A model generated the notes under the pieces. It saw only the letters and a list, made by a program, of their open reading frames with translations, was not told where the DNA came from and did not search any database. Below are positions 1 to 64,000 of a stretch of DNA of 64,000 nucleotides, one piece after another. This stretch comes from Nesterenkonia xinjiangensis (GTDB lineage Bacteria > Actinomycetota > Actinomycetes > Actinomycetales > Micrococcaceae), in assembly GCF_013410745.1 (NCBI RefSeq), contig NZ_JACCFY010000001.1:2790001-2854000 (forward strand), in the 5' to 3' direction. The position numbers and the translations under genes were made by a program. Numbering within the stretch: the stretch's first letter is position 1; every line of letters starts with the position of its first letter.

Positions 1-2
1 CC

Positions 3-395
3 ACCGTGTGGTGGACGGTCGGCTTCAACTTCCTGCTCTACCTGGCCGCACTGCAGAACATCCCGGAGAGCCAGTACGAGGCCGCGGCGGTGGACGGCGC
101 CGGCCGCTGGCGCCAGCTGTGGTCGATCACGATTCCGCAGCTGCTGCCCGTGACCGGGGTGATCTTCATCCTGCAGATCCTGGCCTCGCTGAAGCTCTTC
201 GACCAGGCCTACCAGATGCTCGGCGGGATCTCCTCGGACACCTCGCGGCCCATCGTGCAGTACATCTTCGAGGCCGGCTTCGTCGGCTACCGCTTCGGCT
301 ATGCCGCGTCCATCTCGTACGTGTTCTTCGCCCTGATCGTCGTGGTCGGCGTGATCCAGATGGGCATCCTCAACCGCAGGAAGGGGCAGCGATGA
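3..395 (+). CDS. Sugar ABC transporter permease (MalF/UgpA type), 5'-truncated by window edge
   Basis: This is the C-terminal part of a binding-protein-dependent sugar permease; the reading frame is open to the left edge, so the true start lies outside the window. The visible ~130 residues carry the EAA loop that contacts the ATPase (EAAAVDGAGRWRQLWSITIP, about 25 residues into the visible part) followed by hydrophobic membrane segments. Its TGA overlaps the ATG of the next permease (ATGA), the usual arrangement of heterodimeric CUT1 permeases. The neighbouring intracellular arabinofuranosidase suggests arabinose-containing oligosaccharides as substrate, which is inference from context. Confidence 0.93.
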   Translation, partial: TVWWTVGFNFLLYLAALQNIPESQYEAAAVDGAGRWRQLWSITIPQLLPVTGVIFILQILASLKLFDQAYQMLGGISSDTSRPIVQYIFEAGFVGYRFGYAASISYVFFALIVVVGVIQMGILNRRKGQR

Positions 396-1282
396 CCACC
401 ACGGCAGCACTCCCGCAGATCGGGAGCGTCAAGCGCAGCTACAAGCCGGGGGAGGGGCCCTTCACACCGGCCCGGATCCTGGCCTTCATCGCCCTGGCCG
501 TGATGGCTCTGGTCTGGCTCCTGCCCTTCGTGTGGGCCGTGGCCACCTCGTTGAAGACCGAGACCGACGCCGCCTCCGGTCGGCTGACGCTCATCGGCTC
601 GGAGGGCATCTCCTTCGCGGCCTTCGACACGGTCCTCTCCGAGGGCAACGTCTACATCTGGGCGTGGAACAGCTTCTGGACCTCGGCCGTGATCACCTTC
701 CTCACCGTGGCGATCTCCGCGCTGGCCGCCTACGCCTTCTCCCGGATGCAGTTCCGCGGCCGGGCCACCGTGTTCTTCGCCGTCATCGCGTCGATCATCG
801 TGCCGCCGCAGGTGCTGATCATCCCGCTGTACTACCAGATGCTGGCGTTCAACATGGTCGACACCTACTGGGGTCTGATCCTGCCGCAGGTGGTCATGGC
901 GCCGATCGTGTTCATCCTGAAGAAGTTCTTCGACGCAGTGCCCATCGAGCTGGAGGACGCCGCCCGGGTGGACGGCGCCGGACGGCTGCGGGTCTTCTGG
1001 TCGGTGGTGCTGCCGCTGTCCAAACCGATCCTCGGCGCGGTGTCGATCTTCGTCTTCATCCAAGCCTGGAACAACTTCCTGTGGCCGTTCATCATCATCA
1101 ACGACACGCTGCTCATGACGCTGCCGGTCGGACTGCAAACCGTGATCAGCGCCTACGGCGTCGCCTATGCCCAGGTGATGGCCCAGGCCGTGCTGGCCGC
1201 GCTGCCGCTGATCGTGGTGTTCCTCTTCTTCCAGCGTCAGATCGTCCAGGGTGTGGCCACCACCGGCTTCGGCGGGAAGTGA
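392..1282 (+). CDS. Sugar ABC transporter permease (MalG/AraQ type)
   Basis: A 296-residue inner-membrane permease, the second half of the CUT1 importer begun by the preceding gene. I chose the ATG at 392 because it overlaps the upstream stop as ATGA; the much longer open frame that begins at base 8 is only read-through. A short cytoplasmic N-terminus is followed by six hydrophobic segments, with the EAA loop at about residues 190-215 (LEDAARVDGAGRLRVFWSVV). Family length is normal (270-300). Together with the upstream permease and the downstream GH51 enzyme it likely imports arabino-oligosaccharides; an AraQ identity is inference. Confidence 0.93.
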   Translation: MTTTAALPQIGSVKRSYKPGEGPFTPARILAFIALAVMALVWLLPFVWAVATSLKTETDAASGRLTLIGSEGISFAAFDTVLSEGNVYIWAWNSFWTSAVITFLTVAISALAAYAFSRMQFRGRATVFFAVIASIIVPPQVLIIPLYYQMLAFNMVDTYWGLILPQVVMAPIVFILKKFFDAVPIELEDAARVDGAGRLRVFWSVVLPLSKPILGAVSIFVFIQAWNNFLWPFIIINDTLLMTLPVGLQTVISAYGVAYAQVMAQAVLAALPLIVVFLFFQRQIVQGVATTGFGGK

Positions 1283-1375
1283 CCTCCCCACCCCGGCGGC
1301 GTCGTCGTGCGGCGGTGCCACCGGGGCACCCAGCTCTCTCCAGACATCCCCTCACCCTTTAAGAACAGGAGACTC

Positions 1376-2926
1376 ATGTCCCAGGCACATCTGACCGTCG
1401 ACCGCGCCTTCACCGTCGCGGACGTGCCCCACCGGCTCTTCGGATCCTTCGTGGAGCACATGGGCCGGTGCGTGTACACCGGCATCTTCGAGCCCGGTCA
1501 CCCGCAGGCCGATCAGCGCGGCTTCCGTCAGGACGTCATGAAGCTGGTCAAGGAGCTCGGCCCCACCGTGGTGCGCTACCCGGGCGGCAACTTCGTCTCC
1601 GGCTACCTGTGGGAGGACGGCGTCGGGCCGGTGGAGGACCGTCCGGTCCGCATCGACGGCGCCTGGCACTCCATCGAGACCAACGCCTTCGGCCTCCACG
1701 AGTTCGTGGAGTGGGCGCGTGAGGCCGAGGTCGAGGTCATGGAGGCCGTCAACCTCGGCACCCGCGGGGTGGAGGAGGCCCGTGCCCTGGTGGAGTATGC
1801 CAACCACCCGGGTGGCACCTATTGGTCCGACCTGCGCCGGAAGAACGGGGCGGCCACCGGCACCATCGAAGAGCCCTTCGACATCCGCCTGTGGTGCCTG
1901 GGCAACGAACTCGACGGGCCCTGGCAGATCGGGCACAAGACCGCAGACGAGTACGGTCGGCTGGCCCAGGAGACCGCCAAGGCCATGCGGCTGGTGGACC
2001 CGGACCTCGAGCTGGTGGCCGTGGGCTCCTCCAACCGGCAGATGCCGACCTTCGGCTCCTGGGAGCACACGGTGCTCTCGCACACCTATGCGGAGGTCGA
2101 CTACATCTCCATGCACGCCTACTACCAGGAGCACGACGGCGACGCCGCCTCCTTCCTGGCCGAGGCGGTGGACATGGATGCGTTCATCGACGGCGTGGTC
2201 TCCACCATCGACGCGGTGAAGGCCGCCGGGAAGCACACCAAGCAGGTCGACATCTCCTTCGACGAGTGGAACGTCTGGTACCAGCGGGGCCTCGAGACCG
2301 AGGACCAGCCCCACCAGGTCGCCAAGGGGTGGCAGAAGCATCCCCGGCTGATCGAGGACTCCTACAACGTCACCGATGCGGTGGTGGTGGGAACCCTGAT
2401 GCACTCGCTGCTGCGCCATGGTGACCGCGTGCGGATCGCCAATCAGGCGCAGCTGGTCAACGTCATCGCCCCGATCCTCTCTGAAGAAGGGGGCCCGGCC
2501 TGGCGTCAGTCCATCTTCTGGCCATTCGCCAGGATCGCCGCCATGGCGCGCGGGCAGATCCTGCGCCTGGCCGTGGACGCTGACCAGGTCTCCACCCAGA
2601 AGTTCGGGGACGTCGACGTCGTCGACGCCGCCGCCACCTGGGACGAGGCCACCGGGAGGCTGTCTCTGTTCGTGGCCAACCGGGGGATGGAGGAGTCCAA
2701 CGACCTCACCCTTGACCTGCATGGTCTGGAGGCCACCGGAATCAGCTCCGCCGAAGTGCTCGCAATCCCGGAGGAACGGGACCGCAGGGCGGCGAACGTG
2801 CTCGACGACCAGGACGCCGTCGGCCTCCGTCCGCTGCGTGAGGTCGGCCTCGAGGACGGCGCGCTGCGAGTGACGCTGCCGCCGATGTCCTGGGCCGTGG
2901 TGCAGCTGGAGGTCAAGACCGCCTGA
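1376..2926 (+). CDS. abfA: Alpha-N-arabinofuranosidase, GH51, cytoplasmic
   Basis: A 516-residue retaining glycosidase that releases terminal L-arabinofuranose from arabino-oligosaccharides. There is no signal peptide, as expected for the intracellular GH51 group. The acid/base glutamate is E178 in WCLGNELDGPW and the nucleophile is E297 in SFDEWNVWY; the substrate-binding stretch RYPGGNFVSGY lies at residues 67-77. The start at 1376 has the purine-rich AACAGGAGA just upstream; the frame extends 23 codons further 5' but without family-like sequence. It follows the two sugar permeases by 93 nt and is closed by a strong hairpin, so it is probably the last gene of that uptake-and-hydrolysis operon. 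Confidence 0.95.
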   Translation: MSQAHLTVDRAFTVADVPHRLFGSFVEHMGRCVYTGIFEPGHPQADQRGFRQDVMKLVKELGPTVVRYPGGNFVSGYLWEDGVGPVEDRPVRIDGAWHSIETNAFGLHEFVEWAREAEVEVMEAVNLGTRGVEEARALVEYANHPGGTYWSDLRRKNGAATGTIEEPFDIRLWCLGNELDGPWQIGHKTADEYGRLAQETAKAMRLVDPDLELVAVGSSNRQMPTFGSWEHTVLSHTYAEVDYISMHAYYQEHDGDAASFLAEAVDMDAFIDGVVSTIDAVKAAGKHTKQVDISFDEWNVWYQRGLETEDQPHQVAKGWQKHPRLIEDSYNVTDAVVVGTLMHSLLRHGDRVRIANQAQLVNVIAPILSEEGGPAWRQSIFWPFARIAAMARGQILRLAVDADQVSTQKFGDVDVVDAAATWDEATGRLSLFVANRGMEESNDLTLDLHGLEATGISSAEVLAIPEERDRRAANVLDDQDAVGLRPLREVGLEDGALRVTLPPMSWAVVQLEVKTA

Positions 2927-2956
2927 GCGCAGGACCGCCGGTGCCCCGGCGGGGAG

Positions 2957-2999
2957 GGACGGGCCGTGTGTGAGCTTCAGCCTCACACACGGCCCGTCC
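2957..2999 (+). terminator. Intrinsic-type hairpin after abfA
   Basis: A perfect 18-bp inverted repeat (2957-2974 with 2982-2999) around a 7-nt loop lies 30 nt after the abfA stop. There is no U-run afterwards, which is common for high-GC actinobacterial terminators. Confidence 0.8.
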
Positions 3000-3138
3000 G
3001 CGCGTCGGGGATCTGCCCGCCCGGATCGACGCCCATACTGGAAGGTGCGGTGGGTCAGGTGCGTCCGGCTCCCCGCTGTCCTGACCGTCGGGCTTCAGCC
3101 CGCAGACGTCCCCGGCCGACCTCCGAGGAGAACCGGAT

Positions 3139-4158
3139 ATGCCGCAGCCCGCCCCAGGCCGCCGTCGTCGTCCCGCCGCCGTCGCCGTGGCGCTCGCGGT
3201 CTCCGGGGTGCTCATGATGGCCGGATGCGGCGATGATCCGGCCATCGCTGACCGGGAGCGCGGGGGAGGGTCGATCGGCGACCCCGGCGGGAACCAGCAG
3301 CTGCGTGCCCCCGAACCCGAGGGCAACCAGCTCTCCCATGAGGAGATGCGCGAAGCCCTGGAGGAGTACTTCGGCGAGGCGACCATCACCGACACCGACG
3401 ACGTCCTGCCGGGCCTGCGCGATCTGGACACCGAGCTCCAGCGCCTGCGGGTGGCGCCCCAGGAGTGCAAGCAGTACGTGGTGGAGTCCGCGAGTCCGCT
3501 GCCTGACGGCTCGCTGGTGGCCCACGCGGTGCAGACCGGATCGGCCGGCGGCTCGGGGGACTCTGAGGACTCTGGAGACTCTGGAGACTCTGGAGACTCT
3601 GAAGCCTCAGAGGACACCGGCTCGGGCAGCGTGGAGGCGACCGTCTACACCTTCGCTGATTGGGAGTCCGCCGACGCGCTGCTCTCCGGGGAGCAGGACG
3701 GCGTCGCGCTCTGCGACACCTACACGGCGACCCGACCTTCCGGTGAGGAGGACGGGGAGCCTCCGGTCACCGAGGTCACAGTCGAGGAGGTCTCGGTGTC
3801 CTCCGCCGCCGACGCGTCGCTGGGGCTGACCCAGGAGCTGAGGGCCGACGGTGCCACCTCCCATCTGGTGGCCGTGATGCTGCGGCATGGCTCCCAGGTG
3901 GTGCTCGTAGCCGAAGCCGGGGCCGAGGCGCCGGAGGAGGACGAGGACCTGGTGGAGCAGCTGCAGGAGCAGGCCGCGGCGGTGCTCTCGGATCTGACCG
4001 GCGAGGATCTCGCCCTCGAGGACGAAGACGACGATGACGAGGATGCCGACGAGGACGCTGGGTCAGATGAGGACGAGTCTGACGAGGAGTCCGGCGACGC
4101 GGACGAATCGAACGGGGACGAAACGGACCAGGACCAAACGGACGAGGACGACTCCTGA
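3139..4158 (+). CDS. Acidic lipoprotein of unknown function
   Basis: A 339-residue protein with an arginine-rich N-terminus, a hydrophobic segment and the lipobox LMMAGC, giving lipidation at C30 and anchoring to the outer face of the membrane. The mature part has a Ser/Asp/Gly low-complexity insert at about residues 140-156, encoded by a 9-bp tandem repeat, and ends with roughly 50 residues composed almost entirely of Asp, Glu, Ser and Gly. I recognise no enzymatic domain. The ATG has a GAGGAGAAC-type site upstream. The acidic tail could bind cations or remain disordered; this is speculation. Confidence 0.8.
   Translation: MPQPAPGRRRRPAAVAVALAVSGVLMMAGCGDDPAIADRERGGGSIGDPGGNQQLRAPEPEGNQLSHEEMREALEEYFGEATITDTDDVLPGLRDLDTELQRLRVAPQECKQYVVESASPLPDGSLVAHAVQTGSAGGSGDSEDSGDSGDSGDSEASEDTGSGSVEATVYTFADWESADALLSGEQDGVALCDTYTATRPSGEEDGEPPVTEVTVEEVSVSSAADASLGLTQELRADGATSHLVAVMLRHGSQVVLVAEAGAEAPEEDEDLVEQLQEQAAAVLSDLTGEDLALEDEDDDDEDADEDAGSDEDESDEESGDADESNGDETDQDQTDEDDS
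3559..3603 (+). repeat. 9-bp in-frame tandem repeat (five copies)
   Basis: Five consecutive copies of a GACTCTGGA-like unit, three of them identical, encode the Asp-Ser-Gly run of the lipoprotein. As the unit is a multiple of three, copy-number change would keep the frame. Confidence 0.85.
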
Positions 4159-4232
4159 GCGCCCGGCTCTGTCGGTGACCCCTAGTAGACTTCCTTCGGC
4201 AGCAGACCCATCGATCTGGAATTGAGTTCACC

Positions 4233-6038
4233 GTGCCCCTGAGACTGTCGGATCTCTTTCTCCGCACCTTGCGTGACAACCCCGCCGACGCCGAGGTCGC
4301 CAGCCATCAGTTGCTGGTCCGTGCAGGCTATATCCGTCGTGCGGCACCGGGCGTGTACTCGTGGCTGCCGCTGGGGATCAAGGTGCTGCGCAAGCTGGAG
4401 GCCATCGTCCGGGAGGAGATGGACCGGATCGGCGCCCAGGAGATCCACCTGCCGGCGCTGCTGCCGAAGGAGCCCTATGAGGCCTCCGGCCGTTGGGAGG
4501 ACTATGGGGACAACATCTTCCGCCTCCAGGACCGCAAGGGCGCGGACTACCTGTTGGCGCCCACCCATGAGGAGCTCTTCACCCTCCTGGTGAAGGACTT
4601 CTACACCTCGTACAAGGACCTGCCGGTCTCGCTGTACCAGATCCAGACCAAGTACCGGGACGAGGCCCGTCCGCGGGCCGGCCTGCTGCGCGGCCGAGAG
4701 TTCATCATGAAGGACTCCTACTCGTTCTGCCTCTCCGAGGAGGATCAGCGGGCGGCCTACGACGCCCACCGTGCCGCCTATCTGCGGATCTTCGAGCGTC
4801 TGGGGCTCGAGGTCGTGCCGGTGGACGCGGTCTCCGGGGCGATGGGCGGCTCGGCCTCCGAGGAGTTCCTGTTCCCGTCCTCGGTCGGGGAGGACACCTT
4901 CGTGGAGTCCGACGGCGGCTACCGCGCCAATGTGGAGGCAGTCACCACGGTGGTGCCCGCAGCGATCGACCATTCCGACCTGCCCCCGGCCGAGGTGCAC
5001 CACACTCCGGGCACCAACACCATCGAGACGCTGGTCGCAGCGGCGAACGAGAACCACGCACGCGCAGACCGGGCCTGGACGGCCGCGGACACCTTGAAGA
5101 ACGTGGTGATCGCCGTCGTGATGCCTGACGGTGAGAGGCGCGTGGCGGTCATCGCAGTGCCTGGAGACCGCGACGTCGACCTCAAGCGTGTGGAGGCGAC
5201 CGTCGGGGAACACCTGGGCGCGGCCGGCGAGGTCACCGTCGAGGCGGCCACGTCGGAGGACCTGGAGTCTCACCCGCTGCTGGTCCGCGGCTACATCGGC
5301 CCCGGCCTGGAGCTGGAACACCCGGTCCTGGGGGCAGAGGGCGCCACCGGCATCCCGTACCTGGTGGACCCCAGGGTGGTCTCGGGCACCAGCTGGATCA
5401 CCGGAGCGAATCACCGGGATCAGCATGTCTTCGGGCTGGTGGCCGGCCGTGACTTCACCTGGGACGGCGTGATCGAGTCCGTGGTGGTGAAGGAGGGGGA
5501 CCCCGCCCCGGATGGCTCTGGTCCGCTGCGCACCCGCCGCGGCATCGAGCTGGGTCACATCTTCCATCTCGGGAAGCGCTACGCCGAAGCGTTGGGACTG
5601 CAGGTCCTCGACGTCAACGGCAAGCTGGCCACCGTGACCATGGGCTCCTACGGCTTCGGCGTGACCCGGGTGCTGGCCGCGATCGCGGAGGCCAACAACG
5701 ATGAGCGCGGCCTGGTGTGGCCCGGTTCGATCGCCCCGGCGGACGTGCACGTGGTGGCCACCGGCAAGGACCCGGCGATCGGTGAGGCGGCCGAGACGCT
5801 CGTGGCGGCTCTGGAGGTGGAGGGCATCTCTGTGATGTTCGACGACCGCCCCAAGGTGTCCCCGGGCGTGAAGTTCTCGGACGCCGAGCTGCTGGGCGTG
5901 CCCACCCTTGTGGTGGTGGGCCGGGGCCTGGCCGACGGGATGATCGAGCTCAAGGACCGCCGCTCGGGTGAGGCTGAGCAGGTCCCCGTCGACGGCGCCG
6001 TGACGGCGATCGTCGAGCGCGTCTCCTCGCTGCGCTGA
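4233..6038 (+). CDS. proS: Prolyl-tRNA synthetase, bacterial type with INS editing domain
   Basis: A 601-residue class II aminoacyl-tRNA synthetase that charges tRNA-Pro. The N-terminus ([20 protein letters not shown]), the motif 2 region with [20 protein letters not shown] at about residues 145-164, and motif 3 near [13 protein letters not shown] at about 471-483 are clear. The YbaK-like INS editing domain (deacylates Ala-tRNA-Pro) occupies about residues 225-405, and the C-terminal anticodon-binding domain about 495-600. It begins with GTG at 4233. Length matches bacterial-type ProRS. Twelve nucleotides separate it from the TSUP permease downstream, so the two are probably cotranscribed. 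Confidence 0.97.
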
Positions 6039-6049
6039 CGGCCGCGGTC

Positions 6050-6853
6050 GTGGAGGTTCTTTTCGACCAGCTTGCCGAAATCTCGCTGCTGACGATCCTG
6101 CTGCTGCTGGTCGTGGGCTTCGCGGCCGGGTGGGTGGATGCCGTCGTCGGCGGGGGCGGGCTGCTGCAGCTGCCCGCACTGCTGACGGTTCCGGGGATCA
6201 CTCCGGTGCAGGCGCTGGCCACCAACAAGCTGGGGTCCATCTTCGGGACCACCACCTCGGCGATCACCTACATCCGGCGTGTGAAGCCCAGCCTGACCAC
6301 GGCTGCTCCGACGGCTTTCGCGGCCCTCTGCGCCAGCTTCGGCGGGGCGATGGTGGCCGCGTGGCTGCCCGAGGCGGTGATCCTGCCGTTGATCGTGCTG
6401 GCGCTGCTGGCGGTGGGTGTCTTCACCGCGGCGAAGCCGAACGTGGGACAGCTGGAGAAGCTGCGCCACGTGGGGCTGGGACACGTGGCTCGCGCGGTGC
6501 TGATCGGTCTGTTGGTGGGCTTCTATGATGGTGTGCTGGGGCCGGGGACGGGGACGTTCCTGATCATCGGTCTGGTGATGGTGCTGGGGTACAGCTTCCT
6601 CAACGCCTCGGCCCACGCGAAGATCGTCAACGCGGCGACCAACCTGGGGGCGCTGCTGTACTTCGGGCCTGCCGGCCACGCGCTGATCGCGATCGGCCTG
6701 CTGCTGGGCGTGGCGAACATGCTGGGCGGCTACACCGGCGCGCGCATGGCGATCGCCAAGGGGTCACGGTTCGTCCGGGTGGTGTTCCTGGTGGTGGTGT
6801 TCGCCTTGGTGGCCAACCTGAGCTGGGACCTGCTGACCACCTGGTTCGGCTGA
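6050..6853 (+). CDS. TSUP (TauE/SafE) family membrane permease
   Basis: A 267-residue polytopic membrane protein with about eight hydrophobic segments and the hallmark N-terminal stretch AGWVDAVVGGGGLLQLPALL (about residues 25-44), plus the repeated-half signature GFYDGVLGPGTGTFL (about 157-171). The family exports or imports sulfur-containing or organic anions; the substrate cannot be read from sequence. The start is GTG at 6050, 12 nt after proS. The 62-nt palindromic element follows its stop by about 70 nt and may act as terminator for this gene. Confidence 0.9.
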   Translation: MEVLFDQLAEISLLTILLLLVVGFAAGWVDAVVGGGGLLQLPALLTVPGITPVQALATNKLGSIFGTTTSAITYIRRVKPSLTTAAPTAFAALCASFGGAMVAAWLPEAVILPLIVLALLAVGVFTAAKPNVGQLEKLRHVGLGHVARAVLIGLLVGFYDGVLGPGTGTFLIIGLVMVLGYSFLNASAHAKIVNAATNLGALLYFGPAGHALIAIGLLLGVANMLGGYTGARMAIAKGSRFVRVVFLVVVFALVANLSWDLLTTWFG

Positions 6854-6925
6854 CCGCCCGGCCCTGTCCCGCCCTCGCCCTGCTCGTCCCCGCCCGCCTG
6901 CTCACCCCTGCCTCCATTCCGGTGT

Positions 6926-6987
6926 GTCCCCGTCGAGTTCATCTGTCCCCTTGCAATTCCGCGGGGACAAGCGAACAGGACGGGGAC
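6926..6987. repeat. 62-nt palindromic element, copy A
   Basis: Arms of 25 nt (6926-6950 and 6963-6987, 20 of 25 positions pairing) enclose a 12-nt loop. Each arm begins GTCCCCGT and ends GTCCCC in its own 5'-3' sense. Copies B (8195-8256) and C (48256-48317) share exactly the same 25-12-25 architecture. It lies between the convergent ends of the TSUP permease and the nuclease-domain gene, 8 nt from the stop of the latter. Confidence 0.9.
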
Positions 6988-6995
6988 GAATCCGC

Positions 6996-8123
6996 CTAGG
7001 CCCGCGGGACGCCGGCATTCACCAGTTTCTGACGCAGCAGCTCCACGGTCTGGGCCTCCGTCCATATGAAGCGAGCGACGCCGAGGCCCAGGGCTCGAAG
7101 GCCGTCCTCGCGGACCTTCTCCTCGTACACCACCTCAGAGACATCGCGGTGCCCGAGCACGCCGTTTCGGGTGTACTTCGTCCATCCGTCGAACTCCCCG
7201 ACGATCCCTGCGCTCCTCCAGAACAGGTCCACCCGAGCAGTCCTGCCGTCGGGCAGGACGAACTCCACCTGTGTCTCAGGCGTCTCGAACCCGAGGTCCT
7301 CCACGCGCAGGCGGGTCAGCGACTCTCCGACAGACTCCGCGCCGGAGTCGGAGCGTGCCCACGCGCTGGCCCAGCGTCGGCTGCCTCGCCGGCTGCGGAC
7401 GAGCGGGGTCCACGGCTCGACGTCCGCCGGGGTCAGCCTGTGCCCTGAGGCCCAGCGTCCGGACCGCACCGAGTCGAGCACGACGACGGCGTCGGTGACC
7501 TCCATGCGGGGCAGGGTGTCAGCGAGCACGAGGCCCAGCGGCTCGACGAGGATCTCAAGATCGTGCAGTCTGTGCTCCCCGGCGTCGGGCAGGGGTCGGC
7601 GAACCGTGGCGGGGGAGGGAAGCGTCTCGGCGGCCTGCCGCATGGCGCTGGAGGCCAGCACCCTCCGGGTCGGCACGCCCGCCAGATCAGCAGTGTCGGG
7701 CCGACGACGGCGTGGGCCCTTCAGCGGCCCGTCAGAGGAGGCCAGAAGGGCGCCCACGGTGTCCGGTCCGGCACGCCCGACGAGCCGGGGTGCGGGCCGG
7801 ATCCCCGCCTCTTGGCGTCGCCAGGTGCGCAGGTGAACTGCCTCCGGGACGCGGAGCTGGTCCACCCCGTGCACGGCCAGGGCCGTCTCCCGGCAGATGA
7901 CGGAGCCTGGGGCGGCCAGCCGTGTCGCCGCGGTGGCCAGCAGGTGCCGGTCCCAGGGCGGTGCCTGCAACCATGCCGCCGGGTCGATGTACACGCCACG
8001 GCGGAGTCGAAGCAGACGTCCGGCGTCGACGGCTCGGGTGAAGCTCTGGGAGGCCTGTGTGCTGTCCTCGGATGCCCCGGCATGGAGGAGCGGATGGCTG
8101 GCGGTTCGACGGGCGGCGCTCAT
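6996..8123 (-). CDS. DUF559/VSR-like endonuclease-domain protein
   Basis: A 375-residue protein. The first ~70 residues (FTRAVDAGRLLRLRRGVYID and following) resemble the winged-helix AbiEi-type N-terminus common in actinobacterial proteins of this kind. The C-terminal ~80 residues carry a PD-(D/E)XK/VSR-like core: D299 in VDLFW, E310-F-D312-G and K316 in VGEFDGWTKY, and EEKVRED at 334-340. The ATG at 8123 has GGAGG directly abutting it, an unusually short spacing, so a later start is possible. It runs against its neighbours and is bracketed by palindromic elements A and B. Function is unknown; a nuclease or a type IV antitoxin-like role is inference. Confidence 0.82.
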   Translation of the reverse strand: MSAARRTASHPLLHAGASEDSTQASQSFTRAVDAGRLLRLRRGVYIDPAAWLQAPPWDRHLLATAATRLAAPGSVICRETALAVHGVDQLRVPEAVHLRTWRRQEAGIRPAPRLVGRAGPDTVGALLASSDGPLKGPRRRRPDTADLAGVPTRRVLASSAMRQAAETLPSPATVRRPLPDAGEHRLHDLEILVEPLGLVLADTLPRMEVTDAVVVLDSVRSGRWASGHRLTPADVEPWTPLVRSRRGSRRWASAWARSDSGAESVGESLTRLRVEDLGFETPETQVEFVLPDGRTARVDLFWRSAGIVGEFDGWTKYTRNGVLGHRDVSEVVYEEKVREDGLRALGLGVARFIWTEAQTVELLRQKLVNAGVPRA

Positions 8124-8194
8124 CCTCCGACTATGGCGCACCGGGTCGGAGGCGGGGGGCTCTCGTGCGCATCTGTGGACAACCCCCACCTCTT

Positions 8195-8256
8195 GTCCCC
8201 GTCCTGTTCGTCTGTCCCCGTGCATTTCCACGGGGACAGACGAACAGGACGGGGAC
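8195..8256. repeat. 62-nt palindromic element, copy B (perfect)
   Basis: The arms 8195-8219 and 8232-8256 are perfect reverse complements over 25 nt. Pairing continues three more base pairs into the 12-nt loop (GTG...CAC), giving a 28-bp stem with a 6-nt tip. It lies between the divergent starts of the nuclease-domain gene and rimP, so it cannot simply be a terminator for a coding transcript. Confidence 0.93.
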
Positions 8257-8337
8257 AGCTGAAAGGCGTGAGAAACATGACGGGGCGCCGTCGTCAGCGG
8301 GCCCCGTCGGAGAGCGGCACTGTGCTCCCTGCACCGA

Positions 8338-8343
8338 TACAAT
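8338..8343 (+). promoter_or_regulatory. Candidate -10 box (TACAAT) for the rimP operon
   Basis: TACAAT lies 38 nt before the rimP ATG. No good -35 hexamer is seen at 16-18 nt upstream, so this rests on the -10 alone. Confidence 0.4.
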
Positions 8344-8381
8344 CGAGGCGCACCAGCACCCGACCGCCGGAGGTACGTCCC

Positions 8382-8924
8382 ATGGCATCCCCACGCCGCC
8401 CCCGCGAGGACGAGGAGTCCCGCGACCCCCGAGCCTCGGCGCTGGTCTCCGTGATCGAGCCGACCGTCACGGCCCACGGGCTGCACCTGGAGGAGGTCGA
8501 TCTGGCCAGCGGCCCGACCACCACGCTGCGAGTGGTCGTGGACTACGCCGCAGGCACCGAGCAGGTCGACCTGGACACCGTCGCGGGCCTCTCCGAGGCG
8601 CTCTCGGCGGTGCTGGACGGCGCGGACGTGCTCACCGACGTCGCCTCCTATGATCTTGAGGTCTCCACCCCGGGCGCTACCCGTCCGCTGACCGAGCCTC
8701 GGCATTTCGCGCGCAACGTCGGCCGGCTGCTGGAGATCGAACGGGAGGAGGGAGCTCCCGTGGTGGCGCGCCTGAAGGAGGTCGCCGACGACGGCGTGGT
8801 GGTCGCCGAGCAGCGCCCGGCCCCGAAGAAGGGCATGCCGGTGAAGTACGGGGATCCGGTGGAGATCGCCTTCGATGCGATCCTCGGCGCCCGAGTGCAG
8901 GTAGAGTTTTCCCACAAGGAGTGA
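8382..8924 (+). CDS. rimP: Ribosome maturation factor RimP
   Basis: A 180-residue protein needed for assembly of the 30S subunit. The RimP core runs from ASALVSVIEPTVTAHGLHLE through TLRVVVDY to YDLEVSTPGATRPLTEPRHF (about residues 18-115), where the family signature V-S-(T/S)-P-G is present. The small C-terminal SH3-like domain follows. The frame is open far upstream, but ATG 8382 has GGAGG at proper spacing and matches the family start. It heads the rimP-nusA-ylxR-infB block. Confidence 0.96.
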   Translation: MASPRRPREDEESRDPRASALVSVIEPTVTAHGLHLEEVDLASGPTTTLRVVVDYAAGTEQVDLDTVAGLSEALSAVLDGADVLTDVASYDLEVSTPGATRPLTEPRHFARNVGRLLEIEREEGAPVVARLKEVADDGVVVAEQRPAPKKGMPVKYGDPVEIAFDAILGARVQVEFSHKE

Positions 8925-8942
8925 CCACACCGAGCGAAGAGG

Positions 8943-8963
8943 CCGGCCGAGATCATCGGCCGG
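8943..8963 (+). other. Short perfect hairpin in the rimP-nusA gap
   Basis: CCGGCCGA at 8943-8950 pairs with TCGGCCGG at 8956-8963 around GATCA. It lies 18 nt after the rimP stop and 60 nt before nusA. It could be an attenuator or RNA-processing site; no U-run follows. Confidence 0.4.
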
Positions 8964-9023
8964 AGGATGAGCGACGGAGCGATCGGACCGGGCCTGTGCG
9001 GCACGGGCGAACTGGAGGAACAA

Positions 9024-10001
9024 GTGGATATCGATATGAGTGCCCTGCGCATGCTCGTCAAAGAGCGTGACATTCCCCTCGAGAAGCTGATACCGGCCAT
9101 CGAGCAGGCTCTCGTGCTGGCATACCACAAGTCCCCGGGAGCGCTGCAGCACGCTCGTGCCGAGATCGATCAGTCCACCGGTCACGTGACCGTCTGGGCC
9201 AAGGAGTTCACCGAGGAGGGCGGCGTCCTCGGCGAGTTCGACGACACTCCGAAGAACTTCGGTCGCATCGCCGCGTCCACCGCGCGGCAGGTCATCATGC
9301 AGCGCATCCGTGATGCTGAGGATGACCAGGTCCTCGGTGAGTTCAAGGGCCGCGAGGGCGAGCTGATCTCCGGTCTCGTCCAGCAGGGTCGCAACCCGCA
9401 CATGGTGCAGGTGGACCTGGGCTCCGTGGAGGCTGTCCTGCCCCCGCAGGAGCACGTTCCCGGGGAGGTCTACTCCCATGGTTCGCGACTGCGGGCCTTC
9501 GTGGTGGACGTCCACCGCGGGATGAAGGGGCCTTCGATCACGCTCTCCCGCTCGCACCCGGGGCTGGTGAAGAAGCTCTTCGAGCACGAGGTCCCGGAGA
9601 TCGCCGACGGCACGGTGGAGATCACCGCCATCGCTCGCGAGGCCGGCCACCGCACCAAGATCGCCGTGCGGAGCAGCCAGTCGGGGATCAACGCCAAGGG
9701 CGCCTGCATCGGATCGATGGGCTCCCGCGTGCGGGCCGTGATGACCGAGCTCAACGACGAGAAGATCGACATCATCGATCACAGCGATGACCCGGCGGAG
9801 TTCATCGCCCATGCGCTGTCGCCCTCGAAGGTCTCCTCGGTGACGGTCGTGGACGAGAACGCCCGCTCGGCGCGGGTGGTCGTTCCGGATTACCAGCTCT
9901 CCCTGGCGATCGGCAAGGAGGGGCAGAACGCCCGTCTGGCCGCCAAACTGACCGGTTGGCGCATCGACATCGTCTCCGACGCCGCTCCTGCCGCCGACTG
10001 A
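9024..10001 (+). CDS. nusA: Transcription termination/antitermination factor NusA
   Basis: A 325-residue RNA-polymerase-associated factor. The order is N-terminal RNAP-binding domain (about 1-125), S1 domain (about 130-200), then two KH domains, ending in [20 protein letters not shown]. It lacks the acidic C-terminal repeats of enterobacterial NusA, as is normal in Actinobacteria. I prefer the GTG at 9024 because GGAGG sits about 6 nt upstream; an ATG at 9036 is an alternative, and the frame also opens at 8967 without family-like sequence. Confidence 0.95.
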
Positions 10002-10078
10002 CCACCCGGCCTGTGGGTGAGGGGACTCACTCGCGCGGGAATGATTCTTCCGTGACCACGCCGAGGGGGTAGACTGTC

Positions 10079-10408
10079 ATGGTCCCTGTCCGAACCTGCG
10101 TCGGCTGTCGCCGACGGGTTGAGCAGGGAGACGTCGTGAGACTTGCACTGGCGCCCGAGGCCGTGGAGCCCGACGCCGACCGGTCGTCCGGTCGGCGCGA
10201 GGTGGCTTCTCAGCCTTGTCGGGTGGTGGTCGACGCCGTGTGCCGGATGCCCGGTCGCGGAGCGTGGATCCACCCGAGGCCGGAGTGCTTCGAGGCGGCG
10301 GTGCGGCGGAAGGCCTTCAACCGGGCGTTCCGTCGGCCGGTCAGCATCGAGTCCCTCAGTTTCGAGCACGTCGAGGCCGCCGCTGTGCGGCCCTGGCGCC
10401 GAGGCTGA
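10079..10408 (+). CDS. ylxR: YlxR (DUF448) family RNA-binding/regulatory protein
   Basis: A 109-residue protein of the YlxR family, found almost invariably between nusA and infB. It begins [21 protein letters not shown], the conserved DUF448 signature, and has a [22 protein letters not shown] motif split around residues 60-80 in which the GRGA(W/Y) core and the basic helix are seen. It binds RNA and has been linked to RNase P and nucleoid regulation in other bacteria. A TAGACT hexamer lies four bases before the ATG, too close to serve as -10 for this start. Confidence 0.92.
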
Positions 10409-10610
10409 AGACGTCCCAGCACACACCAGATGAAAGCGGGTTGGAAAGAGATGGACACCCGATGAGCACCGACGGATGAGTACCCAGTGAAGACATCCCT
10501 GAGTGACTCCGTCATGAATCTCAGAAATTTCAACGGCTCCGTCCGGTGAGACGCTGATATCAGCCCCGCTGATCTCGGCGGGCATCGCGCGGGCCAGAAT
10601 GAGGAGCAAA

Positions 10611-13460
10611 GTGGCCAAGGCCCGCGTACATGAGCTCGCCAAAGAGCTCGGCATCACATCCAAGGACGCTCTTGCCAAGCTGCAGGAGATGGGCGAATTC
10701 GTGAAGTCGCCGTCCTCCACCGTGGAACCCCCGGTGGCCAAGAAACTGCGTTCGGCGTTCCCCCACGCCAAGAAGGACGCTTCCCAGAAGTCTGCCCCGA
10801 AGCCTGGAGGTGGCCCCTCGCCGACTCCCGGCGGGGTGAAGCCCGGCCCGAAGCCGGCGCAGAAGCCTGGTCCGAAGCCTGTCGAGGAGAAGCCTGCCCC
10901 GCAGGCGCCTCAGGCTGAGGCTCCCCAGCCCTCTGCCGAGAAGCCTGACCAGGCGGGTTCTTCCGCGCCTGCTCCGAGCGAGTCGGCCGAGAAGCCTGTT
11001 GCGGACAAGCCTGCTCCGGAGTCCCCGGTGACTCGCGCCCCCCGCCCCGGCGGTCCGAAGCCCGACGGCGCCAAGACCGGTGAAGGGGCCCCGAAGTCTG
11101 GCGGCACTCGTCCGGGTCCGCGTCCGGGCAACAACCCGTTCGCCCCGAAGCAGGGCATGGGCTCCTCGGAGCGCCCGGCCCCGCGACCCGGCGGCTCCGG
11201 CGGCCCCCGCCCCGGTCCGCGTCCGGGCCCCCGCCCGGGCAACAACCCGTTCGCCTCCCAGCAGGGCATGCGCACCGAGCGCGGCGGCGGCCCCCGTCCC
11301 GCGGGCGGTCGCGGCCGGCAGGGTGCACCGGCCCAGGGCGGTGCTCGTCCCGGCGGTCCGCGTCCGGGCCCGGAGCAGGGCGGCGGCGCTCGTCCGAAGC
11401 CTTCGATGATGCCCGGACAGACCACCTCTCCCGGTGGCGGTGGGCGTCCCGGTGGCGCTCCCGGGCGTCCCGGTGCTCCGGCCGGCGGCCCGCCGCGTGG
11501 CCGTGGTGGCCGTGGTCGTGGCGGCACTGCCGGCGCCTTCGGGCGCGGTGGTCCGTCCCGGTCGAGGTCGCGCAAGTCCAAGCGCGCCAAGCGTCAGGAG
11601 ATGGAGCAGCGGCAGACCCGTGAGATCGGCGGTGTGCGCGTCCCCAAGGGTGACGGCACCACGATCCTGCGCCTGCGTCGCGGCTCCTCCCTGGCTGACT
11701 TCGCCGAGAAGATCAATGCTGAGCCCGCGGCGCTGGTCACCGTGCTGATGAAGCTCGGTGAGATGGCCACGGCCAACCAGTCCCTGGACGAGGAGACCTT
11801 CCAGCTGCTCGGGGAGGAGCTGGGCTACAGGGTCCAGATCGTCTCGCCTGAGGATGAGGACCGTGAGCTGCTCGAGACCTTCGACATCAACCTGGCGGCC
11901 GAGGCGGCCGCCGAGGATGCCGATGACCTCGAGGCACGTCCTGCGGTGGTCACCGTCATGGGTCACGTCGACCACGGTAAGACCCGTCTGCTGGACGCCG
12001 TCCGCAACTCGAACGTCACCGAGGGTGAGGCCGGAGGCATCACCCAGCACATCGGTGCGTACCAGGTGCACGTCGAGCATGACGGCCGCGAGCGGGGCCT
12101 GACCTTCATCGACACCCCCGGCCACGAGGCGTTCACCGCCATGCGTGCCCGTGGTGCGAAGGTCACCGACATCGCCGTGCTGGTGGTCGCCGCCGACGAC
12201 GGCGTGATGCCGCAGACGGTGGAGGCGCTGAACCACGCCAAGGCGGCCGGTGTGCCGATCGTGGTCGCGGTCAACAAGATGGACAAGGAGGGCGCCGCAC
12301 CGGAGAAGATCCGTGGGCAGCTCACCGAGTACGAGCTGATCCCCGAGGAGTATGGCGGCGAGACCATGTTCGTCGACATCTCGGCGATCCAGGGTCAGAA
12401 CATCGACCAGCTGCTCGAGGCGATCCTGCTGACCGCCGATGCGGCGCTGGAGCTGACGGCCAACCCGTCCAAGGAAGCCCGCGGCGTCGCCATCGAGGCC
12501 CACCTGGACAAGGGCCGTGGCCCGGTGGCCACCGTGCTGGTGCAGTCCGGCACGCTGAAGGTCGGTGACAACATGGTCGCCGGCACCGCCTTCGGCCGTG
12601 TGCGTGCGATGTTCGACGAGAACGGCGACCTGGTCGAAGAGGCCGTCCCGTCCCGTCCTGTCCAGGTGCTGGGTCTGTCCTCGGTGCCGCGCGCCGGTGA
12701 CAGCTTCCTGGTCACCTCGGATGACCGTACTGCCCGTCAGATCGCTGAGAAGCGTGAGGCCGTCGAGCGCAACGCGATGCTGGCCAAGCGTCGCAAGCGC
12801 GTGAGCCTGGAGAACTTCGACCAGGTCGTGGCCGAGGGCAAGATCGACACGCTGAACCTGATCCTCAAGGGCGACGTCTCCGGTGCTGTCGAGGCGCTGG
12901 AGGACGCTCTGCTGGGCATCGACGTCGGTGATGACGTGCAGCTGCGCGTGATCCACCGCGGCGTCGGCGCCATCACGCAGAACGACGTCAACCTGGCCAC
13001 CGTGGATGAGGCCGTGATCGTCGGATTCAACGTGCGTCCGGCCGAGCGGGTCCAGGACCTGGCTGACCGGGAGGGCGTGGACATGCGCTTCTACTCGGTC
13101 ATCTACGCGGCGATCGATGACATCGAGGCTGCGCTGAAGGGCATGCTCAAGCCGGAGTACGAGGAGGTCCAGCTGGGCAGCGCGGAGGTCCGCGAGGTCT
13201 TCCGCTCCTCGAAGTTCGGCAACATCGCCGGTTCGATCGTCCGGTCGGGCACCATCCGCCGCAACGCCAAGGCGCGCCTGGTGCGCGACGGCTCCGTGGT
13301 GGTGGACAACCTGGCCATCGAGTCGCTGCGTCGCTACAAGGATGACGCCACTGAGGTCCGCGAGGGCTTCGAGTGCGGTATCGGCCTGGGCTCGTTCAAC
13401 GACATCAACGACGGCGACGTCATCGAGACCTGGGAGATGCGCGAGATCCCGCGCGTCTGA
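10611..13460 (+). CDS. infB: Translation initiation factor IF-2
   Basis: A 949-residue GTPase that recruits initiator tRNA to the 30S subunit. The N-terminal IF2_N helix ([20 protein letters not shown]) is followed by about 300 residues rich in Pro, Gly, Arg and Lys with low complexity, then the GTPase: G1 GHVDHGKT at 451-458, G3 DTPGHEAF, G4 NKMD and G5 SAIQGQN. The beta-barrel and C-terminal domains complete it. GTG 10611 is chosen because GAGGAG lies just upstream; an ATG four codons earlier overlaps that site. The 202-nt leader after ylxR holds no gene I recognise. Confidence 0.97.
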
Positions 13461-13474
13461 GTCTCATGTCGCCT

Positions 13475-13521
13475 GACACCTCCGGGGATCGCACCGTCGT
13501 GGTGCGGTCCCCGGAGGTGTC
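13475..13521 (+). terminator. Strong hairpin after infB
   Basis: A 21-bp stem (13475-13495 with 13501-13521, one G-U pair) with a 5-nt loop begins 14 nt after the infB stop. It separates infB from rbfA. Confidence 0.8.
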
Positions 13522-13582
13522 CCTGCCTGGCCTGGGGCTGTCCTAGGCTGGGAACCACGTTTCGACTTTCAAGGAGGCCATC

Positions 13583-14077
13583 ATGGCTGATCCAGCACGC
13601 GCCGCACGGCTCGCCCAGCGCATCAAGGTGATCGTTGCCGAGGCGCTGCGTCGCCGGGTCAAGGACGAGCGCGCGGAGCTCATCACTGTCACTGACGCGC
13701 GCGTCACCAACGACCTGCAGCACGCCACGGTCTACTACACGGTCATGGGTGACGACGACGCCCGCCGGGGTGCCGAGGAGGTGCTCGCCGCCCACAAGGG
13801 AGCCGTGCGCCATGAGATGGGCAAGCAGCTGACCATCCGGCTCACCCCGACCATCGAGTTCGTCGCTGATGAGATCCCGGAGTCTGCCGCGCACCTGGAG
13901 GATCTGCTGCGCAAGGCGCGGGAGCAGGATGAGCAGGTTGCCGCCCTGCGCGAGCAGGCGGCTCCGGCCGGGGGCGAGGACCCCTACCGTTCGATGGGCG
14001 AGGGGTCGGAGGAGTCCGAGCACGCCGGCTCTGAGGGTGTTGCCTCTGACGGGACCGGCTCCGCTGACGAGCGCTGA
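13583..14077 (+). CDS. rbfA: Ribosome-binding factor A
   Basis: A 164-residue KH-fold protein for late 16S rRNA 5'-end maturation and cold adaptation. The family pattern runs from RLAQRIKVIVAEALRR to ITVTDARVTNDLQHATVYYT and LRHE/RHEMGKQLTIRLTP, covering residues 8-110. After that a Ser/Glu/Gly-rich tail of about 40 residues is likely disordered. AAGGAGG lies 6 nt before the ATG. It follows a strong terminator, so it probably has its own promoter. Confidence 0.95.
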   Translation: MADPARAARLAQRIKVIVAEALRRRVKDERAELITVTDARVTNDLQHATVYYTVMGDDDARRGAEEVLAAHKGAVRHEMGKQLTIRLTPTIEFVADEIPESAAHLEDLLRKAREQDEQVAALREQAAPAGGEDPYRSMGEGSEESEHAGSEGVASDGTGSADER

Positions 14078-14092
14078 GGGGCCGGCATACCT

Positions 14093-15082
14093 ATGGGCAA
14101 GCAGCAGCGCGCGGAGGAGATCGCTGTCGGTTCCGGCCTGGTGCTGGTGGACAAGCCGGCCGGGTGGACCAGTCATGACGTCGTCGGGCGGATCCGCCGG
14201 CTGGCGGGCACCCGCAAGGTGGGGCATGCAGGCACCCTGGACCCCATGGCCACCGGGGTGCTCGTGGTCGGCATCAACCGCGCGACGCGGCTGCTGACCC
14301 ACATCGTGGGGGTCTCCAAGACCTATACGGCCACCATCAGGTTGGGGCAGTCGACCACGACGGACGACGCCGAGGGTGAGCTGCGCCAGACCCGCTTCGC
14401 CAATGCGGTCACCCCGGAGCGGGTGCAGCATGAGGTGGACGGGCTGACCGGGGAGATCCAGCAGGTGCCGGCCACGGTCTCGGCGATCAAGGTCGACGGA
14501 CGCCGGGCCTATGACCGTGCCCGCAAGGGCGAGGACGTCCAGCTGGCGGCTCGGCCCGTGACCGTGCATCGCTTCGACGTGCTTCAGTTCCGGCGCGTCG
14601 AGGGCGGACGGCTCGTCGACGTCGACGTCGAGGTGGACGTCTCCTCCGGCACCTATGTGCGGGCGCTGGCCCGTGACCTGGGGGAGGCGCTCCAGGTCGG
14701 CGGGCACCTGACCGCGCTGCGTCGCACCGCGGTGGGTCCCTATCGGATCGAGAACGCGCTGACTCTGGACCAGCTGGCCGAGGACTTCGGCTATGTGGGC
14801 TTGGCCGAGGCCGCGGCGCGGATCTTCGCGCAGCGTGAGCTGAGCGCCGAAGAGGCGGAGAACCTCGGGCATGGACGCCGCATCACCGCCTCCGGCACAG
14901 GCGCCGCGGGAGAACCGGATCGGCTCACGGCGGCCTTCGGGCCCGAGGGCGAGCTGATCGCTCTGCTCAAGGACGTGCCGGCGAAGAAGGACGCCTCAGC
15001 CTCCGGCGAGGCCGCCCGCGCGGCTGCTGCGGAGCAGGCGGACTTCCAGGCGAAGCCGGAGCTGGTCTTCGCGCCGCAGTGA
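14093..15082 (+). CDS. truB: tRNA pseudouridine(55) synthase
   Basis: A 329-residue enzyme that makes pseudouridine 55 in the T-loop of tRNAs. The catalytic aspartate is D50 in GTLDPMATG; the other TruB motifs SKTYTATI and VSSGTYVRALARDLG are clear. The C-terminal domain is followed by an Ala/Lys-rich tail of about 30 residues. It starts 15 nt after rbfA, so the two are probably cotranscribed. Confidence 0.96.
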   Translation: MGKQQRAEEIAVGSGLVLVDKPAGWTSHDVVGRIRRLAGTRKVGHAGTLDPMATGVLVVGINRATRLLTHIVGVSKTYTATIRLGQSTTTDDAEGELRQTRFANAVTPERVQHEVDGLTGEIQQVPATVSAIKVDGRRAYDRARKGEDVQLAARPVTVHRFDVLQFRRVEGGRLVDVDVEVDVSSGTYVRALARDLGEALQVGGHLTALRRTAVGPYRIENALTLDQLAEDFGYVGLAEAAARIFAQRELSAEEAENLGHGRRITASGTGAAGEPDRLTAAFGPEGELIALLKDVPAKKDASASGEAARAAAAEQADFQAKPELVFAPQ

Positions 15083-15173
15083 GCGGCTTCACCTGCCGGA
15101 TGCTCCGTTGCGAAGCGTTCTACAGGGTGTAGAGGTTTAGAATCGTCCAGGACCGCTCGGCAGGAGGAGACGC

Positions 15174-15542
15174 ATGACCCTGATGTTCATCATCGGCACC
15201 GTCGTGTGCGCCGCCTCCACGCTGATCTGCTGGGTGATGACGGCACTGCGCCGCCATCCGGCGGACTCCTCTATCATCAGCCTCGCCGCCGTCGAGCTCT
15301 TTCTGGTGGCCTACGGCATCTACGCCGCGGTGCGGCAGCTGGGCTTCGAGGCGACCATCACCGGTGAGGGCTGGGAGTTCTGGGGCTACGTGTTCACGGC
15401 GCTGCTGCTGCCCGTGGGCGTGTTCGTCTGGGCGATGATCGACAAGACCCGCTGGTCGAACCTGGTGATGAGCTTCGTGGGCCTGGTGGTATTCGTGATG
15501 GTCTATCGCATGGAGGTCATCTGGTGGGGGAGCGCGCTATGA
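15174..15542 (+). CDS. Small four-helix membrane protein
   Basis: A 122-residue hydrophobic protein with about four membrane segments (residues 1-23, 35-52, 66-86, 96-116). GGAGGAG precedes the ATG at good spacing. Its TGA overlaps the ATG of the next membrane protein. I do not recognise a functional family; actinobacterial genomes often keep small paired membrane proteins between truB and ribF. Confidence 0.75.
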   Translation: MTLMFIIGTVVCAASTLICWVMTALRRHPADSSIISLAAVELFLVAYGIYAAVRQLGFEATITGEGWEFWGYVFTALLLPVGVFVWAMIDKTRWSNLVMSFVGLVVFVMVYRMEVIWWGSAL

Positions 15543-15994
15543 CATCTGGAACGGGCCCCTCCACGCCGCGGAATCGCGGGGTGGGCATGCTGATCATCAC
15601 CGCTTACGGGATCTTCGCGGTCTCGGCCACCGCCCGGGCGCTCTATCAGATCCTCGTGCACTTCGACGACGCTCCGGTGGCATACTCGCTGAGCGCTTTC
15701 GCCGCGCTGGTCTACGTCTTCGCGACCCTGGCTCTGGCCCGGACCTCGGCGGCGGCCTGGCGTGCGGCGCTGGTGGCGGTGCTGATCGAGATGGTCGGGG
15801 TGTTGACGGTGGGGTCCTGGACCTTCCTGAATCCGACGCTCTTCCCGGAGGCCACCGTGTGGTCGCACTTCGGCCAGGGCTATGGTTTCGTCCCGCTGGT
15901 GCTGCCGTTCCTGGGGCTGTACTGGCTGTGGCGTCATCGGCCGTCCCGGAACCTGCCGAGCGGAGTCCCTCGGACGGGAATGGGCACCGACTGA
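15539..15994 (+). CDS. Small membrane protein, coupled to the preceding one
   Basis: A 151-residue protein with about four membrane segments starting at residue 18. ATG 15539 overlaps the upstream stop as ATGA and is preceded by GGGGGAG, implying translational coupling. The pair might form a heteromeric membrane complex, which is inference. No conserved motif is recognised. Confidence 0.75.
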   Translation: MTSGTGPSTPRNRGVGMLIITAYGIFAVSATARALYQILVHFDDAPVAYSLSAFAALVYVFATLALARTSAAAWRAALVAVLIEMVGVLTVGSWTFLNPTLFPEATVWSHFGQGYGFVPLVLPFLGLYWLWRHRPSRNLPSGVPRTGMGTD

Positions 15995-16058
15995 TCGGTG
16001 CTCCATAATAGGTACCGGCCCTGATGCCGACGCACCACCTGCAGATCCGAGGAGACAC

Positions 16059-17051
16059 GTGCATTATTGGAACGGTCTGGATGAGGTTCCCGCGGACCTC
16101 GGTCCGACGGCGGTCACCATCGGCAACTTCGACGGTGTCCACCTGGGGCATCAGGAGGTCCTGAGGCAGCTGGCCGTGGCGGCCGTCGAACATGGCTGTG
16201 TCGCCGTCGCGGTGTCCTTCGACCCGCACCCGGCCCTGGTGCACCGGCCCGATTCCAGCCCGGAGATGCTCACCGGGGTGCAGGAGAAGATCAACCGGCT
16301 GGCGACCACCGGGATCGACGCGCTGCTCATGATGCGATATTCACTTGATCTGGCCGCGCTGACTCCGGAGGAGTTCGTGCTGCGGTGCTTCGTGGAGGGG
16401 CTCAACGCCCGTGTGGTGGTGGTCGGGCATGACGTGCGTTTCGGCCGGGACAACACCGGCTCGTTCGAGACCATGGTCGAACTGGGGCGTCAGCACGGTT
16501 TCACGGTGGTCGGAGTGGACGACTTCGGCTCGGACCGGCGCTGCTCCTCCACCTGGGTCCGGGAGGCGCTGGCCGACGGCGACGTCGCCGCGGCCCGCGA
16601 GGTGCTGGGGCGTCCCCATGCGGTGCTGGGTGAGGTGGTCCATGGGGCCGCCCGGGGCCGCGAGCTGGGCTTCCCCACCGCGAATCTGAGCCAGCAGGCC
16701 GAGGGTATGATCCCGGCTGACGGCGTCTACGCGGGCTGGCTGACCGATGGACGCGGGCGGCGCTGGCCCTCGGCGATCTCCGTGGGTTCGAATCCCACGT
16801 TCGACGGGGTGCAGCGCGTGGTCGAGTCCTTCGTGATCGGCCGTCCCAAGGAGAAGGTCGAGGACTTCGACCTCTACGGGCAGCAGGTGCGGGTGGAGTT
16901 CATCGAGCGCCTGCGCGGCATGGTGGCCTTCGAGGGCATCCCGGAGCTGATCCGTCAGATGGAGGAGGACGTGGTGCGCGCCAAGCAATCGCTGGGCACC
17001 GACGATCCGGAGCACCTGGACGCGTGGCCGATCCCGGCCGTGGAGGGCTGA
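16059..17051 (+). CDS. ribF: Bifunctional riboflavin kinase / FAD synthetase
   Basis: A 330-residue enzyme converting riboflavin to FMN and FMN to FAD. The N-terminal FAD synthetase module has IGNFDGVHLGHQ (about residues 20-31), SFDPHP and the CSSTWVREAL motif; the C-terminal riboflavin kinase module begins at GRPHAVLGEVVHGAARGREL and includes FPTANL. The GTG start at 16059 has GAGGAG upstream; the frame opens earlier without similarity. No FMN riboswitch is visible upstream. Confidence 0.95.
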   Translation: MHYWNGLDEVPADLGPTAVTIGNFDGVHLGHQEVLRQLAVAAVEHGCVAVAVSFDPHPALVHRPDSSPEMLTGVQEKINRLATTGIDALLMMRYSLDLAALTPEEFVLRCFVEGLNARVVVVGHDVRFGRDNTGSFETMVELGRQHGFTVVGVDDFGSDRRCSSTWVREALADGDVAAAREVLGRPHAVLGEVVHGAARGRELGFPTANLSQQAEGMIPADGVYAGWLTDGRGRRWPSAISVGSNPTFDGVQRVVESFVIGRPKEKVEDFDLYGQQVRVEFIERLRGMVAFEGIPELIRQMEEDVVRAKQSLGTDDPEHLDAWPIPAVEG

Positions 17052-17055
17052 CCTG

Positions 17056-17988
17056 ATGGGCCCGGCTGCTCCTGAGGCAGGCGGGGCGGCAGGAGCGTCG
17101 CCGAATCGTCCTCGGCTCAGGCCCGGTGATCAGGTGGTCATCGCCGATCCGGGCCGTCGGCGCGTGCTCGGCGGTGCCTACGCCGAAGAGATGGATCGTC
17201 CTGCGGCCCGTGAGTATGATTCCCTGCGCCCGCGGTACCCGGGGACGGCGGTGGAGGAGGTGCTGGGCGCGGCGAACGTCGGCCGGGCACCGCTGCGGAT
17301 CGCGGATCTGGGCGCAGGCACCGGGATCCTGACCCGTCAGCTGCTGGACGTCGGAGCGGACCGGGTGGGCCAGGTGCATGCGGTGGAGCCCAGCCATGTC
17401 ATGACCCAGGTGCTGGCGGAGACCCTCGACGACGGTGACCAGACCAGCGGCGGCCAGACGAGCGACGGCGAGGGGGCGGGTGCTGCCGGATCCCGGCTGC
17501 AGATCCACCTGACGACGGCGGAGGACACCGGCCTGCCGGAGGACGGCGTCGACGTCGTCGTGGTGGCCCAGGCCTGGCACTGGTTCGAGGTCGCCGCCGT
17601 GCAGCGTGAGGCCCATCGGATCCTGGCCGCCGGCGGGGCGATGGCGATCCTCTCCAACCATCTCGACACGGCGGATCCCTGGGTGCATCGGCTGACCAGG
17701 ATCATGCGGGCCGGGGACGTGCATCGACCCGGCTGGGTCCCGCCGATGAATCCGCGGCTGTTCGCCGAGCCGCGGACCGAGGAGTTCACCTGGTCGCGCC
17801 GGCTGACCGCCGACCAGGTGCGCGGGCTGGCCACCACGATGAGCTCATGGCTCAGTGCGGGGGAGAAGGAGCGGGCCCGGCGTCGGGCCAATCTGGACTG
17901 GTACCTCCAGGAGCACTCGGGTCTGGCCGGAGGTGACCTCGTGGAGCTGCCGTACCTGACGGTGCTGCACACCGCCGCCCGCCGGTGA
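17056..17988 (+). CDS. Class I SAM-dependent methyltransferase
   Basis: A 310-residue methyltransferase of the Methyltransf_11/25 type. Motif I is IADLGAGTGILTRQL (about residues 77-91), the acidic partner is in VHAVEPSHVM, and AQAWHWF near residue 172 is typical of a group of actinobacterial enzymes acting on small molecules. The substrate is unknown. It begins 4 nt after ribF and is probably cotranscribed with it. Confidence 0.85.
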   Translation: MGPAAPEAGGAAGASPNRPRLRPGDQVVIADPGRRRVLGGAYAEEMDRPAAREYDSLRPRYPGTAVEEVLGAANVGRAPLRIADLGAGTGILTRQLLDVGADRVGQVHAVEPSHVMTQVLAETLDDGDQTSGGQTSDGEGAGAAGSRLQIHLTTAEDTGLPEDGVDVVVVAQAWHWFEVAAVQREAHRILAAGGAMAILSNHLDTADPWVHRLTRIMRAGDVHRPGWVPPMNPRLFAEPRTEEFTWSRRLTADQVRGLATTMSSWLSAGEKERARRRANLDWYLQEHSGLAGGDLVELPYLTVLHTAARR

Positions 17989-18175
17989 GAGTCCTCGTCG
18001 GTGGCACATGCCGGTCGCTGCGGCGGATTCGTCCTGCTCCCTGGTGCTGGGGTAAAGTGGATCAGTCGTCGTCCGCGACGATCACGCCATGCTGCAGTCC
18101 GCGGTGGCTGGCGCTCGATGACGGTCCGCCGTCGTCGGGACTCTGTTCGCGGTACAAGCATCAAGGAGCAATCCC

Positions 18176-18445
18176 ATGGCTTTGGATCCCGCTGTCAAGC
18201 AGGAGATCATCAAGGAGTACGCGACTCACGAGGGCGACACTGGTTCGCCTGAGGTTCAGGTCGCCGTGCTGACTCGCCGGATCAGCGACCTCACGGAGCA
18301 CCTGAAGTCGCACAAGCAGGACCACCACACCCGTCGTGGCCTGATGATCCTGGTGGGTCGCCGTCGCCGTCTGCTCAAGTACCTGCAGAACACTGACATC
18401 GAGCGGTACCGTGCGCTGATCAAGCGCCTCGGCATCCGCCGCTGA
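18176..18445 (+). CDS. rpsO: 30S ribosomal protein S15
   Basis: An 89-residue primary 16S rRNA-binding protein. The sequence from [19 protein letters not shown] through [20 protein letters not shown] is the S15 signature. AAGGAG precedes the ATG. It lies directly before pnp, the classical rpsO-pnp order, with a hairpin in between. Confidence 0.97.
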
Positions 18446-18494
18446 GTGTCTCAGGCACCGCCCAAGGCGTGCAGACGCTGATACCAAGCTGATG

Positions 18495-18543
18495 GAACAG
18501 GTGGCTCCACACACGGTCGAATGACCGTGGGAGTCACCTGTTC
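18495..18543 (+). terminator. Hairpin between rpsO and pnp
   Basis: Three stacked helices (18495-18503/18535-18543, 18505-18508/18530-18533, 18512-18518/18523-18529) close on a GAAT loop with a 3-nt bulge. It sits 50 nt after rpsO. In other bacteria this gap holds an attenuating terminator and RNase processing site; the same role is inferred here. Confidence 0.6.
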
Positions 18544-18744
18544 TGTATGCGAGACTATGAAGGACAGGCACGCCGGTGCGAGCATGGATACCACGTGCTC
18601 CGGTCCTCGGTAGTGGCCTCCGGGAGCCGCGCGCAGGCGCAGGCAGCCCGTGGGCTTCGATCGATGGCCGTCATGTGGTCTGATCCAGCTCCTCTCGCCG
18701 GCGTCCGTGCCTGGTTATTCGACAACTGAGAGGAGACACCTGTT

Positions 18745-21003
18745 ATGCAGGGTCCCGAGGTTCACTATTCCGAGGCTGTGATCGACAACGGTCGGTTCGG
18801 CACTCGTACCATCAACTTTGAGACCGGGCGGCTGGCCAAGCAGGCCGCCGGCTCGACTCTGGTCACCCTCGACGAGGAGACCACCATCCTGTCGGCCACC
18901 ACGGTCGGCAAGTCCCCCCGCGAAGGCTTCGACTTCTTCCCGCTCACGGTGGACGTCGAGGAGCGCATGTACGCCGCCGGGCGCATCCCCGGCTCGTTCT
19001 TCCGCCGCGAGGGCCGCCCGTCGACGGACGCGATCCTGGCCTGCCGGCTGATCGACCGCCCGCTGCGTCCCGCCTTCAAGAAGGGCATCCGCAACGAGGT
19101 CCAGGTGGTCGAGACCATCCTGGCCATGAACCCGGATGACCTCTACGACGTCGTGGCCATCAACGCCGCCTCGCTGTCCACCCAGCTCTCCGGTCTGCCG
19201 TTCTCCGGCCCCATCGGCGGCGTGCGCGTGGCTCTGGTGCACGACTCCGAGGGCCCCCAGTGGGTGGCCTTCCCGAAGTACTCGCAGCTGGAGAACGCCG
19301 TGTTCAACATGGTCGTGGCCGGCCGCGTCGTCGGCGATGACATCGCCGTGATGATGGTCGAGGCCGAGGCGACTGACGGCTCCTGGAAGCTCATCAAGGA
19401 CCAGGGCCGCACCGCTCCGACCGAGGACGTCGTCGCCGAGGGCCTGGAGGCTGCCAAGCCGTTCATCAAGGTCCTCTGCGAGGCGCAGGCCGACCTCGTC
19501 GCCCGTGCCGGCAAGGAGCCTGTGGAGGTGCCGACCTTCGTGGACTACGAGGACGACGTCTTCGAGGCCGTGAAGGCCGCCGGCGAGGAGAAGCTCACCG
19601 GCATCTACCAGATCGCGGACAAGCAGGACCGCGACGCCGCCGACGCCGAGCTGAAGGCTGAGCTCGTCGAGCAGCTCGCCGGCGAGGGCCAGAAGTTCGA
19701 GGGCCGCGGCTCTGAGGTGGGCAAGGCGCTGAGCGCGGTCACCAAGCAGGTCATCCGCCAGCGCATCCTGCGCGACCAGTTCCGCATCGACGGCCGCGGG
19801 CTGACGGACATCCGTCAGCTGACCGCCGAGGTCGAGGTGCTGCCGCGGGTGCACGGCTCGGCGATCTTCGAGCGCGGCGAGACCCAGATCATGGGTGTCA
19901 CCACGCTGAACATGCTGAAGATGGAGCAGTCCATCGACAGCCTGTCGCCGGAGACCAAGAAGCGGTACATGCACAACTACAACTTCCCGCCGTACTCCAC
20001 CGGTGAGACCGGTCGTGTGGGAAGCCCGAAGCGCCGCGAGATCGGCCACGGTGCTCTCGCCGAGCGCGCCGTGATGCCGGTGCTGCCCTCGCGTGAGGAG
20101 TTCCCCTACGCGATCCGTCAGGTCTCTGAGGCACTGGGCTCCAACGGCTCCACCTCGATGGGCTCCGTCTGCGCCTCGACGCTGTCGCTGCTCAACGCCG
20201 GTGTGCCGCTGAAGGCTCCGGTGGCCGGCATCGCCATGGGTCTGGTCTCCGATGAGGTCGACGGTGAGACCCGCTACGCGGCGCTGACCGACATCCTGGG
20301 CGTCGAGGACGCCTTCGGTGACATGGACTTCAAGGTGGCAGGCACCGAGGAGTTCATCACCGCCATCCAGCTGGACACCAAGCTCGACGGCATCCCCGCC
20401 TCCGTGCTGGGTGCCGCGCTGAAGCAGGCACGTGAGGCTCGGCTGCACATCCTGAGCGTCATCAACGCCGCGATCGACACTCCGGATGAGATGTCGGAGT
20501 TCGCGCCGCGCATCATCTCGGTGATGGTCCCGGTGGACAAGATCGGTGAGGTCATCGGCCCGAAGGGCAAGATGATCAACCAGATCCAGGAGGACACCGG
20601 CACCGACATCTCCATCGAGGATGACGGCACCGTGCTGATCGGCGCCACCAACGGTGAAGCCGCAGAGGCCGCGCGCAGCGCGATCAACGCGATCGCCAAC
20701 CCGCAGGTCCCCGAGGTGGGGGAGCGGTACCTGGGCACGGTCGTGAAGATCACCACCTTCGGTGCGTTCATCTCGCTGACCCCGGGCAAGGATGGTCTGC
20801 TGCACATCTCCGAGCTGCGCAAGCTCAACGACGGCAAGCGCGTCGACGACGTCGAGGACGTCGTGGGTGTGGGCCAGAAGCTGCAGGTCGAGATCACCAA
20901 GATCGATGACCGCGGCAAGCTGTCGCTGTCTCCGGTGACCGAGGACGACGGCTCCGGCGAGGAGAAGCAGTCCGTCAACCAGGTGCTGGTCGACTCCGAG
21001 TGA
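18745..21003 (+). CDS. pnp: Polyribonucleotide nucleotidyltransferase (PNPase)
   Basis: A 752-residue 3'-5' phosphorolytic exoribonuclease and polymerase that acts in mRNA turnover. Two RNase PH domains (about 10-230 and 330-560) are joined by the all-alpha linker; the KH domain ([20 protein letters not shown], about 595-614) and S1 domain ([20 protein letters not shown]) follow. GAGAGGAGA precedes the ATG. The position after rpsO is conserved. A strong hairpin follows the gene. Confidence 0.97.
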
Positions 21004-21032
21004 CTCTGCTGAGCTGACACCAGCTCTGAGCT

Positions 21033-21082
21033 GACGAAGGCCGGTGGCCGTTCCCTGCGGGGAGCGGCCACCGGCCTTCGTC
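21033..21082 (+). terminator. Strong hairpin after pnp
   Basis: A perfect 18-bp stem (21033-21050 with 21065-21082) around a 14-nt loop starts 29 nt after pnp. The next 246 nt (to 21328) show no gene. Confidence 0.82.
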
Positions 21083-21328
21083 GTGTGGGGCCGCATCCTC
21101 TGCCTCGAGCGCCCAGCAGGTGCGTAGGGTCCTCGGCGGATGGATCTGCCGGATATGTGATGCTGGACATGTGACGCCGGACGACGAGGTTAGCCGCCCC
21201 CAGGGGCGGAATTCTTCGCGTACCTGTTCGAAGCGCGCACCTCGACGCCGTCTGCGCCGCTGATGGCATCGTCTCCGAGGTCTCATCGGCCTGCCCCGAC
21301 CACGGCCCTCTGTCGAAAGGACCGCTCC

Positions 21329-21493
21329 GTGCAGAAGATCTTCAAACAGCCGGACGATGTCGTGGACGACGTTCTGGACGGCATCTGCCACGCCCACGCG
21401 GAGCGTCTGCGACCTGTCGACGCCCCGGGACCGAGCGCGGCGGTGGTCCACTTCCTGCGTGAGCTGGCGGCCCGGGAACAGGAGACGGCATGA
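21329..21493 (+). pseudogene. Remnant of dihydroxyacetone kinase DhaK N-terminus, coupled to ribokinase-like gene
   Basis: A 54-codon frame from GTG 21329 (AAAGGA upstream) begins QKIFKQPDDVVDDVLDGI, which resembles the start of DhaK (K-(I/F)-I-N-(D/N)-P-x-D-V-V-x-E-x-L-x-G). After about 35 residues the resemblance stops, and none of the DhaK substrate-binding or catalytic histidine region is present. The stop overlaps the ATG of the next gene as ATGA. It could be a broken dhaK kept as a leader for translational coupling, or a genuine small protein of its own. Confidence 0.5.
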
Positions 21494-22356
21494 CGCTTCT
21501 GGTCGTGGGATCGATCAATGAGGACCTGACGATTCGGCTGCCCGAGTTCCCCCAGCCAGGGGAGACCCTGGGCGCGTCCTCTGTGACGAGGACGATCGGC
21601 GGCAAGAGTGCGAATCAGGCAGTGGCAGCTGCTCTGGTCGGCGCGCAGTGTCGTCTGGTGGCCCGCGTGGGTTCCGACGACGCCGGGGCGGAGGCTCTGC
21701 GGGTGCTCCGCGAAGCAGGTGTGGACACCGATGGTGTCCTCGTGGGACAAGGGCCGACGGGTTCTGCGTTCATCAGTGTGCGTGACGACGGGGAGAACAC
21801 CATCGTCGTTGTCCCCGGGGCGAATGCGCAGCTGCACGTGGAGCACATCCCTGAGGACGTGTTCGACGGGGCCGACTGGCTGCTGTTGAGCTTGGAAGTG
21901 CCGCTGGCGACGGTCGGCGGGCTCGCGGCCCGCGCGCGTGCCGCCGGGGTCCGGGTGGCTCTGAACGCGTCTCCGTTGCCGAGCCAGGTCCTGGATCTGA
22001 CCGATGTGGACATGGTCGTGGTGAACGACGGAGAGGCGTCGAGACTGCTCGGGGACCAGGCGTCGGCCGAGAGTGCGCGTGCAGACCAGCTCGGTGTCGA
22101 GACGCTGGTGGTCACCCACGGCGGGGACGGAGCAACGATCCACGGTCGGGAGGGGGACGTTGTCTCGGTGCCGGGGGTGCCGGTGCGTGCGGTCGACACC
22201 ACGGGCTGCGGTGACGCCTTCGCCGGAGCTCTGGTGGGACGCCTCACCCGTGGTGACACGGTGTCCCAGGCAGGGGCGACGGCGGCACGTTTCGCAGCCG
22301 AGGCGGCGACCCGCCCAGGTGCCCAGGCGTCGTATCCTCGGGACTTCGCCGTATGA
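21490..22356 (+). CDS. rbsK: Ribokinase-like PfkB-family sugar kinase
   Basis: A 288-residue kinase of the PfkB family. The N-terminal signature GGKSANQAVAAALVGAQ (about residues 37-53) and the C-terminal anion hole and catalytic base DTTGCGDAFAGAL (about 236-248, base D243) are intact. It most resembles ribokinases, which phosphorylate ribose at O5. There is no ribose transporter or regulator nearby, so the true substrate is uncertain. ATG overlaps the stop of the dhaK-like remnant, suggesting coupled translation. Confidence 0.85.
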   Translation: MTLLVVGSINEDLTIRLPEFPQPGETLGASSVTRTIGGKSANQAVAAALVGAQCRLVARVGSDDAGAEALRVLREAGVDTDGVLVGQGPTGSAFISVRDDGENTIVVVPGANAQLHVEHIPEDVFDGADWLLLSLEVPLATVGGLAARARAAGVRVALNASPLPSQVLDLTDVDMVVVNDGEASRLLGDQASAESARADQLGVETLVVTHGGDGATIHGREGDVVSVPGVPVRAVDTTGCGDAFAGALVGRLTRGDTVSQAGATAARFAAEAATRPGAQASYPRDFAV

Positions 22357-22483
22357 ATCCGCGGCGTGCGCGAAGGGCTTGCCCGCGGGCGAAGAGCGCT
22401 GGAAGATGGGGACCGTTCCACCGAGTGGACCCGTCGGCTGATCTGCACTGATCGCCGGCGTCCCAACCTTCGAGAGGACATCG

Positions 22484-23755
22484 ATGCGCTCCCCGATCCT
22501 GGACTACCTCGACACGCTGATCTCCGAGACGGATCACATCTCCTCGGGGGAGCCGGCGGACTACATCCCTGAGCTGGCCGCCGCCGACCCTGACAAGGTC
22601 GCCGTCGCCCTGTGCACCGTCAACGGTACGGTCTACGCCAGCGGGGACGCGGACCATCAGTTCAGCATCCAGTCGATGTCGAAGCCTTTCGCCTACGCGT
22701 TGGCGATCGAGGATCAGGGGCTGGAGAGGGTCCGTGATCTCATCGGGGTGGAGCCCAGCGGGGAGGCCTTCAACGAGCTGTCGCTGGATCCTGAGACGGG
22801 AAAGCCCCGGAACCCGATGATCAATGCCGGCGCCATCGCCACCCATGCGCTCATCGCCTCTGAGGGGCAGTCCAGGGTGGAGCGGGTTCTGAAGTTCTTC
22901 GGCAGCCTGTCGGGCCGGACGATCGAGATCGATGAAGCGGTGGCGTCCTCCGAGCTCGCCACGGGGGACCGCAACCTGGGACTGGCGTATCTGCTGCACT
23001 CCTCAGGGCAGCTCGCCGGAGATCCGCAGGAGTCGGTGACCGGATACATCCGCCAGTGCGCGGCCTCGGTGACGGTCTCGGACCTGGCGCTGATGGCGGC
23101 GACCCTGGCCAACGGGGGCGTGCAGCCGCGGACCGGGGAGAGGCTGCTGTGCCGGGAGAGCACCCGCCACCTGCTCAGCGTGATGGCGTCCTGCGGGATG
23201 TACGACGCCGCCGGCGACTGGCTCACCGGCGTGGGCATCCCCGCCAAGAGCGGCGTGGCCGGAGGCATCATCGGTGTCCTCCCGGGCCAGGTGGGGGTCG
23301 CGGTCTTCTCTCCGCGGTTGGACGGGCACGGCAACAGCGTCCGTGGTGTGGAGATGATGCAGCGCCTGTCCGAAGATCTGGGCCTTCACCTCATGGAGGC
23401 GAGCCGTCCAGCCAGGTCGGCGCTGCGCGAGACCCGCATCGTCTCCCTGGAGGGGCGCCCGGCGACGATCTACGTGCTTCAGGGAGACCTGGTGCTCAGC
23501 AGCATCGAGGCGCTGGTCCATGAGCTCATCCAGTCCCCGCCGACCACCGATGTGGTGGTCTTCGACATGGCACGGGTGGATGAGGTGCTGCCCGTGGCAC
23601 GACGCACCTCCTCCGAGATGGCGGCGAAGCTTCTGGATGAGGGGCATCGGATCGTCATCGTCGACCCCGAGTCCATGGTCGAGGACTTCACGGACAGCCG
23701 TGGACGAGGGATCGAGCGGTGGAGCCCCGAGAGGCTCGAATCCGCTCTCGCCTGA
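22484..23755 (+). CDS. glsA: Glutaminase with C-terminal STAS domain
   Basis: A 423-residue enzyme hydrolysing glutamine to glutamate and ammonia. The serine-dependent beta-lactamase-like glutaminase domain covers about residues 1-305, with the catalytic pair S64/K67 in QSMSKPF and the conserved NPMINAGAI at about 109-117. Residues ~320-420 form a STAS (anti-anti-sigma-like) domain, a fusion found in actinobacterial glutaminases that may regulate activity or localisation. GAGAGGA precedes the ATG. It ends convergently with the acyl-CoA dehydrogenase gene. Confidence 0.94.
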   Translation: MRSPILDYLDTLISETDHISSGEPADYIPELAAADPDKVAVALCTVNGTVYASGDADHQFSIQSMSKPFAYALAIEDQGLERVRDLIGVEPSGEAFNELSLDPETGKPRNPMINAGAIATHALIASEGQSRVERVLKFFGSLSGRTIEIDEAVASSELATGDRNLGLAYLLHSSGQLAGDPQESVTGYIRQCAASVTVSDLALMAATLANGGVQPRTGERLLCRESTRHLLSVMASCGMYDAAGDWLTGVGIPAKSGVAGGIIGVLPGQVGVAVFSPRLDGHGNSVRGVEMMQRLSEDLGLHLMEASRPARSALRETRIVSLEGRPATIYVLQGDLVLSSIEALVHELIQSPPTTDVVVFDMARVDEVLPVARRTSSEMAAKLLDEGHRIVIVDPESMVEDFTDSRGRGIERWSPERLESALA

Positions 23756-23808
23756 GATGATCCGCCAGGGCGGGTCCCCGAGGGGCCTCTCCCACCGGAT
23801 CCCGGGTC

Positions 23809-25014
23809 CTAGACGAAGGCGGACATTCCGGTGAGCTCTCGGCCGGCGATGAGCATGTTGATGCTGTGGGTGCCCTCGTAGGTGTAGAGCGCCTCGATGT
23901 CCGCGGCGACCTTCGCGATCTCGTGGGTGCTCAGGATGCCGTTGCCGCCCAGAATCTCTCGGGCGGCTGCTGCGGATTCTCGGGCCAGCCTGGTCAGCGT
24001 GGCCTTGGCCAGCGAGGCCCGCAGCATGGTGAGGGCACCTTCTTCCTGGAGCCGGCTCAGTTCGCCCATGAGGGCAGTGGAGACCGCGAGATTCCCGGCC
24101 ACCTGGGCCAGGGCAGCCTGGATGAGCTGGAATGACGCCAGGGGAGTGCCGAACTGCTCCCGCTGACGTGCGTAGCCGCTGGCGATGTCGAACAGCGCCT
24201 GCTGGGCTCCCACGGCCTGCCAGCCCACCCATGCCCGGGAGGACATCAGGAGATGGTTGGTCACGGAGAAGGAGGTGGCCCCGGGCAGTATGGCGTCCTC
24301 GGGCACGGTCACATCGAGCTCGACGTCGGCGTTCTGCATGATGCGCAGGCCCGTCTTGCCGTGGATCGTGCTCGCCCGGTATCCGGGGGTGCCGGTCGGC
24401 ACCAGGAATCCCTTGATCTGGCCGTCGGCCGTGTCTCGGGCCCAGACCAGGGCGATGTCGGCCATGGTGCCGGCGCCGATCCACCTCTTGGATCCGCGGA
24501 TCCGCCATTCTCCGTCCGAGAGGGTCGCCGAGGTGGCCAGCCCGCCGGCGATGTCGGAGCCGTGCTCCGGCTCGGTGAGGCAGAATGCGCCGATGGTCTC
24601 CAGGGTGCGCAGCCGGGGCAGCCAGCGCTGTCTCTGATCCTCGGAGCCGAGCTGCTGGATGGTGCCGATGATCAGTTCGTTGTGGATGCCCAGCAGCGCG
24701 GACAGCGAGACATCGGCTCGGGCGATGGCCGCGTGGGCCAGGCCTTGGAAGAGTGGGGAGGATCCGTCGACGAGCGTCTCGCCGAGTCCCAGTGCAGCCA
24801 GCCCGGGGAGCAGGTGGTCCGGGAACTCCTCCGCGTTCCAGGGCTCGATGACGGCAGGGCGCACCGTCTGCTGCAGATGCTGAGTCAGGCCTGCGAGGCG
24901 CGCCTGTTCGGCGTCGTCGAGGTGGCGAGACAGCTGCATCAGGTCCAGGTGCTCCTCGCTGGGGACACTCTTGTGGGGCCGTTCCTGGATCACAGGGGTG
25001 GTCTGTGTCGTCAT
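23809..25014 (-). CDS. Acyl-CoA dehydrogenase (glutaryl-CoA-dehydrogenase-like)
   Basis: A 401-residue FAD enzyme that oxidises acyl-CoA thioesters. FAD-binding CLTEPEHGSDIAG (about residues 144-156), REQFGTPLASFQLIQ and the catalytic glutamate E380 in YTYEGTHSIN are present. The late position of the base, in YEGTH, is the arrangement of the glutaryl-CoA dehydrogenase group. The neighbouring mmsB/mmsA genes suggest branched-chain or related acyl-CoA catabolism; exact substrate is not determined. It is divergent from a MarR gene that may control it. Confidence 0.88.
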   Translation of the reverse strand: MTTQTTPVIQERPHKSVPSEEHLDLMQLSRHLDDAEQARLAGLTQHLQQTVRPAVIEPWNAEEFPDHLLPGLAALGLGETLVDGSSPLFQGLAHAAIARADVSLSALLGIHNELIIGTIQQLGSEDQRQRWLPRLRTLETIGAFCLTEPEHGSDIAGGLATSATLSDGEWRIRGSKRWIGAGTMADIALVWARDTADGQIKGFLVPTGTPGYRASTIHGKTGLRIMQNADVELDVTVPEDAILPGATSFSVTNHLLMSSRAWVGWQAVGAQQALFDIASGYARQREQFGTPLASFQLIQAALAQVAGNLAVSTALMGELSRLQEEGALTMLRASLAKATLTRLARESAAAAREILGGNGILSTHEIAKVAADIEALYTYEGTHSINMLIAGRELTGMSAFV

Positions 25015-25084
25015 CGTCGTCTCCGTCTCCTGGGGTCTGAGCCCTCGTGGGGCTGGTCGCGCGTGCCATGGGTGGTGGCTTTAC

Positions 25085-25118
25085 CGACTATAGGACTTCC
25101 AAGTATATTCTAGAGTGA
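25085..25118. promoter_or_regulatory. AT-rich divergent promoter/operator region between acyl-CoA dehydrogenase and marR
   Basis: The 331-nt gap between the divergent genes contains one conspicuously AT-rich stretch. It holds an imperfect inverted repeat ACTATAG ... CTAGAGT (6 of 7) and, on the minus strand, TATAGT as a possible -10 with TCTAGA 16 nt upstream. It may be the MarR operator. The rest of the gap shows nothing recognisable. Confidence 0.4.
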
Positions 25119-25345
25119 CTGCGATCACACATCGACACGAAGGGCATCGAGCTGCCCCAGGCCATCTCGGGTAGGATTCGGCGCGTCCAGCTGCGTCATG
25201 TCGACGAGGAGCGCGCAGGCCGGGCGGTCAGGACCAGGGGCCCGCCCGGAGTTTTGAGAGGAAGAGCCGGGTCTCACGCGGCGGTGACCGGCCGTCGTCC
25301 CTGCCGCAGAAGGGCTCGCCGTCCCCACTCCCGAAGGAGACCTGT

Positions 25346-25852
25346 ATGCACGACCCCCTCGCCAAGGACCCCATCGCTGAGGTCAGGAGGAACTGGGAGC
25401 GGCACGGGTGGGAGTCAGCGGCAGCTCCTGCGGCGGCCGTGACGGCGATCATGCGCACCCAGCAGATCCTGCTGGGCCGCGCCCAGGAGATCCTCAAGCC
25501 ATTCAAGCTGACGTTCGCCCGGTACGAGGTGCTCTCCCTGCTCAGCTTCTCGCGGGAGAACCGCATGCCGATGAACAAGGCGAGCAAGCTGCTCCAGGTC
25601 CACCCGACATCGATCACCAACGCGGTGGACCGGCTGGAGTCCGCGGGGTTGGTGCAGCGCCAGCCTCATGAGTCGGACCGGCGGGCGATGCTTCTGGTGC
25701 TGACGCCCGAGGGCACGCAGGTGGCGGAGCGCGCCACGAAGGCGCTCAACGAGCAGTTGTTCGAGTCCACCGGCTTCGAAGAGGCAGAGATCGAGGACCT
25801 CAACGCGATCCTCGCCCGGTTCCGCCGGCGCGCGGGGGACTTCGCCGACTGA
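25346..25852 (+). CDS. MarR-family transcriptional regulator
   Basis: A 168-residue winged-helix repressor. The HTH is at about residues 75-100 (NKASKLLQVHPTSITNAVDR) and the wing follows with QRQPHESDRRAMLLVLTPEG, the classical D-x-R motif of MarR proteins. AAGGAGA lies upstream of ATG 25346. It is divergent from the acyl-CoA dehydrogenase gene and near mmsBA, so control of this catabolic group by an acyl-CoA or aromatic ligand is likely but inferred. Confidence 0.9.
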   Translation: MHDPLAKDPIAEVRRNWERHGWESAAAPAAAVTAIMRTQQILLGRAQEILKPFKLTFARYEVLSLLSFSRENRMPMNKASKLLQVHPTSITNAVDRLESAGLVQRQPHESDRRAMLLVLTPEGTQVAERATKALNEQLFESTGFEEAEIEDLNAILARFRRRAGDFAD

Positions 25853-25886
25853 CCGCCGGCGTCTCAGGTCTCGGGGCGCAAGTGCC

Positions 25887-26822
25887 TCAGGCCTCGGGTG
25901 AGGAGGAGTTCTCGCGGATGGTGTTGATGATCGCGGAGAAGTCCTGCCGGGCGCCGTCACCTGCGGCGAACTCGGAGTAGATGGCGGCGGCCAGCCGGCC
26001 CAACTGCGCGTCCACCGACTGCTCGTCCAGCGCGTTGGTGGCCAGCGTGAGGTCCTTGGCCATCAGGGCGCCGGCGAATCCAGGCTGGTAGTCGCGGGTC
26101 GCCGGGGAGGTCGGCACCGGTCCGGGGACGGGGCAGTTGGTGGTCAGCGCCCAGCACTGTCCGGAGGCCTTGGAGACGACGTCGAAGAGCGCCTGATGGG
26201 TCAGCCCCAGCTTCTCCCCGAGCACGAAGGCCTCGCCCACCGCGATCTGGGTGACGCCGAGGATCATGTTGTTGCAGATCTTGGCGGCCTGGCCCAGGCC
26301 GTTGCCGCCGCAATGGACGGCGCGGGCTCCCATGATGTCCAGCAGCGGGCGCACAGCGGCGACGACGTCGTCCTCGCCGCCCACCATGAAGGCCAGCGTC
26401 CCGGCCTCCGCGCCGACCACGCCGCCGGAGACCGGCGCATCGACGGCGCGGAAGCCGGCCTGCTGGGCCAGTTTTGCGGCCTGTTGGGCCTCGGAGATGT
26501 TGATCGTCGAGCAGTCCAGGAAGATGGTGTCGGGGCGGGCGGCCGCCAGCAGCCCGGGCGTCTCCTGGTACGCCGAGATCACGTGCCGCCCGGAGGGCAG
26601 CATGGTCAGGACCACCTCGGCCTGAGCGACGGCTTCCAGCGGGTCGGTGACCACCTGCACCCCGTGGTGGCGGGCGGTCTCCATGGCTTCCGGGACCACG
26701 TCGAAGCCCAGCACCGGAACGCCGGCGCTGACCAGGTTCGCGGCCATCGGCCCACCCATGTTGCCCAGTCCGATGAAGGCGACGGTCGGGTGCGACGTCG
26801 TCTGTGGAGCGTCGGTGCTCAT
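25887..26822 (-). CDS. mmsB: 3-hydroxyisobutyrate dehydrogenase
   Basis: A 311-residue NAD(P)-dependent dehydrogenase oxidising 3-hydroxyisobutyrate to methylmalonate semialdehyde in valine degradation. The dinucleotide fold begins FIGLGNMGGPMAANL (residues 16-30), the substrate-binding loop DAPVSGGVVGAEAGTLAFMV is at about 128-147, and the catalytic lysine is K181 in GQAAKICNNM. It lies downstream of mmsA on the same strand, consistent with consecutive steps in one operon. Confidence 0.93.
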   Translation of the reverse strand: MSTDAPQTTSHPTVAFIGLGNMGGPMAANLVSAGVPVLGFDVVPEAMETARHHGVQVVTDPLEAVAQAEVVLTMLPSGRHVISAYQETPGLLAAARPDTIFLDCSTINISEAQQAAKLAQQAGFRAVDAPVSGGVVGAEAGTLAFMVGGEDDVVAAVRPLLDIMGARAVHCGGNGLGQAAKICNNMILGVTQIAVGEAFVLGEKLGLTHQALFDVVSKASGQCWALTTNCPVPGPVPTSPATRDYQPGFAGALMAKDLTLATNALDEQSVDAQLGRLAAAIYSEFAAGDGARQDFSAIINTIRENSSSPEA

Positions 26823-26923
26823 GAGTGTGCCTCCAGGGGTGCAGGGCCGGATATAGGGTCTGATGCGGGGCGGAGCGCGGGGGTGGACGGTGGGTCAGGA
26901 GGAGAGGTCGCGTCGCCCACGGG

Positions 26924-28420
26924 TCAGCTTCCCTCGGGCATGATGAAGCTGGCGCCCTCTTTGATGCCGGAGGGCCAGCGAGTGCTCACGGTCTTCGTCT
27001 TGGTGTAGAAGGTCAGCCCGTCGGTGCCGTGCTGGTTGAGGTCGCCGAATCCGGAGGCCTTCCAGCCGCCGAAGGTGTAGTAGGCGATGGGCACCGGGAT
27101 AGGCACGTTGACCCCGACCATCCCGACGTCCACCCGGGAGCTGAAGTCGCGGGCGGTGTCGCCGTCGCGGGTGAAGATCGCCACCCCGTTGCCGAATTCG
27201 TGCTCACTGGGCAGGCGCAGGGCCTCGTTGTAGTCGGCGGCGCGCACGATGGTCAGCACCGGGCCGAAGATCTCTTCCCGGTAGATGCGCATCACGGGGG
27301 TGACCCGGTCGAAGAGCGTGGCGCCGACCCAGTAGCCGTTCGGGTAGCCCTCGACGGTGGCGCCGCGGCCGTCGACGACGAGTTCGGCGCCTTCGTCCAC
27401 GCCCACCCCGATGTAGTCCTCGATGCGCGCCTTGGCGTCGGCGCCCACCACGGGGCCGAAGTCGCTGGTGGGGTCCAAGGAGGGGCCCACGGTGAGCTTG
27501 CTGATGCGCTCCACCAACTTCTCCCGGAGGGCCTCGGCGGTGGCCTCACCGACCGGGACAGCGACGGAGATCGCCATGCACCGTTCGCCGGCCGAGCCGA
27601 AGCCGGCGCCGATCAGGGCATCCGCGGCCTGGTCGAGGTCGGCGTCGGGCATGATCACCATGTGGTTCTTCGCACCGCCGAAGCACTGGGCGCGCGTGCC
27701 GTGGGCGGCGGCGGACGCGTAGATGGACTGCGCGATCGGAGTGGACCCCACGAAACCCACGGCTTTGACCCGGGGATCCTCGATGAGCGCGTCCACCGAC
27801 TCCTTGTCTCCGTTGACGACGTTCAGGGTGCCCGGGGGCATGCCTGCCTCCAGGGCCAGCTCGGCCAGGCGCAGCGGCACGGAGGGGTCACGCTCGGAGG
27901 GCTTGAGGATGAAGGTGTTGCCGGCCGCCAGGGCGATCCCGGCCTTCCACAGCGGGATCATCGCCGGGAAGTTGAAGGGAGTGATCCCGGCGGCCACCCC
28001 CAGCGGTTGGCGCAGGCTGTGCACGTCCATCCCCGTGGCGACGTCGTGGGAGAACTCGCCTTTGAGCAGGTGCGGGGCTCCGGCGCCGAACTCCACGACC
28101 TCCACGCCGCGCTGGATGTCGCCCTTGGCGTCGTCGAAGGTCTTGCCGTGCTCGTTCGAGAGCGTCTCGGCGAGCTCGTCGCGGTGGGTCTGGATCAGGT
28201 CGACCCATTTGAGCAGGATGCGGCCGCGCCGCTGGGGGTTCATGCCTGACCACTGCGGGAACGCGCGCTGGGCGGAGTCGACGGCCCGGCTGACCTCATC
28301 GCGGGAGGCCAGCGGCACATGGGAGGAGACCTCGCCGCGCACCGGGTTGAAGACCTCGCGGTGACGGCCGGAGGTCCCGCGCACATGCTCTCCGTGGATG
28401 AAGTGGGACAGTTCGGGCAT
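26924..28420 (-). CDS. mmsA: Methylmalonate-semialdehyde dehydrogenase (CoA-acylating)
   Basis: A 498-residue aldehyde dehydrogenase converting methylmalonate semialdehyde to propionyl-CoA in valine degradation. The nucleophile is C281 in GSAGERCMAIS; PFNFPAMIPLW (about 148-158) and GSTPIA are family motifs. I chose the ATG at 28420, which has AAGGAGC upstream, rather than an upstream in-frame ATG at 28468. A well-formed promoter lies upstream. The product of mmsB is the substrate of this enzyme. Confidence 0.94.
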   Translation of the reverse strand: MPELSHFIHGEHVRGTSGRHREVFNPVRGEVSSHVPLASRDEVSRAVDSAQRAFPQWSGMNPQRRGRILLKWVDLIQTHRDELAETLSNEHGKTFDDAKGDIQRGVEVVEFGAGAPHLLKGEFSHDVATGMDVHSLRQPLGVAAGITPFNFPAMIPLWKAGIALAAGNTFILKPSERDPSVPLRLAELALEAGMPPGTLNVVNGDKESVDALIEDPRVKAVGFVGSTPIAQSIYASAAAHGTRAQCFGGAKNHMVIMPDADLDQAADALIGAGFGSAGERCMAISVAVPVGEATAEALREKLVERISKLTVGPSLDPTSDFGPVVGADAKARIEDYIGVGVDEGAELVVDGRGATVEGYPNGYWVGATLFDRVTPVMRIYREEIFGPVLTIVRAADYNEALRLPSEHEFGNGVAIFTRDGDTARDFSSRVDVGMVGVNVPIPVPIAYYTFGGWKASGFGDLNQHGTDGLTFYTKTKTVSTRWPSGIKEGASFIMPEGS

Positions 28421-28466
28421 GGGGATGCTCCTTCGTGCGCTGAGTGTGAGGTGCCTCTCACTCGTC

Positions 28467-28495
28467 ACCCTAGGCTCACGTCATTGGACGTGCAA
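28467..28495 (-). promoter_or_regulatory. Promoter with embedded palindrome upstream of mmsA
   Basis: On the minus strand TTGCAC (28495-28490) and TAGGGT (28472-28467) are separated by exactly 17 nt, a sigma-70-type spacing. The spacer contains a perfect inverted repeat CACGTC-ATTG-GACGTG (28477-28492), a likely operator whose binding would block the promoter. Confidence 0.6.
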
Positions 28496-28611
28496 CTATC
28501 AGGGTGACCGTGCGGCCTCAGAGGTGCGACGGCGCGCGTGTGGTCCGGTAGCGGTGCGCACCGTATGCAGGTCCAAGATCCCGACGGCCGGCCGTCTCCC
28601 CGCGGTTGGAG

Positions 28612-29178
28612 TCAGGCCTTTCTCGACCGCAGATGTGTGAGTTCTGTCGCGAAGAGGGGGAGGTCCATGGTGTCATGGAGCGCTTGCGCGTACCCCTCCA
28701 AAGTCATCGATGGATTCTGCATCTGAGCGACGATGTCGAAGGTGATCTGGAGGACGTCATCAGGGTGCAGGTCCAGCTGGTCCAACAAGAAGTCGTCGGG
28801 TGTGCGGACGTCGATCTCGTAGGGCCCGACTGACGTGACGGGAAAGTCCTTGGTGTTCGACGTGACGATGAGTTCAGCGTTCGCTCGAATGGCTGCTGCG
28901 AGGACATGTCTGTCCTTCTCCTCGTTCGTCATGGCCGGGATCAGATTCGCGTAGTCCTCGACCATGGCATCGGGAAAGTGCTCCCGCATGGCTGAGACAC
29001 GTCGCCGTGCTGCTTCGGGGCTCAGCCTGAGCTGAGTGACGAGGTTCTTCTCCACTTCTTCGAGGATGTCCTGGGACCAGAGGAGGCGAAAGTGCCGCGC
29101 ATCGGCCATCCGCATCATCAGATCCGTCGTGGGCATGGGGATCAGTACACAGGCGTCGACGAGTACGGGGAGCGTCAC
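28612..29178 (-). CDS. PIN-domain toxin of a type II toxin-antitoxin pair
   Basis: A 188-residue PIN-like ribonuclease. The active-site acidic residues are D8 in PVLVDACVL, the conserved glutamate of the DILEEVEKNL helix, and the aspartates of NEEKDRHVLAAAI and VTSNTKDFP. It starts 4 nt after the antitoxin gene, so the two are translated from one message. The C-terminal ~60 residues after the PIN core are typical of the PF13470 group. Target RNA is unknown. Confidence 0.88.
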   Translation of the reverse strand: MTLPVLVDACVLIPMPTTDLMMRMADARHFRLLWSQDILEEVEKNLVTQLRLSPEAARRRVSAMREHFPDAMVEDYANLIPAMTNEEKDRHVLAAAIRANAELIVTSNTKDFPVTSVGPYEIDVRTPDDFLLDQLDLHPDDVLQITFDIVAQMQNPSMTLEGYAQALHDTMDLPLFATELTHLRSRKA

Positions 29179-29182
29179 CTCG

Positions 29183-29668
29183 TCACCTCGTGGAGGTCGA
29201 TGTCGTCGGCGTGAAGTAGGTGCCGTCGGCGGCTGCCTCTGCGGTCAACGCGTCAAGGGCCTGGCGTCGCTCCTGACGTGCTCTGTTCTCGTAGTCGATG
29301 AGGTCTTCCAGCTTCACGCGGCGATGCCGGCCAACCTTGGTGAACGGGATGTCGCCGTGTTCGAGCAGCTTCACGAGTGTCGGGCGCGAGATGCCGAGGT
29401 GATCGGCCGCCTGCTGGGTGGTCAACTGGGCATCGGTCGGCACGATGGAGACTCCACGTCCTGCAGACAGCGCGTCCACGATGAGGGTCAGCATGTCGTA
29501 CACCTCGGCAGGAATTTCCTGCCGTTCGCCGGTCGGGGATACGAGGCACGGTGCTTGCTGTCCGGCCGTTGACGGGGCGCGTTTGACGAACTGGGCAAGT
29601 TTCTGGATGTCGTCTTCGACAGCGGGATTCGGCGCTACGGTGGCTCGTTCGAGGGCTGGAGTCGTCAT
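29183..29668 (-). CDS. Excisionase-type HTH antitoxin
   Basis: A 161-residue DNA-binding protein. The MerR/Xis-like HTH is at about residues 80-130 (LTTQQAADHLGISRPTLVKL, then the wing GDIPFTKVGRHRRV). The N-terminal half is less conserved and the C-terminal tail, rich in Ala, Glu and Thr, likely wraps the PIN toxin. Two TTCGAA sites lie directly upstream, consistent with autoregulation. The -10-like box is only about 7 nt from the ATG, so the message is probably leaderless. Confidence 0.88.
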   Translation of the reverse strand: MTTPALERATVAPNPAVEDDIQKLAQFVKRAPSTAGQQAPCLVSPTGERQEIPAEVYDMLTLIVDALSAGRGVSIVPTDAQLTTQQAADHLGISRPTLVKLLEHGDIPFTKVGRHRRVKLEDLIDYENRARQERRQALDALTAEAAADGTYFTPTTSTSTR

Positions 29669-29674
29669 ACTCCC

Positions 29675-29702
29675 ATTCTATCCCGTATTCGAAATATTCG
29701 AA
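29675..29702 (-). promoter_or_regulatory. Antitoxin promoter with two TTCGAA operator sites
   Basis: TAGAAT on the minus strand (29680-29675) is a good -10. TATTCGAA occurs twice with 9-bp phasing (29686-29693 and 29695-29702) and overlaps the -35 position, so protein bound there would repress. Each TTCGAA is itself a palindrome. Confidence 0.6.
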
Positions 29703-29750
29703 ACACATGGGATGGCGATCGTTCTCAGCGCCATTGCACCGCGGCCGGCA

Positions 29751-29840
29751 CAGCATCGAGTGGCCATGAATCACGGTATCTGGGGTCCCGCACCGGCGTG
29801 TCCCAGGGCAAGTACAGGGATTCGTGGCCACTCGATGCTG
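29751..29840. repeat. 90-nt imperfect palindrome at the 3' end of the NUDIX gene
   Basis: Arms 29751-29773 and 29818-29840 are complementary at 21 of 23 positions. An inner CTGGGG/TCCCAG helix stacks below a 15-nt tip. It begins 1 nt after the NUDIX stop codon, so it may terminate that gene, but its size and internal gap also suit a small mobile palindrome. It is unrelated in sequence to the 62-nt family. Confidence 0.7.
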
Positions 29841-29841
29841 G

Positions 29842-30474
29842 TTACGGGGCGACGCCGCGCGGCTGGTCCGCCCACGGCGCCCGGGCGTCGCGGAGCCTGC
29901 CGGCACCGGTGCGCACCGCGTGCAGCGCCAGGATCCCAACGACGGCGGAGGGGTTGTGGATCCGTCCGGAGAGCACCGCATCCACCGCCTCGGCCAGGGG
30001 CACCCAGGTGGGCACGATCTCTGACTCCTCCGCCTCCCGGGCGTGCAGCTCGGCCTCCGGGACTGCGCTGAATCCCTGAGCCAGGTAGATGCGGATGGCC
30101 TCATCGGAGGCGCCGGGGCTGGTGTAGTAGTCCACCAAGGTGTGCCAGCTCTCGGCCCGCAGGTCTGCTTCCTCGAGCAGCTCCCGCTGGGCGGTCTCGA
30201 GCATGGGTTCACCCTCGACGTCGAGCAGCCCGGCGGGGACCTCCCACAGGTGCATGCGCACCGGGTGGCGGTACTGGCCGATCAACAGCACGCGGTCCTG
30301 CTCGTCCACCGGCAGCACGGCCACCGCCCCAAGATGCTTGAAGTAGGCCCGGCGCAGGGTCTGCTGCTCGGCTCCGAAGCGGAACGAGTCCTCGACCAGG
30401 GTGAACAGGCGGGCGTCATGGTGGATGACGGAGGTGTCGACCGGCTTGTGGGCGGGGGAGTCGTGGAGCGCCAT
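29842..30474 (-). CDS. NUDIX hydrolase, ADP-ribose pyrophosphatase-like
   Basis: A 210-residue NUDIX enzyme. The NUDIX box lies at about residues 82-104 (GLLDVEGEPMLETAQRELLE continuing EADL); the REL-x-EE core is intact, but Ala replaces the usual Gly of EEXG. The preceding LIGQYRHPVRMHLWEVPAG and the later YYTSPGASDE are typical of ADP-ribose pyrophosphatases, which hydrolyse ADP-ribose to AMP and ribose 5-phosphate. Its context does not indicate a pathway. Confidence 0.9.
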   Translation of the reverse strand: MALHDSPAHKPVDTSVIHHDARLFTLVEDSFRFGAEQQTLRRAYFKHLGAVAVLPVDEQDRVLLIGQYRHPVRMHLWEVPAGLLDVEGEPMLETAQRELLEEADLRAESWHTLVDYYTSPGASDEAIRIYLAQGFSAVPEAELHAREAEESEIVPTWVPLAEAVDAVLSGRIHNPSAVVGILALHAVRTGAGRLRDARAPWADQPRGVAP

Positions 30475-30511
30475 GGGGTCAGCCTAACCCTGGGCCGGAG
30501 GAGGCTGGTGA

Positions 30512-30541
30512 TGTCTGCTTGTATGTTGTGCACAGCAGACA
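30512..30541. promoter_or_regulatory. Perfect 8-bp inverted repeat upstream of the MFS gene
   Basis: TGTCTGCT (30512-30519) and AGCAGACA (30534-30541) are perfect reverse complements 22 bp centre to centre, about two helical turns, as in dimer operators. The repeat ends 15 nt before the MFS ATG and lies between the divergent NUDIX and MFS genes. Confidence 0.55.
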
Positions 30542-30556
30542 CGAGAGGCGGAGCAG

Positions 30557-31750
30557 ATGGCACAGCGGCAGCGCGGCGCAGCGGGGACGGGCTTCTGGAT
30601 CGTGGCTCTGCTGCTGTTCAGCGCAGGATGGGCCGCCAATCACTTCGCGTCGATGCTTCCGGTGCTGCGGGTGGAGGGCCCGTTGTCCGCGGTGGCGGTG
30701 AACGCCGCCTTCGGCATCTACGCAGTCGGCCTGCTGCCCGGGCTGCTGGGCGGCGGCGGTCTGGCAGACCGGATCGGACCCCGTCCTGTCGTCCTGGCAG
30801 GGGGCCTCACCGCGGCTCTGGGCAATCTGGTGATGATGTGCGGGTACACGGAGCCGTTCATCCTCACCGGCCGGCTCATCGTCGGCGTCGGGGTAGGCCT
30901 GGCCGTAAGCGCCGGCACCGCCTGGGCCGCGAATGTCCGCGGCATGAACGGCGCGGCGCTCGCCGGGCTGATCCTGACCTCAGGCTTTGCCGCCGGCCCG
31001 GTGATCACCGGGGCGCTCGCCGTCGTGTTCTCCGGCACGGCGCGGCTGACGGTCCCGTACGCGACGACGGCGGCGCTCTCACTCCTCGCGGTGGCCGCGG
31101 CGCTGCTCGCCGGGAAGGGGGCCGCCGCGCCCACACGGGGCGCTGAGGCCGGGGAACAGGCGAGGTCAGCCCCTGGGCCGCAGCGGAGTGCGTTCAGGGC
31201 ACTCTCTGCGGCGCTGCCGATGGCTCTGTGGGTGTTCTCCTGCGCCACCGTGGCGTTCGTCGTCCTGCCTGCGCGCCTGCCGGTCTCCGAGGAGCTGCGC
31301 ATGCTGCTGCCCGGGGCCGCGGCCGCCCTGGCGTTCAGCGCGGGGCTGGGACTGCAGGTGCTCGCCCGGCGAGGACGGTGGGGACCGGTGACCGGGGTGG
31401 CCGGGGCCCTGCTGGCCGGGATCGGGTTCACCTTGGTCGGGGTGGGCGGTCAGGCGCCGCCGGTGTGGCTGTTCATCGTGGCGATCCTCATCCTGGGTGC
31501 GGCCTATGGCCTGTGCCTGCGTGAGGGCCTGGTCGATGTGGATCGGCTGGCGCCGCCGGCGTCGCGGGGCCTGGTCATCGGTGTCTACTACACCTTCACC
31601 TATCTGGGCTTCGGACTGCCGGTGCTGCTGGAGGCCCTCGACCCTGCGCTGGGCCCCTCGCTGCCGCTGTTCGTGCTGGCGGGAGCTGCCGTCGTCGTCG
31701 CGATCCTGCGCACGGTGCATATGCGGTTCACGGATCACCTCACCCGGTAG
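30557..31750 (+). CDS. MFS transporter (cyanate-permease-like)
   Basis: A 397-residue transporter with about 12 membrane segments. The MFS loop motif after the second helix is GLADRIGPRPVVLAGG (about residues 73-88), and the general shape resembles the CynX/NimT group. No substrate can be assigned. GGCGGAG precedes the ATG. It is divergent from the NUDIX gene and convergent with the Rieske oxidoreductase gene, and a perfect operator-like inverted repeat sits in its promoter region. Confidence 0.88.
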   Translation: MAQRQRGAAGTGFWIVALLLFSAGWAANHFASMLPVLRVEGPLSAVAVNAAFGIYAVGLLPGLLGGGGLADRIGPRPVVLAGGLTAALGNLVMMCGYTEPFILTGRLIVGVGVGLAVSAGTAWAANVRGMNGAALAGLILTSGFAAGPVITGALAVVFSGTARLTVPYATTAALSLLAVAAALLAGKGAAAPTRGAEAGEQARSAPGPQRSAFRALSAALPMALWVFSCATVAFVVLPARLPVSEELRMLLPGAAAALAFSAGLGLQVLARRGRWGPVTGVAGALLAGIGFTLVGVGGQAPPVWLFIVAILILGAAYGLCLREGLVDVDRLAPPASRGLVIGVYYTFTYLGFGLPVLLEALDPALGPSLPLFVLAGAAVVVAILRTVHMRFTDHLTR

Positions 31751-31773
31751 GCGGGACTTCGGCGGGAGCGGTG

Positions 31774-33279
31774 TCACTCTTCGTCGTGGGGACGGCTGAG
31801 GTCGTGAAGCGCCGGGCCCTCGAGCCGTGTGCCGTCGGGGGCGAAGCGGGAGGCGTGCAGCGGGCAGTCCCAGGTGTGCTCGGCGTCGTTCCAGCGCAGG
31901 ATCCCGCCCATATGCGGGCAGATGGCGGAGACCGCGCAGGTGGTGCCCTCCACGGTGGAGACGCCCAGCGGCCGGCCGTGACGCTGCCCCACCACGCCCT
32001 GGCGCTCCGCGGGGGCGTCATGGGGCAGGGAGGTCAGCTCGGCCGAGGCCCAGCCGGTGGCCATGTGCATGCCCGTGGAGAGATTGTCCTTGAAGCCGGT
32101 GGCGACGTCGGCGGCACTGGTGACGCGCTCGCTCAACGCCTCCGCCCAGCTGGGGGAGTGTCCGTGGATCTGGGAGGTGATGGCCAGCGCGGCGGCGACC
32201 CCGTTGGTCATGCCCCATTTGTTGAACCCGGTGGCGAAGAAGACCGTGCCCTCGCTGTGGGGGAGCGTACCGAGGAGTGGGAGCTGGTGGATGCTGCGGT
32301 AATCCTGGGCGGACCACGCGTGGGTGCGCTCGGCACCCGGGAAGTGCTCCCGGGCCCAGGTCTCGAGATCTGCGACGGCGCCGGAGTGGGACGTCGCCCG
32401 GCCGACGGAGTGGTCATTGCCACCGATGAGCAGCAGCTCGCTCCCGTCGGCTGCCGGCACACTGCGCAGGGTGCGATCCGGGGAGTCGACGCTGAGGTAC
32501 ATCCCCTGCACAGGGGAGGACCCCTCGGGCAGCCGGAAGGTCAGCGCGTAGGAGCGATGGGCGGAGAGCGTGGCGAAGTGCCCGCCTCGGTCCAGCACGG
32601 GCACCCCGGTGGCCAGCACCAGGTGGTCGGCCTCGACGTCGCCGGCGCTGGTCTGCACCGTCAGCGACCGGTGGTGGTCGGCTCCGGTGACCCGGACGCC
32701 TTCGATCAGCTCACCATCCCGATCGATGAGCTCATTCGCCAGGGTCTGCAGCACCGGCATCGGGTGGAACTGGGCCTGATCGGGCATTCGGATCGCCCCG
32801 GCCACCTCGAACGGCAGCTCGGTGGCATCGGCCCACTGGGCATCCAGACCGGCGGTCTGGCAGGCCTCCAGCTCCCGACGGAGGGTGGCGACGCCGTCCT
32901 CGGTGGTGGCGTAGGTGAACGCGTCCCGCCGCTGGTAGGAGACCTTGTGCTCGTCCAGGTGGCGCAGCAGCCAGGCCTGACCCTCCCGATTGGCCTCCAC
33001 ATACGCGCGCAGGATGTCATCCGCCTGGTGCTCCCGGATGCCCGAGAGCACGCTGCCCTGCAGCAGGGAGAGCTTGGCGGTGGTGTTCCCGGTGGCCACC
33101 GCGCCCACCGAGCGGGCCTCCAACACGGCCACGCGCTTGCCGGCCCGGGCCAGCAGCACCGCAGTGGTCAGCCCAGTCAGGCCCGCCCCGGCGACGACGA
33201 CGTCATAGCGGTCCCGGGAGATGAACCCGGTGTTGGTCGGTGTGATGGTGGGGGAGGTGTCGAGCCAATAGGAACGCAT
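31774..33279 (-). CDS. FAD-dependent oxidoreductase with C-terminal Rieske domain
   Basis: A 501-residue fusion. The N-terminal DAO-type flavoprotein starts with the dinucleotide motif VVVAGAGLTGLTTAVLLARA (about residues 27-46). The C-terminal Rieske [2Fe-2S] domain (about 420-501) has its ligands in CPH and CPLHASRF. This architecture is widespread, including in halophiles and Actinobacteria, as glycine/D-amino-acid oxidase-like proteins of unknown substrate. ATG 33279 has GGAGG upstream; an in-frame upstream ATG exists at 33339. The accessory island begins just upstream of its 5' end. Confidence 0.9.
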   Translation of the reverse strand: MRSYWLDTSPTITPTNTGFISRDRYDVVVAGAGLTGLTTAVLLARAGKRVAVLEARSVGAVATGNTTAKLSLLQGSVLSGIREHQADDILRAYVEANREGQAWLLRHLDEHKVSYQRRDAFTYATTEDGVATLRRELEACQTAGLDAQWADATELPFEVAGAIRMPDQAQFHPMPVLQTLANELIDRDGELIEGVRVTGADHHRSLTVQTSAGDVEADHLVLATGVPVLDRGGHFATLSAHRSYALTFRLPEGSSPVQGMYLSVDSPDRTLRSVPAADGSELLLIGGNDHSVGRATSHSGAVADLETWAREHFPGAERTHAWSAQDYRSIHQLPLLGTLPHSEGTVFFATGFNKWGMTNGVAAALAITSQIHGHSPSWAEALSERVTSAADVATGFKDNLSTGMHMATGWASAELTSLPHDAPAERQGVVGQRHGRPLGVSTVEGTTCAVSAICPHMGGILRWNDAEHTWDCPLHASRFAPDGTRLEGPALHDLSRPHDEE

Positions 33280-33426
33280 GGAATCCTCCGCGCAGCCGGG
33301 TGCGATGGTCTGGTGCCCATCCTGGTGTCGGCACCACATCGGCGTCCAGAGCTGAGGCGCGGCAGCTCCTCGAACGCCCTCAGGAACGTTGGCCCCGGGC
33401 TTGAGGACTGAAGGAGGACTGATAGC

Positions 33427-33753
33427 GTGAGCAACGTGGAAGACGCGTTGTCAGAACTGCGAAATTTCGTCCAAGAACGTGAATGGGCACAGTTCCATTC
33501 GCCGGAGAACCTGGCCAAGAGCATCGCCATCGAGTCAGGCGAACTGTTGGAGTGTTTCCAATGGTCCGGGGAAACTGGCGACGCGGAGCGTGTCCAAAGC
33601 GAACTGGCCGACGTCCTGACCTACTGCCTCCTGCTCGCCGACAGGCTGGGTGCGAACCCCGAGGAACTTGTTCTGCAGAAGTTGCAGCACACGCGGACGA
33701 AGTATCCCGTGGACAAGGCGAGAGGCCGGAGCACGAAGTATGACCGGCTTTAG
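33427..33753 (+). CDS. MazG-like nucleotide pyrophosphohydrolase
   Basis: A 108-residue all-alpha NTP pyrophosphatase of the MazG/RS21-C6 type, which hydrolyses (d)NTPs to monophosphates. The metal-binding pattern E-x-x-E ... E-x-x-D is ESGELLE at about residues 36-42 and SELADVL at about 59-65. The start is GTG 33427. Its end overlaps the start of the GIY-YIG/DUF2075 gene by 14 nt, implying tight coupling. Small MazG proteins in such settings can cleanse or deplete nucleotide pools. Confidence 0.88.
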   Translation: MSNVEDALSELRNFVQEREWAQFHSPENLAKSIAIESGELLECFQWSGETGDAERVQSELADVLTYCLLLADRLGANPEELVLQKLQHTRTKYPVDKARGRSTKYDRL

Positions 33754-35560
33754 CATCGAGACGATCAGCCTGAACAGTCCGCCGCCGGCGGAGCCCGAGT
33801 CCCGACTGCACAATTGGCCCGTCGTTTACACACTCGATGACGGCCACGAGATATACGTCGGGGAGACCCTCAGTGCGATCAAGCGTCTCCGCCAGCATCG
33901 CGACAGTGAGACGAAGAATCACCTCCACGCCGTGCGCGTGGTGCTGCATGAGCGCTTCAACAAGTCCGCCGCTCTGGACCTGGAGAGTTTTCTGATCCGA
34001 TTGTTCGCGGGAGACGGCAAGTACCGGCTGCTGAACCGAAACCACGGAATCGTCGATGCCGACTACCATGATCGCGCAGTCCGTCGAGGCGATTTCGAGG
34101 AGATCTTCTCGACGCTGCGGGACCAGGGCCTCTTCGAGCGGTCGATACCTGAGATCGAGCAGTCCGACCTGTTCAAGCTGTCCCCGTTCAAAACGCTCAC
34201 ACCCGAGCAGGCGCTCGCCGTTGAGGATGTCCTGAGGAGCCTGGGTGCTACCTGGGACGCGGGGCCAGGGGTACCGAGGTCGATCGTTGTGGAAGGTGAC
34301 CCCGGGACCGGGAAGACGATCGTCGCGGTCTACCTCATGAAGCTGCTTCAAGACTTGGCGACTGTGACGGACGAGGAGATGGCCGAGGACATCGATCCCG
34401 ATGGCCGATTCGCCGAGTTCTTCACCCCGAGCTTCCGGGCCAATGTGAGCACGGGCGATGTAGGACTGGTCGTCCCACAACAGTCGTTGCGAGAATCGAT
34501 CCGTCGAGTCTTCGGACAGACGAAGCAGCTGTCCCCGGACATGGTGGTCGACCCGTTCGCAGTCGGTGCCGGTGACAAGCACTATTCAGTCTTGATCGTG
34601 GATGAGGTCCACCGCCTCAACCATCGGGCCAACCAGCCGTCGGCTCGTCAGAACACCAGATTCCGGGAGATCAACGAGCGCCTCTTCGGAGCAGATGCCC
34701 CTGACCTCACTCAGCTGGACTGGATCATCGCGAAGAGCGACACACAGGTTCTTCTCGTCGATCCAGAACAGAGCGTGCGTCCAGCCGATCTGCCGCGGTC
34801 CGTCCTCGACGAAGTGATCTCTCGATCAGGGGCGGTAGGGCACCACCACACGCTGGCCTCGCAGCTGCGCCTGCGGGCTGGAGACGGTTACATCCCCCAC
34901 GTGCGAGCGCTTCTCCAGGGGCGAGCAACGGCTCCTGCGGAGGTCGGCGAGTACGAATTCCTCATGTTCTCGGACGTCAGTGCCATGCACCGCCGAATCA
35001 AGGAGCTGGATGCAGTCCATGGCCTGGCCCGGCTTGCTGCTGGATTCGCATGGCCATGGGCGAGCAAAGAGGACAAGTCTGCCTACGACATCCACCTCGA
35101 TGGCTGTTCGCTGCGTTGGAACTCAAAGGACACAGACTGGGTGAATGCGCCGAAGTCGTTGCACGAGGTCGGATCCATCCACACACTCCAGGGCTACGAC
35201 CTCAACTACGCCGGAGTGATCATCGGACCGGATCTGCGCTATGACGAGGAGAGTGGCGAAGTGAAGTTCGACAGATCGAACTACTTCGACAAGCGTGGGA
35301 AGCAGAACAATCCGAGCCGGGGAATCGTCTATAGCGATGAGGACATCCGGGAGTACGTCCTCAACATCTATCGGGTCCTCATGACGCGCGGAATCCGAGG
35401 GACCTTCGTCTACGTGTGTGATCCCGCTCTGCGGCGATACTTCAGCCGGTTCATTCCGGATGCAGAAGGCATCCCGGCTCCCGCAGATCTCACGTGTAAC
35501 GAAGCGGTTGGAACTGAATATCACGCTCTCCATAATGACTCGCACCAACGGCGGAACTGA
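33740..35560 (+). CDS. GIY-YIG / DUF2075 helicase-like NTPase fusion
   Basis: A 606-residue protein. The N-terminal ~100 residues form a GIY-YIG-like nuclease module: VVYTLDDGHEIYVGET (28-43), a basic helix AIKRLRQHR (46-54) and a conserved acidic helix LESFLIRLF (81-89). A DUF2075 (Schlafen-like superfamily 1) NTPase follows, with Walker A GDPGTGKT at 186-193 and Walker B LIVDEVHRL near 285-293, and the late motif VGSIHTLQGYDLNYAGVIIG. ATG 33740 lies inside the mazG-like gene, 14 nt before its end. Decayed IS DNA begins 12 nt after the stop. A role in defence is inferred from nuclease plus NTPase plus MazG. Confidence 0.85.
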   Translation: MTGFSIETISLNSPPPAEPESRLHNWPVVYTLDDGHEIYVGETLSAIKRLRQHRDSETKNHLHAVRVVLHERFNKSAALDLESFLIRLFAGDGKYRLLNRNHGIVDADYHDRAVRRGDFEEIFSTLRDQGLFERSIPEIEQSDLFKLSPFKTLTPEQALAVEDVLRSLGATWDAGPGVPRSIVVEGDPGTGKTIVAVYLMKLLQDLATVTDEEMAEDIDPDGRFAEFFTPSFRANVSTGDVGLVVPQQSLRESIRRVFGQTKQLSPDMVVDPFAVGAGDKHYSVLIVDEVHRLNHRANQPSARQNTRFREINERLFGADAPDLTQLDWIIAKSDTQVLLVDPEQSVRPADLPRSVLDEVISRSGAVGHHHTLASQLRLRAGDGYIPHVRALLQGRATAPAEVGEYEFLMFSDVSAMHRRIKELDAVHGLARLAAGFAWPWASKEDKSAYDIHLDGCSLRWNSKDTDWVNAPKSLHEVGSIHTLQGYDLNYAGVIIGPDLRYDEESGEVKFDRSNYFDKRGKQNNPSRGIVYSDEDIREYVLNIYRVLMTRGIRGTFVYVCDPALRRYFSRFIPDAEGIPAPADLTCNEAVGTEYHALHNDSHQRRN

Positions 35561-35572
35561 ACGTGTCGAGTG

Positions 35573-36440
35573 TCAGGTAGTGCCAGGTAGGGCGACTCCT
35601 GCAAGTTGTCGTAGCCACAAGACGATGCCTGCGATGATGACTTCAGAGATGTAGTCCGCCGCGCGTCTGCGTACCTGGTGGCTAGTCCGCGGAAATGTCT
35701 GAGGCAGCCGAACCACCTCTCAATGACATTCCGGCCCCTAAAGGACTCCGGACTGAACGCTGATGGCCTGCCAGCGGATGCCCGCTTGGCTTTTCGGCCG
35801 ATATGCTGATCAACACGTTCAGGGCTAATGAAGCGGATCCTGTGGGCTCCTAACGCCGACCGGGTCGGGGGATGCGAGTCTGCCTTGTCCATGATGACCT
35901 CATCGGGATTCATCCGTGGCCGCCCCGGGCCATCGCGCCTATACGGACCTGCTCGAGTAGCGGGATCAGTTGCGGTTACCCCTGCCTGGCCGGTAGTGAA
36001 GATGATGCTGTTCGGCAGTCCACGCGAGCCGGCGGCCGGGTGATTGTGGAAGTCAGTCCTTCTCGAGAGCGACCTGTGTATTCTCCTGCCAGGGGGGGGG
36101 GTGCTTCTGACGGGCTGCCCGTTATCGCGGTCCCAGCACCATGCAATTGAACTTACACTGCGGAGGCTCCGACACTGATGACCCATTCGATGCCGCTGAC
36201 GGCGTCCTCATCGACCATGACGTGCTCGAGGGTCTTCTTCCCAGTTCCACCGCTCGCCCAGATCCGTCGCAGTAGGGGCGAGTTCCCGGCTCGTTGCGTC
36301 CGGGCGGGTTTCGCTACGGTGCGCCGTTGTGGAGCTTCCAAAGGATGCGATTGATGACTGGGTGGTGTTCCCGCCATCTGCGGCACCCGCCATTGATAGG
36401 CAGCAGTTCGATACGTTCCCGGGCTTTATTAGGGATCTCT
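35573..36440 (-). pseudogene. Decayed IS5-family transposase
   Basis: The minus strand carries the parts of an IS5/IS427-type transposase in order, in shifting frames. Near 36340-36400: RRWREHHPVINRILWKLHNG, then a stop where Trp of APW is expected. Near 36190-36240: LEHVMVDEDAVSGIEWVIS. Near 35690-35960: GRPRMNPDEVIMDKADSHPP and GRNVIERWFGCLRHFRGLAT. Near 35573-35670, in another frame: DYISEVIIAGIVLWLRQLAG. A run of ten G (36092-36101) lies inside. At least one stop and two frameshifts make it non-functional. I cannot define terminal repeats. Confidence 0.85.
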
Positions 36441-37077
36441 CAACGACAACATATGCACCGCGACCAACAAGTTGCTGCGCGAGCTAACAGTGCTCAGGTC
36501 GAGGTCCGTCAGGACGGTCTCAAGGAACACGGCCTGAACCTTCAGCAGTTTCGCCCCGGACCCAGAGCTCAGTGGGGCATTCGATCTGGAAGCACTCGCA
36601 CCAACTTCCGGAGCACGCTGGCTCGCGTTGAGCCCTTTGGGCTCCGCAGCTCTGGGCGACGGGTCGTCTTGGCGGCCTCTGCATTGTTCGAGGCGTCGGC
36701 TGGTGGCCACCAGATCCAGCTGGCCCGCCATCGTGAGGCCACCGATGCAAAGGGTAGTGAACGTAGGGTTGGAGGGGACGAAGTCTTCCAGATGGGTGTG
36801 GTAGGAACTTTCCTCTTCCGGACACCTCGACGTCCAAGTGTCCACCTCCACCCTGTAAGATTTTCATCCTCATCCGCGATGAACCATGGGACTCGCCACC
36901 GGGAGAACGGGTGATTGGCGGACTCAACAACGACTTCTCAGGAGCAACAGCGATCTGACAACGGTAGAGTACGAGCAGTTCCACTGGGCTACCTGGGACA
37001 GCAGATCTCGCCTCATAGGACAGCTGCACGTAACCTGTGGCGTTTCAATATACCGACGTACGTACTACTCTCAGAGT
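36441..37077. other. 637-nt stretch without a recognisable gene
   Basis: Several overlapping open frames exist on both strands but none has a ribosome site, codon pattern or family resemblance that I can support. It lies between the IS5 relic and the Sll1717-type ATPase gene and probably contains the ATPase promoter (TATACC at about 37051 is a possible -10) and relics of earlier insertions. Confidence 0.5.
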
Positions 37078-38529
37078 ATGGCCGACATGCTCCCTCGATT
37101 CAGTGTCCTCAACTTCGGGCATCTAGATGCTCGCGAAGAAGCTCAGCTACAGCCGGAGCTTCTCACGGAAGGCTATTTCGATTACCAAAACGCCGCGTAC
37201 GGGCTATCCACAGGGAATACGTGGGGGATCTTGGGGCCGAAAGGTTCCGGGAAATCTGCGGTCCTTGAGAACCTTAGGCTGACATGGCAGGATCGTCATG
37301 ACAGATTTTTCGAGTACTGGGATCTCTCGAATTTCCCGATTGCCGATGTTGCAGAAATAACTCAAGATATCTCTAAAGGGCCCGCAAGAGCGCGTACCTC
37401 CTGGGAGTTTCTTCTTTGGCTCAGAGTGGTTGAGTCTCTGAACAATGATGTAGGCGCCAGCTTGAGTCATGAGTTTGTTGCGCTATTTAAGCGCCTCAAA
37501 AGAGCGGGATTCATTGGATCTGACTGGTCGGTTAGCGTAAATAGGTGGACAGGTGGTGGTCTCGGCGCAGACCTAAAGTTGCTGCAGGGAAGCCTGAGAT
37601 TTAACCGAGAGTCGGTAACTACTCTTGAGGTTTCCAGTGATTTGCGCGAATCCGTTATAAAATCCAAGACAGATTCGAGACACCTAATTGCTGTAGATGG
37701 GCTCGATTCGTTCTTCTTCGAAGTCAGTGATCAGTGGACGTCTCTTGCGGGTCTCCTGTCGGCCATGTCGACGGTTAATCACGCGTTGCGCGGTGCGGGG
37801 TTGCCGATTACAGTTGCAGTTGCGGGTAGATCGGATATCATCGACATGGTTCCAGATCCTGAAACCAATAAGCTCAAAGAGCATTTTATCTATCTAGACT
37901 GGCACTTAAACGGGATTGGTGCGAAGAACCATCTCTGGAAACTTGTCAGCACAAAGGCTGCTGTTATGCATCCCCAGGTAAGAGATATTACTAAACAGTA
38001 CCTGGGGCGCAAAATCGTGGCTGGTGAGCTTGGCCCATATCATGATATATCTCAGATAATTCTCGACAATACGAGACTCCTTCCTCGGGATATTGTTGCC
38101 TTGCTGTCTCATCTCCAGAAGGTTCACACCAGCGAACATCCGGTTCACCCTGAAAAGGTTAAAAGAGCGCTTGAGAGATATTGCGAAGAGTATTTTATTG
38201 GAGAGATATTTAATAATCTCGCAGGGATCTTGCCGAGCAACAGGGCTCGGGAGCTCTCGAGCTTCCAGGATGCGCTGCGCGCTTCACCAAGCCGTCTTTT
38301 CACAATGGATTACATGACTACTGAGCTCAGAGGCGAATTGGAGCCTTCTGAAATCAAAAAGCTTCTTAAGCAGCTATTCGAAGTTGGTGGAATTGGAGTC
38401 AAGTCCGGAGAGCATACAGATTTCACTTTCCGTAGAACTTCTGGTGGGGCCTTCACTACTCGCGGAAAATTCATGCTTCACGATGCGCTTACCCGTGCTT
38501 GGAATAAGCCTTGGCGAGACAAGTCGTAG
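37078..38529 (+). CDS. Sll1717-type P-loop ATPase (STAND/AAA-like)
   Basis: A 483-residue NTPase. FSVLNFGHLDAREEAQLQPE at residues 8-27 is the entry signature of the family; Walker A is GPKGSGKS (53-60) and Walker B is HLIAVDGLDSFF (202-213) with D207 and D210. A long alpha-helical C-terminal part follows. An in-frame ATG at 36886 would add 64 residues unlike the family, so I use ATG 37078, although it has no clear ribosome site. The gene is visibly AT-richer than all its neighbours and uses AT-ending codons, a sign of recent transfer. Its end overlaps a small HEPN-like ORF. Confidence 0.8.
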   Translation: MADMLPRFSVLNFGHLDAREEAQLQPELLTEGYFDYQNAAYGLSTGNTWGILGPKGSGKSAVLENLRLTWQDRHDRFFEYWDLSNFPIADVAEITQDISKGPARARTSWEFLLWLRVVESLNNDVGASLSHEFVALFKRLKRAGFIGSDWSVSVNRWTGGGLGADLKLLQGSLRFNRESVTTLEVSSDLRESVIKSKTDSRHLIAVDGLDSFFFEVSDQWTSLAGLLSAMSTVNHALRGAGLPITVAVAGRSDIIDMVPDPETNKLKEHFIYLDWHLNGIGAKNHLWKLVSTKAAVMHPQVRDITKQYLGRKIVAGELGPYHDISQIILDNTRLLPRDIVALLSHLQKVHTSEHPVHPEKVKRALERYCEEYFIGEIFNNLAGILPSNRARELSSFQDALRASPSRLFTMDYMTTELRGELEPSEIKKLLKQLFEVGGIGVKSGEHTDFTFRRTSGGAFTTRGKFMLHDALTRAWNKPWRDKS

Positions 38530-38720
38530 ACGACATTGCTGAGTATCTAGACAGCGACGACGCCCGACTTCGGCGGGAGTTGTCATTCATGGTGGACCGC
38601 AGGAAAAGGACCGCTCACGGCATGAGCGCGGGGGTGCATCGACGAAAAGCGATTGACCTTGCGGAAGTAGCGTTGGAGCTCGGCGCATGGATCGAAACCC
38701 TTTTCGACCCGCGCCAGTGA
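38511..38720 (+). CDS. Mini HEPN-like ORF overlapping the ATPase gene
   Basis: A 69-codon frame from TTG 38511 overlaps the last 19 nt of the ATPase gene. It contains MVDRRKRTAHG, which fits the HEPN ribonuclease core R-x4-H, followed by a helix AIDLAEVALELGAWIETLFD like the last helix of HEPN domains. HEPN domains are normally 100-140 residues, so this is either a minimal form, a piece of a longer protein broken by a frameshift at the junction, or chance. The G+C content is higher than that of the ATPase. Confidence 0.5.
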   Translation: MARQVVDDIAEYLDSDDARLRRELSFMVDRRKRTAHGMSAGVHRRKAIDLAEVALELGAWIETLFDPRQ

Positions 38721-38870
38721 TGCGTCATCTTAGGCTCCGCATTCACCGCAGGTGTCACGTGCGATGCCTGACTCCTTACGCCTCGTGCCTAGATCAGTGC
38801 GCATCAGACGTGAACCGTCCTCAGAAGGGTTCAAGACAATTTGCGGACCGCAGAAGCTGGGAGGAGAAAG

Positions 38871-40937
38871 ATGAAAACTCCGGGCCAGGCAACTAGCCTC
38901 GAACAGCGGATCCGTGCCCTCACCACTGCGCAGCCCTTCGCAGTCCACTGGGAGATCCGGGACCTGTCTTCCAAGAACTCCGTCACCATCGGCAACGGCG
39001 CCGACGTCCAGGTCGCGTCCTTTAGCACCCGGAAGGTCAGCGTGCTGCTGGTCTGCCTCACCCTGGTCCAGCATGGAAAGCTGTCCCTGGACCAGCGGCT
39101 GCCCATCACCGCGGAGATGGCCGAGGGTGTGCAGGCCGGCATCATGAAGGACCTCGCCGCCGGCGTCGAGCTCAGCCTCGAGGACCACCTGCGGCAGATG
39201 ATGATCACCTCGGACAACATCTGCACTCAGCTCGTCTTCGACGCCATCGGCGCAGCCGCCGAGGCGACCAGCCTGCACCAGGACGATCGCGCCGCCGCGG
39301 CTCTGCAGCAGGTCAACGACTACTGCGCCTGGATTGGCATGCGCGCCACCCTGCACCGGGAGATCTTCCCGCGCAGCGGCGACCTGACCTGGCATCACAG
39401 CATCGAGGCGACGACCGTCACCACCGCCGCCGACCAGGCCCACCTGCTTGCACAGCTCGGCCGCGGCACGCAGGGCACCGAGGCCGCCGAACTTCTGCAT
39501 CTCACCCCTGAGCTGTGCCGATTCGCCGTCGAACTCATGCGTGGCCTCTACACGCCCCTGCTCGGCGCGGAGACCATTGCGCTGCGCTTCGGGGAGAAGA
39601 ATGGCCGCGGCCTGCGCAGCCTCTCCCAGGTCGGGCTCGCCACCACCGACGACGGTGCCCCGGTCGCCGCCGTCGCGGTCTTCGCCGAGAGCATCCCCAC
39701 CCAGTTGCCCGACGGGACCCCTGGCCGTATTGCCGCCTACGAGCTCTTCGGCCAGATCGGGCAGACGATCGAAGCGTGGCACCTGGGGGAGCGACAGCCT
39801 GAACCCCGCCAACTCCTGCGTCTGAACCCCCATCAGGATCTCGGCGCCACCGACGCTCAACTGGAGGCGGTCATGTCCCACCAGGGCGTGCTGGCGGCCA
39901 GCGGGGGAGTCACCGACAGCGACACCACCTACGCCGAAATCGGTCGGGACGTCGTGAGCAACCGGGAGTTCCACCCGCTCGCCGGCTCCGGGAAGTTCCT
40001 CGCCGCGCTCGCCCTCGCTCAACGTGAGGCCGCGGATCCCGGCTTGCTGGAGGCGTCGGTGACCCTGACCGCCGAGCACCGGCGCCGCGCCGCCGTCGGG
40101 CCGCTGCATATCTCGCCCGGTTCCGGCCAGAACGCTGGTACGGGCCAGGGCGCGGGCCAAGCCGCGGACGAGCTGACGCTGAGCCTGCACGACGCACTCG
40201 GGCTCATCATCCGCACCTCTGACGCCGCGACCTCCTTGGCCGTGCGGGACGCCCTGGAGGCCAGGGGAGTGGACCTTCTCGCCGAGACCCGTGGGTTCCT
40301 TGAAAGGTTCAACCCTCCGGGCCAGACCCTGATTCACACCCAGATCACCGGGTTCGAAGACTGGGGGGCCGCCCGTGGCGACCTGCTGACTGGAGAGACC
40401 TCACCCCACGAGCTGCGGCAGCTTCTCATGCTCGTCACCGGTTATGGCGGGCTCCTCGGTGAAGAACTGCCCGACCGCGGAGAACCCCTCGTGGCTCCGT
40501 CTGCCGCGAGCCGCATGCTGGGCTGGATGTCCCCGGTCTTCGAACCTGCAGGGCTCGCCTGGGCGTTGCCCGGCTACGGGCCGAAGAAGGTGCCCCAGTG
40601 GACGGTCTCCGGGCTGGAGACCCGGGGCCCGAGGACCCCGGCTGCGGACGGAGCCTCCGACGCCCACGACGACGCTGACGCCGAGACCCACCCTGAGGGC
40701 TGGACGTCCGTGCTCATCACCCGCCGTCCCGGCGTGGAGCCCACGCAGGGAGGGGTGCTGTGGATGGCCGCCTACGTGCCTGCCGGCCCCACCGAAGCCG
40801 CTCCCGAGGCGCCGACGCGCACCGGACGCGACGCGGCTCGGATCTTCGGTGAGCTCGGGCTGACCCTGCACCGGCGCGGACTTAGTCGGGCAAAGCTCCG
40901 CGGGAGTGTGGCCCCGATGTACATCAGCGACAGCTGA
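38871..40937 (+). CDS. Serine hydrolase with two beta-lactamase-like domains, second degenerate
   Basis: A 688-residue protein. Domain 1 (about 1-310) has all class A beta-lactamase-like motifs: S52-T-R-K55, S114-D-N116 and a GEKNG box near 242. Domain 2 (about 325-680) shows the same layout, but GSGK replaces the S-x-x-K motif and SDA replaces SDN, so it probably lacks catalysis. There is no signal peptide, which is odd for a cell-wall or antibiotic-acting enzyme. ATG 38871 has GGAGGAG upstream. Function could be an esterase or amidase; substrate is unknown. Confidence 0.85.
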   Translation: MKTPGQATSLEQRIRALTTAQPFAVHWEIRDLSSKNSVTIGNGADVQVASFSTRKVSVLLVCLTLVQHGKLSLDQRLPITAEMAEGVQAGIMKDLAAGVELSLEDHLRQMMITSDNICTQLVFDAIGAAAEATSLHQDDRAAAALQQVNDYCAWIGMRATLHREIFPRSGDLTWHHSIEATTVTTAADQAHLLAQLGRGTQGTEAAELLHLTPELCRFAVELMRGLYTPLLGAETIALRFGEKNGRGLRSLSQVGLATTDDGAPVAAVAVFAESIPTQLPDGTPGRIAAYELFGQIGQTIEAWHLGERQPEPRQLLRLNPHQDLGATDAQLEAVMSHQGVLAASGGVTDSDTTYAEIGRDVVSNREFHPLAGSGKFLAALALAQREAADPGLLEASVTLTAEHRRRAAVGPLHISPGSGQNAGTGQGAGQAADELTLSLHDALGLIIRTSDAATSLAVRDALEARGVDLLAETRGFLERFNPPGQTLIHTQITGFEDWGAARGDLLTGETSPHELRQLLMLVTGYGGLLGEELPDRGEPLVAPSAASRMLGWMSPVFEPAGLAWALPGYGPKKVPQWTVSGLETRGPRTPAADGASDAHDDADAETHPEGWTSVLITRRPGVEPTQGGVLWMAAYVPAGPTEAAPEAPTRTGRDAARIFGELGLTLHRRGLSRAKLRGSVAPMYISDS

Positions 40938-40940
40938 TCG

Positions 40941-41864
40941 TCAGCGGCTGAGCAGCTCCTTAGTCTCGGTCCCGGGTACTGCGACTGAGACCTGAGTACC
41001 CCACGGGTCGGTGGTCACCACGCGGTGGCCGTCGTCGTCGAAGTTCAGCCCCCGCATCCGGTAGCGTGCCACCAGGGCGTCCAGGTCTTCTCGGCCGGGC
41101 ACGGTGATCGCCAGATCCCCCAGCCCCAACCGGGAGGCGCGCGGCCCAGCCCCGCCGCTGTTCCAGGTGTTCATCGCCACGTGGTGGTGATACCCGCCGG
41201 CCGAGGCGAACAGCGCCCCCGGCAGGCTGGCGGTCGGGTCGAAGCCCACCGCGCCCACGTAGAACTCCCGGGCACGGGCGACGTCGCCCACCTGCAGGTG
41301 CACATGCCCCACCTTCCCGGCCCGGGCCGATCCGGCGTCGAGCACCTCCTGGTCCAGGTGGCGGCGCAGATACGCTCGCGGATCCAGCGGGCGGGTGCCC
41401 ATGCGGATCTGCGTGCCGTGGACCTCCCAGGTGTCCCGCGGCCGATCCCGGTAGAGCTCGATGCCGTTGCCCTCCGGGTCGGTGAAGTAGAAGGCCTCGC
41501 TGACCAGATGATCACTGGAGCCCACGAACCGGGACTGCGGATGCTGGGCCGCCCGGTGCACCGTGGCCGCCAGGGAGGCCTCGTCCTCGAACAGGAACGC
41601 CGTGTGGAAAAGGCCCGCCTCGCGCGGATCCACGCTCGGCAGATCCGGGGTGTGGATCAGCCGCACCATCGGGGTGGCGCCGCGGCCCAGCACCCGGTGG
41701 ACCTCCCGGCCCCGGGTGCGCTCCTGCAGCGGCTCCATGGCCAGGGCGGTCTCGTAGTAGGCGGACATCGCCTCCAGGTCACCCACCCGCAGGGTGACCG
41801 CATCCATTCCGGTGGCGGGGTTCAGGATGCGGCCGTCAGCGGCGGGGGAGTGCTGGGTGTCCAT
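40941..41864 (-). CDS. VOC family protein with two glyoxalase/dioxygenase domains
   Basis: A 307-residue protein with two vicinal-oxygen-chelate modules (about residues 18-145 and 185-300). Metal-ligand-like positions include the HTAFLF strand, IELYRDRP, VGHVHLQVGD and HHHVAMNTW. It resembles the YfiE/CatE catechol-2,3-dioxygenase-like group of Firmicutes and Actinobacteria. Its stop lies 3 nt from the convergent stop of the serine hydrolase gene. Substrate not determined. Confidence 0.88.
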   Translation of the reverse strand: MDTQHSPAADGRILNPATGMDAVTLRVGDLEAMSAYYETALAMEPLQERTRGREVHRVLGRGATPMVRLIHTPDLPSVDPREAGLFHTAFLFEDEASLAATVHRAAQHPQSRFVGSSDHLVSEAFYFTDPEGNGIELYRDRPRDTWEVHGTQIRMGTRPLDPRAYLRRHLDQEVLDAGSARAGKVGHVHLQVGDVARAREFYVGAVGFDPTASLPGALFASAGGYHHHVAMNTWNSGGAGPRASRLGLGDLAITVPGREDLDALVARYRMRGLNFDDDGHRVVTTDPWGTQVSVAVPGTETKELLSR

Positions 41865-42029
41865 GGGCGATCGTCCTTGCGTCGTCGGGCCCCGGGGATC
41901 AGGAGACCAGTTGGTTGTTGCTACAAGTGAGAACGTGGAGATGCGGCGAATTGTTCCCCGGTGCGTCGGCGTGGGTGCTGTTGACCTGATCGCGATCCTG
42001 TAAGCCCTGGTCCATGTTCTAGTCGTGGA

Positions 42030-42196
42030 GAACTCACGGACAAAGACTGGGAACGCATCGAACCTCTGCCTCCCGCCAATCGCCGAGGCTACCGGTGGCG
42101 AGATCTGCCCGAGTGCTACGAGTCCTGGAAGACCGCTTATGAACGGCTACGGGTCTGACCCTCACCATCGCCAGCACCGTGTTGTGGCTGCGATGA
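42030..42196 (+). pseudogene. Internally deleted IS5-family transposase remnant
   Basis: From 42030 the frame reads ELTDKDWERIEPLPPANRRG, then YRWRDLPECYESWKTAYERL, the N-terminal part of an IS5/IS427 transposase with the HPVINGILW segment missing. In the next frame, directly after, it reads LTIASTVLWLR and stops at 42194-42196, which is the C-terminal end of the same kind of transposase. The whole middle, including the catalytic DDE region, is gone. Confidence 0.75.
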
Positions 42197-42247
42197 CTCA
42201 CAGGAGACGCCCTAGACGGCGGAGACCATCCTGAACTGTTGGATAGC

Positions 42248-42721
42248 TCAGTCAACGTCTCGTATCGCGTGACGGATACTCGCGTCGAGGACTTTCTTAG
42301 TTCGCCCTTGCTTCCACGGCTTGAAGGTCCACAGAAGAATCTGTGAAACCGTCAGGAAGGCGCAAGAACCCACGACAACGCCCCACGCGACAGAATCCAG
42401 GATTGCCCCAGAAGTGAGTCCGGTGATGGCCGGGACAAGAGCGTATGCTCCGGTGACCCATATCGAGGAAGGCGTGAGTTGTTGTTGCCGGACAGCCTCT
42501 ACACGGTAGGTCATCAGGTTCACTGTCTCTGAAATCAGGATCGTCATAGTCCCAGTCCAAGCCATCGTCCCGATGTCAGGAGGGTCAAGGAGTAGGAAGT
42601 TGCCGGTGGCCGCACTGCTGAGGAAAAGAACAGCGAACCAGATCGGGGCGAGAAACGCATGACCGAAGACCGCAGCCCCGAACGATGGGAGATATTCAGA
42701 TGCTCGGAATAGACGCAACAT
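42248..42721 (-). CDS. Hypothetical membrane protein
   Basis: A 157-residue protein with about four hydrophobic segments (roughly residues 14-38, 48-70, 88-106, 112-130) and a basic C-terminus. Its start lies 6 nt downstream of the stop of a small exported protein, so the two form an operon. I do not recognise a family. A membrane partner or immunity protein for the exported product is possible but unproven. Confidence 0.65.
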   Translation of the reverse strand: MLRLFRASEYLPSFGAAVFGHAFLAPIWFAVLFLSSAATGNFLLLDPPDIGTMAWTGTMTILISETVNLMTYRVEAVRQQQLTPSSIWVTGAYALVPAITGLTSGAILDSVAWGVVVGSCAFLTVSQILLWTFKPWKQGRTKKVLDASIRHAIRDVD

Positions 42722-42727
42722 GTGTCG

Positions 42728-43084
42728 TTAGACCATGCAAGCGTCGATAACGGAATTGACTCCGAGGACCTTAACGGTGAGCTCGGGATCAACTGTGGTG
42801 AGGTCGCCGAGTTCTTGACTCAGCCGCGCCTTGCGGTCTGGAAGATCCTCTGGCGGAGCTTCCCGGAGATCTTCAGGAAGGTCCTCCAGGGCGCTCAGGA
42901 TCTCCTCGATCTGCGCCTCAAGCTGCGCTTCGGTCTCGGCGGAGGTGAGAGCGGCCGCCCCGTTAGAGGAGCCTCGCGCTGACGCAGAGGTTGCTCGAGA
43001 AGGCGTAGCTCCGACGAAGTGACTACCGGCGAGAAGACCTAATGTTCCACTTCCTGCTGTCGTCAGAAATGCTCGTCCTTGCAT
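42728..43084 (-). CDS. Small putative exported protein
   Basis: A 118-residue protein starting MQGRAFLTTAGSGTLGLLAG, a short basic N-terminus plus a hydrophobic stretch like a signal peptide, with possible cleavage near residue 26-33. The mature part is a charged helix rich in Glu, Leu and Ala, ending VIDACMV with a single near-terminal cysteine. It precedes a membrane protein gene by 6 nt. No known family. It lies next to an ISL3 relic. Confidence 0.6.
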   Translation of the reverse strand: MQGRAFLTTAGSGTLGLLAGSHFVGATPSRATSASARGSSNGAAALTSAETEAQLEAQIEEILSALEDLPEDLREAPPEDLPDRKARLSQELGDLTTVDPELTVKVLGVNSVIDACMV

Positions 43085-43162
43085 CGGAGGAAACCTCTCA
43101 GGCGGGGAGCTCGACTATTCGACCCTAAGGGCACTGCTGGACGGTAGTAAAGCCCGCAAGAG

Positions 43163-43440
43163 GGCTCTTCGGACGTCAGGAGCTCATCGCAGATGAGGGG
43201 GTAGCAAGGGGCTGAATCCTCCGGTATCCAGCAGGGCCCGGAGGATGCGGTTGGCCAGGTGTCGGAATGCCAGAGCGGTTCCACGCAGATGTTCCCATCG
43301 GCCGTTGATCACCTCGGGCTGCCGCTGCGGCACCGCGCGGCTCAGGGGGTCGATTGCCTCGATGAACACTGCTTGCCCGTGCTTTCCGGGGCGACGACAT
43401 TCTGGGCATCCGTAGTCGCGGACACGTACCCGGAGCATGG
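43163..43440 (-). pseudogene. ISL3-family transposase 3' remnant
   Basis: In the frame ending at 43184 the minus strand reads VINGRWEHLRGTALAFRHLA followed by NRILRALLDTGGFSP, which matches the C-terminus of ISL3-type transposases. About 20 nt past the stop is GGCTCTTC (43163-43170), the typical end of ISL3 terminal repeats. Only the tail of the element remains, and it is joined to the 3' end of the alpha/beta hydrolase gene. The upstream boundary is uncertain. Confidence 0.75.
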
Positions 43441-44426
43441 TGGTCTCCCGTCCACCGAGCCGTTCCCCTCGCCGTAGCGCGGTCGTCCTCGCGTCGTCGA
43501 GGGAGCCCTCGGGCGACCTGCGCGGAGCTGATTTCCCGGACGGACTCGACGATCCGCCGTCGTGCCCTCCGCCCTTCCGGAGTCGGCAGCAGGGGGTAGA
43601 CATGCAGATGCCCGGGCTGCTCATGGAACTCCACATCCACTCCAGACTCGCGGGCGTTGCGCACGAAGAGCCTGGTGTCCGGGTTCAAGATGTCTCGAGT
43701 GCCGCTGAAGATCATCACGCCGCTGATGCCTTGGAAGCCTCCCAGGATCGGGTTGAGGATGGGATCCTCTCCATGCTCACCGATCCACATCTCCGCCACC
43801 TCGAGCTGGCCCTTCTTCACCAGCCATGGGTCCGAGGGCTGGACGGCGTCGATCTCAGGATTGGTGAATCGCAGATCGAGCGCGGGCGAGACCAGCACGG
43901 TCAGAGCGGTCGGCACGCGGCGTTCCGCCAGTAGGAGGCTTGCCGACATCGCGATGCTGCCCCCGGCGGAATCGCCCATGAGCACCATCTGCTGTTCATG
44001 CTGCTCACAGAGCTCCGCGATGCGCGGCACCACCGTCTCCGCCGTGCCGCCCTCATGGGCGAGGGGATACACCGGCATGATTACCGAGACCGATGCCTCG
44101 TGGGCGAGTTGCTGCACCCACCGCCAATGGGCTCCCGCAGCCTCATGTATCCAGCCCCCTCCATGGAGGTAGACCACAGTGCCGTGCGCTTCAGCATGGG
44201 CAGGGGAGATGGTGTAGATGCGCCACCCTCTGTCCCAGGTGGCTGTGACCGTGACGTCCCGGCGCAGTCGCTTCGGCGGGTTGACCGGTCGAGGCCGCAG
44301 CTTCAGCTTGTCAAGATGCCGACGCACGTGTGCACGAGTGCGGTAGTTCCGGTTGGCTCGCCGCAGCCGCATGGCTGCAGGCAGGAGCCTGGCGGTCAGG
44401 CTCATATCCTGCTTCGACTCACCCAT
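43176..44426 (-). CDS. Alpha/beta hydrolase (HSL/acetylesterase type) with ISL3-derived tail
   Basis: A 416-residue frame. Residues 1-300 are a complete hormone-sensitive-lipase-type esterase: oxyanion HGGGW at 88-92, nucleophile S153 in GDSAGG, D245 in GTRDILNPD and H273 in QPGHLHVYPLL. Such enzymes usually end near residue 300-310; here about 105 further residues, rich in Arg, Pro and Gly, are read out of frame through the ISL3 relic. The insertion probably removed the original stop. The start lies 3 nt after the TetR gene, so it is the last gene of the TetR/Pip operon. Confidence 0.85.
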   Translation of the reverse strand: MGESKQDMSLTARLLPAAMRLRRANRNYRTRAHVRRHLDKLKLRPRPVNPPKRLRRDVTVTATWDRGWRIYTISPAHAEAHGTVVYLHGGGWIHEAAGAHWRWVQQLAHEASVSVIMPVYPLAHEGGTAETVVPRIAELCEQHEQQMVLMGDSAGGSIAMSASLLLAERRVPTALTVLVSPALDLRFTNPEIDAVQPSDPWLVKKGQLEVAEMWIGEHGEDPILNPILGGFQGISGVMIFSGTRDILNPDTRLFVRNARESGVDVEFHEQPGHLHVYPLLPTPEGRRARRRIVESVREISSAQVARGLPRRREDDRATARGTARWTGDHHAPGTCPRLRMPRMSSPRKARASSVHRGNRPPEPRGAAAAARGDQRPMGTSAWNRSGIPTPGQPHPPGPAGYRRIQPLATPSSAMSS

Positions 44427-44429
44427 GCC

Positions 44430-45104
44430 CTACCCCAGCCCTCCGGCGGACATCGCCACCAGCGCCTGCACGCAGTCCTCCTCGGACCACTCCTGGTGGG
44501 TGGTGTGCTGCTCGATGCTCAACGTCACCGCCGCCGACAGCAGGGAGGTCGCCATGATCTCCAGCCGGGCCGGGGACGACGGCGTCTCGGCGTGCCCTTC
44601 AGCCACTCGGGCCGCGTCGAGCCGGGCCAGCCGGTCGGTCAGCAGACCTACGATGGCCTCCTTCTCGGCGCGCAGCTGCTGGGACTCGTCATCCCGGCGT
44701 CGAGCCAACGCATAGGCCACCAGTCCGGTGAAGGACGGGTACTCGCGCAGGAACGCGAAGGCCGCACGGATCTGCGCGGTGAGGCTGGCCCGGACGGAGG
44801 CGAGGTCGCCGACGTCGTCGAGGTCATCCATGATGCGCTGCAGCTCCTCCGCCCCATGCACCAGCATCTGCCGGACCAGGTTCTCCTTGGAACCGAACTG
44901 GTAGTACACCGAGCCCTTGGCCACACCGGCGATCGCCGCCAGCTCCTCCACGGAATGCTCTTGCACGCTGCGGTGATCATCCAGGGCCATCATCGCCTGC
45001 AGCAGACGCACCCGGGCTGAACCCCGCCGTGGACCTCCTCGTGAGCTCGCTCGTGAACCCGCGGCTGCCTGCGGCCCGCTGTCAGTCTCGCTCACCGCGC
45101 TCAT
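44430..45104 (-). CDS. TetR-family transcriptional regulator
   Basis: A 224-residue repressor. The HTH is at about residues 50-80 (SVEELAAIAGVAKGSVYYQF then GSKENL), the standard TetR arrangement, and the C-terminal ligand domain is helical. The ATG overlaps the stop of the Pip gene (4 nt). A perfect 6-bp-arm palindrome lies upstream of the first gene of this operon and is the likely autoregulatory site. Confidence 0.92.
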   Translation of the reverse strand: MSAVSETDSGPQAAAGSRASSRGGPRRGSARVRLLQAMMALDDHRSVQEHSVEELAAIAGVAKGSVYYQFGSKENLVRQMLVHGAEELQRIMDDLDDVGDLASVRASLTAQIRAAFAFLREYPSFTGLVAYALARRRDDESQQLRAEKEAIVGLLTDRLARLDAARVAEGHAETPSSPARLEIMATSLLSAAVTLSIEQHTTHQEWSEEDCVQALVAMSAGGLG

Positions 45105-47320
45105 GCGGCCTCCTCAATCGCCGGCTGGAGCCGCTTCAGGCTCCACATCTTCTTCTTCCGGATTGCCAGCACCAGCAGCGTCAGCCCCACCCCGGTGGTC
45201 GCCAGCAGCGCGGCCAGCGTAGTGGACAGCGTAGCCAGGTCCGCACCGTAGATGACATGCCTCAGGCCATCGACCACGTAGCTCATCGGCAGCACCGGGT
45301 GCAGAGCCTGCAGCGGCTCCGGCAGCGTCTCCGGCGGGAACGTACCGCCCGAGGCCACCAACTGCAGCACCAGCAGCAGGATCATCAGCATCTTGCCCGG
45401 ATTGCCCAGCAGCGCCACCACCCCCAGCACCAGGGCGGAGAACGCCATGGACGCGGCGAACAGCACCGCCAGAGCCAGCCACGGATGCGCCGGAGACAGG
45501 CCCAGTCCGGCGACGACGGCCCCGTAGAGCAGCAGGCTCTGCGTCAGCGAGAGCAGCAGGAACGGCACCCAGGAGCCCAGCGCTATCGACGCCGACGGGG
45601 CGTTGGAAGCCAGCGCCCGGGTGGAGGTCGGCCGCAGTACCTGCAGCATCACCAGCGCACCGATCCACAGCGACAGGGCCAGGAAGAACGGCGCCATCCC
45701 GGCCCCATAGTTGCCGGCCTCGGTCTGCGCCGTCTGGTTGACCTTCAGCGGGTTGCCGATGACCTCGCTGATCTCCTCACGCTCATCATCATCAGGGTTC
45801 GGCACCTCCTCGGCCCCGTCATCCAGTCCGTCGGTCAGCTCCTCGGCGCCGTCGGCCAGTTCCACCGAGCCGTCCGAGGCCTCGAGGAGACCATCCCGCA
45901 GGGCCACCGCGCCGTCGTTGAGCGCGGTCGCGCCGTCGTTGAGCTCCCCGGCGCCGATGGCCAGCTGCCCCACCCCGTCATGGGCGGTGTCAGCACCATC
46001 GGAGAGGTCCGAGGCCCCGGAGCTCAGCTGCAAGGCACCATCGCGGGCGGTGCTCAACCCGCCCGAAAGGTCAGGGGTGGAGTCCGCCAGCTCCGCGGCA
46101 CCATCGGCCAACGTCGAGCTGCCGGCTAGCAGCTCATCGGCCCCATCAGCGACCTCACGCGCACCGGTGGCCAGCTGATCGATGTCCTCCTGGGCCTCAC
46201 CCAGCTCCGTGCGCGCCGTCTGGGCGCGGGTGATCAGCTCAGAGTCTTCCGCCACCGAATCCAGCGCGCCGCGCGCCTCCTCCACCTGCTCCTCCTCGAT
46301 CACCCCGGCGTCAAGGAGGTCCTGCACCGCCTGGTCCGCACGCCCCTCGGCCGAAGCCTCGAACTCCGAGATGATGTCGCTGGCCTCATGGGAGGCGTTC
46401 GAGAGCGCTTCATTGCCGTCGGCCACCTGCCCGGCGCCCTCGCTGAGGGTGCTGATCCCGGTGTTCAGCTCCGAGGCGCCGGCGGAGAGCTGCCCGGCAG
46501 CGGTGTCCACCGCGTCGGCGCCCTCCTGCAGCTCAGACATCCCGCTGGAGAGCGAGGAGGCGCCGGTGGAGAGCTCATCGGCCCCGTCAGAGAGCTGCTC
46601 GGTGCCCTCGGAGAGCTCACCCAGGCCGGTCACCAGCTCATCGACGCCGTCGTCGAGATCCCCGGCCCCGTCCACCAGCTCCACGGAACCCGAGTGCAGC
46701 TCACCGATGCCGTCGCTGAGCTCGCCGGCGCCGTCGTGGAGCTGCCCGGCGCCATCGGCGGCGTCGATCAGCTGCCGGTGGATCTGCCCGAAACCGGTCA
46801 GCATCGCATCTGCGGTCTCCTGGCCGACCTCGCTGGAGACCGACTCATGGACCTCTGAGGCCAGCACGCTGACGATGTTGCTCAGCAGATAGTTGTTCGC
46901 CTCATTGGTGGTGATGTCCAGGATCGCCTGATCGGCAGACTCGAAGCTCGATGGCGAGGCCAGCGCCTCCGAGAAGTCCTCCGGGATGATCAGCGCGAAC
47001 TGGTGCTTGCCCGAGGCCACGCCCGCCTCCGCGGCCTCCCGGGAGTCGACGGTCTCCCAGCCGAAGGAGGCGTCGTCGATGAGCTCCTCGGCGACGTCGT
47101 CACCGACGGTGCGGTGCTCGCCGTCGAAGTCCGCCCCCTCGTCAAGGTTCACCAGGGCCGCGTCGACGTGCTCCAGATTGTCGTAGGGATCCCAGTTCGC
47201 ATACAGGTAGATGCCCGCATAGAGCACCGGCACCAGCGCCAGCCCGAAGATCGTGATCAGCGGAGTGAAGCTGCTGGTCATCCGCGCGAACTCTGAGCGC
47301 ACGAGTCGCAGGAACGTCAT
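45101..47320 (-). CDS. YhgE/Pip-family membrane protein (ABC-2-like)
   Basis: A 739-residue membrane protein. One N-terminal membrane segment (about residues 18-40) is followed by YANWDPYDNLEHVDAALVNL, the YhgE/Pip signature. A long extracytoplasmic region contains many short repeats of the form L-x-D-G-A-x-x-L, and about five C-terminal membrane segments of ABC-2 type end the protein. Relatives include the phage infection protein Pip and the ESX-linked YueB/EsaA. It overlaps both neighbours by 4 nt. Together with the pseudo-ATPase it probably forms an export-type complex controlled by TetR. Confidence 0.9.
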   Translation of the reverse strand: MTFLRLVRSEFARMTSSFTPLITIFGLALVPVLYAGIYLYANWDPYDNLEHVDAALVNLDEGADFDGEHRTVGDDVAEELIDDASFGWETVDSREAAEAGVASGKHQFALIIPEDFSEALASPSSFESADQAILDITTNEANNYLLSNIVSVLASEVHESVSSEVGQETADAMLTGFGQIHRQLIDAADGAGQLHDGAGELSDGIGELHSGSVELVDGAGDLDDGVDELVTGLGELSEGTEQLSDGADELSTGASSLSSGMSELQEGADAVDTAAGQLSAGASELNTGISTLSEGAGQVADGNEALSNASHEASDIISEFEASAEGRADQAVQDLLDAGVIEEEQVEEARGALDSVAEDSELITRAQTARTELGEAQEDIDQLATGAREVADGADELLAGSSTLADGAAELADSTPDLSGGLSTARDGALQLSSGASDLSDGADTAHDGVGQLAIGAGELNDGATALNDGAVALRDGLLEASDGSVELADGAEELTDGLDDGAEEVPNPDDDEREEISEVIGNPLKVNQTAQTEAGNYGAGMAPFFLALSLWIGALVMLQVLRPTSTRALASNAPSASIALGSWVPFLLLSLTQSLLLYGAVVAGLGLSPAHPWLALAVLFAASMAFSALVLGVVALLGNPGKMLMILLLVLQLVASGGTFPPETLPEPLQALHPVLPMSYVVDGLRHVIYGADLATLSTTLAALLATTGVGLTLLVLAIRKKKMWSLKRLQPAIEEAA

Positions 47321-48177
47321 TCTTTGCCCTCCAGAAGGTCATCCAGGTCGCCCTTCTGCGCCGCAGCGGCTGCGTCCTCAGCGGGCACGTCCTCAGCGGA
47401 AGCGTCGGCCAGGGGAGCCTCGTCAGCGGGCGTGTCCTCAGCGAGCTGCTCCAGGGCGTGGTCTTCGACCAGCTCATCCTCTGGACCGCCCTCGTCGACG
47501 CCTTCGACTCCCGCGGTGGACTCCTCATCGGCACTCGGCGGCTCATCGTGGTGGCCGGCGAACGCGCAGGTGATGTCCTCCCGAACCGGAGGCGTCTCCA
47601 GCAGGGCCAGCAGGGACCGGCCGGAGTCGAAATCACAACGGTCGCTCAGGAAGTCGGCCAGCTCATCGATGTCGACGTCGTGGCGGTCCGGAGAGTCGAC
47701 CACGGCGAAGCGGACGGCCGGGTCGGAGAAGGCCAGCTCGATGAGCAGGCCGAGCCGACGCAGCGGCTCCAGCGTGTCGATCCGGTCCCCGGCGATGTCC
47801 TCCGCCTCATGCTCCGCCAGCCAGGCGCGGACCCCGATCCGCCGGGCCTCGCGGCCCACCCGACTGCGCAGCGGCCGCAGCGCCAGCGACTCGGAGACCA
47901 CGTTCTTCACGGTCATATGGTGCTCCGGGGCGGTGATGCCGGGGGAGTCCACCAGAGCAGTCCGGTGCCGGAGTGCGCGCAGATCCTCGACGTCGTCGAG
48001 GAGCACCGTGCCCTGGTCCGGCACCATCCGTCCGGAGCTGATCAGCGCCAAGGAGGTCCGCGCCAGAGAGGTGGAGGCCTGCAAACCGGAGAGGGCGCCG
48101 TCGGCCGCGGAGAAGCTGGTGGGGTCGAGGATCCGACCGCGATGACCGTCGAAGGCCACATCCTGAAGTCTCAGCAT
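47317..48177 (-). CDS. Degenerate ABC-transporter ATPase-like protein lacking Walker A
   Basis: A 286-residue protein whose first ~200 residues follow the layout of an ABC ATPase: MLRLQDVAFDGHRGRILDPT, then GRMVPDQGTVLLDDVEDLRA where the D-loop/Q-loop approach is expected, and AVVDSPDRHDVD in place of Walker B. The Walker A glycines and lysine are missing (GLQASTSLARTSL instead), and no LSGGQ is seen. The last ~75 residues are acidic and low-complexity. It is probably a non-hydrolysing partner of the Pip-like protein whose start it overlaps. First gene of the operon. Confidence 0.75.
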   Translation of the reverse strand: MLRLQDVAFDGHRGRILDPTSFSAADGALSGLQASTSLARTSLALISSGRMVPDQGTVLLDDVEDLRALRHRTALVDSPGITAPEHHMTVKNVVSESLALRPLRSRVGREARRIGVRAWLAEHEAEDIAGDRIDTLEPLRRLGLLIELAFSDPAVRFAVVDSPDRHDVDIDELADFLSDRCDFDSGRSLLALLETPPVREDITCAFAGHHDEPPSADEESTAGVEGVDEGGPEDELVEDHALEQLAEDTPADEAPLADASAEDVPAEDAAAAAQKGDLDDLLEGKE

Positions 48178-48196
48178 GCGACCATCGTACGCTTGA

Positions 48197-48210
48197 ACTG
48201 ACTGGTCAGT
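48197..48210. promoter_or_regulatory. TetR-type operator upstream of the pseudo-ATPase/Pip/TetR operon
   Basis: ACTGAC-TG-GTCAGT is a perfect palindrome with 6-bp arms, 19 nt upstream of the operon's first ATG. On the minus strand TAGACT lies next to it as a possible -10, so binding would block transcription. Confidence 0.65.
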
Positions 48211-48255
48211 CTAAAAATGTGAGGAGTGCATCATCTCGCGCCCTCCGCCTCCTTC

Positions 48256-48317
48256 GTCCCCGTCGTCTTCGTTCGTCCCCGTGGAATTCCTCGGGGACGA
48301 ACGAAGAGCACGGGGAC
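48256..48317. repeat. 62-nt palindromic element, copy C
   Basis: Arms 48256-48280 and 48293-48317 pair at 23 of 25 positions around a 12-nt loop containing GGAATTCC. The outer GTCCCCGT and inner GTCCCC blocks are the same as in copies A and B, while the middle of the arm differs and is compensated on the other arm. It lies between divergent genes. Confidence 0.92.
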
Positions 48318-48460
48318 AGAAGCCTGCCCCAAGCCCACCCCGTCGCCGTGACTCCGTTCATAGCCAACAGCCGCGCACAGTCCTAGACTCAGCTCGAGGC
48401 GGCCCCCGCCGAGGATCCGGCGGTCACAGGCCGCCCTCTGCCACGGAAGGGGAACATCCG

Positions 48461-50176
48461 ATGCCCACAGTCGCACGCACCATGGTCGACACCCTGCACG
48501 CCAGCGGGGTGCAGAGGGTCTACGGGATTCCGGGAGACTCGCTCAACGGCTTCACCGACGCCCTGCGCGCCGCCGGCACCATCGAGTGGGTGCAGGTCCG
48601 CCACGAGGAGACCGCCGCCTTCGCCGCCAGTGCCGAGTCCCAGGTCACCGGTGAGCTGGCCGTCTGCGCGGGCAGCTGCGGACCCGGCAACCTGCACTTG
48701 ATCAACGGGCTCTACGACGCCCAGCGCTCGCGGACCCCGGTGCTGGCCATCGCCGCGCACATCCCCAGCGAGGAGATCGGCTCCGGCTACTTCCAGGAGA
48801 CCCACCCGCAGGAGCTCTTCCGCGAGTGCAGCGTCTACGTGGAGCACGTCACCCACGCCGAGCAGATGCCCCGACTCATGCGCATCGCCATGCGCGAGGC
48901 GCTCGAGAAGCGCGGCGTGGCGGTGCTGGTGATCCCCGGGGACGTCGCCCTGAAGGAGATCACGGCGGCGCCGGAGACGATCCGGGCCACCAGCTCCGTG
49001 GTCACCCCGGCCGAGGACGCCCTGGCCTCCGCCGCCGAGGCGCTCAACGGCTGTGACCGGGTCACCATCCTCGCCGGCGCCGGTGCGGCCGGCGCCCATG
49101 ACGAGCTGCTGCAGATCGCCGAGCGGCTCCAGGCCCCCATCGTCCACGCGCTGCGCGGCAAGGAGCACGTCGAGTACGACAACCCCTATGACGTCGGCAT
49201 GACCGGCCTGCTCGGTTTCTCCTCCGGGTATCACGCCATGGAGGCCGCCGAGACGCTGCTGGTCCTCGGCGCCGACCTGCCCTACCAGCAGTTCTACCCG
49301 CAGGGCGCCACCGTGGTGCAGGTCGACATCCGCGGCGCACAGATCGGCCGCCGCACCCGGGTCGACGTCGGACTGGTCGGGGGAGTGAAAGAGACCGTCG
49401 CTGCGCTGCTGCCCCGGCTGGACGCCCACGCCAGCTCCAAGCACCTCGACGGCGCCACCAAGCACTACCGTCGCACTCGCAAGGACCTCGACTCGCTGGC
49501 CACACCTTCGAAGCGGACCATCCACCCGCAGTACCTGGCCCGGCTGATCGACGAGGCCGCCGCCGACGACGCCGTCTTCATCCCCGACGTCGGCTCCCCG
49601 GTGGTCTGGGCCTCCCGGTACCTGACCATGAACGGCCGACGCCGGCTCATCGGGTCCTTCTCCCACGGCTCCATGGCCAACGCGCTGACCCAGTCCATCG
49701 GTGCGGCCTCCGCGGACCCGCGCCGGCAGGTGGTCGCCCTGGCCGGCGACGGCGGACTGACCATGATGCTCGGGGAGCTGCTCACGCTGACCCAGGCGCA
49801 GCTGCCGGTGAAGACCGTGGTCTTCAACAACTCCTCGCTGAACTTCGTTGAGGTGGAGATGAAGGCCGCCGGCTTCGTCAACTACGGCACCGGCCTGACC
49901 AACCCGAGCTTCGCCGACGTCGCCGAGGCGATGGGCATCCGTGGCATCCGTGTAGAGACCTCCCAGGACCTCCCGGCCGCGGTGGAGGAGTTCTTTGCCC
50001 ACGAGGGCCCCGCGGTGCTGGATGTGGTCACCGAGCGGCAGGAGCTCTCCATGCCGCCGGCCATCACCGCAGAGCAGGCCAAGGGCTTCACCCTCTACGC
50101 CATCCGCACGGTGCTCTCCGGCCGCGGCGACGAGCTGGTGGACCTGGCCCGCACCAACTGGCGCCAGCTGTTCTGA
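48461..50176 (+). CDS. poxB: Pyruvate dehydrogenase (quinone), PoxB-like ThDP enzyme
   Basis: A 571-residue ThDP- and FAD-dependent enzyme that oxidises pyruvate to acetate and CO2 and passes electrons to quinone. The catalytic glutamate is E50 in RHEETAAFAA; the FAD domain is central; the ThDP motif runs from G429-D-G to N456-N457. Residues around ECSVYVEHVTHAEQMP resemble PoxB more than acetolactate synthase. ATG 48461 has GGAAGGGGA upstream; the frame is open 60 codons earlier, through palindrome C, without similarity. Membrane association via the C-terminus is expected. Confidence 0.9.
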   Translation: MPTVARTMVDTLHASGVQRVYGIPGDSLNGFTDALRAAGTIEWVQVRHEETAAFAASAESQVTGELAVCAGSCGPGNLHLINGLYDAQRSRTPVLAIAAHIPSEEIGSGYFQETHPQELFRECSVYVEHVTHAEQMPRLMRIAMREALEKRGVAVLVIPGDVALKEITAAPETIRATSSVVTPAEDALASAAEALNGCDRVTILAGAGAAGAHDELLQIAERLQAPIVHALRGKEHVEYDNPYDVGMTGLLGFSSGYHAMEAAETLLVLGADLPYQQFYPQGATVVQVDIRGAQIGRRTRVDVGLVGGVKETVAALLPRLDAHASSKHLDGATKHYRRTRKDLDSLATPSKRTIHPQYLARLIDEAAADDAVFIPDVGSPVVWASRYLTMNGRRRLIGSFSHGSMANALTQSIGAASADPRRQVVALAGDGGLTMMLGELLTLTQAQLPVKTVVFNNSSLNFVEVEMKAAGFVNYGTGLTNPSFADVAEAMGIRGIRVETSQDLPAAVEEFFAHEGPAVLDVVTERQELSMPPAITAEQAKGFTLYAIRTVLSGRGDELVDLARTNWRQLF

Positions 50177-50185
50177 GCGGCCGCC

Positions 50186-50227
50186 TGATCGGGCACCCCT
50201 GACCGGGCACCCCTGATCGGGCAGCCC
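50186..50227 (+). repeat. 14-bp tandem repeat (three copies) after poxB
   Basis: TGATCGGGCACCCC is followed by two near-identical copies, 10 nt after the poxB stop. It is non-coding. Confidence 0.8.
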
Positions 50228-50275
50228 GACCGACCACCCCTGTGCCGGGCCGCCGGGCTTCGGTAGGGTCGTGAC

Positions 50276-51304
50276 ATGGGAGAACTTCTCGATGATCTCG
50301 CCGCCGCCCGGGCCGCCTGGACCGGCCTCCAGCTGAGGGACTGGTACGCCCAGGACCGGCTGCTGGCCCAGCTGCGCACCGCGCTGGAGCCTGATGCCGA
50401 GCGCTTGGAGAACCCCGAGTTCGGGGCGGAAGTCCGCGACCTCGTGCAGGCCGACGAGTCCGCCGCCGCCGATGACGTCCACGTCGAGGTCGAGGATCCG
50501 CTGCTCTGGGCGGACCGACGGATCACCCACGACGACGGCGGCTGGTCGGTGATCGGCATCAGGTTCCGCGGACGCGATCTCACCTGCCCCTTTGTCGACG
50601 TCATCGCCTCCTCGCTGAGCCCGACCCCGGAGAACATCCGCAGGATCGTCACCGAGGCGGCGGAGGACCTCCAGGAGTTCCGTCCGCTGACCGCCCGGCT
50701 CACCGTCGGGGACCCGGACTCCGGTCTCGCTGAGGTCCACGACGCCTCGGGCATCGGCCCTTCGGCGGTGGACCAGTACCTGGTGGCCGGACTCATCCGG
50801 GGGATCAACCACCGCACCCGGGTGGCCTCCTACCGGCGGGTGAGCCTCGAGCCGATGGACCCGACCCTGGCCGCGGCACGGGTGGCCGAGATCTACGCCG
50901 CCCACCCGGAAGGCACCCGCTGGGCGACCCCGGCGGGTTCCGACGAGCTGCAGGAGGCCTCTGAGGACGGCGCCCTGTTCGAGATCTTCGCCAATGGTGA
51001 GCCCGCCGGGGTGGTCTCCGCCCCGCGCGACGACGACCACGGCCTCAGCGGCCACCTGGTCCAGGAGATCTGTCTGGACGAGGACCATCGCGGCCGCGGA
51101 TACGGCCCGGCCGTGCTGCAGCGGCTCTGCGAGGAGCTGCCCCATCCGGAGCCGGGAACAGTGCTCTGGGGAAGCATCCACCCGGAGAACGTCCCCTCGC
51201 TGCGCAATGCCCATGCCGTGGGACGCACCACCGTGGGTGGCCAGCTCTGGGTCGCCCCAGAGGGACTGCCCGGCATGCCGGCCGCACTGGCCCGCCCGTG
51301 GTGA
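50276..51304 (+). CDS. GNAT acetyltransferase-fold protein
   Basis: A 342-residue protein. The last ~130 residues form a GNAT fold with the acetyl-CoA-binding loop near LVQEICLDEDHRGRGYGPAV and the later strand GTVLWGSIHPENVPSLRNAH. The first ~200 residues do not resemble a family I recognise. ATG 50276 opens the frame. Acceptor substrate is unknown. Confidence 0.75.
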   Translation: MGELLDDLAAARAAWTGLQLRDWYAQDRLLAQLRTALEPDAERLENPEFGAEVRDLVQADESAAADDVHVEVEDPLLWADRRITHDDGGWSVIGIRFRGRDLTCPFVDVIASSLSPTPENIRRIVTEAAEDLQEFRPLTARLTVGDPDSGLAEVHDASGIGPSAVDQYLVAGLIRGINHRTRVASYRRVSLEPMDPTLAAARVAEIYAAHPEGTRWATPAGSDELQEASEDGALFEIFANGEPAGVVSAPRDDDHGLSGHLVQEICLDEDHRGRGYGPAVLQRLCEELPHPEPGTVLWGSIHPENVPSLRNAHAVGRTTVGGQLWVAPEGLPGMPAALARPW

Positions 51305-51412
51305 ACGTACGCGCCGAAGGACGAGCCACGGGCACGCAAAGGCCCGCCGCCCCCTGATGATCTCCTCCACGACCGATGACCCCCGCCCGCACCCCCGACG
51401 ACAGGATGCTCC

Positions 51413-52108
51413 GTGACCTCACCTTCCCTCCGTTCTACCGCCGCCGCCGAACGCCAGGCCTTGGTCCGAGCACTGCGGCAGCACGGTCCGCACGCCCACA
51501 CCCTCTGTGAGGGCTGGACCGCCCACGATCTGGCCGTCCATGTGGCGGCCCGCGACGCCCGGCCGCACCTGGTGTTCGGCCAGGAGCTGCCCGTCGTCGG
51601 CGACGCCGCGCGGGAGAAGTACAAGACCTTCGAGAAGATGGACTTCGAGGAGCTGCTGGATCGCATCGAGGCGGGAGTGCCCTCCTGGCACCCGGCCCGC
51701 TCCCGCGCTGTGGACGACGCGGTCAACACCGTGGAGTTCTTCGTCCACACCGAGGACGTGCTGCGCGCTGAGGAGCTGAGCCCCTCCGAGGAGGAGCAGA
51801 CTGACACCGAATCTGTCGACACTGAATCCGCTGATGCCGAGACCGTCGGAACGGAGCTGCAGCCGCGCCGCCGTCGGGCGCCCGAAGCGGTCCAGCGGAG
51901 ACTGTGGCAGCACGCCTCCCGGACGCTGTTCCTGGCCGCCGCGCGCAAGCACAACCGGCGTATCACCTTCATCAGCCCCGGCTTCGGCTCCGTCACCCAT
52001 GGGTCTTCGAAAGACCCGATGATCAGCCTCGAAGGCGCCCCCGGGGAGCTCATCCTCTGGGCCTTCGGCCGCGAGCAGGCCGCGGACGTCGTCCTCCGCA
52101 GGCACTGA
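51413..52108 (+). CDS. TIGR03085 family protein (DinB/mycothiol maleylpyruvate isomerase fold)
   Basis: A 231-residue protein starting with GTG 51413. The N-terminal DinB-like four-helix bundle includes CEGWTAHDLAVHVAARDARP (about 32-51), the signature with metal-binding His found in TIGR03085 and MDMPI proteins. Between about residues 120 and 148 a Thr/Glu/Asp repeat (TDTESVDTES) is inserted, unusual for the family. The C-terminal part ISLEGAPGELILWAFGREQA is typical. Usually an uncharacterised mycothiol-linked protein. Confidence 0.85.
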   Translation: MTSPSLRSTAAAERQALVRALRQHGPHAHTLCEGWTAHDLAVHVAARDARPHLVFGQELPVVGDAAREKYKTFEKMDFEELLDRIEAGVPSWHPARSRAVDDAVNTVEFFVHTEDVLRAEELSPSEEEQTDTESVDTESADAETVGTELQPRRRRAPEAVQRRLWQHASRTLFLAAARKHNRRITFISPGFGSVTHGSSKDPMISLEGAPGELILWAFGREQAADVVLRRH

Positions 52109-52152
52109 CGCGCCCGTCGCGGGGGAGGCGGCGGGCAGACCGCCCCTGGTTC

Positions 52153-52173
52153 ATAGCAGGGGACCGCTATACC
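52153..52173 (+). promoter_or_regulatory. Operator-like palindrome overlapping -10 of the HTH-MNT/HEPN operon
   Basis: ATAGC (52153-52157) and GCTAT (52166-52170) form a perfect inverted repeat whose right arm overlaps TATACC (52168-52173), a possible -10 only 8 nt from the ATG. Autoregulation by the HTH antitoxin is likely, and the message may be leaderless. Confidence 0.5.
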
Positions 52174-52181
52174 GTGGAGTC

Positions 52182-52679
52182 ATGGATGAGGTCGCTCCGT
52201 CGCTGCACGAGATGACCCCGCGGGAGATCCTGCGGGCACGCCGACGCGCCCTCGGCCGGACCCAGCAGCAGCTCGCTGAGGCGATCGGCACCACCCAGTC
52301 GGTCATCGCCGCCGTCGAGAGCGGACGCCGACCCCTGAGCGTACCGATGCGGCAGAGACTCCATGCGGCCCTGACCCCAGACCCTACCGAGCTGCTCCAG
52401 CGCCACCGGGAGACGATCAAGCAGGCCGCCGAGACCCACGGGTTCACCGGCGTGCGTGTCTTCGGCTCCGTGGCCCGCGGCACCGCGGAAGCCTCCAGCG
52501 ATCTGGACCTCTTTGTGGAGTACGCCGACCCGCAGCAGCGCCAGCCGCTGGAGATCTTCGGACTCCAACGCCAGCTGGAGGGACTGCTGGGGATACCGGT
52601 CGACGTGAACCTGCTGACCGGACGCCCGCTGAAGGGGGCCCGCGCCCAGCAGGCGCTGAAGGAGTCGATCGCCCTGTGA
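52182..52679 (+). CDS. HTH-fused MNT nucleotidyltransferase antitoxin
   Basis: A 165-residue fusion. Residues ~12-65 are an XRE-type HTH (GRTQQQLAEAIGTTQSVIAA), and residues ~75-160 are a minimal nucleotidyltransferase with G95-S96 and D107/D109 in FGSVARGTAEASSDLDLFV, plus D141 as third acidic residue. In characterised HEPN/MNT pairs the MNT enzyme modifies the HEPN toxin on the tyrosine of its R-x4-H-x-Y motif. The stop overlaps the GTG of the HEPN gene. The HTH fusion gives it its own repressor. Confidence 0.9.
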   Translation: MDEVAPSLHEMTPREILRARRRALGRTQQQLAEAIGTTQSVIAAVESGRRPLSVPMRQRLHAALTPDPTELLQRHRETIKQAAETHGFTGVRVFGSVARGTAEASSDLDLFVEYADPQQRQPLEIFGLQRQLEGLLGIPVDVNLLTGRPLKGARAQQALKESIAL

Positions 52680-53056
52680 CCGACCCCCGACATCACCCCG
52701 ACCGCACCCCCGAGCTCCTAGAGGACATCGCCGAGCAGCTGGCCGTATGCCGTGACATCGTCGCCGACGGCTACGAGATGTACATGGGCGCCTCCCAGGA
52801 CTCCTACCTGCGACGTCGCACCGCGGAACGCGCCGTAGAGATCATCGCCGAGGCCAGCCGCCGGCTCGACGCCGATTGGAAGCAGCAGCACCCTGGCGTC
52901 CGGTGGCGGTACATGACAGACATGCGTAACAAGATCGCCCACGACTACGGGGCGATCCACGACGACATGGTCTGGGAGGTCATCGTCGGCAGCGTCCCGG
53001 AGATGGGCCGGCTCCTGGGCTTGGCCCCGGCGGAGGACCCCTACGGCCCGCACTGA
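52676..53056 (+). CDS. HEPN-domain (HepT-like, DUF86) toxin
   Basis: A 126-residue ribonuclease toxin. The HEPN core R84-x4-H89-x-Y91 is RNKIAHDY, and the helical layout from LLEDIAEQLAVCRDIV to GSVPEMG matches the DUF86 family. It starts with GTG overlapping the antitoxin TGA (GTGA), so it is made in fixed ratio with its MNT partner. Target RNA is unknown; tRNA or mRNA cleavage is known for relatives. Confidence 0.9.
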   Translation: MTDPRHHPDRTPELLEDIAEQLAVCRDIVADGYEMYMGASQDSYLRRRTAERAVEIIAEASRRLDADWKQQHPGVRWRYMTDMRNKIAHDYGAIHDDMVWEVIVGSVPEMGRLLGLAPAEDPYGPH

Positions 53057-53129
53057 GGCCGTGGAGGCGGAGCGACACGCACGCCGCCGGCCCCCGCCCC
53101 GCCCCGCCGCGCCTCAGCCGCGCCGCATC

Positions 53130-55262
53130 TCAGCCGCGCATGCCCAGAGCGAAGGGCAGCACCAGATCCGCCCCGGCACCGCGCAGCTCCCGAGCCGCCA
53201 CCGTCAGCGTCCACCGGGAGATCACCTCGTCATCCACCAGCAGCACCGCCGCACCCTGCAGCTGGGACGCCATCTCCTCGGGCACCCGAAACCGGCCCAG
53301 CAGCCCGGCCAGCCGGAAGGCGCTGTTCGCCTCCGGTGAGCTGGAGGGCCCGCCGTCGACGGGCTCCAGCGCCCCGGCATAGGGCAGGCGTCCGACCTGG
53401 GCCACCCCGCGGGCCAGGGAATCGACCAGCCGCGGGTGGCGCCGGGAGGGCACCGACACCACCACATCCGGCCGCCGCTCCCAGCCCCATTCCGCCAGCA
53501 CCCGCACCACCGCAGAGGCCAGCTGATCCGGCACCGGGGCGTCCTCGCCCTGGATCGCTTCACGCACCGTCGGGCCCCAGCCCAGATCGGACAGCCGGGC
53601 CAGCGCCCGGCCCTCCGCGGCCACCTCGCCCGGACCCAGCCGGCCCTTCAGCGAGAGTCCCAGGGCGCCCAGCCCGGTGGGCCACTGCTTGCGCGGGGCG
53701 ATCTCCACCCCCACCCGGTCCATCGAGACCCGGGCCTCAGAGACCGAGTCCTGATCCAGCTCACGGGGAAACCACGGCCCCGCGCAGGTGTCGCAGCGGC
53801 CGCAGGCGGTGGCGGCGGCGTCGTCCAGGGCTGCGGCCAGATACGCCATCCGACACTGCCCGGGAGGCAGCCGCTCATACTCGAGCATCGACTGCTGCTC
53901 GGCCCGGCGCAGCCGCAGGATCGTGTCATAGCGCTCGGCGTCATAGACCCACCCACGCCCGGTGGAAACCCATCCGCCGCGCACCCGGTGCACCGCGCCG
54001 TCGACCTCCAGCACCTTCAGCAGCAGCTCCAGCGGGGAGCGGCGGATCTCCACCATCGCCTCCAGCCGGGCCACCGAGAGCGTCTCCTCCGGGTGCTCGG
54101 CCAGCGCAGTCAGCACCGCATCAGCACGTTCCTGGGTGGGCATCGAGGCCTGCGCGAAATGCTCCCAGATGCGGACGTCCTCCCGCCCGGGCAACAGCAG
54201 CACATCGGCGTTGTCCACCGCACGGCCGGCACGGCCGATCTGCTGGTAGTAGGACACCGGTGACGAGGGCGCCCCCAGGTGCACCACGAAGCCCAGGTCC
54301 GGCTTGTCGAAGCCCATCCCCAGCGCCGAGGTGGCGATCAGCGCCTTCACCCGGTTCTCCTTCAGCGCCTGCTCCAGCTGGGCACGCTCGTCCGGATCCG
54401 TCTGCCCGGTGTAGGCGACCACGTCATGGCCGTGCTCCCGCAGGTGACGGGTGAGATCCTGCGCCTGCGAGACGGTCAGCGCATAGACGATCCCGCTGCC
54501 GGCCAGCGAGCCCAGATGCTGGGTCAACCAGGCGATCCGCTGCTCCGAGTCTGGCAGGGTCAGCACACCCAGGCGCAGCGAATCCCGGCTGAGGCTGCCA
54601 CGCAGCACCAGGACCTCCTTGCCGCTGGCATCCCCGGCCGGGGAGAGCTGGGCGGCGACGTCCTCCACCACCCGGGAGTTCGCCGTCGCGGTGGTGGCCA
54701 GCACCGGGACCGCCGTCGGCAGGTTGCGGACGATCTCCCCGATCCGCCGGTAGTCGGGGCGGAAGTCATGGCCCCAGTCGGAGATGCAGTGGGCCTCGTC
54801 CACCACCAGCATGCCCAGCCGATCCAGCAGCCCCGGCAGCACCTCATCGCGGAAACGCGGATTGGCCAGCCGCTCCGGGGAGATCAGCAGCACGTCCAGC
54901 TCATCGGCGGCCAACGCCTCCAGCACGGAGTCCCACTCGTGGGCGTTGGCCGAGTTCACCGCCTGCGCCCGCACCCCGGCGCGGGTGGCCGCAGCGATCT
55001 GGTCCCGCATCAGCGCGATCAGCGGGGAGACGATCAGGCTCACCCCACGCCCCCGGCTGCGCAGCAGATGCGCGGCCAGGAAGTACACCGCCGACTTGCC
55101 CCAGCCGGTCTTCTGCACCACCAGCACCCGGCGGCGCTGCTCCACCAGTGCGGAGATGGCCTCCAGCTGGCCCGGACGGAAGTCATCGTCACGTCCCGTC
55201 AGCGCGGTGAGGCGCTCGCGGGCCTCGGCATGGAAGGCGGAGTCCACTGCAGTCTCAGTCAT
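53130..55262 (-). CDS. recQ: RecQ-family DNA helicase with C-terminal phosphoribosyltransferase-like domain
   Basis: A 710-residue superfamily 2 helicase. Walker A is TGWGKS (52-57), the DEAH box is VVDEAHCISDWGHDF, and the later helicase motif is GRAGRA. A zinc region with CGRCDTC follows at about 500. The last ~150 residues look like a PRTase/ComF-type fold, with VLLVDDEVISRWTLTVAARE, as in many actinobacterial RecQ proteins. ATG 55262 is preferred to GTG 55271. It acts in recombination and fork repair. Confidence 0.92.
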   Translation of the reverse strand: MTETAVDSAFHAEARERLTALTGRDDDFRPGQLEAISALVEQRRRVLVVQKTGWGKSAVYFLAAHLLRSRGRGVSLIVSPLIALMRDQIAAATRAGVRAQAVNSANAHEWDSVLEALAADELDVLLISPERLANPRFRDEVLPGLLDRLGMLVVDEAHCISDWGHDFRPDYRRIGEIVRNLPTAVPVLATTATANSRVVEDVAAQLSPAGDASGKEVLVLRGSLSRDSLRLGVLTLPDSEQRIAWLTQHLGSLAGSGIVYALTVSQAQDLTRHLREHGHDVVAYTGQTDPDERAQLEQALKENRVKALIATSALGMGFDKPDLGFVVHLGAPSSPVSYYQQIGRAGRAVDNADVLLLPGREDVRIWEHFAQASMPTQERADAVLTALAEHPEETLSVARLEAMVEIRRSPLELLLKVLEVDGAVHRVRGGWVSTGRGWVYDAERYDTILRLRRAEQQSMLEYERLPPGQCRMAYLAAALDDAAATACGRCDTCAGPWFPRELDQDSVSEARVSMDRVGVEIAPRKQWPTGLGALGLSLKGRLGPGEVAAEGRALARLSDLGWGPTVREAIQGEDAPVPDQLASAVVRVLAEWGWERRPDVVVSVPSRRHPRLVDSLARGVAQVGRLPYAGALEPVDGGPSSSPEANSAFRLAGLLGRFRVPEEMASQLQGAAVLLVDDEVISRWTLTVAARELRGAGADLVLPFALGMRG

Positions 55263-55445
55263 GACGACCACTCTTCCACGGCCGACTGACAGCTGGCCCC
55301 TCGGTGCTTCCTCGCGTGTCAGACGCCCTGCTCAACGACGCAGGAAGGCTCCCTGGAGGGCCGCGGGAGTGATAGATTGCGGCCAGAGGGCCGCCGACGG
55401 GAAGAACCTCCGTCAGCGGCCGAGGAGTCCGGGCCGGGAGGGCCG

Positions 55446-57002
55446 ATGTCGCGATTCGATCATGAGACGTATCTGCCATTCGCCCGCGACGACGTGTTCG
55501 CCTGGTACACCCGCCGCGGTGCGCTGACCCGGCTGCACCCGCCCTTCGCCGGCGAGGTCCTCGCCGAGCCGGAGGACGGCCCCGTCAACGGCGCGGAATC
55601 CCAGATCACGCTCAACCTCCCTGGGCTCTTCGGGGCCAGCGCCACCGCCGCCGCCGGCCTGGCCGGCTCCGTGCTGCCATTCTCTCCGCGCAGCCGACTG
55701 GCCTGGCACTCCCGGCATGAGGACTTCCGCCCGGGCCACGGATTCACTGATGTGATGATCTCCGGACCCATGCACAGCTGGCGCCACGAGCGGGAGTTCC
55801 TGGACCAGGGCCAGGGCACCCTGCTGCGCGAGACCATCACCTACCAGCATCCCGCCGAATCCCGCCTGCCCGGTCCGCTGCGACGCCGCATCCAGAACAG
55901 CCTGGAGCAGGAGCTGCACCGGGTCTTCACCTTCCGCGCCCACCAGACGGCCCAGGACCTGGCCTTCCATCAGAGCCATGGCCGACTGGCCTCCCAGCAG
56001 CGAGAGCGTCGATCCCATCTGGACGTCGAGGACGACGCCTGCGCGGACGGTCCCCAGGTGGTCGCCGTCTCGGGCGCCTCGGGGATGATCGGCACCCAGG
56101 TCTGCGCGCTGCTCGGCGGTGCCGGCATCGAGGTCAGGCGGCTGGTCCGTCGGGACCTCAGTCGGACCGAGGCGGGGGAGTCGGAGACCGGAGTCGGGGA
56201 GATCGCCTGGGATCCGGACTCCGGGCAGTTGGACGAGCAGGCGCTCGCAGACGTGGACGTCGTCATCAACCTGGCCGGCCGGCCGCTGGCCTCCCGATTC
56301 ACCGATGAGCACAAGCGCCGGGTGCGCTCCTCGCGCGTGGACGGCACCACTCTGCTCGCTGAGACGCTGGCCCACCTGGAGGAGACCAGCCCGAGAGGGC
56401 GCGCACTGATCAGCGGCTCGGCCATCGGCTGGTACGGGGCCACTGCGCAGGATCGGGTCGGAGCCGCCGGTCAGCTCACCGAGAGCATGCCCTCCGGCAC
56501 GGACTTCCTCGCCGAGGTGTGCCGGGCCTGGGAGAGCGCGGCCCGCCGGGCCGAGACCTCAGGCGTGCGTGTGGCGACCATCCGCACCGGCCTCGTGCAG
56601 TCACCCTCCGGAGGCGCACTGCAGCAGATGCTGCCGCTGTTCGCCGTGGGGGTGGGCGGCCCGCTGGGAGGCCCCCAGATGCAGAGCTGGATCAGCCTGG
56701 ATGACATCGCGGGGCTCATCGTCCACCTGGCCCTGACCCCGTCGGCCAGAGGCCCGGTCAACGGCGTCGCTCCTGCCCCCGTCACCGCGAGGGCCTACGC
56801 CCGGTGCCTCGGCGCGGTGCTCCGGCGGCCCTCGGCGCTTCCCACGCCCTCGTTCGGCCCCAAGCTCCTGCTGGGGGCCCAGGGGTCACGGGAACTGGTC
56901 ATGGCGGACCAGAACGCCAGCGCGGAGAAGGCTCTGGATCTCGGCTACGCCTTCCGCCACCCCACCCTGGAGGAGGCCTTACGGCACGTGCTGGGACGGT
57001 GA
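55446..57002 (+). CDS. TIGR01777 family SRPBCC-NAD(P) epimerase fusion
   Basis: A 518-residue protein. Residues 1-165 form a SRPBCC (polyketide-cyclase-like) ligand-binding domain, and residues ~203-518 form an extended SDR of the TIGR01777 (YfcH-type) family with the dinucleotide motif GASGMIG at 210-216. The C-terminal DUF1731 ends EKALDLGYAFRHPTLEEALR. This fusion is frequent in Actinobacteria; its substrate is unknown. ATG 55446 has GGGAGG upstream. Confidence 0.9.
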   Translation: MSRFDHETYLPFARDDVFAWYTRRGALTRLHPPFAGEVLAEPEDGPVNGAESQITLNLPGLFGASATAAAGLAGSVLPFSPRSRLAWHSRHEDFRPGHGFTDVMISGPMHSWRHEREFLDQGQGTLLRETITYQHPAESRLPGPLRRRIQNSLEQELHRVFTFRAHQTAQDLAFHQSHGRLASQQRERRSHLDVEDDACADGPQVVAVSGASGMIGTQVCALLGGAGIEVRRLVRRDLSRTEAGESETGVGEIAWDPDSGQLDEQALADVDVVINLAGRPLASRFTDEHKRRVRSSRVDGTTLLAETLAHLEETSPRGRALISGSAIGWYGATAQDRVGAAGQLTESMPSGTDFLAEVCRAWESAARRAETSGVRVATIRTGLVQSPSGGALQQMLPLFAVGVGGPLGGPQMQSWISLDDIAGLIVHLALTPSARGPVNGVAPAPVTARAYARCLGAVLRRPSALPTPSFGPKLLLGAQGSRELVMADQNASAEKALDLGYAFRHPTLEEALRHVLGR

Positions 57003-57034
57003 CCGGCCGTTCCGCCCGAGCCCGCAGCCTCGCA

Positions 57035-57144
57035 CCCCCCCCCCCCCCTTCACACACCTCGCTTCACACACCTCGCTTCACACACCTCGCTTCACACACC
57101 TCGCTTCACACACACCGATTCATCCACCCCGATCCCCCCCCCCC
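57035..57144. repeat. 14-bp tandem repeat flanked by C homopolymers
   Basis: A run of 14 C (57035-57048), then four perfect copies and one imperfect copy of CTTCACACACCTCG (57048-57117), then 11 C (57134-57144). It lies 29 nt before the ATG of the next gene. Length variation by replication slippage is likely; sequencing may also be unreliable here. Confidence 0.9.
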
Positions 57145-57172
57145 TTCCCGCAGACCCCGAGAGGACCACACC

Positions 57173-57955
57173 ATGACCCCCGCTCCCAGCACCGCCGAGC
57201 TCGCCGCCCGCGCTGACACCCTGCTGAACCTCCACCACCGGCAGGCCCCGGTGGTCCTGCCCACCGCCTGGGACGTCTGGTCCGCGCGGTTCATCGAGGA
57301 AGCCGGCTTCGAGGCGCTCACCGTAGGCAGCCACCCGCTGGCAGACTCCCTCGGCGCGGCCGACGGCGAGGCGATGAGCCTGGAGCAGGCCCTGGAGGCC
57401 ATCGCCCGCATCACCGCCGGTGTGGACATCCCGGTCTCCGCGGACCTGGAATCCGGCTACGACACCCCACCGGCTGAACTCGTCGAACGGACGCTGGCCG
57501 CCGGCGTCGTGGGCATCAACATCGAAGACGTCGTCCACTCCCGGGGAGCCATGCGCTCAGCCCAGGAGCATGCCGACTACCTGGCCGGGATCCGGCAGGC
57601 CGCCGACCAGGCCGGGGTCCACCTGGTGATCAACGGGCGCACCGACGTCTACAAGCACACCGGGGACTTCAAGGACCCGCTCTCCGAGACGCTCCACCGG
57701 CTCCATCGCATGGAGGAGGCCGGCGTCGACAGCCTCTACCCGGTCGGTCTGCCCTCTGAGGAGGTGCTCAGCACAATCCTGGCCGAGATCCGCACCCCGC
57801 TGAACGTCACAGCTCATCCGGAGCAGGGGGCGGTCCCCGACGGGCTCGGTCTGGCACGGCTGACCGAGCTGGGCGTCTCCCGGGTCAGCTTCGGCCCGCT
57901 GCTGCAGATGACGCTGGCGGAGAAGGCCTCCGGAGTGCTCGACGGCTGGAAGTAG
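57173..57955 (+). CDS. Isocitrate lyase/PEP mutase superfamily protein
   Basis: A 260-residue TIM-barrel enzyme. DLESGYDT (about residues 94-101) carries the metal-binding acidic residues, GINIEDVVHSRG (107-122 region) and INGRTDVY follow; the position after the D-x-E-x-G motif has no KKCGH motif, so it is not isocitrate lyase itself. It belongs to the oxaloacetate-decarboxylase/PEP-mutase-like group. Substrate is unknown. GAGAGG precedes the ATG, next to a slippage-prone repeat. Confidence 0.88.
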   Translation: MTPAPSTAELAARADTLLNLHHRQAPVVLPTAWDVWSARFIEEAGFEALTVGSHPLADSLGAADGEAMSLEQALEAIARITAGVDIPVSADLESGYDTPPAELVERTLAAGVVGINIEDVVHSRGAMRSAQEHADYLAGIRQAADQAGVHLVINGRTDVYKHTGDFKDPLSETLHRLHRMEEAGVDSLYPVGLPSEEVLSTILAEIRTPLNVTAHPEQGAVPDGLGLARLTELGVSRVSFGPLLQMTLAEKASGVLDGWK

Positions 57956-58122
57956 CAGGGCATCGTCGTCGAGGGCCGGCGGGGCTGAGCCGGCGCAGCG
58001 ATGCCGGCGGCACATGCGTTCCGGCCGGTGACCTCGCGGCTGCTGGGTTACCCTGGCACCTTGCCGTCGCTCCCGGTCCCACGCCGGGCGCACCCTCGAT
58101 CCAGCAGGAGCACCCTCACCCC

Positions 58123-59433
58123 ATGCGCGTGACCATCGCCCCCCGCACCGAAGGCATCCTCAACTCCGACGCCGGCTCCACGGTGCGCCGCTCCGTCCTG
58201 CCCTCCGGCGTCCGGGTGCTCACCGAGGACATGCCGGGCCAGCGCTCGGTGACCATCGGCTTCTGGATCGCGGTGGGCTCACGGGATGAGGCCCAGCACC
58301 AGCACGGCTCCACCCACTTCCTGGAGCACCTGCTGTTCAAAGGCACTCCGAGCCGCTCCGCCCTGGACATCGCCGCCGCCTTCGACGCGGTCGGAGGAGA
58401 GTCCAACGCGATGACCGGCAAAGAGTCCACCTGCTACTACGCCCGGGTGCTCGACGCCGATCTGCCCATGGCCGTGGAGGTGCTCACCGACATGGTCACC
58501 TCCGCCTCGCTGGATCCGCAGGAGATGGAGACCGAGCGCGGGGTCATCCTCGAGGAGCTGGCCATGGCCGAGGACGATCCCGACGACGTCGTCCACGAGC
58601 GCTTCTCCGCCCAGGTGATGGACGGCCACGCGTTGGGGCGGCCCATCGGCGGCACCCCTGCTGACATCCGCACGGCCACCCGCGACGACGTCCACGCGCA
58701 CTTCACCCGCTGGTACCGGCCGGACGAGCTGGTCATCACCGCCGCCGGCGGACTGGACCACGATCAGCTGTGCCGGATGATCGACGAGGCCCTGGACACC
58801 TCCGCCTGGGACACCACGATCTCCCAGGACCCGGCGCCGCGCCGGGTGGGGCAGGAGCAGGTGATCCCGGTCCGCGCAGGGGTGGAGGAGCATTTCAAGC
58901 CCGTCGAGCAGGCGCAGGTCATCCTGGGCGGCCGCGGCCTCTCCGCGGCCGACGAGGACCGCTTCGCCCTCTCGGTGATGCACGCGATCCTCGGCGGCGG
59001 GATGTCCTCCCGGCTGTTCCAGGAGATCCGCGAACGCCGCGGCCTGGCCTACTCCACCTACTCGTTCTCCGCCGCCTACACCGACGCGGGCTGCTACGGC
59101 CTCTATGCCGGATGCCTGCCGGAGAAGGTGGACAGCGTCATCGCGGTGATGACCGCTGAGCTGGAGCGCATCGCCACAGCACCGGTGACCGAGGAGGAGC
59201 TCAGCCGTGCCAAGGGCCAGCTGCGCGGCGGGACCGTGTTGGGCATGGAGGAGACCTCTTCACGCATGTCCCGGCTGGGCCGCTCCGAGCTGGTGCGCGG
59301 CGAGTTCGTCGACATCTCCGACACGCTCGCTCAGCTGCAGGCCGTCACCGCCGAGGACGTGCGCAGCGTGGCAGGCCGGCTGGCGGACTCGCCGCGGGCG
59401 ACCACGGTCGTCCGGCCCGGTCGGGACGGCTGA
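58123..59433 (+). CDS. M16 (pitrilysin-type) zinc metallopeptidase
   Basis: A 436-residue peptidase. The inverted zinc motif HxxEH is H65-F-L-E68-H69, and the third ligand is the glutamate of GVILEE near residue 144. The C-terminal inactive-type half includes the family's RRGLAYSTYSF. In many Actinobacteria this gene follows pnp directly; here it is 37 kb away. It probably processes small peptides in the cytoplasm. Confidence 0.93.
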   Translation: MRVTIAPRTEGILNSDAGSTVRRSVLPSGVRVLTEDMPGQRSVTIGFWIAVGSRDEAQHQHGSTHFLEHLLFKGTPSRSALDIAAAFDAVGGESNAMTGKESTCYYARVLDADLPMAVEVLTDMVTSASLDPQEMETERGVILEELAMAEDDPDDVVHERFSAQVMDGHALGRPIGGTPADIRTATRDDVHAHFTRWYRPDELVITAAGGLDHDQLCRMIDEALDTSAWDTTISQDPAPRRVGQEQVIPVRAGVEEHFKPVEQAQVILGGRGLSAADEDRFALSVMHAILGGGMSSRLFQEIRERRGLAYSTYSFSAAYTDAGCYGLYAGCLPEKVDSVIAVMTAELERIATAPVTEEELSRAKGQLRGGTVLGMEETSSRMSRLGRSELVRGEFVDISDTLAQLQAVTAEDVRSVAGRLADSPRATTVVRPGRDG

Positions 59434-59544
59434 ACTCCAGGCCGCGGGGTGGAGGCCCACTGATGACGGGGGCACGCTGCCGCTCCTACACTGGTCCCTT
59501 GGACGGCCGACGGCGCCGAGGACGACCGGAGGGTGAGGACCAGG

Positions 59545-60063
59545 ATGCCCGGAAGGGCCAGTGACGGCATGGAGGAACAGCTGATCAGCGACGTCGGGCT
59601 GGACCGACGCCATCAGCTGGTCGCCTGCCTGGCCGGAGTCGGCGTGGCTCTTCCCGCACTTGCCTGGGGCTGGTCCACGGCCAGCGCCCTGCCCGTCCTG
59701 GGTGGGATCCTGCTGGCCTGTGTGGTCTTCGCCTGGTCCTCGCTGCTGCGGGTGAGGCTCAGCGTGGTCGGGGAAGGGCTGCGCCTGCGTGCAGGGATCT
59801 GGTCCGCCGAGATCGTCCCCTGGCAGGCGGTTCAGCAGATCCGCACCGGCGCCCGCACCCAGCTGATCGCCGTGTGGGGCCGGAAGTCCGAAGCCGAGGC
59901 CACGCAGTACCTCGTCGACGGGCCCACGCTGCGCATCGTCACCTCCGGACATGAGTATGTGGTCAGCGTGGAGGACTCTCGCGCCGCGATGCAGGAGCTG
60001 AGCGCCCACTGGCCGGGCGAACACACGTTGCGCACCCTTGACCCGCAGCAGAGGAGCACCTGA
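59545..60063 (+). CDS. Membrane protein with bacterial PH domain
   Basis: A 172-residue protein with two membrane segments (about residues 28-70) followed by a bPH2-like domain (RVRLSVVGEGLRLRAGIW and the following strands). ATG 59545 has AGGACCAGG upstream; GTG 59533 is an alternative. It overlaps the next lipoprotein start by one base (TGATG). Role unknown. Confidence 0.75.
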   Translation: MPGRASDGMEEQLISDVGLDRRHQLVACLAGVGVALPALAWGWSTASALPVLGGILLACVVFAWSSLLRVRLSVVGEGLRLRAGIWSAEIVPWQAVQQIRTGARTQLIAVWGRKSEAEATQYLVDGPTLRIVTSGHEYVVSVEDSRAAMQELSAHWPGEHTLRTLDPQQRST

Positions 60064-60734
60064 TGGACGATCGACGCCGCTATGGTTCCACCCTGGGATC
60101 CTCGAGCGCCGGATCGGCGCACACCGGGCGGACACGACCCGGACTGCGCCGACGGCGCCGCGCGGTGGCGTTCGCAGCTCCGCTGCTGGGCGCCCTGCTG
60201 CTGTCCGGATGTGCGGGGGGAGGGGAGCAGGACGCCCCCGAACCTGATGAGGACCCGGTGACCACCGCACCGGGGCCCTCGCCGCAGGGTCCCGACGACG
60301 ACGGCGCAGCCGATGAGACCCAGGGGCCCGATGACATGACCGATCCCGACGAGCCGGACTCCGACGTCGCCCAGACAGACCTTGAGGATAGCGGCGACGG
60401 CGACACCGGCGTCCCGGAGCCGACGCCGCAGCAGGTGGAGGAGACCCCCGAGCTCATCGAGGAGGTCCAGGCCACCTGGGAGGCCTACGAGGAGCTCTCC
60501 GAGACGGAGCTGGAGGTCATGTTCTACTCCGGGAACCTGAGCTGCTACGGGGTCCGCACGGTGGTCGAGGAGGACGCTGAGGAGGTCCGCATCGCCACGG
60601 TCTCCGGCCGACTGCCGGAGGCCGCCGACCAGCCCTGCACCCAGGAGGCCCTCTACGTCTCCGTGGTGGTGGAGCTGGAGGAGCCGCTCGGTGACCGTGA
60701 GGTCGTCGAGCTGCCGGACGTCGAGCTCAACTGA
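60063..60734 (+). CDS. Small acidic lipoprotein
   Basis: A 223-residue protein with an unusually long basic N-region and lipobox LLLSGC with lipidation at C50. The mature part begins with about 80 residues rich in Asp, Pro, Glu and Gly and ends in a compact domain (SNLSCYGVRTVVEED-like, one pair of cysteines), possibly disulphide-linked. Cotranscribed with the PH-domain gene. Function unknown. Confidence 0.8.
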   Translation: MDDRRRYGSTLGSSSAGSAHTGRTRPGLRRRRRAVAFAAPLLGALLLSGCAGGGEQDAPEPDEDPVTTAPGPSPQGPDDDGAADETQGPDDMTDPDEPDSDVAQTDLEDSGDGDTGVPEPTPQQVEETPELIEEVQATWEAYEELSETELEVMFYSGNLSCYGVRTVVEEDAEEVRIATVSGRLPEAADQPCTQEALYVSVVVELEEPLGDREVVELPDVELN

Positions 60735-60842
60735 CCGATCCTCCGTGGAGGAGCGGTCCTGGTGTCACCGTGCGCGGAAGCGGCCCCTGGATGACGGGCG
60801 TCTGGATGGCAGGCACCTGAATGAGGGAATGCTAGGCCCGGC

Positions 60843-61184
60843 TCAGCCGCCGGCGAAGGGCGGGAGCACGTCCACCTGATCCCCGGGTTTCAGCGGCGTG
60901 GTCTCCGCCGCGGCCCGCACCCCGTTGATCAGGAAGGAGCAGCGCGCCAGCACGCGGGGCAGCTGCTCGAGGCCCCCCGGGTGACCTGATTCCCCGGGCT
61001 CGCCGGGATCACCGGTGCCCACGGCATCGGGAAGTCGCGCCAGCACCGCGGCCAGCGACGTCGGCTCGGACAGTGTCAGGTCCAGCTCCTCGACGCCGGC
61101 GGCCTCGGCGGCCGCCGCGAAGAGACGCACGGTCAGGGTCCCGTCGGCGGTCGTGGTGACCGGGTCGTGCGGTGCGGTGGTCAT
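60843..61184 (-). CDS. moaD: Molybdopterin synthase small subunit
   Basis: A 113-residue ubiquitin-fold protein ending PPFAGG, whose terminal Gly-Gly is activated and thiocarboxylated to supply sulfur to molybdopterin. The beta-grasp starts TLTVRLFAAAAEAAG. A ~20-residue Gly/Pro-rich insert around residue 60 is longer than usual. It lies 4 nt after moaA and belongs to the same operon. Confidence 0.92.
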   Translation of the reverse strand: MTTAPHDPVTTTADGTLTVRLFAAAAEAAGVEELDLTLSEPTSLAAVLARLPDAVGTGDPGEPGESGHPGGLEQLPRVLARCSFLINGVRAAAETTPLKPGDQVDVLPPFAGG

Positions 61185-61188
61185 CGGA

Positions 61189-62400
61189 TCATCCTCCGAT
61201 CGCCGACATCGAACGGCCCGGGCGGGTGAAGGAGTCCAGGTCGAAGCCGGGACGATCGGTGCCGTGCGCGGCCGGCTTGAGCCACATGGCCTCGGCCCAG
61301 CGGCGGGCCACGGCGTCGTCGTCGGCTGCCGGATCGCGCAGCAGGTGGGCCAGGTCGACCTCCTGGTGGGAGAACAGGCAACTCATCACCTTGCCCTCGG
61401 CGGTGATCCGGGTGCGACGGCAGTCCGCGCAGAACGGCTCGGTGACCGAGGCGATCACCCCGACCCGTCCCAGCGGCGTGCCGTCCAGGGCGAGCACCTC
61501 GAAACGTTCGGCCGGCGCGCCGGCGCGAGGCTCGGCATCGGGCTGCAGCTGGAACCGCTCGGAGAGCAGCGCCCTGGTCTGAGCGGCTGAGACCGTGCCT
61601 TCGCTGCGCCAGTTCTGGTCGCCGTCCAGCGGCATCTGTTCGATGAACCGCAGCTCGTAGCCCTGGGCGAGCGCCCAGGCCAGCAGATCGGGTGCCTCAC
61701 GCTCGTTGATCCCGCGCATCAGCACCGCGTTGACCTTCAGCGGCGTCAGCCCTGCCGCTGCGGCGGCCTCCACTCCTCGCAGGACCTTGTCCAGCGAGTC
61801 TCGGCGGGTGAGCTGCGCGAAGGTCTCCGGGTGCAGCGAGTCCAGCGAGACGTTGACCCGGTCCAGGCCGGCCTCGACGAGCGCGGCGGCCTTGCGCTCG
61901 AGGCCGATGGCATTGGTGGTCATGGCGATCGGCAGGTCGGGGTGGTCGGCCCGGATCCCGGCGATGATCTCCAGCAGATCCGCCCGCACCAGCGGCTCGC
62001 CGCCGGTGAGGCGCAGCTCGCGCACCCCCAGGGTGTCCACGCCGATGCGCACCAGCCGGCGGATTTCCTCGGCGGTGAGTAGCTCGTCCTTGGAGAGCCA
62101 GGGCAGCCCGTCGGCAGGCATGCAGTAGGTGCAGCGCAGGTTGCACTTGTCGATCAGCGAGATGCGTAGATCCGTGGCGCGCCGGCCGAAGCGGTCCAGC
62201 AGCCCGCGGGCAGGATCAGCGTCCTCGGCCCCGGGCAGGGGCTGGCCGGGCCGGGCCGGCAGGCTCGGCATGCCCAGCGGCACACGGTGCGGCCCGTTCG
62301 CAGACGCCGGCACCTCAGTGTCCGAGGAGGGCTCCTGCGACTGGGCGCTCTCAAACTGCGCGCCCTCGGCGTCAGCGTTCCCAGCGGCCAGTTCCTCCAT
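61189..62400 (-). CDS. moaA: GTP 3',8-cyclase MoaA
   Basis: A 403-residue radical SAM enzyme catalysing the first step of molybdenum cofactor synthesis from GTP. The N-terminal [4Fe-4S] cluster is held by C86, C90 and C93 in CNLRCTYC; the C-terminal cluster motif includes CADCRRTR and the cysteine of KVMSC; the protein ends AIGG as required. The first ~65 residues before RGLLDRFGRRATDLR are an acidic extension, so a start at the methionine near residue 44 is possible. Confidence 0.94.
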   Translation of the reverse strand: MEELAAGNADAEGAQFESAQSQEPSSDTEVPASANGPHRVPLGMPSLPARPGQPLPGAEDADPARGLLDRFGRRATDLRISLIDKCNLRCTYCMPADGLPWLSKDELLTAEEIRRLVRIGVDTLGVRELRLTGGEPLVRADLLEIIAGIRADHPDLPIAMTTNAIGLERKAAALVEAGLDRVNVSLDSLHPETFAQLTRRDSLDKVLRGVEAAAAAGLTPLKVNAVLMRGINEREAPDLLAWALAQGYELRFIEQMPLDGDQNWRSEGTVSAAQTRALLSERFQLQPDAEPRAGAPAERFEVLALDGTPLGRVGVIASVTEPFCADCRRTRITAEGKVMSCLFSHQEVDLAHLLRDPAADDDAVARRWAEAMWLKPAAHGTDRPGFDLDSFTRPGRSMSAIGG

Positions 62401-62531
62401 ACCCCCATGCTACGGGTCCGAGTGTTTCTGTCGCATGACCCCAGGTCCGGCCCGCCGCATCGGCTGTGGACCGCCCTCCAGGCGGCTGGTGATCGTCCGA
62501 CGGGGCGCCTGGGGCCGTGGAGAAGACGCCC

Positions 62532-63989
62532 ATGTCACAGGCGGGTACTACACTCGCACCCATGGCGCCAGCACCAGCACCATCCCCGTCCGTCCCGGCC
62601 ACCCGCCGCACCTCCGTGCCCGAACACGTGGAGAGACTCCGCGGTCTGCTGGCCGAAGCCCTGGAGGATCCGGCCCGCCCCCGCACGGAACGACGCCGGG
62701 TCACCGACTCCGGCCTGGTGGGCCGGGTGGCCGCCGTCGACGTCGAGGCTCCCGGCCCGCTGCCCAGCTTCGACAACTCCCAGATGGACGGCTTCGCCGT
62801 CCGCACCGAAGATCTGCGCACCCAGGCCCGCGGCGCAGCGGGCGAGAGCACCCTGCCCCTAGCGGGGGTGGTTCCGGCTGGCGCGGCGGCCCCTGAGCTT
62901 CCCCCCGGTGCGGTGCTCGCCGTGATGACTGGTGCACCCATCCCTGAGGGCGCAGACTGCGTGGTCCCGGTGGAGCGCACCACCGCAGGTCGCTTCGAGC
63001 AGATCCTGCCCGCACGCCCGGCACCCGGCGTCGCCGAGGACGCCGGGGACGCCTCACCGGCGCAGGTCACCTTCACCGGCCTGACCGAGGAGGACCTGCA
63101 GCCTGGCCGTTTCATCCGCCGCACCGGCTCCGACGTCCAGGCCGGGGACCGGGTCCTCAGCGTGGGAGACGTGCTCACTCCTTCCGTGCTGGGCCTGCTC
63201 GCCGCCCTCGGGCTGCCCGATGTGCGGATCCGTCCCCGAGCGCGCGCCCTGGTGCTCTCCACCGGGGACGAGGTGCGACAGCCCGGCAGCCCGTTGCAGC
63301 CGGGACAGCTGTACGACGCCGACACTCCGCTGCTCATCGCGGCCCTCGAGAGCTTCGGCGTCGACGTGCAGGCCGCCTCGGCCACGGCCGATGACGTCGA
63401 GATCTTCACCGACGTGGTCTGGGCCCTGTTGGCCGAGCATGACCCTCAGCTGCTGGTCACCGCCGGTGGAATCAGCGCCGGAGCCTTCGAAGTGGTCCGC
63501 CAGGGACTGGCGAGCCGCGGCGTGGAGTTCGGCTCCGTGGCGCAGCAGCCCGGGGGGCCCCAGGGCTGGGGACTGATCCCTGCACAGGGGCGCCAGCCCG
63601 CGGTGGCCGTGATCTGCCTGCCCGGCAATCCGGTCAGCTGCGCCGTGAGTTTGGAGACCCTGGTGCGCCCCGCGCTCGCAGAGCTCGACGCCGCATGCCC
63701 GCCCCCTCATCGGCTCACCGTACGGCTGGAGGAGGCGGTGGACTCGAAGCCGGGGGTCACCCAGTACCGGCGCGCGGTCTTCACGGCGCCGGAGGCTGAG
63801 GCCGCTGCGTCCGACCCGGAGCAGGGCCAGCCCGTTCCCGAGGTTCGGCTGGTGGGCGGGCCGAGCTCGCATCTGCTGGGCCATCTGGCCCGCGCCGACG
63901 TGCTTCTGGAACTGCACGAAGAGGACACCCACGTGGAGGCGGGTGCCGAACGTGAGGCCCTGCTGCTGACCGGAAGGACGTTGCCGTGA
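62532..63989 (+). CDS. moeA: Molybdopterin molybdotransferase MoeA
   Basis: A 485-residue enzyme that inserts molybdate into adenylylated molybdopterin. FDNSQMDGFAVR (about 80-91), AVMTGAPIPEGADCVV, the GDEV in the MPT-binding domain and GGISAGAFEVV are family motifs, and CLPGNPVSCAVSLE the substrate-binding loop. ATG 62532 is preferred; GTG 62517 and ATG 62562 are alternatives. It is divergent from moaA-moaD. Confidence 0.94.
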   Translation: MSQAGTTLAPMAPAPAPSPSVPATRRTSVPEHVERLRGLLAEALEDPARPRTERRRVTDSGLVGRVAAVDVEAPGPLPSFDNSQMDGFAVRTEDLRTQARGAAGESTLPLAGVVPAGAAAPELPPGAVLAVMTGAPIPEGADCVVPVERTTAGRFEQILPARPAPGVAEDAGDASPAQVTFTGLTEEDLQPGRFIRRTGSDVQAGDRVLSVGDVLTPSVLGLLAALGLPDVRIRPRARALVLSTGDEVRQPGSPLQPGQLYDADTPLLIAALESFGVDVQAASATADDVEIFTDVVWALLAEHDPQLLVTAGGISAGAFEVVRQGLASRGVEFGSVAQQPGGPQGWGLIPAQGRQPAVAVICLPGNPVSCAVSLETLVRPALAELDAACPPPHRLTVRLEEAVDSKPGVTQYRRAVFTAPEAEAAASDPEQGQPVPEVRLVGGPSSHLLGHLARADVLLELHEEDTHVEAGAEREALLLTGRTLP

Positions 63990-64000
63990 CCGGAACTGAG
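63986..64000 (+). CDS. Start of a further gene coupled to moeA (cut by window edge)
   Basis: GTG 63986 overlaps the moeA TGA as GTGA and has GGAAGGA about 8 nt upstream. Only five codons are visible, so identity is unknown; another cofactor gene would fit the context. Confidence 0.45.

Follow-up and report, generated by a model that had tools for sequence, protein, structure and literature searches.

Palindromes and genes in the window

The question raised by this locus is why palindromes of one fixed length recur in it, and what maintains and spreads them. The window, i.e., the whole stretch of DNA analysed (64 kb; positions 2790001-2854000 of a single-contig 3.57-Mb Nesterenkonia genome), holds three such elements, two of them enclosing a gene for a predicted nuclease fusion (AbiEi-Vsr) and the other standing alone:

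6050-6853, + strand: TauE/SafE-family gene, one flank of the cassette site
6926-6987, no strand: palindrome A, 62 nt; GTCCCC at 6926-6931 and 6945-6950, GGGGAC at 6963-6968 and 6982-6987
6996-8123, - strand: AbiEi-Vsr gene, 375 aa, between palindromes A and B; stop codon at 6996-6998
8173-8183, - strand: GTTGTCCACAG, DnaA-box-like motif in the gap that separates palindrome B from the AbiEi-Vsr start
8195-8256, no strand: palindrome B, 62 nt; boxes begin at 8195, 8214, 8232 and 8251
8382-8924, + strand: rimP, the other flank of the cassette site
48256-48317, no strand: palindrome C, 62 nt, solo; boxes begin at 48256, 48275, 48293 and 48312

The initial annotation had described a 25 + 12 + 25 nt design, which was found at all three positions together with its constant blocks (GTCCCCGT/ACGGGGAC outer and GTCCCC/GGGGAC inner, the same in copies A, B and C). 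Each arm is also a direct repeat, with GTCCCC at positions 1 and 20 and the mirror at 38 and 57; in palindrome A the boxes are spaced 19-18-19 nt from start to start. The pattern GTCCCC-N48..52-GGGGAC occurs three times in the window vs a mean of 0.22 in 100 shuffles, none of which reached three. The earlier figure of 23 of 25 pairs for copy C is correct by an eye count, B has 25 of 25 and A is less well paired (20 of 25). Palindrome B can be read with a 6-nt loop and 28 perfect pairs, and folding as single-stranded DNA gave z values of -4.8, -12.6 and -8.6 for A, B and C, respectively.

The junctions are one convergent and two divergent, as had been claimed: A lies between the TauE gene (+) and the AbiEi-Vsr gene (-), directly 3' of the latter; B lies between the AbiEi-Vsr gene (-) and rimP (+), 5' of both; and C separates an ORF at 47317-48177 (-) from a TPP-enzyme gene (+). 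The earlier reading of a dispersed family holds, but it overlooked the nuclease gene between A and B, which is the central fact of the locus. No Rfam family was found at the palindromes at gathering scores in the 64-kb window, where the sole match above that score is an Actino-pnp RNA at 18599-18672 (+). Elsewhere in the window, 14-nt tandem repeats (CCTCGCTTCACACA) lie beside a C run at 57029-57140.

Copies in the genome and in relatives

The genome contains seven palindromes in total, six of exactly 62 nt and one degenerate. All seven were recovered by a covariance model built from the six exact copies, i.e., from six of the seven scored (best-strand E-values 5e-17 to 6e-10). A loose pattern hit six real places vs four for the reversed control, and the real copies are set apart by exact length, inner boxes and covariance-model score.

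At E ≤ 0.01 the model matched 16 of 147 genomes, including seven of the 30 from the same genus (G000-G029, own genome included); the family thus has dispersed members beyond the three window copies, also in relatives, as had been proposed. Same-genus matches are mostly 62 nt long and vary in box sequence (GTCACC in G019, ATCGCC in one G024 copy, ATCCCC/TTCCCC in G005). Wherever the box sequence is clear, outer and inner boxes vary jointly, which points to a DNA-binding protein with drifting specificity. The weak matches in six genomes outside the genus (G047, G062, G078, G090, G108 and G144) resemble, by eye, unrelated hairpins, and those in G039, G068 and G070 retain the repeated-box design. 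Genome G008 gave seven matches (contigs C40, C43, C76, C83 and C134), and the four that were read carry GTCCCC-type boxes; the GTCCCC pair was absent from the three AbiEi-Vsr homologue loci examined there (L037, L070 and L097). These palindromes are possibly orphans whose cognate gene was lost or changed.

A predicted AbiEi-Vsr fusion protein

The predicted structure of the protein (pLDDT 92.6) would place an AbiEi-antitoxin-like, DNA-binding part with a winged helix-turn-helix (wHTH) in residues 1-259 and a nuclease resembling Vsr and the homing endonuclease I-Bth0305I in residues 264-371. The latter has a catalytic fold of the Vsr/PD-(D/E)xK type whose acidic residues are conserved; E267, D299, E310, D312 and K316, the presumed active-site residues, are all conserved. 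Family searches were largely silent: Pfam AbiEi_4 and DUF559 stayed under the cut-off in all eight homologues scanned, no NCBIfam family matched any of five homologues, and a sequence-profile search of the PDB returned a single match at E 0.93.

AbiEi-Vsr matches are present in 37 of 58 genomes (own included), with up to eight per genome. Querying named genome contigs with the single protein found no homologue; a profile from alignment A4 gave 559 matches, of which the best 80 were used, and the closest named homologues among these 80 are all from Nesterenkonia. Identity to the homologues in G007 and G008 is 48%, vs 70% and 73%, respectively, for RimP, and by this comparison AbiEi-Vsr proteins evolve fast. 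The homologue gave one weak match among 72,556 plasmid records and none among 50,697 phages, and there is thus no sign of evident horizontal spread. Decayed nuclease genes with in-frame stops were seen at G008:C44, G027:C1:236600, G028:C33, G006:C1 and G009:C1. At four other Nesterenkonia loci (L030 in G027, L031 in G015, L032 in G022 and L036 in G010) the end of the nuclease gene, with its stop codon, extends into the downstream palindrome (GGGAGGTAAAACGC).

Pairing of gene and palindrome

Upstream and downstream sequences of each homologue were compared with one another, a shared repeat scoring at least 20 being counted as a matching flank pair. Such pairs were found at 36 of 91 loci, and in 2 of 455 controls in which the flanks were mismatched; one of these 2 controls scored 154, presumably because its loci are related. 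Among named loci the count was 45 of 80 vs 12 of 400 controls, and outside Nesterenkonia 41 of 66 named loci reached the threshold; no pair was found at score 20 for 55 of the 91 and 35 of the 80 loci. The 91 loci take in broken and distant homologues and leave out at least six places (G009:C1, G104, G110 and three of G107); the two sets overlap in part, and identical elements occur in both.

The flank repeats printed are mostly palindromic, and each gene has a repeat sequence of its own, as in the own genome, whose three paralogues have three different pairs. In G002 two palindromes 1.4 kb apart enclose a homologue of 37.5% identity. Many homologues within the Micrococcales have such flanks, and loci at or above the threshold come from Arthrobacter, Sinomonas, Cryobacterium, Agromyces, Micrococcus, Rhodococcus and others, as well as from one bin labelled Acidobacteria. 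On these sequence comparisons, palindrome and AbiEi-Vsr gene almost certainly form a cognate pair, and the family, as judged from the same loci, is widespread in actinobacteria and varies together with the gene lineage. We found no description of this pairing among the listed titles and abstract starts of open-licence PMC papers.

Four-box geometry

The geometry was assessed on 113 palindromic flank elements from 70 loci, chosen by a flank score of at least 20 and by palindromicity, not by a 19-nt offset. In 44 of the 113 elements the outer box reappears at an offset of 19, vs 0.35 expected, other offsets giving at most five. A 6-nt box at offset 19 in both arms was read in 52 elements (33 loci), or in 50 of the 106 when identical sequences are counted once, whereas mirrored arm shuffles that preserve the palindrome gave 0.6 on average; the other 61 elements have no such 19/19 four-box reading. 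The commonest layout, 6-13-6-12-6-13-6, adds up to 62 nt and is found in 16 elements; both Nesterenkonia and Cryobacterium have this layout, with unrelated box sequences.

The Cryobacterium copies with box CGGCAC span 62 nt as well. Of the 26 pattern matches in Cryobacterium G150, 16 are of exactly this length, as are at least eight in its sister species G154. The bare pattern is not enriched over the reversed control in these genomes (26 vs 27 in G150 and 28 vs 25 in G154) and falls below it in six of the other ten Cryobacterium genomes; the copies are set apart only by exact length and inner boxes. In G150 one arm extends over several boxes 19-20 nt apart, and one site has two full and several half copies where G154 has one. 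A second box family (TACCGCGCAGC), also with a 19-nt period and in both orientations, was noticed in G150 at L321:5940-6700; its boxes sit in a longer unit, itself tandem, of which G154 has a short stretch only.

Hairpin or binding site

Changes in one arm matched by changes in the other had been read as selection for a hairpin. The matching itself was confirmed in the six exact copies of the own genome, where the arm covariation score is 0.217 vs 0.116 in shuffled alignments (0 of 500 shuffles reach it), with an unexceptional number of further pair types (67 of 500 shuffles). It is not general: 22 Cryobacterium copies of the same architecture have no arm covariation beyond shuffles (195 of 500 reach the score). 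In these 22 copies the four boxes are invariant while the spacers drift, the search pattern having fixed the outer boxes and left the inner ones free. The alignment (A6) comprises 22 of 24 counted 64-nt copies of G150 and G154, leaving out two near-duplicates (G150:C66:94765 and G150:C77:7325). Since the boxes stay invariant where the arms do not covary, the boxes are the conserved feature. In the own genome, a recent origin of the copies, or correction of one arm by the other, may account for the arm matching.

A DnaA-box-like motif upstream of the gene

Exact GTTNTCCACAG occurs in the 64-kb window only once, at 8173, upstream of the AbiEi-Vsr gene. Across the 91 loci it is found upstream, on the gene's own strand, in 44, and on the opposite strand in five; gene bodies (0 of 91) and downstream regions (0 of 89) lack it. 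With at most one mismatch it lies upstream at 27 of 66 named non-Nesterenkonia loci vs one for the reversed motif. The own genome has 21 exact occurrences vs one for the control, and one of them sits after dnaA amid a cluster of TTNTCCACA (nine in that locus vs 1.34 expected). The motif upstream of the gene suggests that AbiEi-Vsr expression may be tied to replication. Near two other exact occurrences in the own genome, at C1:542129 (L361) and C1:766217 (L367), distant relatives of the nuclease family are encoded.

History of the sites

Three of the seven own sites are shared with G008, which indicates that palindrome movement is slow. L001 and the site of palindrome C are occupied there too, C by a differently sequenced 62-nt copy, and L003 is common to both genomes and missing from G007. 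At L002 the palindrome is present in the own genome and absent from G008, where the gap retains one GTCCCC. In G013 the TauE/SafE gene lies directly beside rimP and the cassette is absent, the intergenic DNA being too diverged for a junction to be read; likewise, divergence of the intergenic DNA hides the exact junctions at L002, L003, C and the rimP site. The rimP-side gene is directed away from rimP in G000 and G007 and towards it in G008, G010, G015, G020, G021 and G022. No target-site duplication was seen by eye at the seven own copies, nor a new insertion with clean junctions among the sites compared with relatives. What the sites document is gain or loss, and inversion, on the time scale of species; they do not document transposition.

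In the gene tree, six rimP-region genes group in a single clade with good support, the picture that vertical inheritance would give. The tree gave no clear sister relation between the own gene and that of G002, which is likewise flanked by GTCCCC palindromes.

Explanations weighed

We consider it on balance probable that the palindromes are cognate DNA sites of the AbiEi-Vsr nuclease and are driven by it. The AbiEi-like part would bind the boxes, with about one protein per box, at the upstream palindrome and at the other copies, probably repressing its own gene from the former. The Vsr-like nuclease would nick or cut DNA at the palindromes; repair templated by a second copy, or a template switch across the palindrome, would then lead to low-frequency spread, duplication and homogenisation. 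The gene, passed on mainly by vertical descent, would thereby drive a small set of palindromes, as RAYTs do for REPINs. The parts of this explanation differ in strength: direct binding of the boxes by the protein is likely and has good support, and a dependence of dispersal on the nuclease has about an even chance of being right. We advance only tentatively, as something less than an even prospect, that these four-box elements are a third class of dispersed palindrome in bacteria, one that arose independently and is spread and homogenised by an AbiEi-Vsr nuclease of co-evolving specificity, whose expression is timed to replication via a DnaA box.

The main rival is regulatory. The palindromes would be operators only, at which the AbiEi-like protein acts as a repressor of its own gene and of the neighbours of solo copies, while the nuclease acts elsewhere, e.g., on invading or damaged DNA, and ordinary duplication spreads the palindromes. 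Autoregulation by binding to inverted repeats is described for AbiEi of Streptococcus agalactiae and for Rv2827c in the parts of the literature consulted; moreover, the boxes that stay invariant among drifting spacers in the 22 Cryobacterium copies behave as binding sites do, and B and C lie between divergent genes. Against operators alone stand the matching repeat on the downstream side as well, seen at 36 of 91 loci, and the convergent setting of A and probably L007 and the codirectional one of L001 and L003 (by ORF reading); within-copy arm matching, as in the own genome, is not required of operators. We regard this reading as unlikely, albeit the most serious of the competitors. Less probable still is a homing cassette, in which palindrome, gene and palindrome are copied as a unit, in the manner of a homing endonuclease gene, into solo palindromes cut by the nuclease, the solos being empty or collapsed sites. 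Against it, each flank is a full palindrome and not a half target site, the four own sites compared gave no pair of genomes with a solo copy in one and the cassette in the other, and the rimP-region genes group in a single clade.

Two further explanations are very improbable. The palindromes could be REPINs, MITEs or terminal inverted repeats (TIRs) mobilised by a transposase of the Y1/HUH or DDE type whose gene lies elsewhere; they are indeed dispersed, and GGGGACA resembles the GGGGWSAS TIR motif of some RAYT-like genes, as given in the part of PMC3733652 used here. Against this, the own genome has no Y1_Tnp match at E ≤ 0.001, and the box changes with the AbiEi-Vsr lineage. They could equally be RNA hairpins or bidirectional terminators, given that the folds, computed as DNA, are very stable. 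No terminator was predicted at A or B, the sites scanned, no Rfam family reached its gathering score, and the direct repeat within each arm has no terminator role. The statement of the initial annotation that termination alone does not explain the elements stands, B and C being at divergent junctions.

Comparison with known systems

REP/REPIN elements and MITEs are two classes of dispersed palindromes linked to known transposases. The suggestion of a REPIN-like or IS200-like identity did not survive: a search of the own genome for Y1_Tnp (PF01797) was negative at E ≤ 0.001, with 5 of 14 control genomes positive, and inspection by eye of the seven own copies revealed neither a GTAG or CGTC tag at the ends nor a target-site duplication. 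A cognate gene flanked by the repeat, as in REPIN-RAYT systems, is present here with a gene unrelated to RAYT. The likeness extends to a dedicated palindrome-flanked gene, solo copies, lineage-specific palindromes and several pairs per genome, in so far as these are described in the parts of PMC3116915 and PMC3733652 used. The differences lie in the enzyme, an AbiEi-Vsr fusion and not Y1, in the lack of a GTAG/CGTC tag, in the four boxes at 19-18-19 as opposed to two inverted REP hairpins, and in copy number, with seven in the own genome and 16 of exact length in Cryobacterium G150, whereas REPs usually exceed 100 per genome (PMC2817692, in part).

Among other systems, iteron plasmid origins combine a winged-helix protein with direct repeats of about 19 bp and a nearby DnaA box. 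The 19-nt period and the DnaA-box-like motif recall them; the present elements differ in their inverted repeat pairs, chromosomal location and fused nuclease, and no replicon was seen. Type IV toxin-antitoxin systems of the AbiE kind share the AbiEi fold with its wHTH; the palindrome upstream of the AbiEi-Vsr gene is a putative binding site. The window has no AbiEii toxin gene adjacent to AbiEi-Vsr, the neighbours being TauE and rimP, each past a flanking palindrome; furthermore, the nuclease is fused here, sites also occur downstream and dispersed, and the geometry is unlike that of AbiE. With Vsr and I-Bth0305I the protein shares the catalytic fold with conserved acidic residues, but it has a full palindrome on each side and an AbiEi-like part, and no intron or interrupted host gene was seen.

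Because the AbiEi-Vsr enzyme and the box geometry fit no repeat system found in the literature searches, from which PMC3116915, PMC3985639, PMC7319586, PMC12907096, PMC7381226, PMC3733652 and PMC2817692 were each consulted in part, the system may be of a new kind. It would appear to work like REPIN-RAYT yet lacks the defining marks, and by analogy looks like an independently evolved counterpart. CGTC-type REPs are described as being without a known enzyme in the part of PMC3733652 consulted, and the present system offers a test of a closely related question, namely whether repeats can be dispersed by a repressor fused to a nuclease. Should the operator reading be true, the system would be no more than a further form of AbiE-type operator control; should the palindromes be of a third kind, actinobacteria would have built a REPIN-RAYT counterpart from an antitoxin repressor and a homing-type nuclease. 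As the palindromes differ from gene to gene and the box geometry is fixed across genera, box specificity can be read from sequence, and the many genes that carry their presumed target on both sides form a set for decoding how AbiEi-type winged-helix proteins read DNA.
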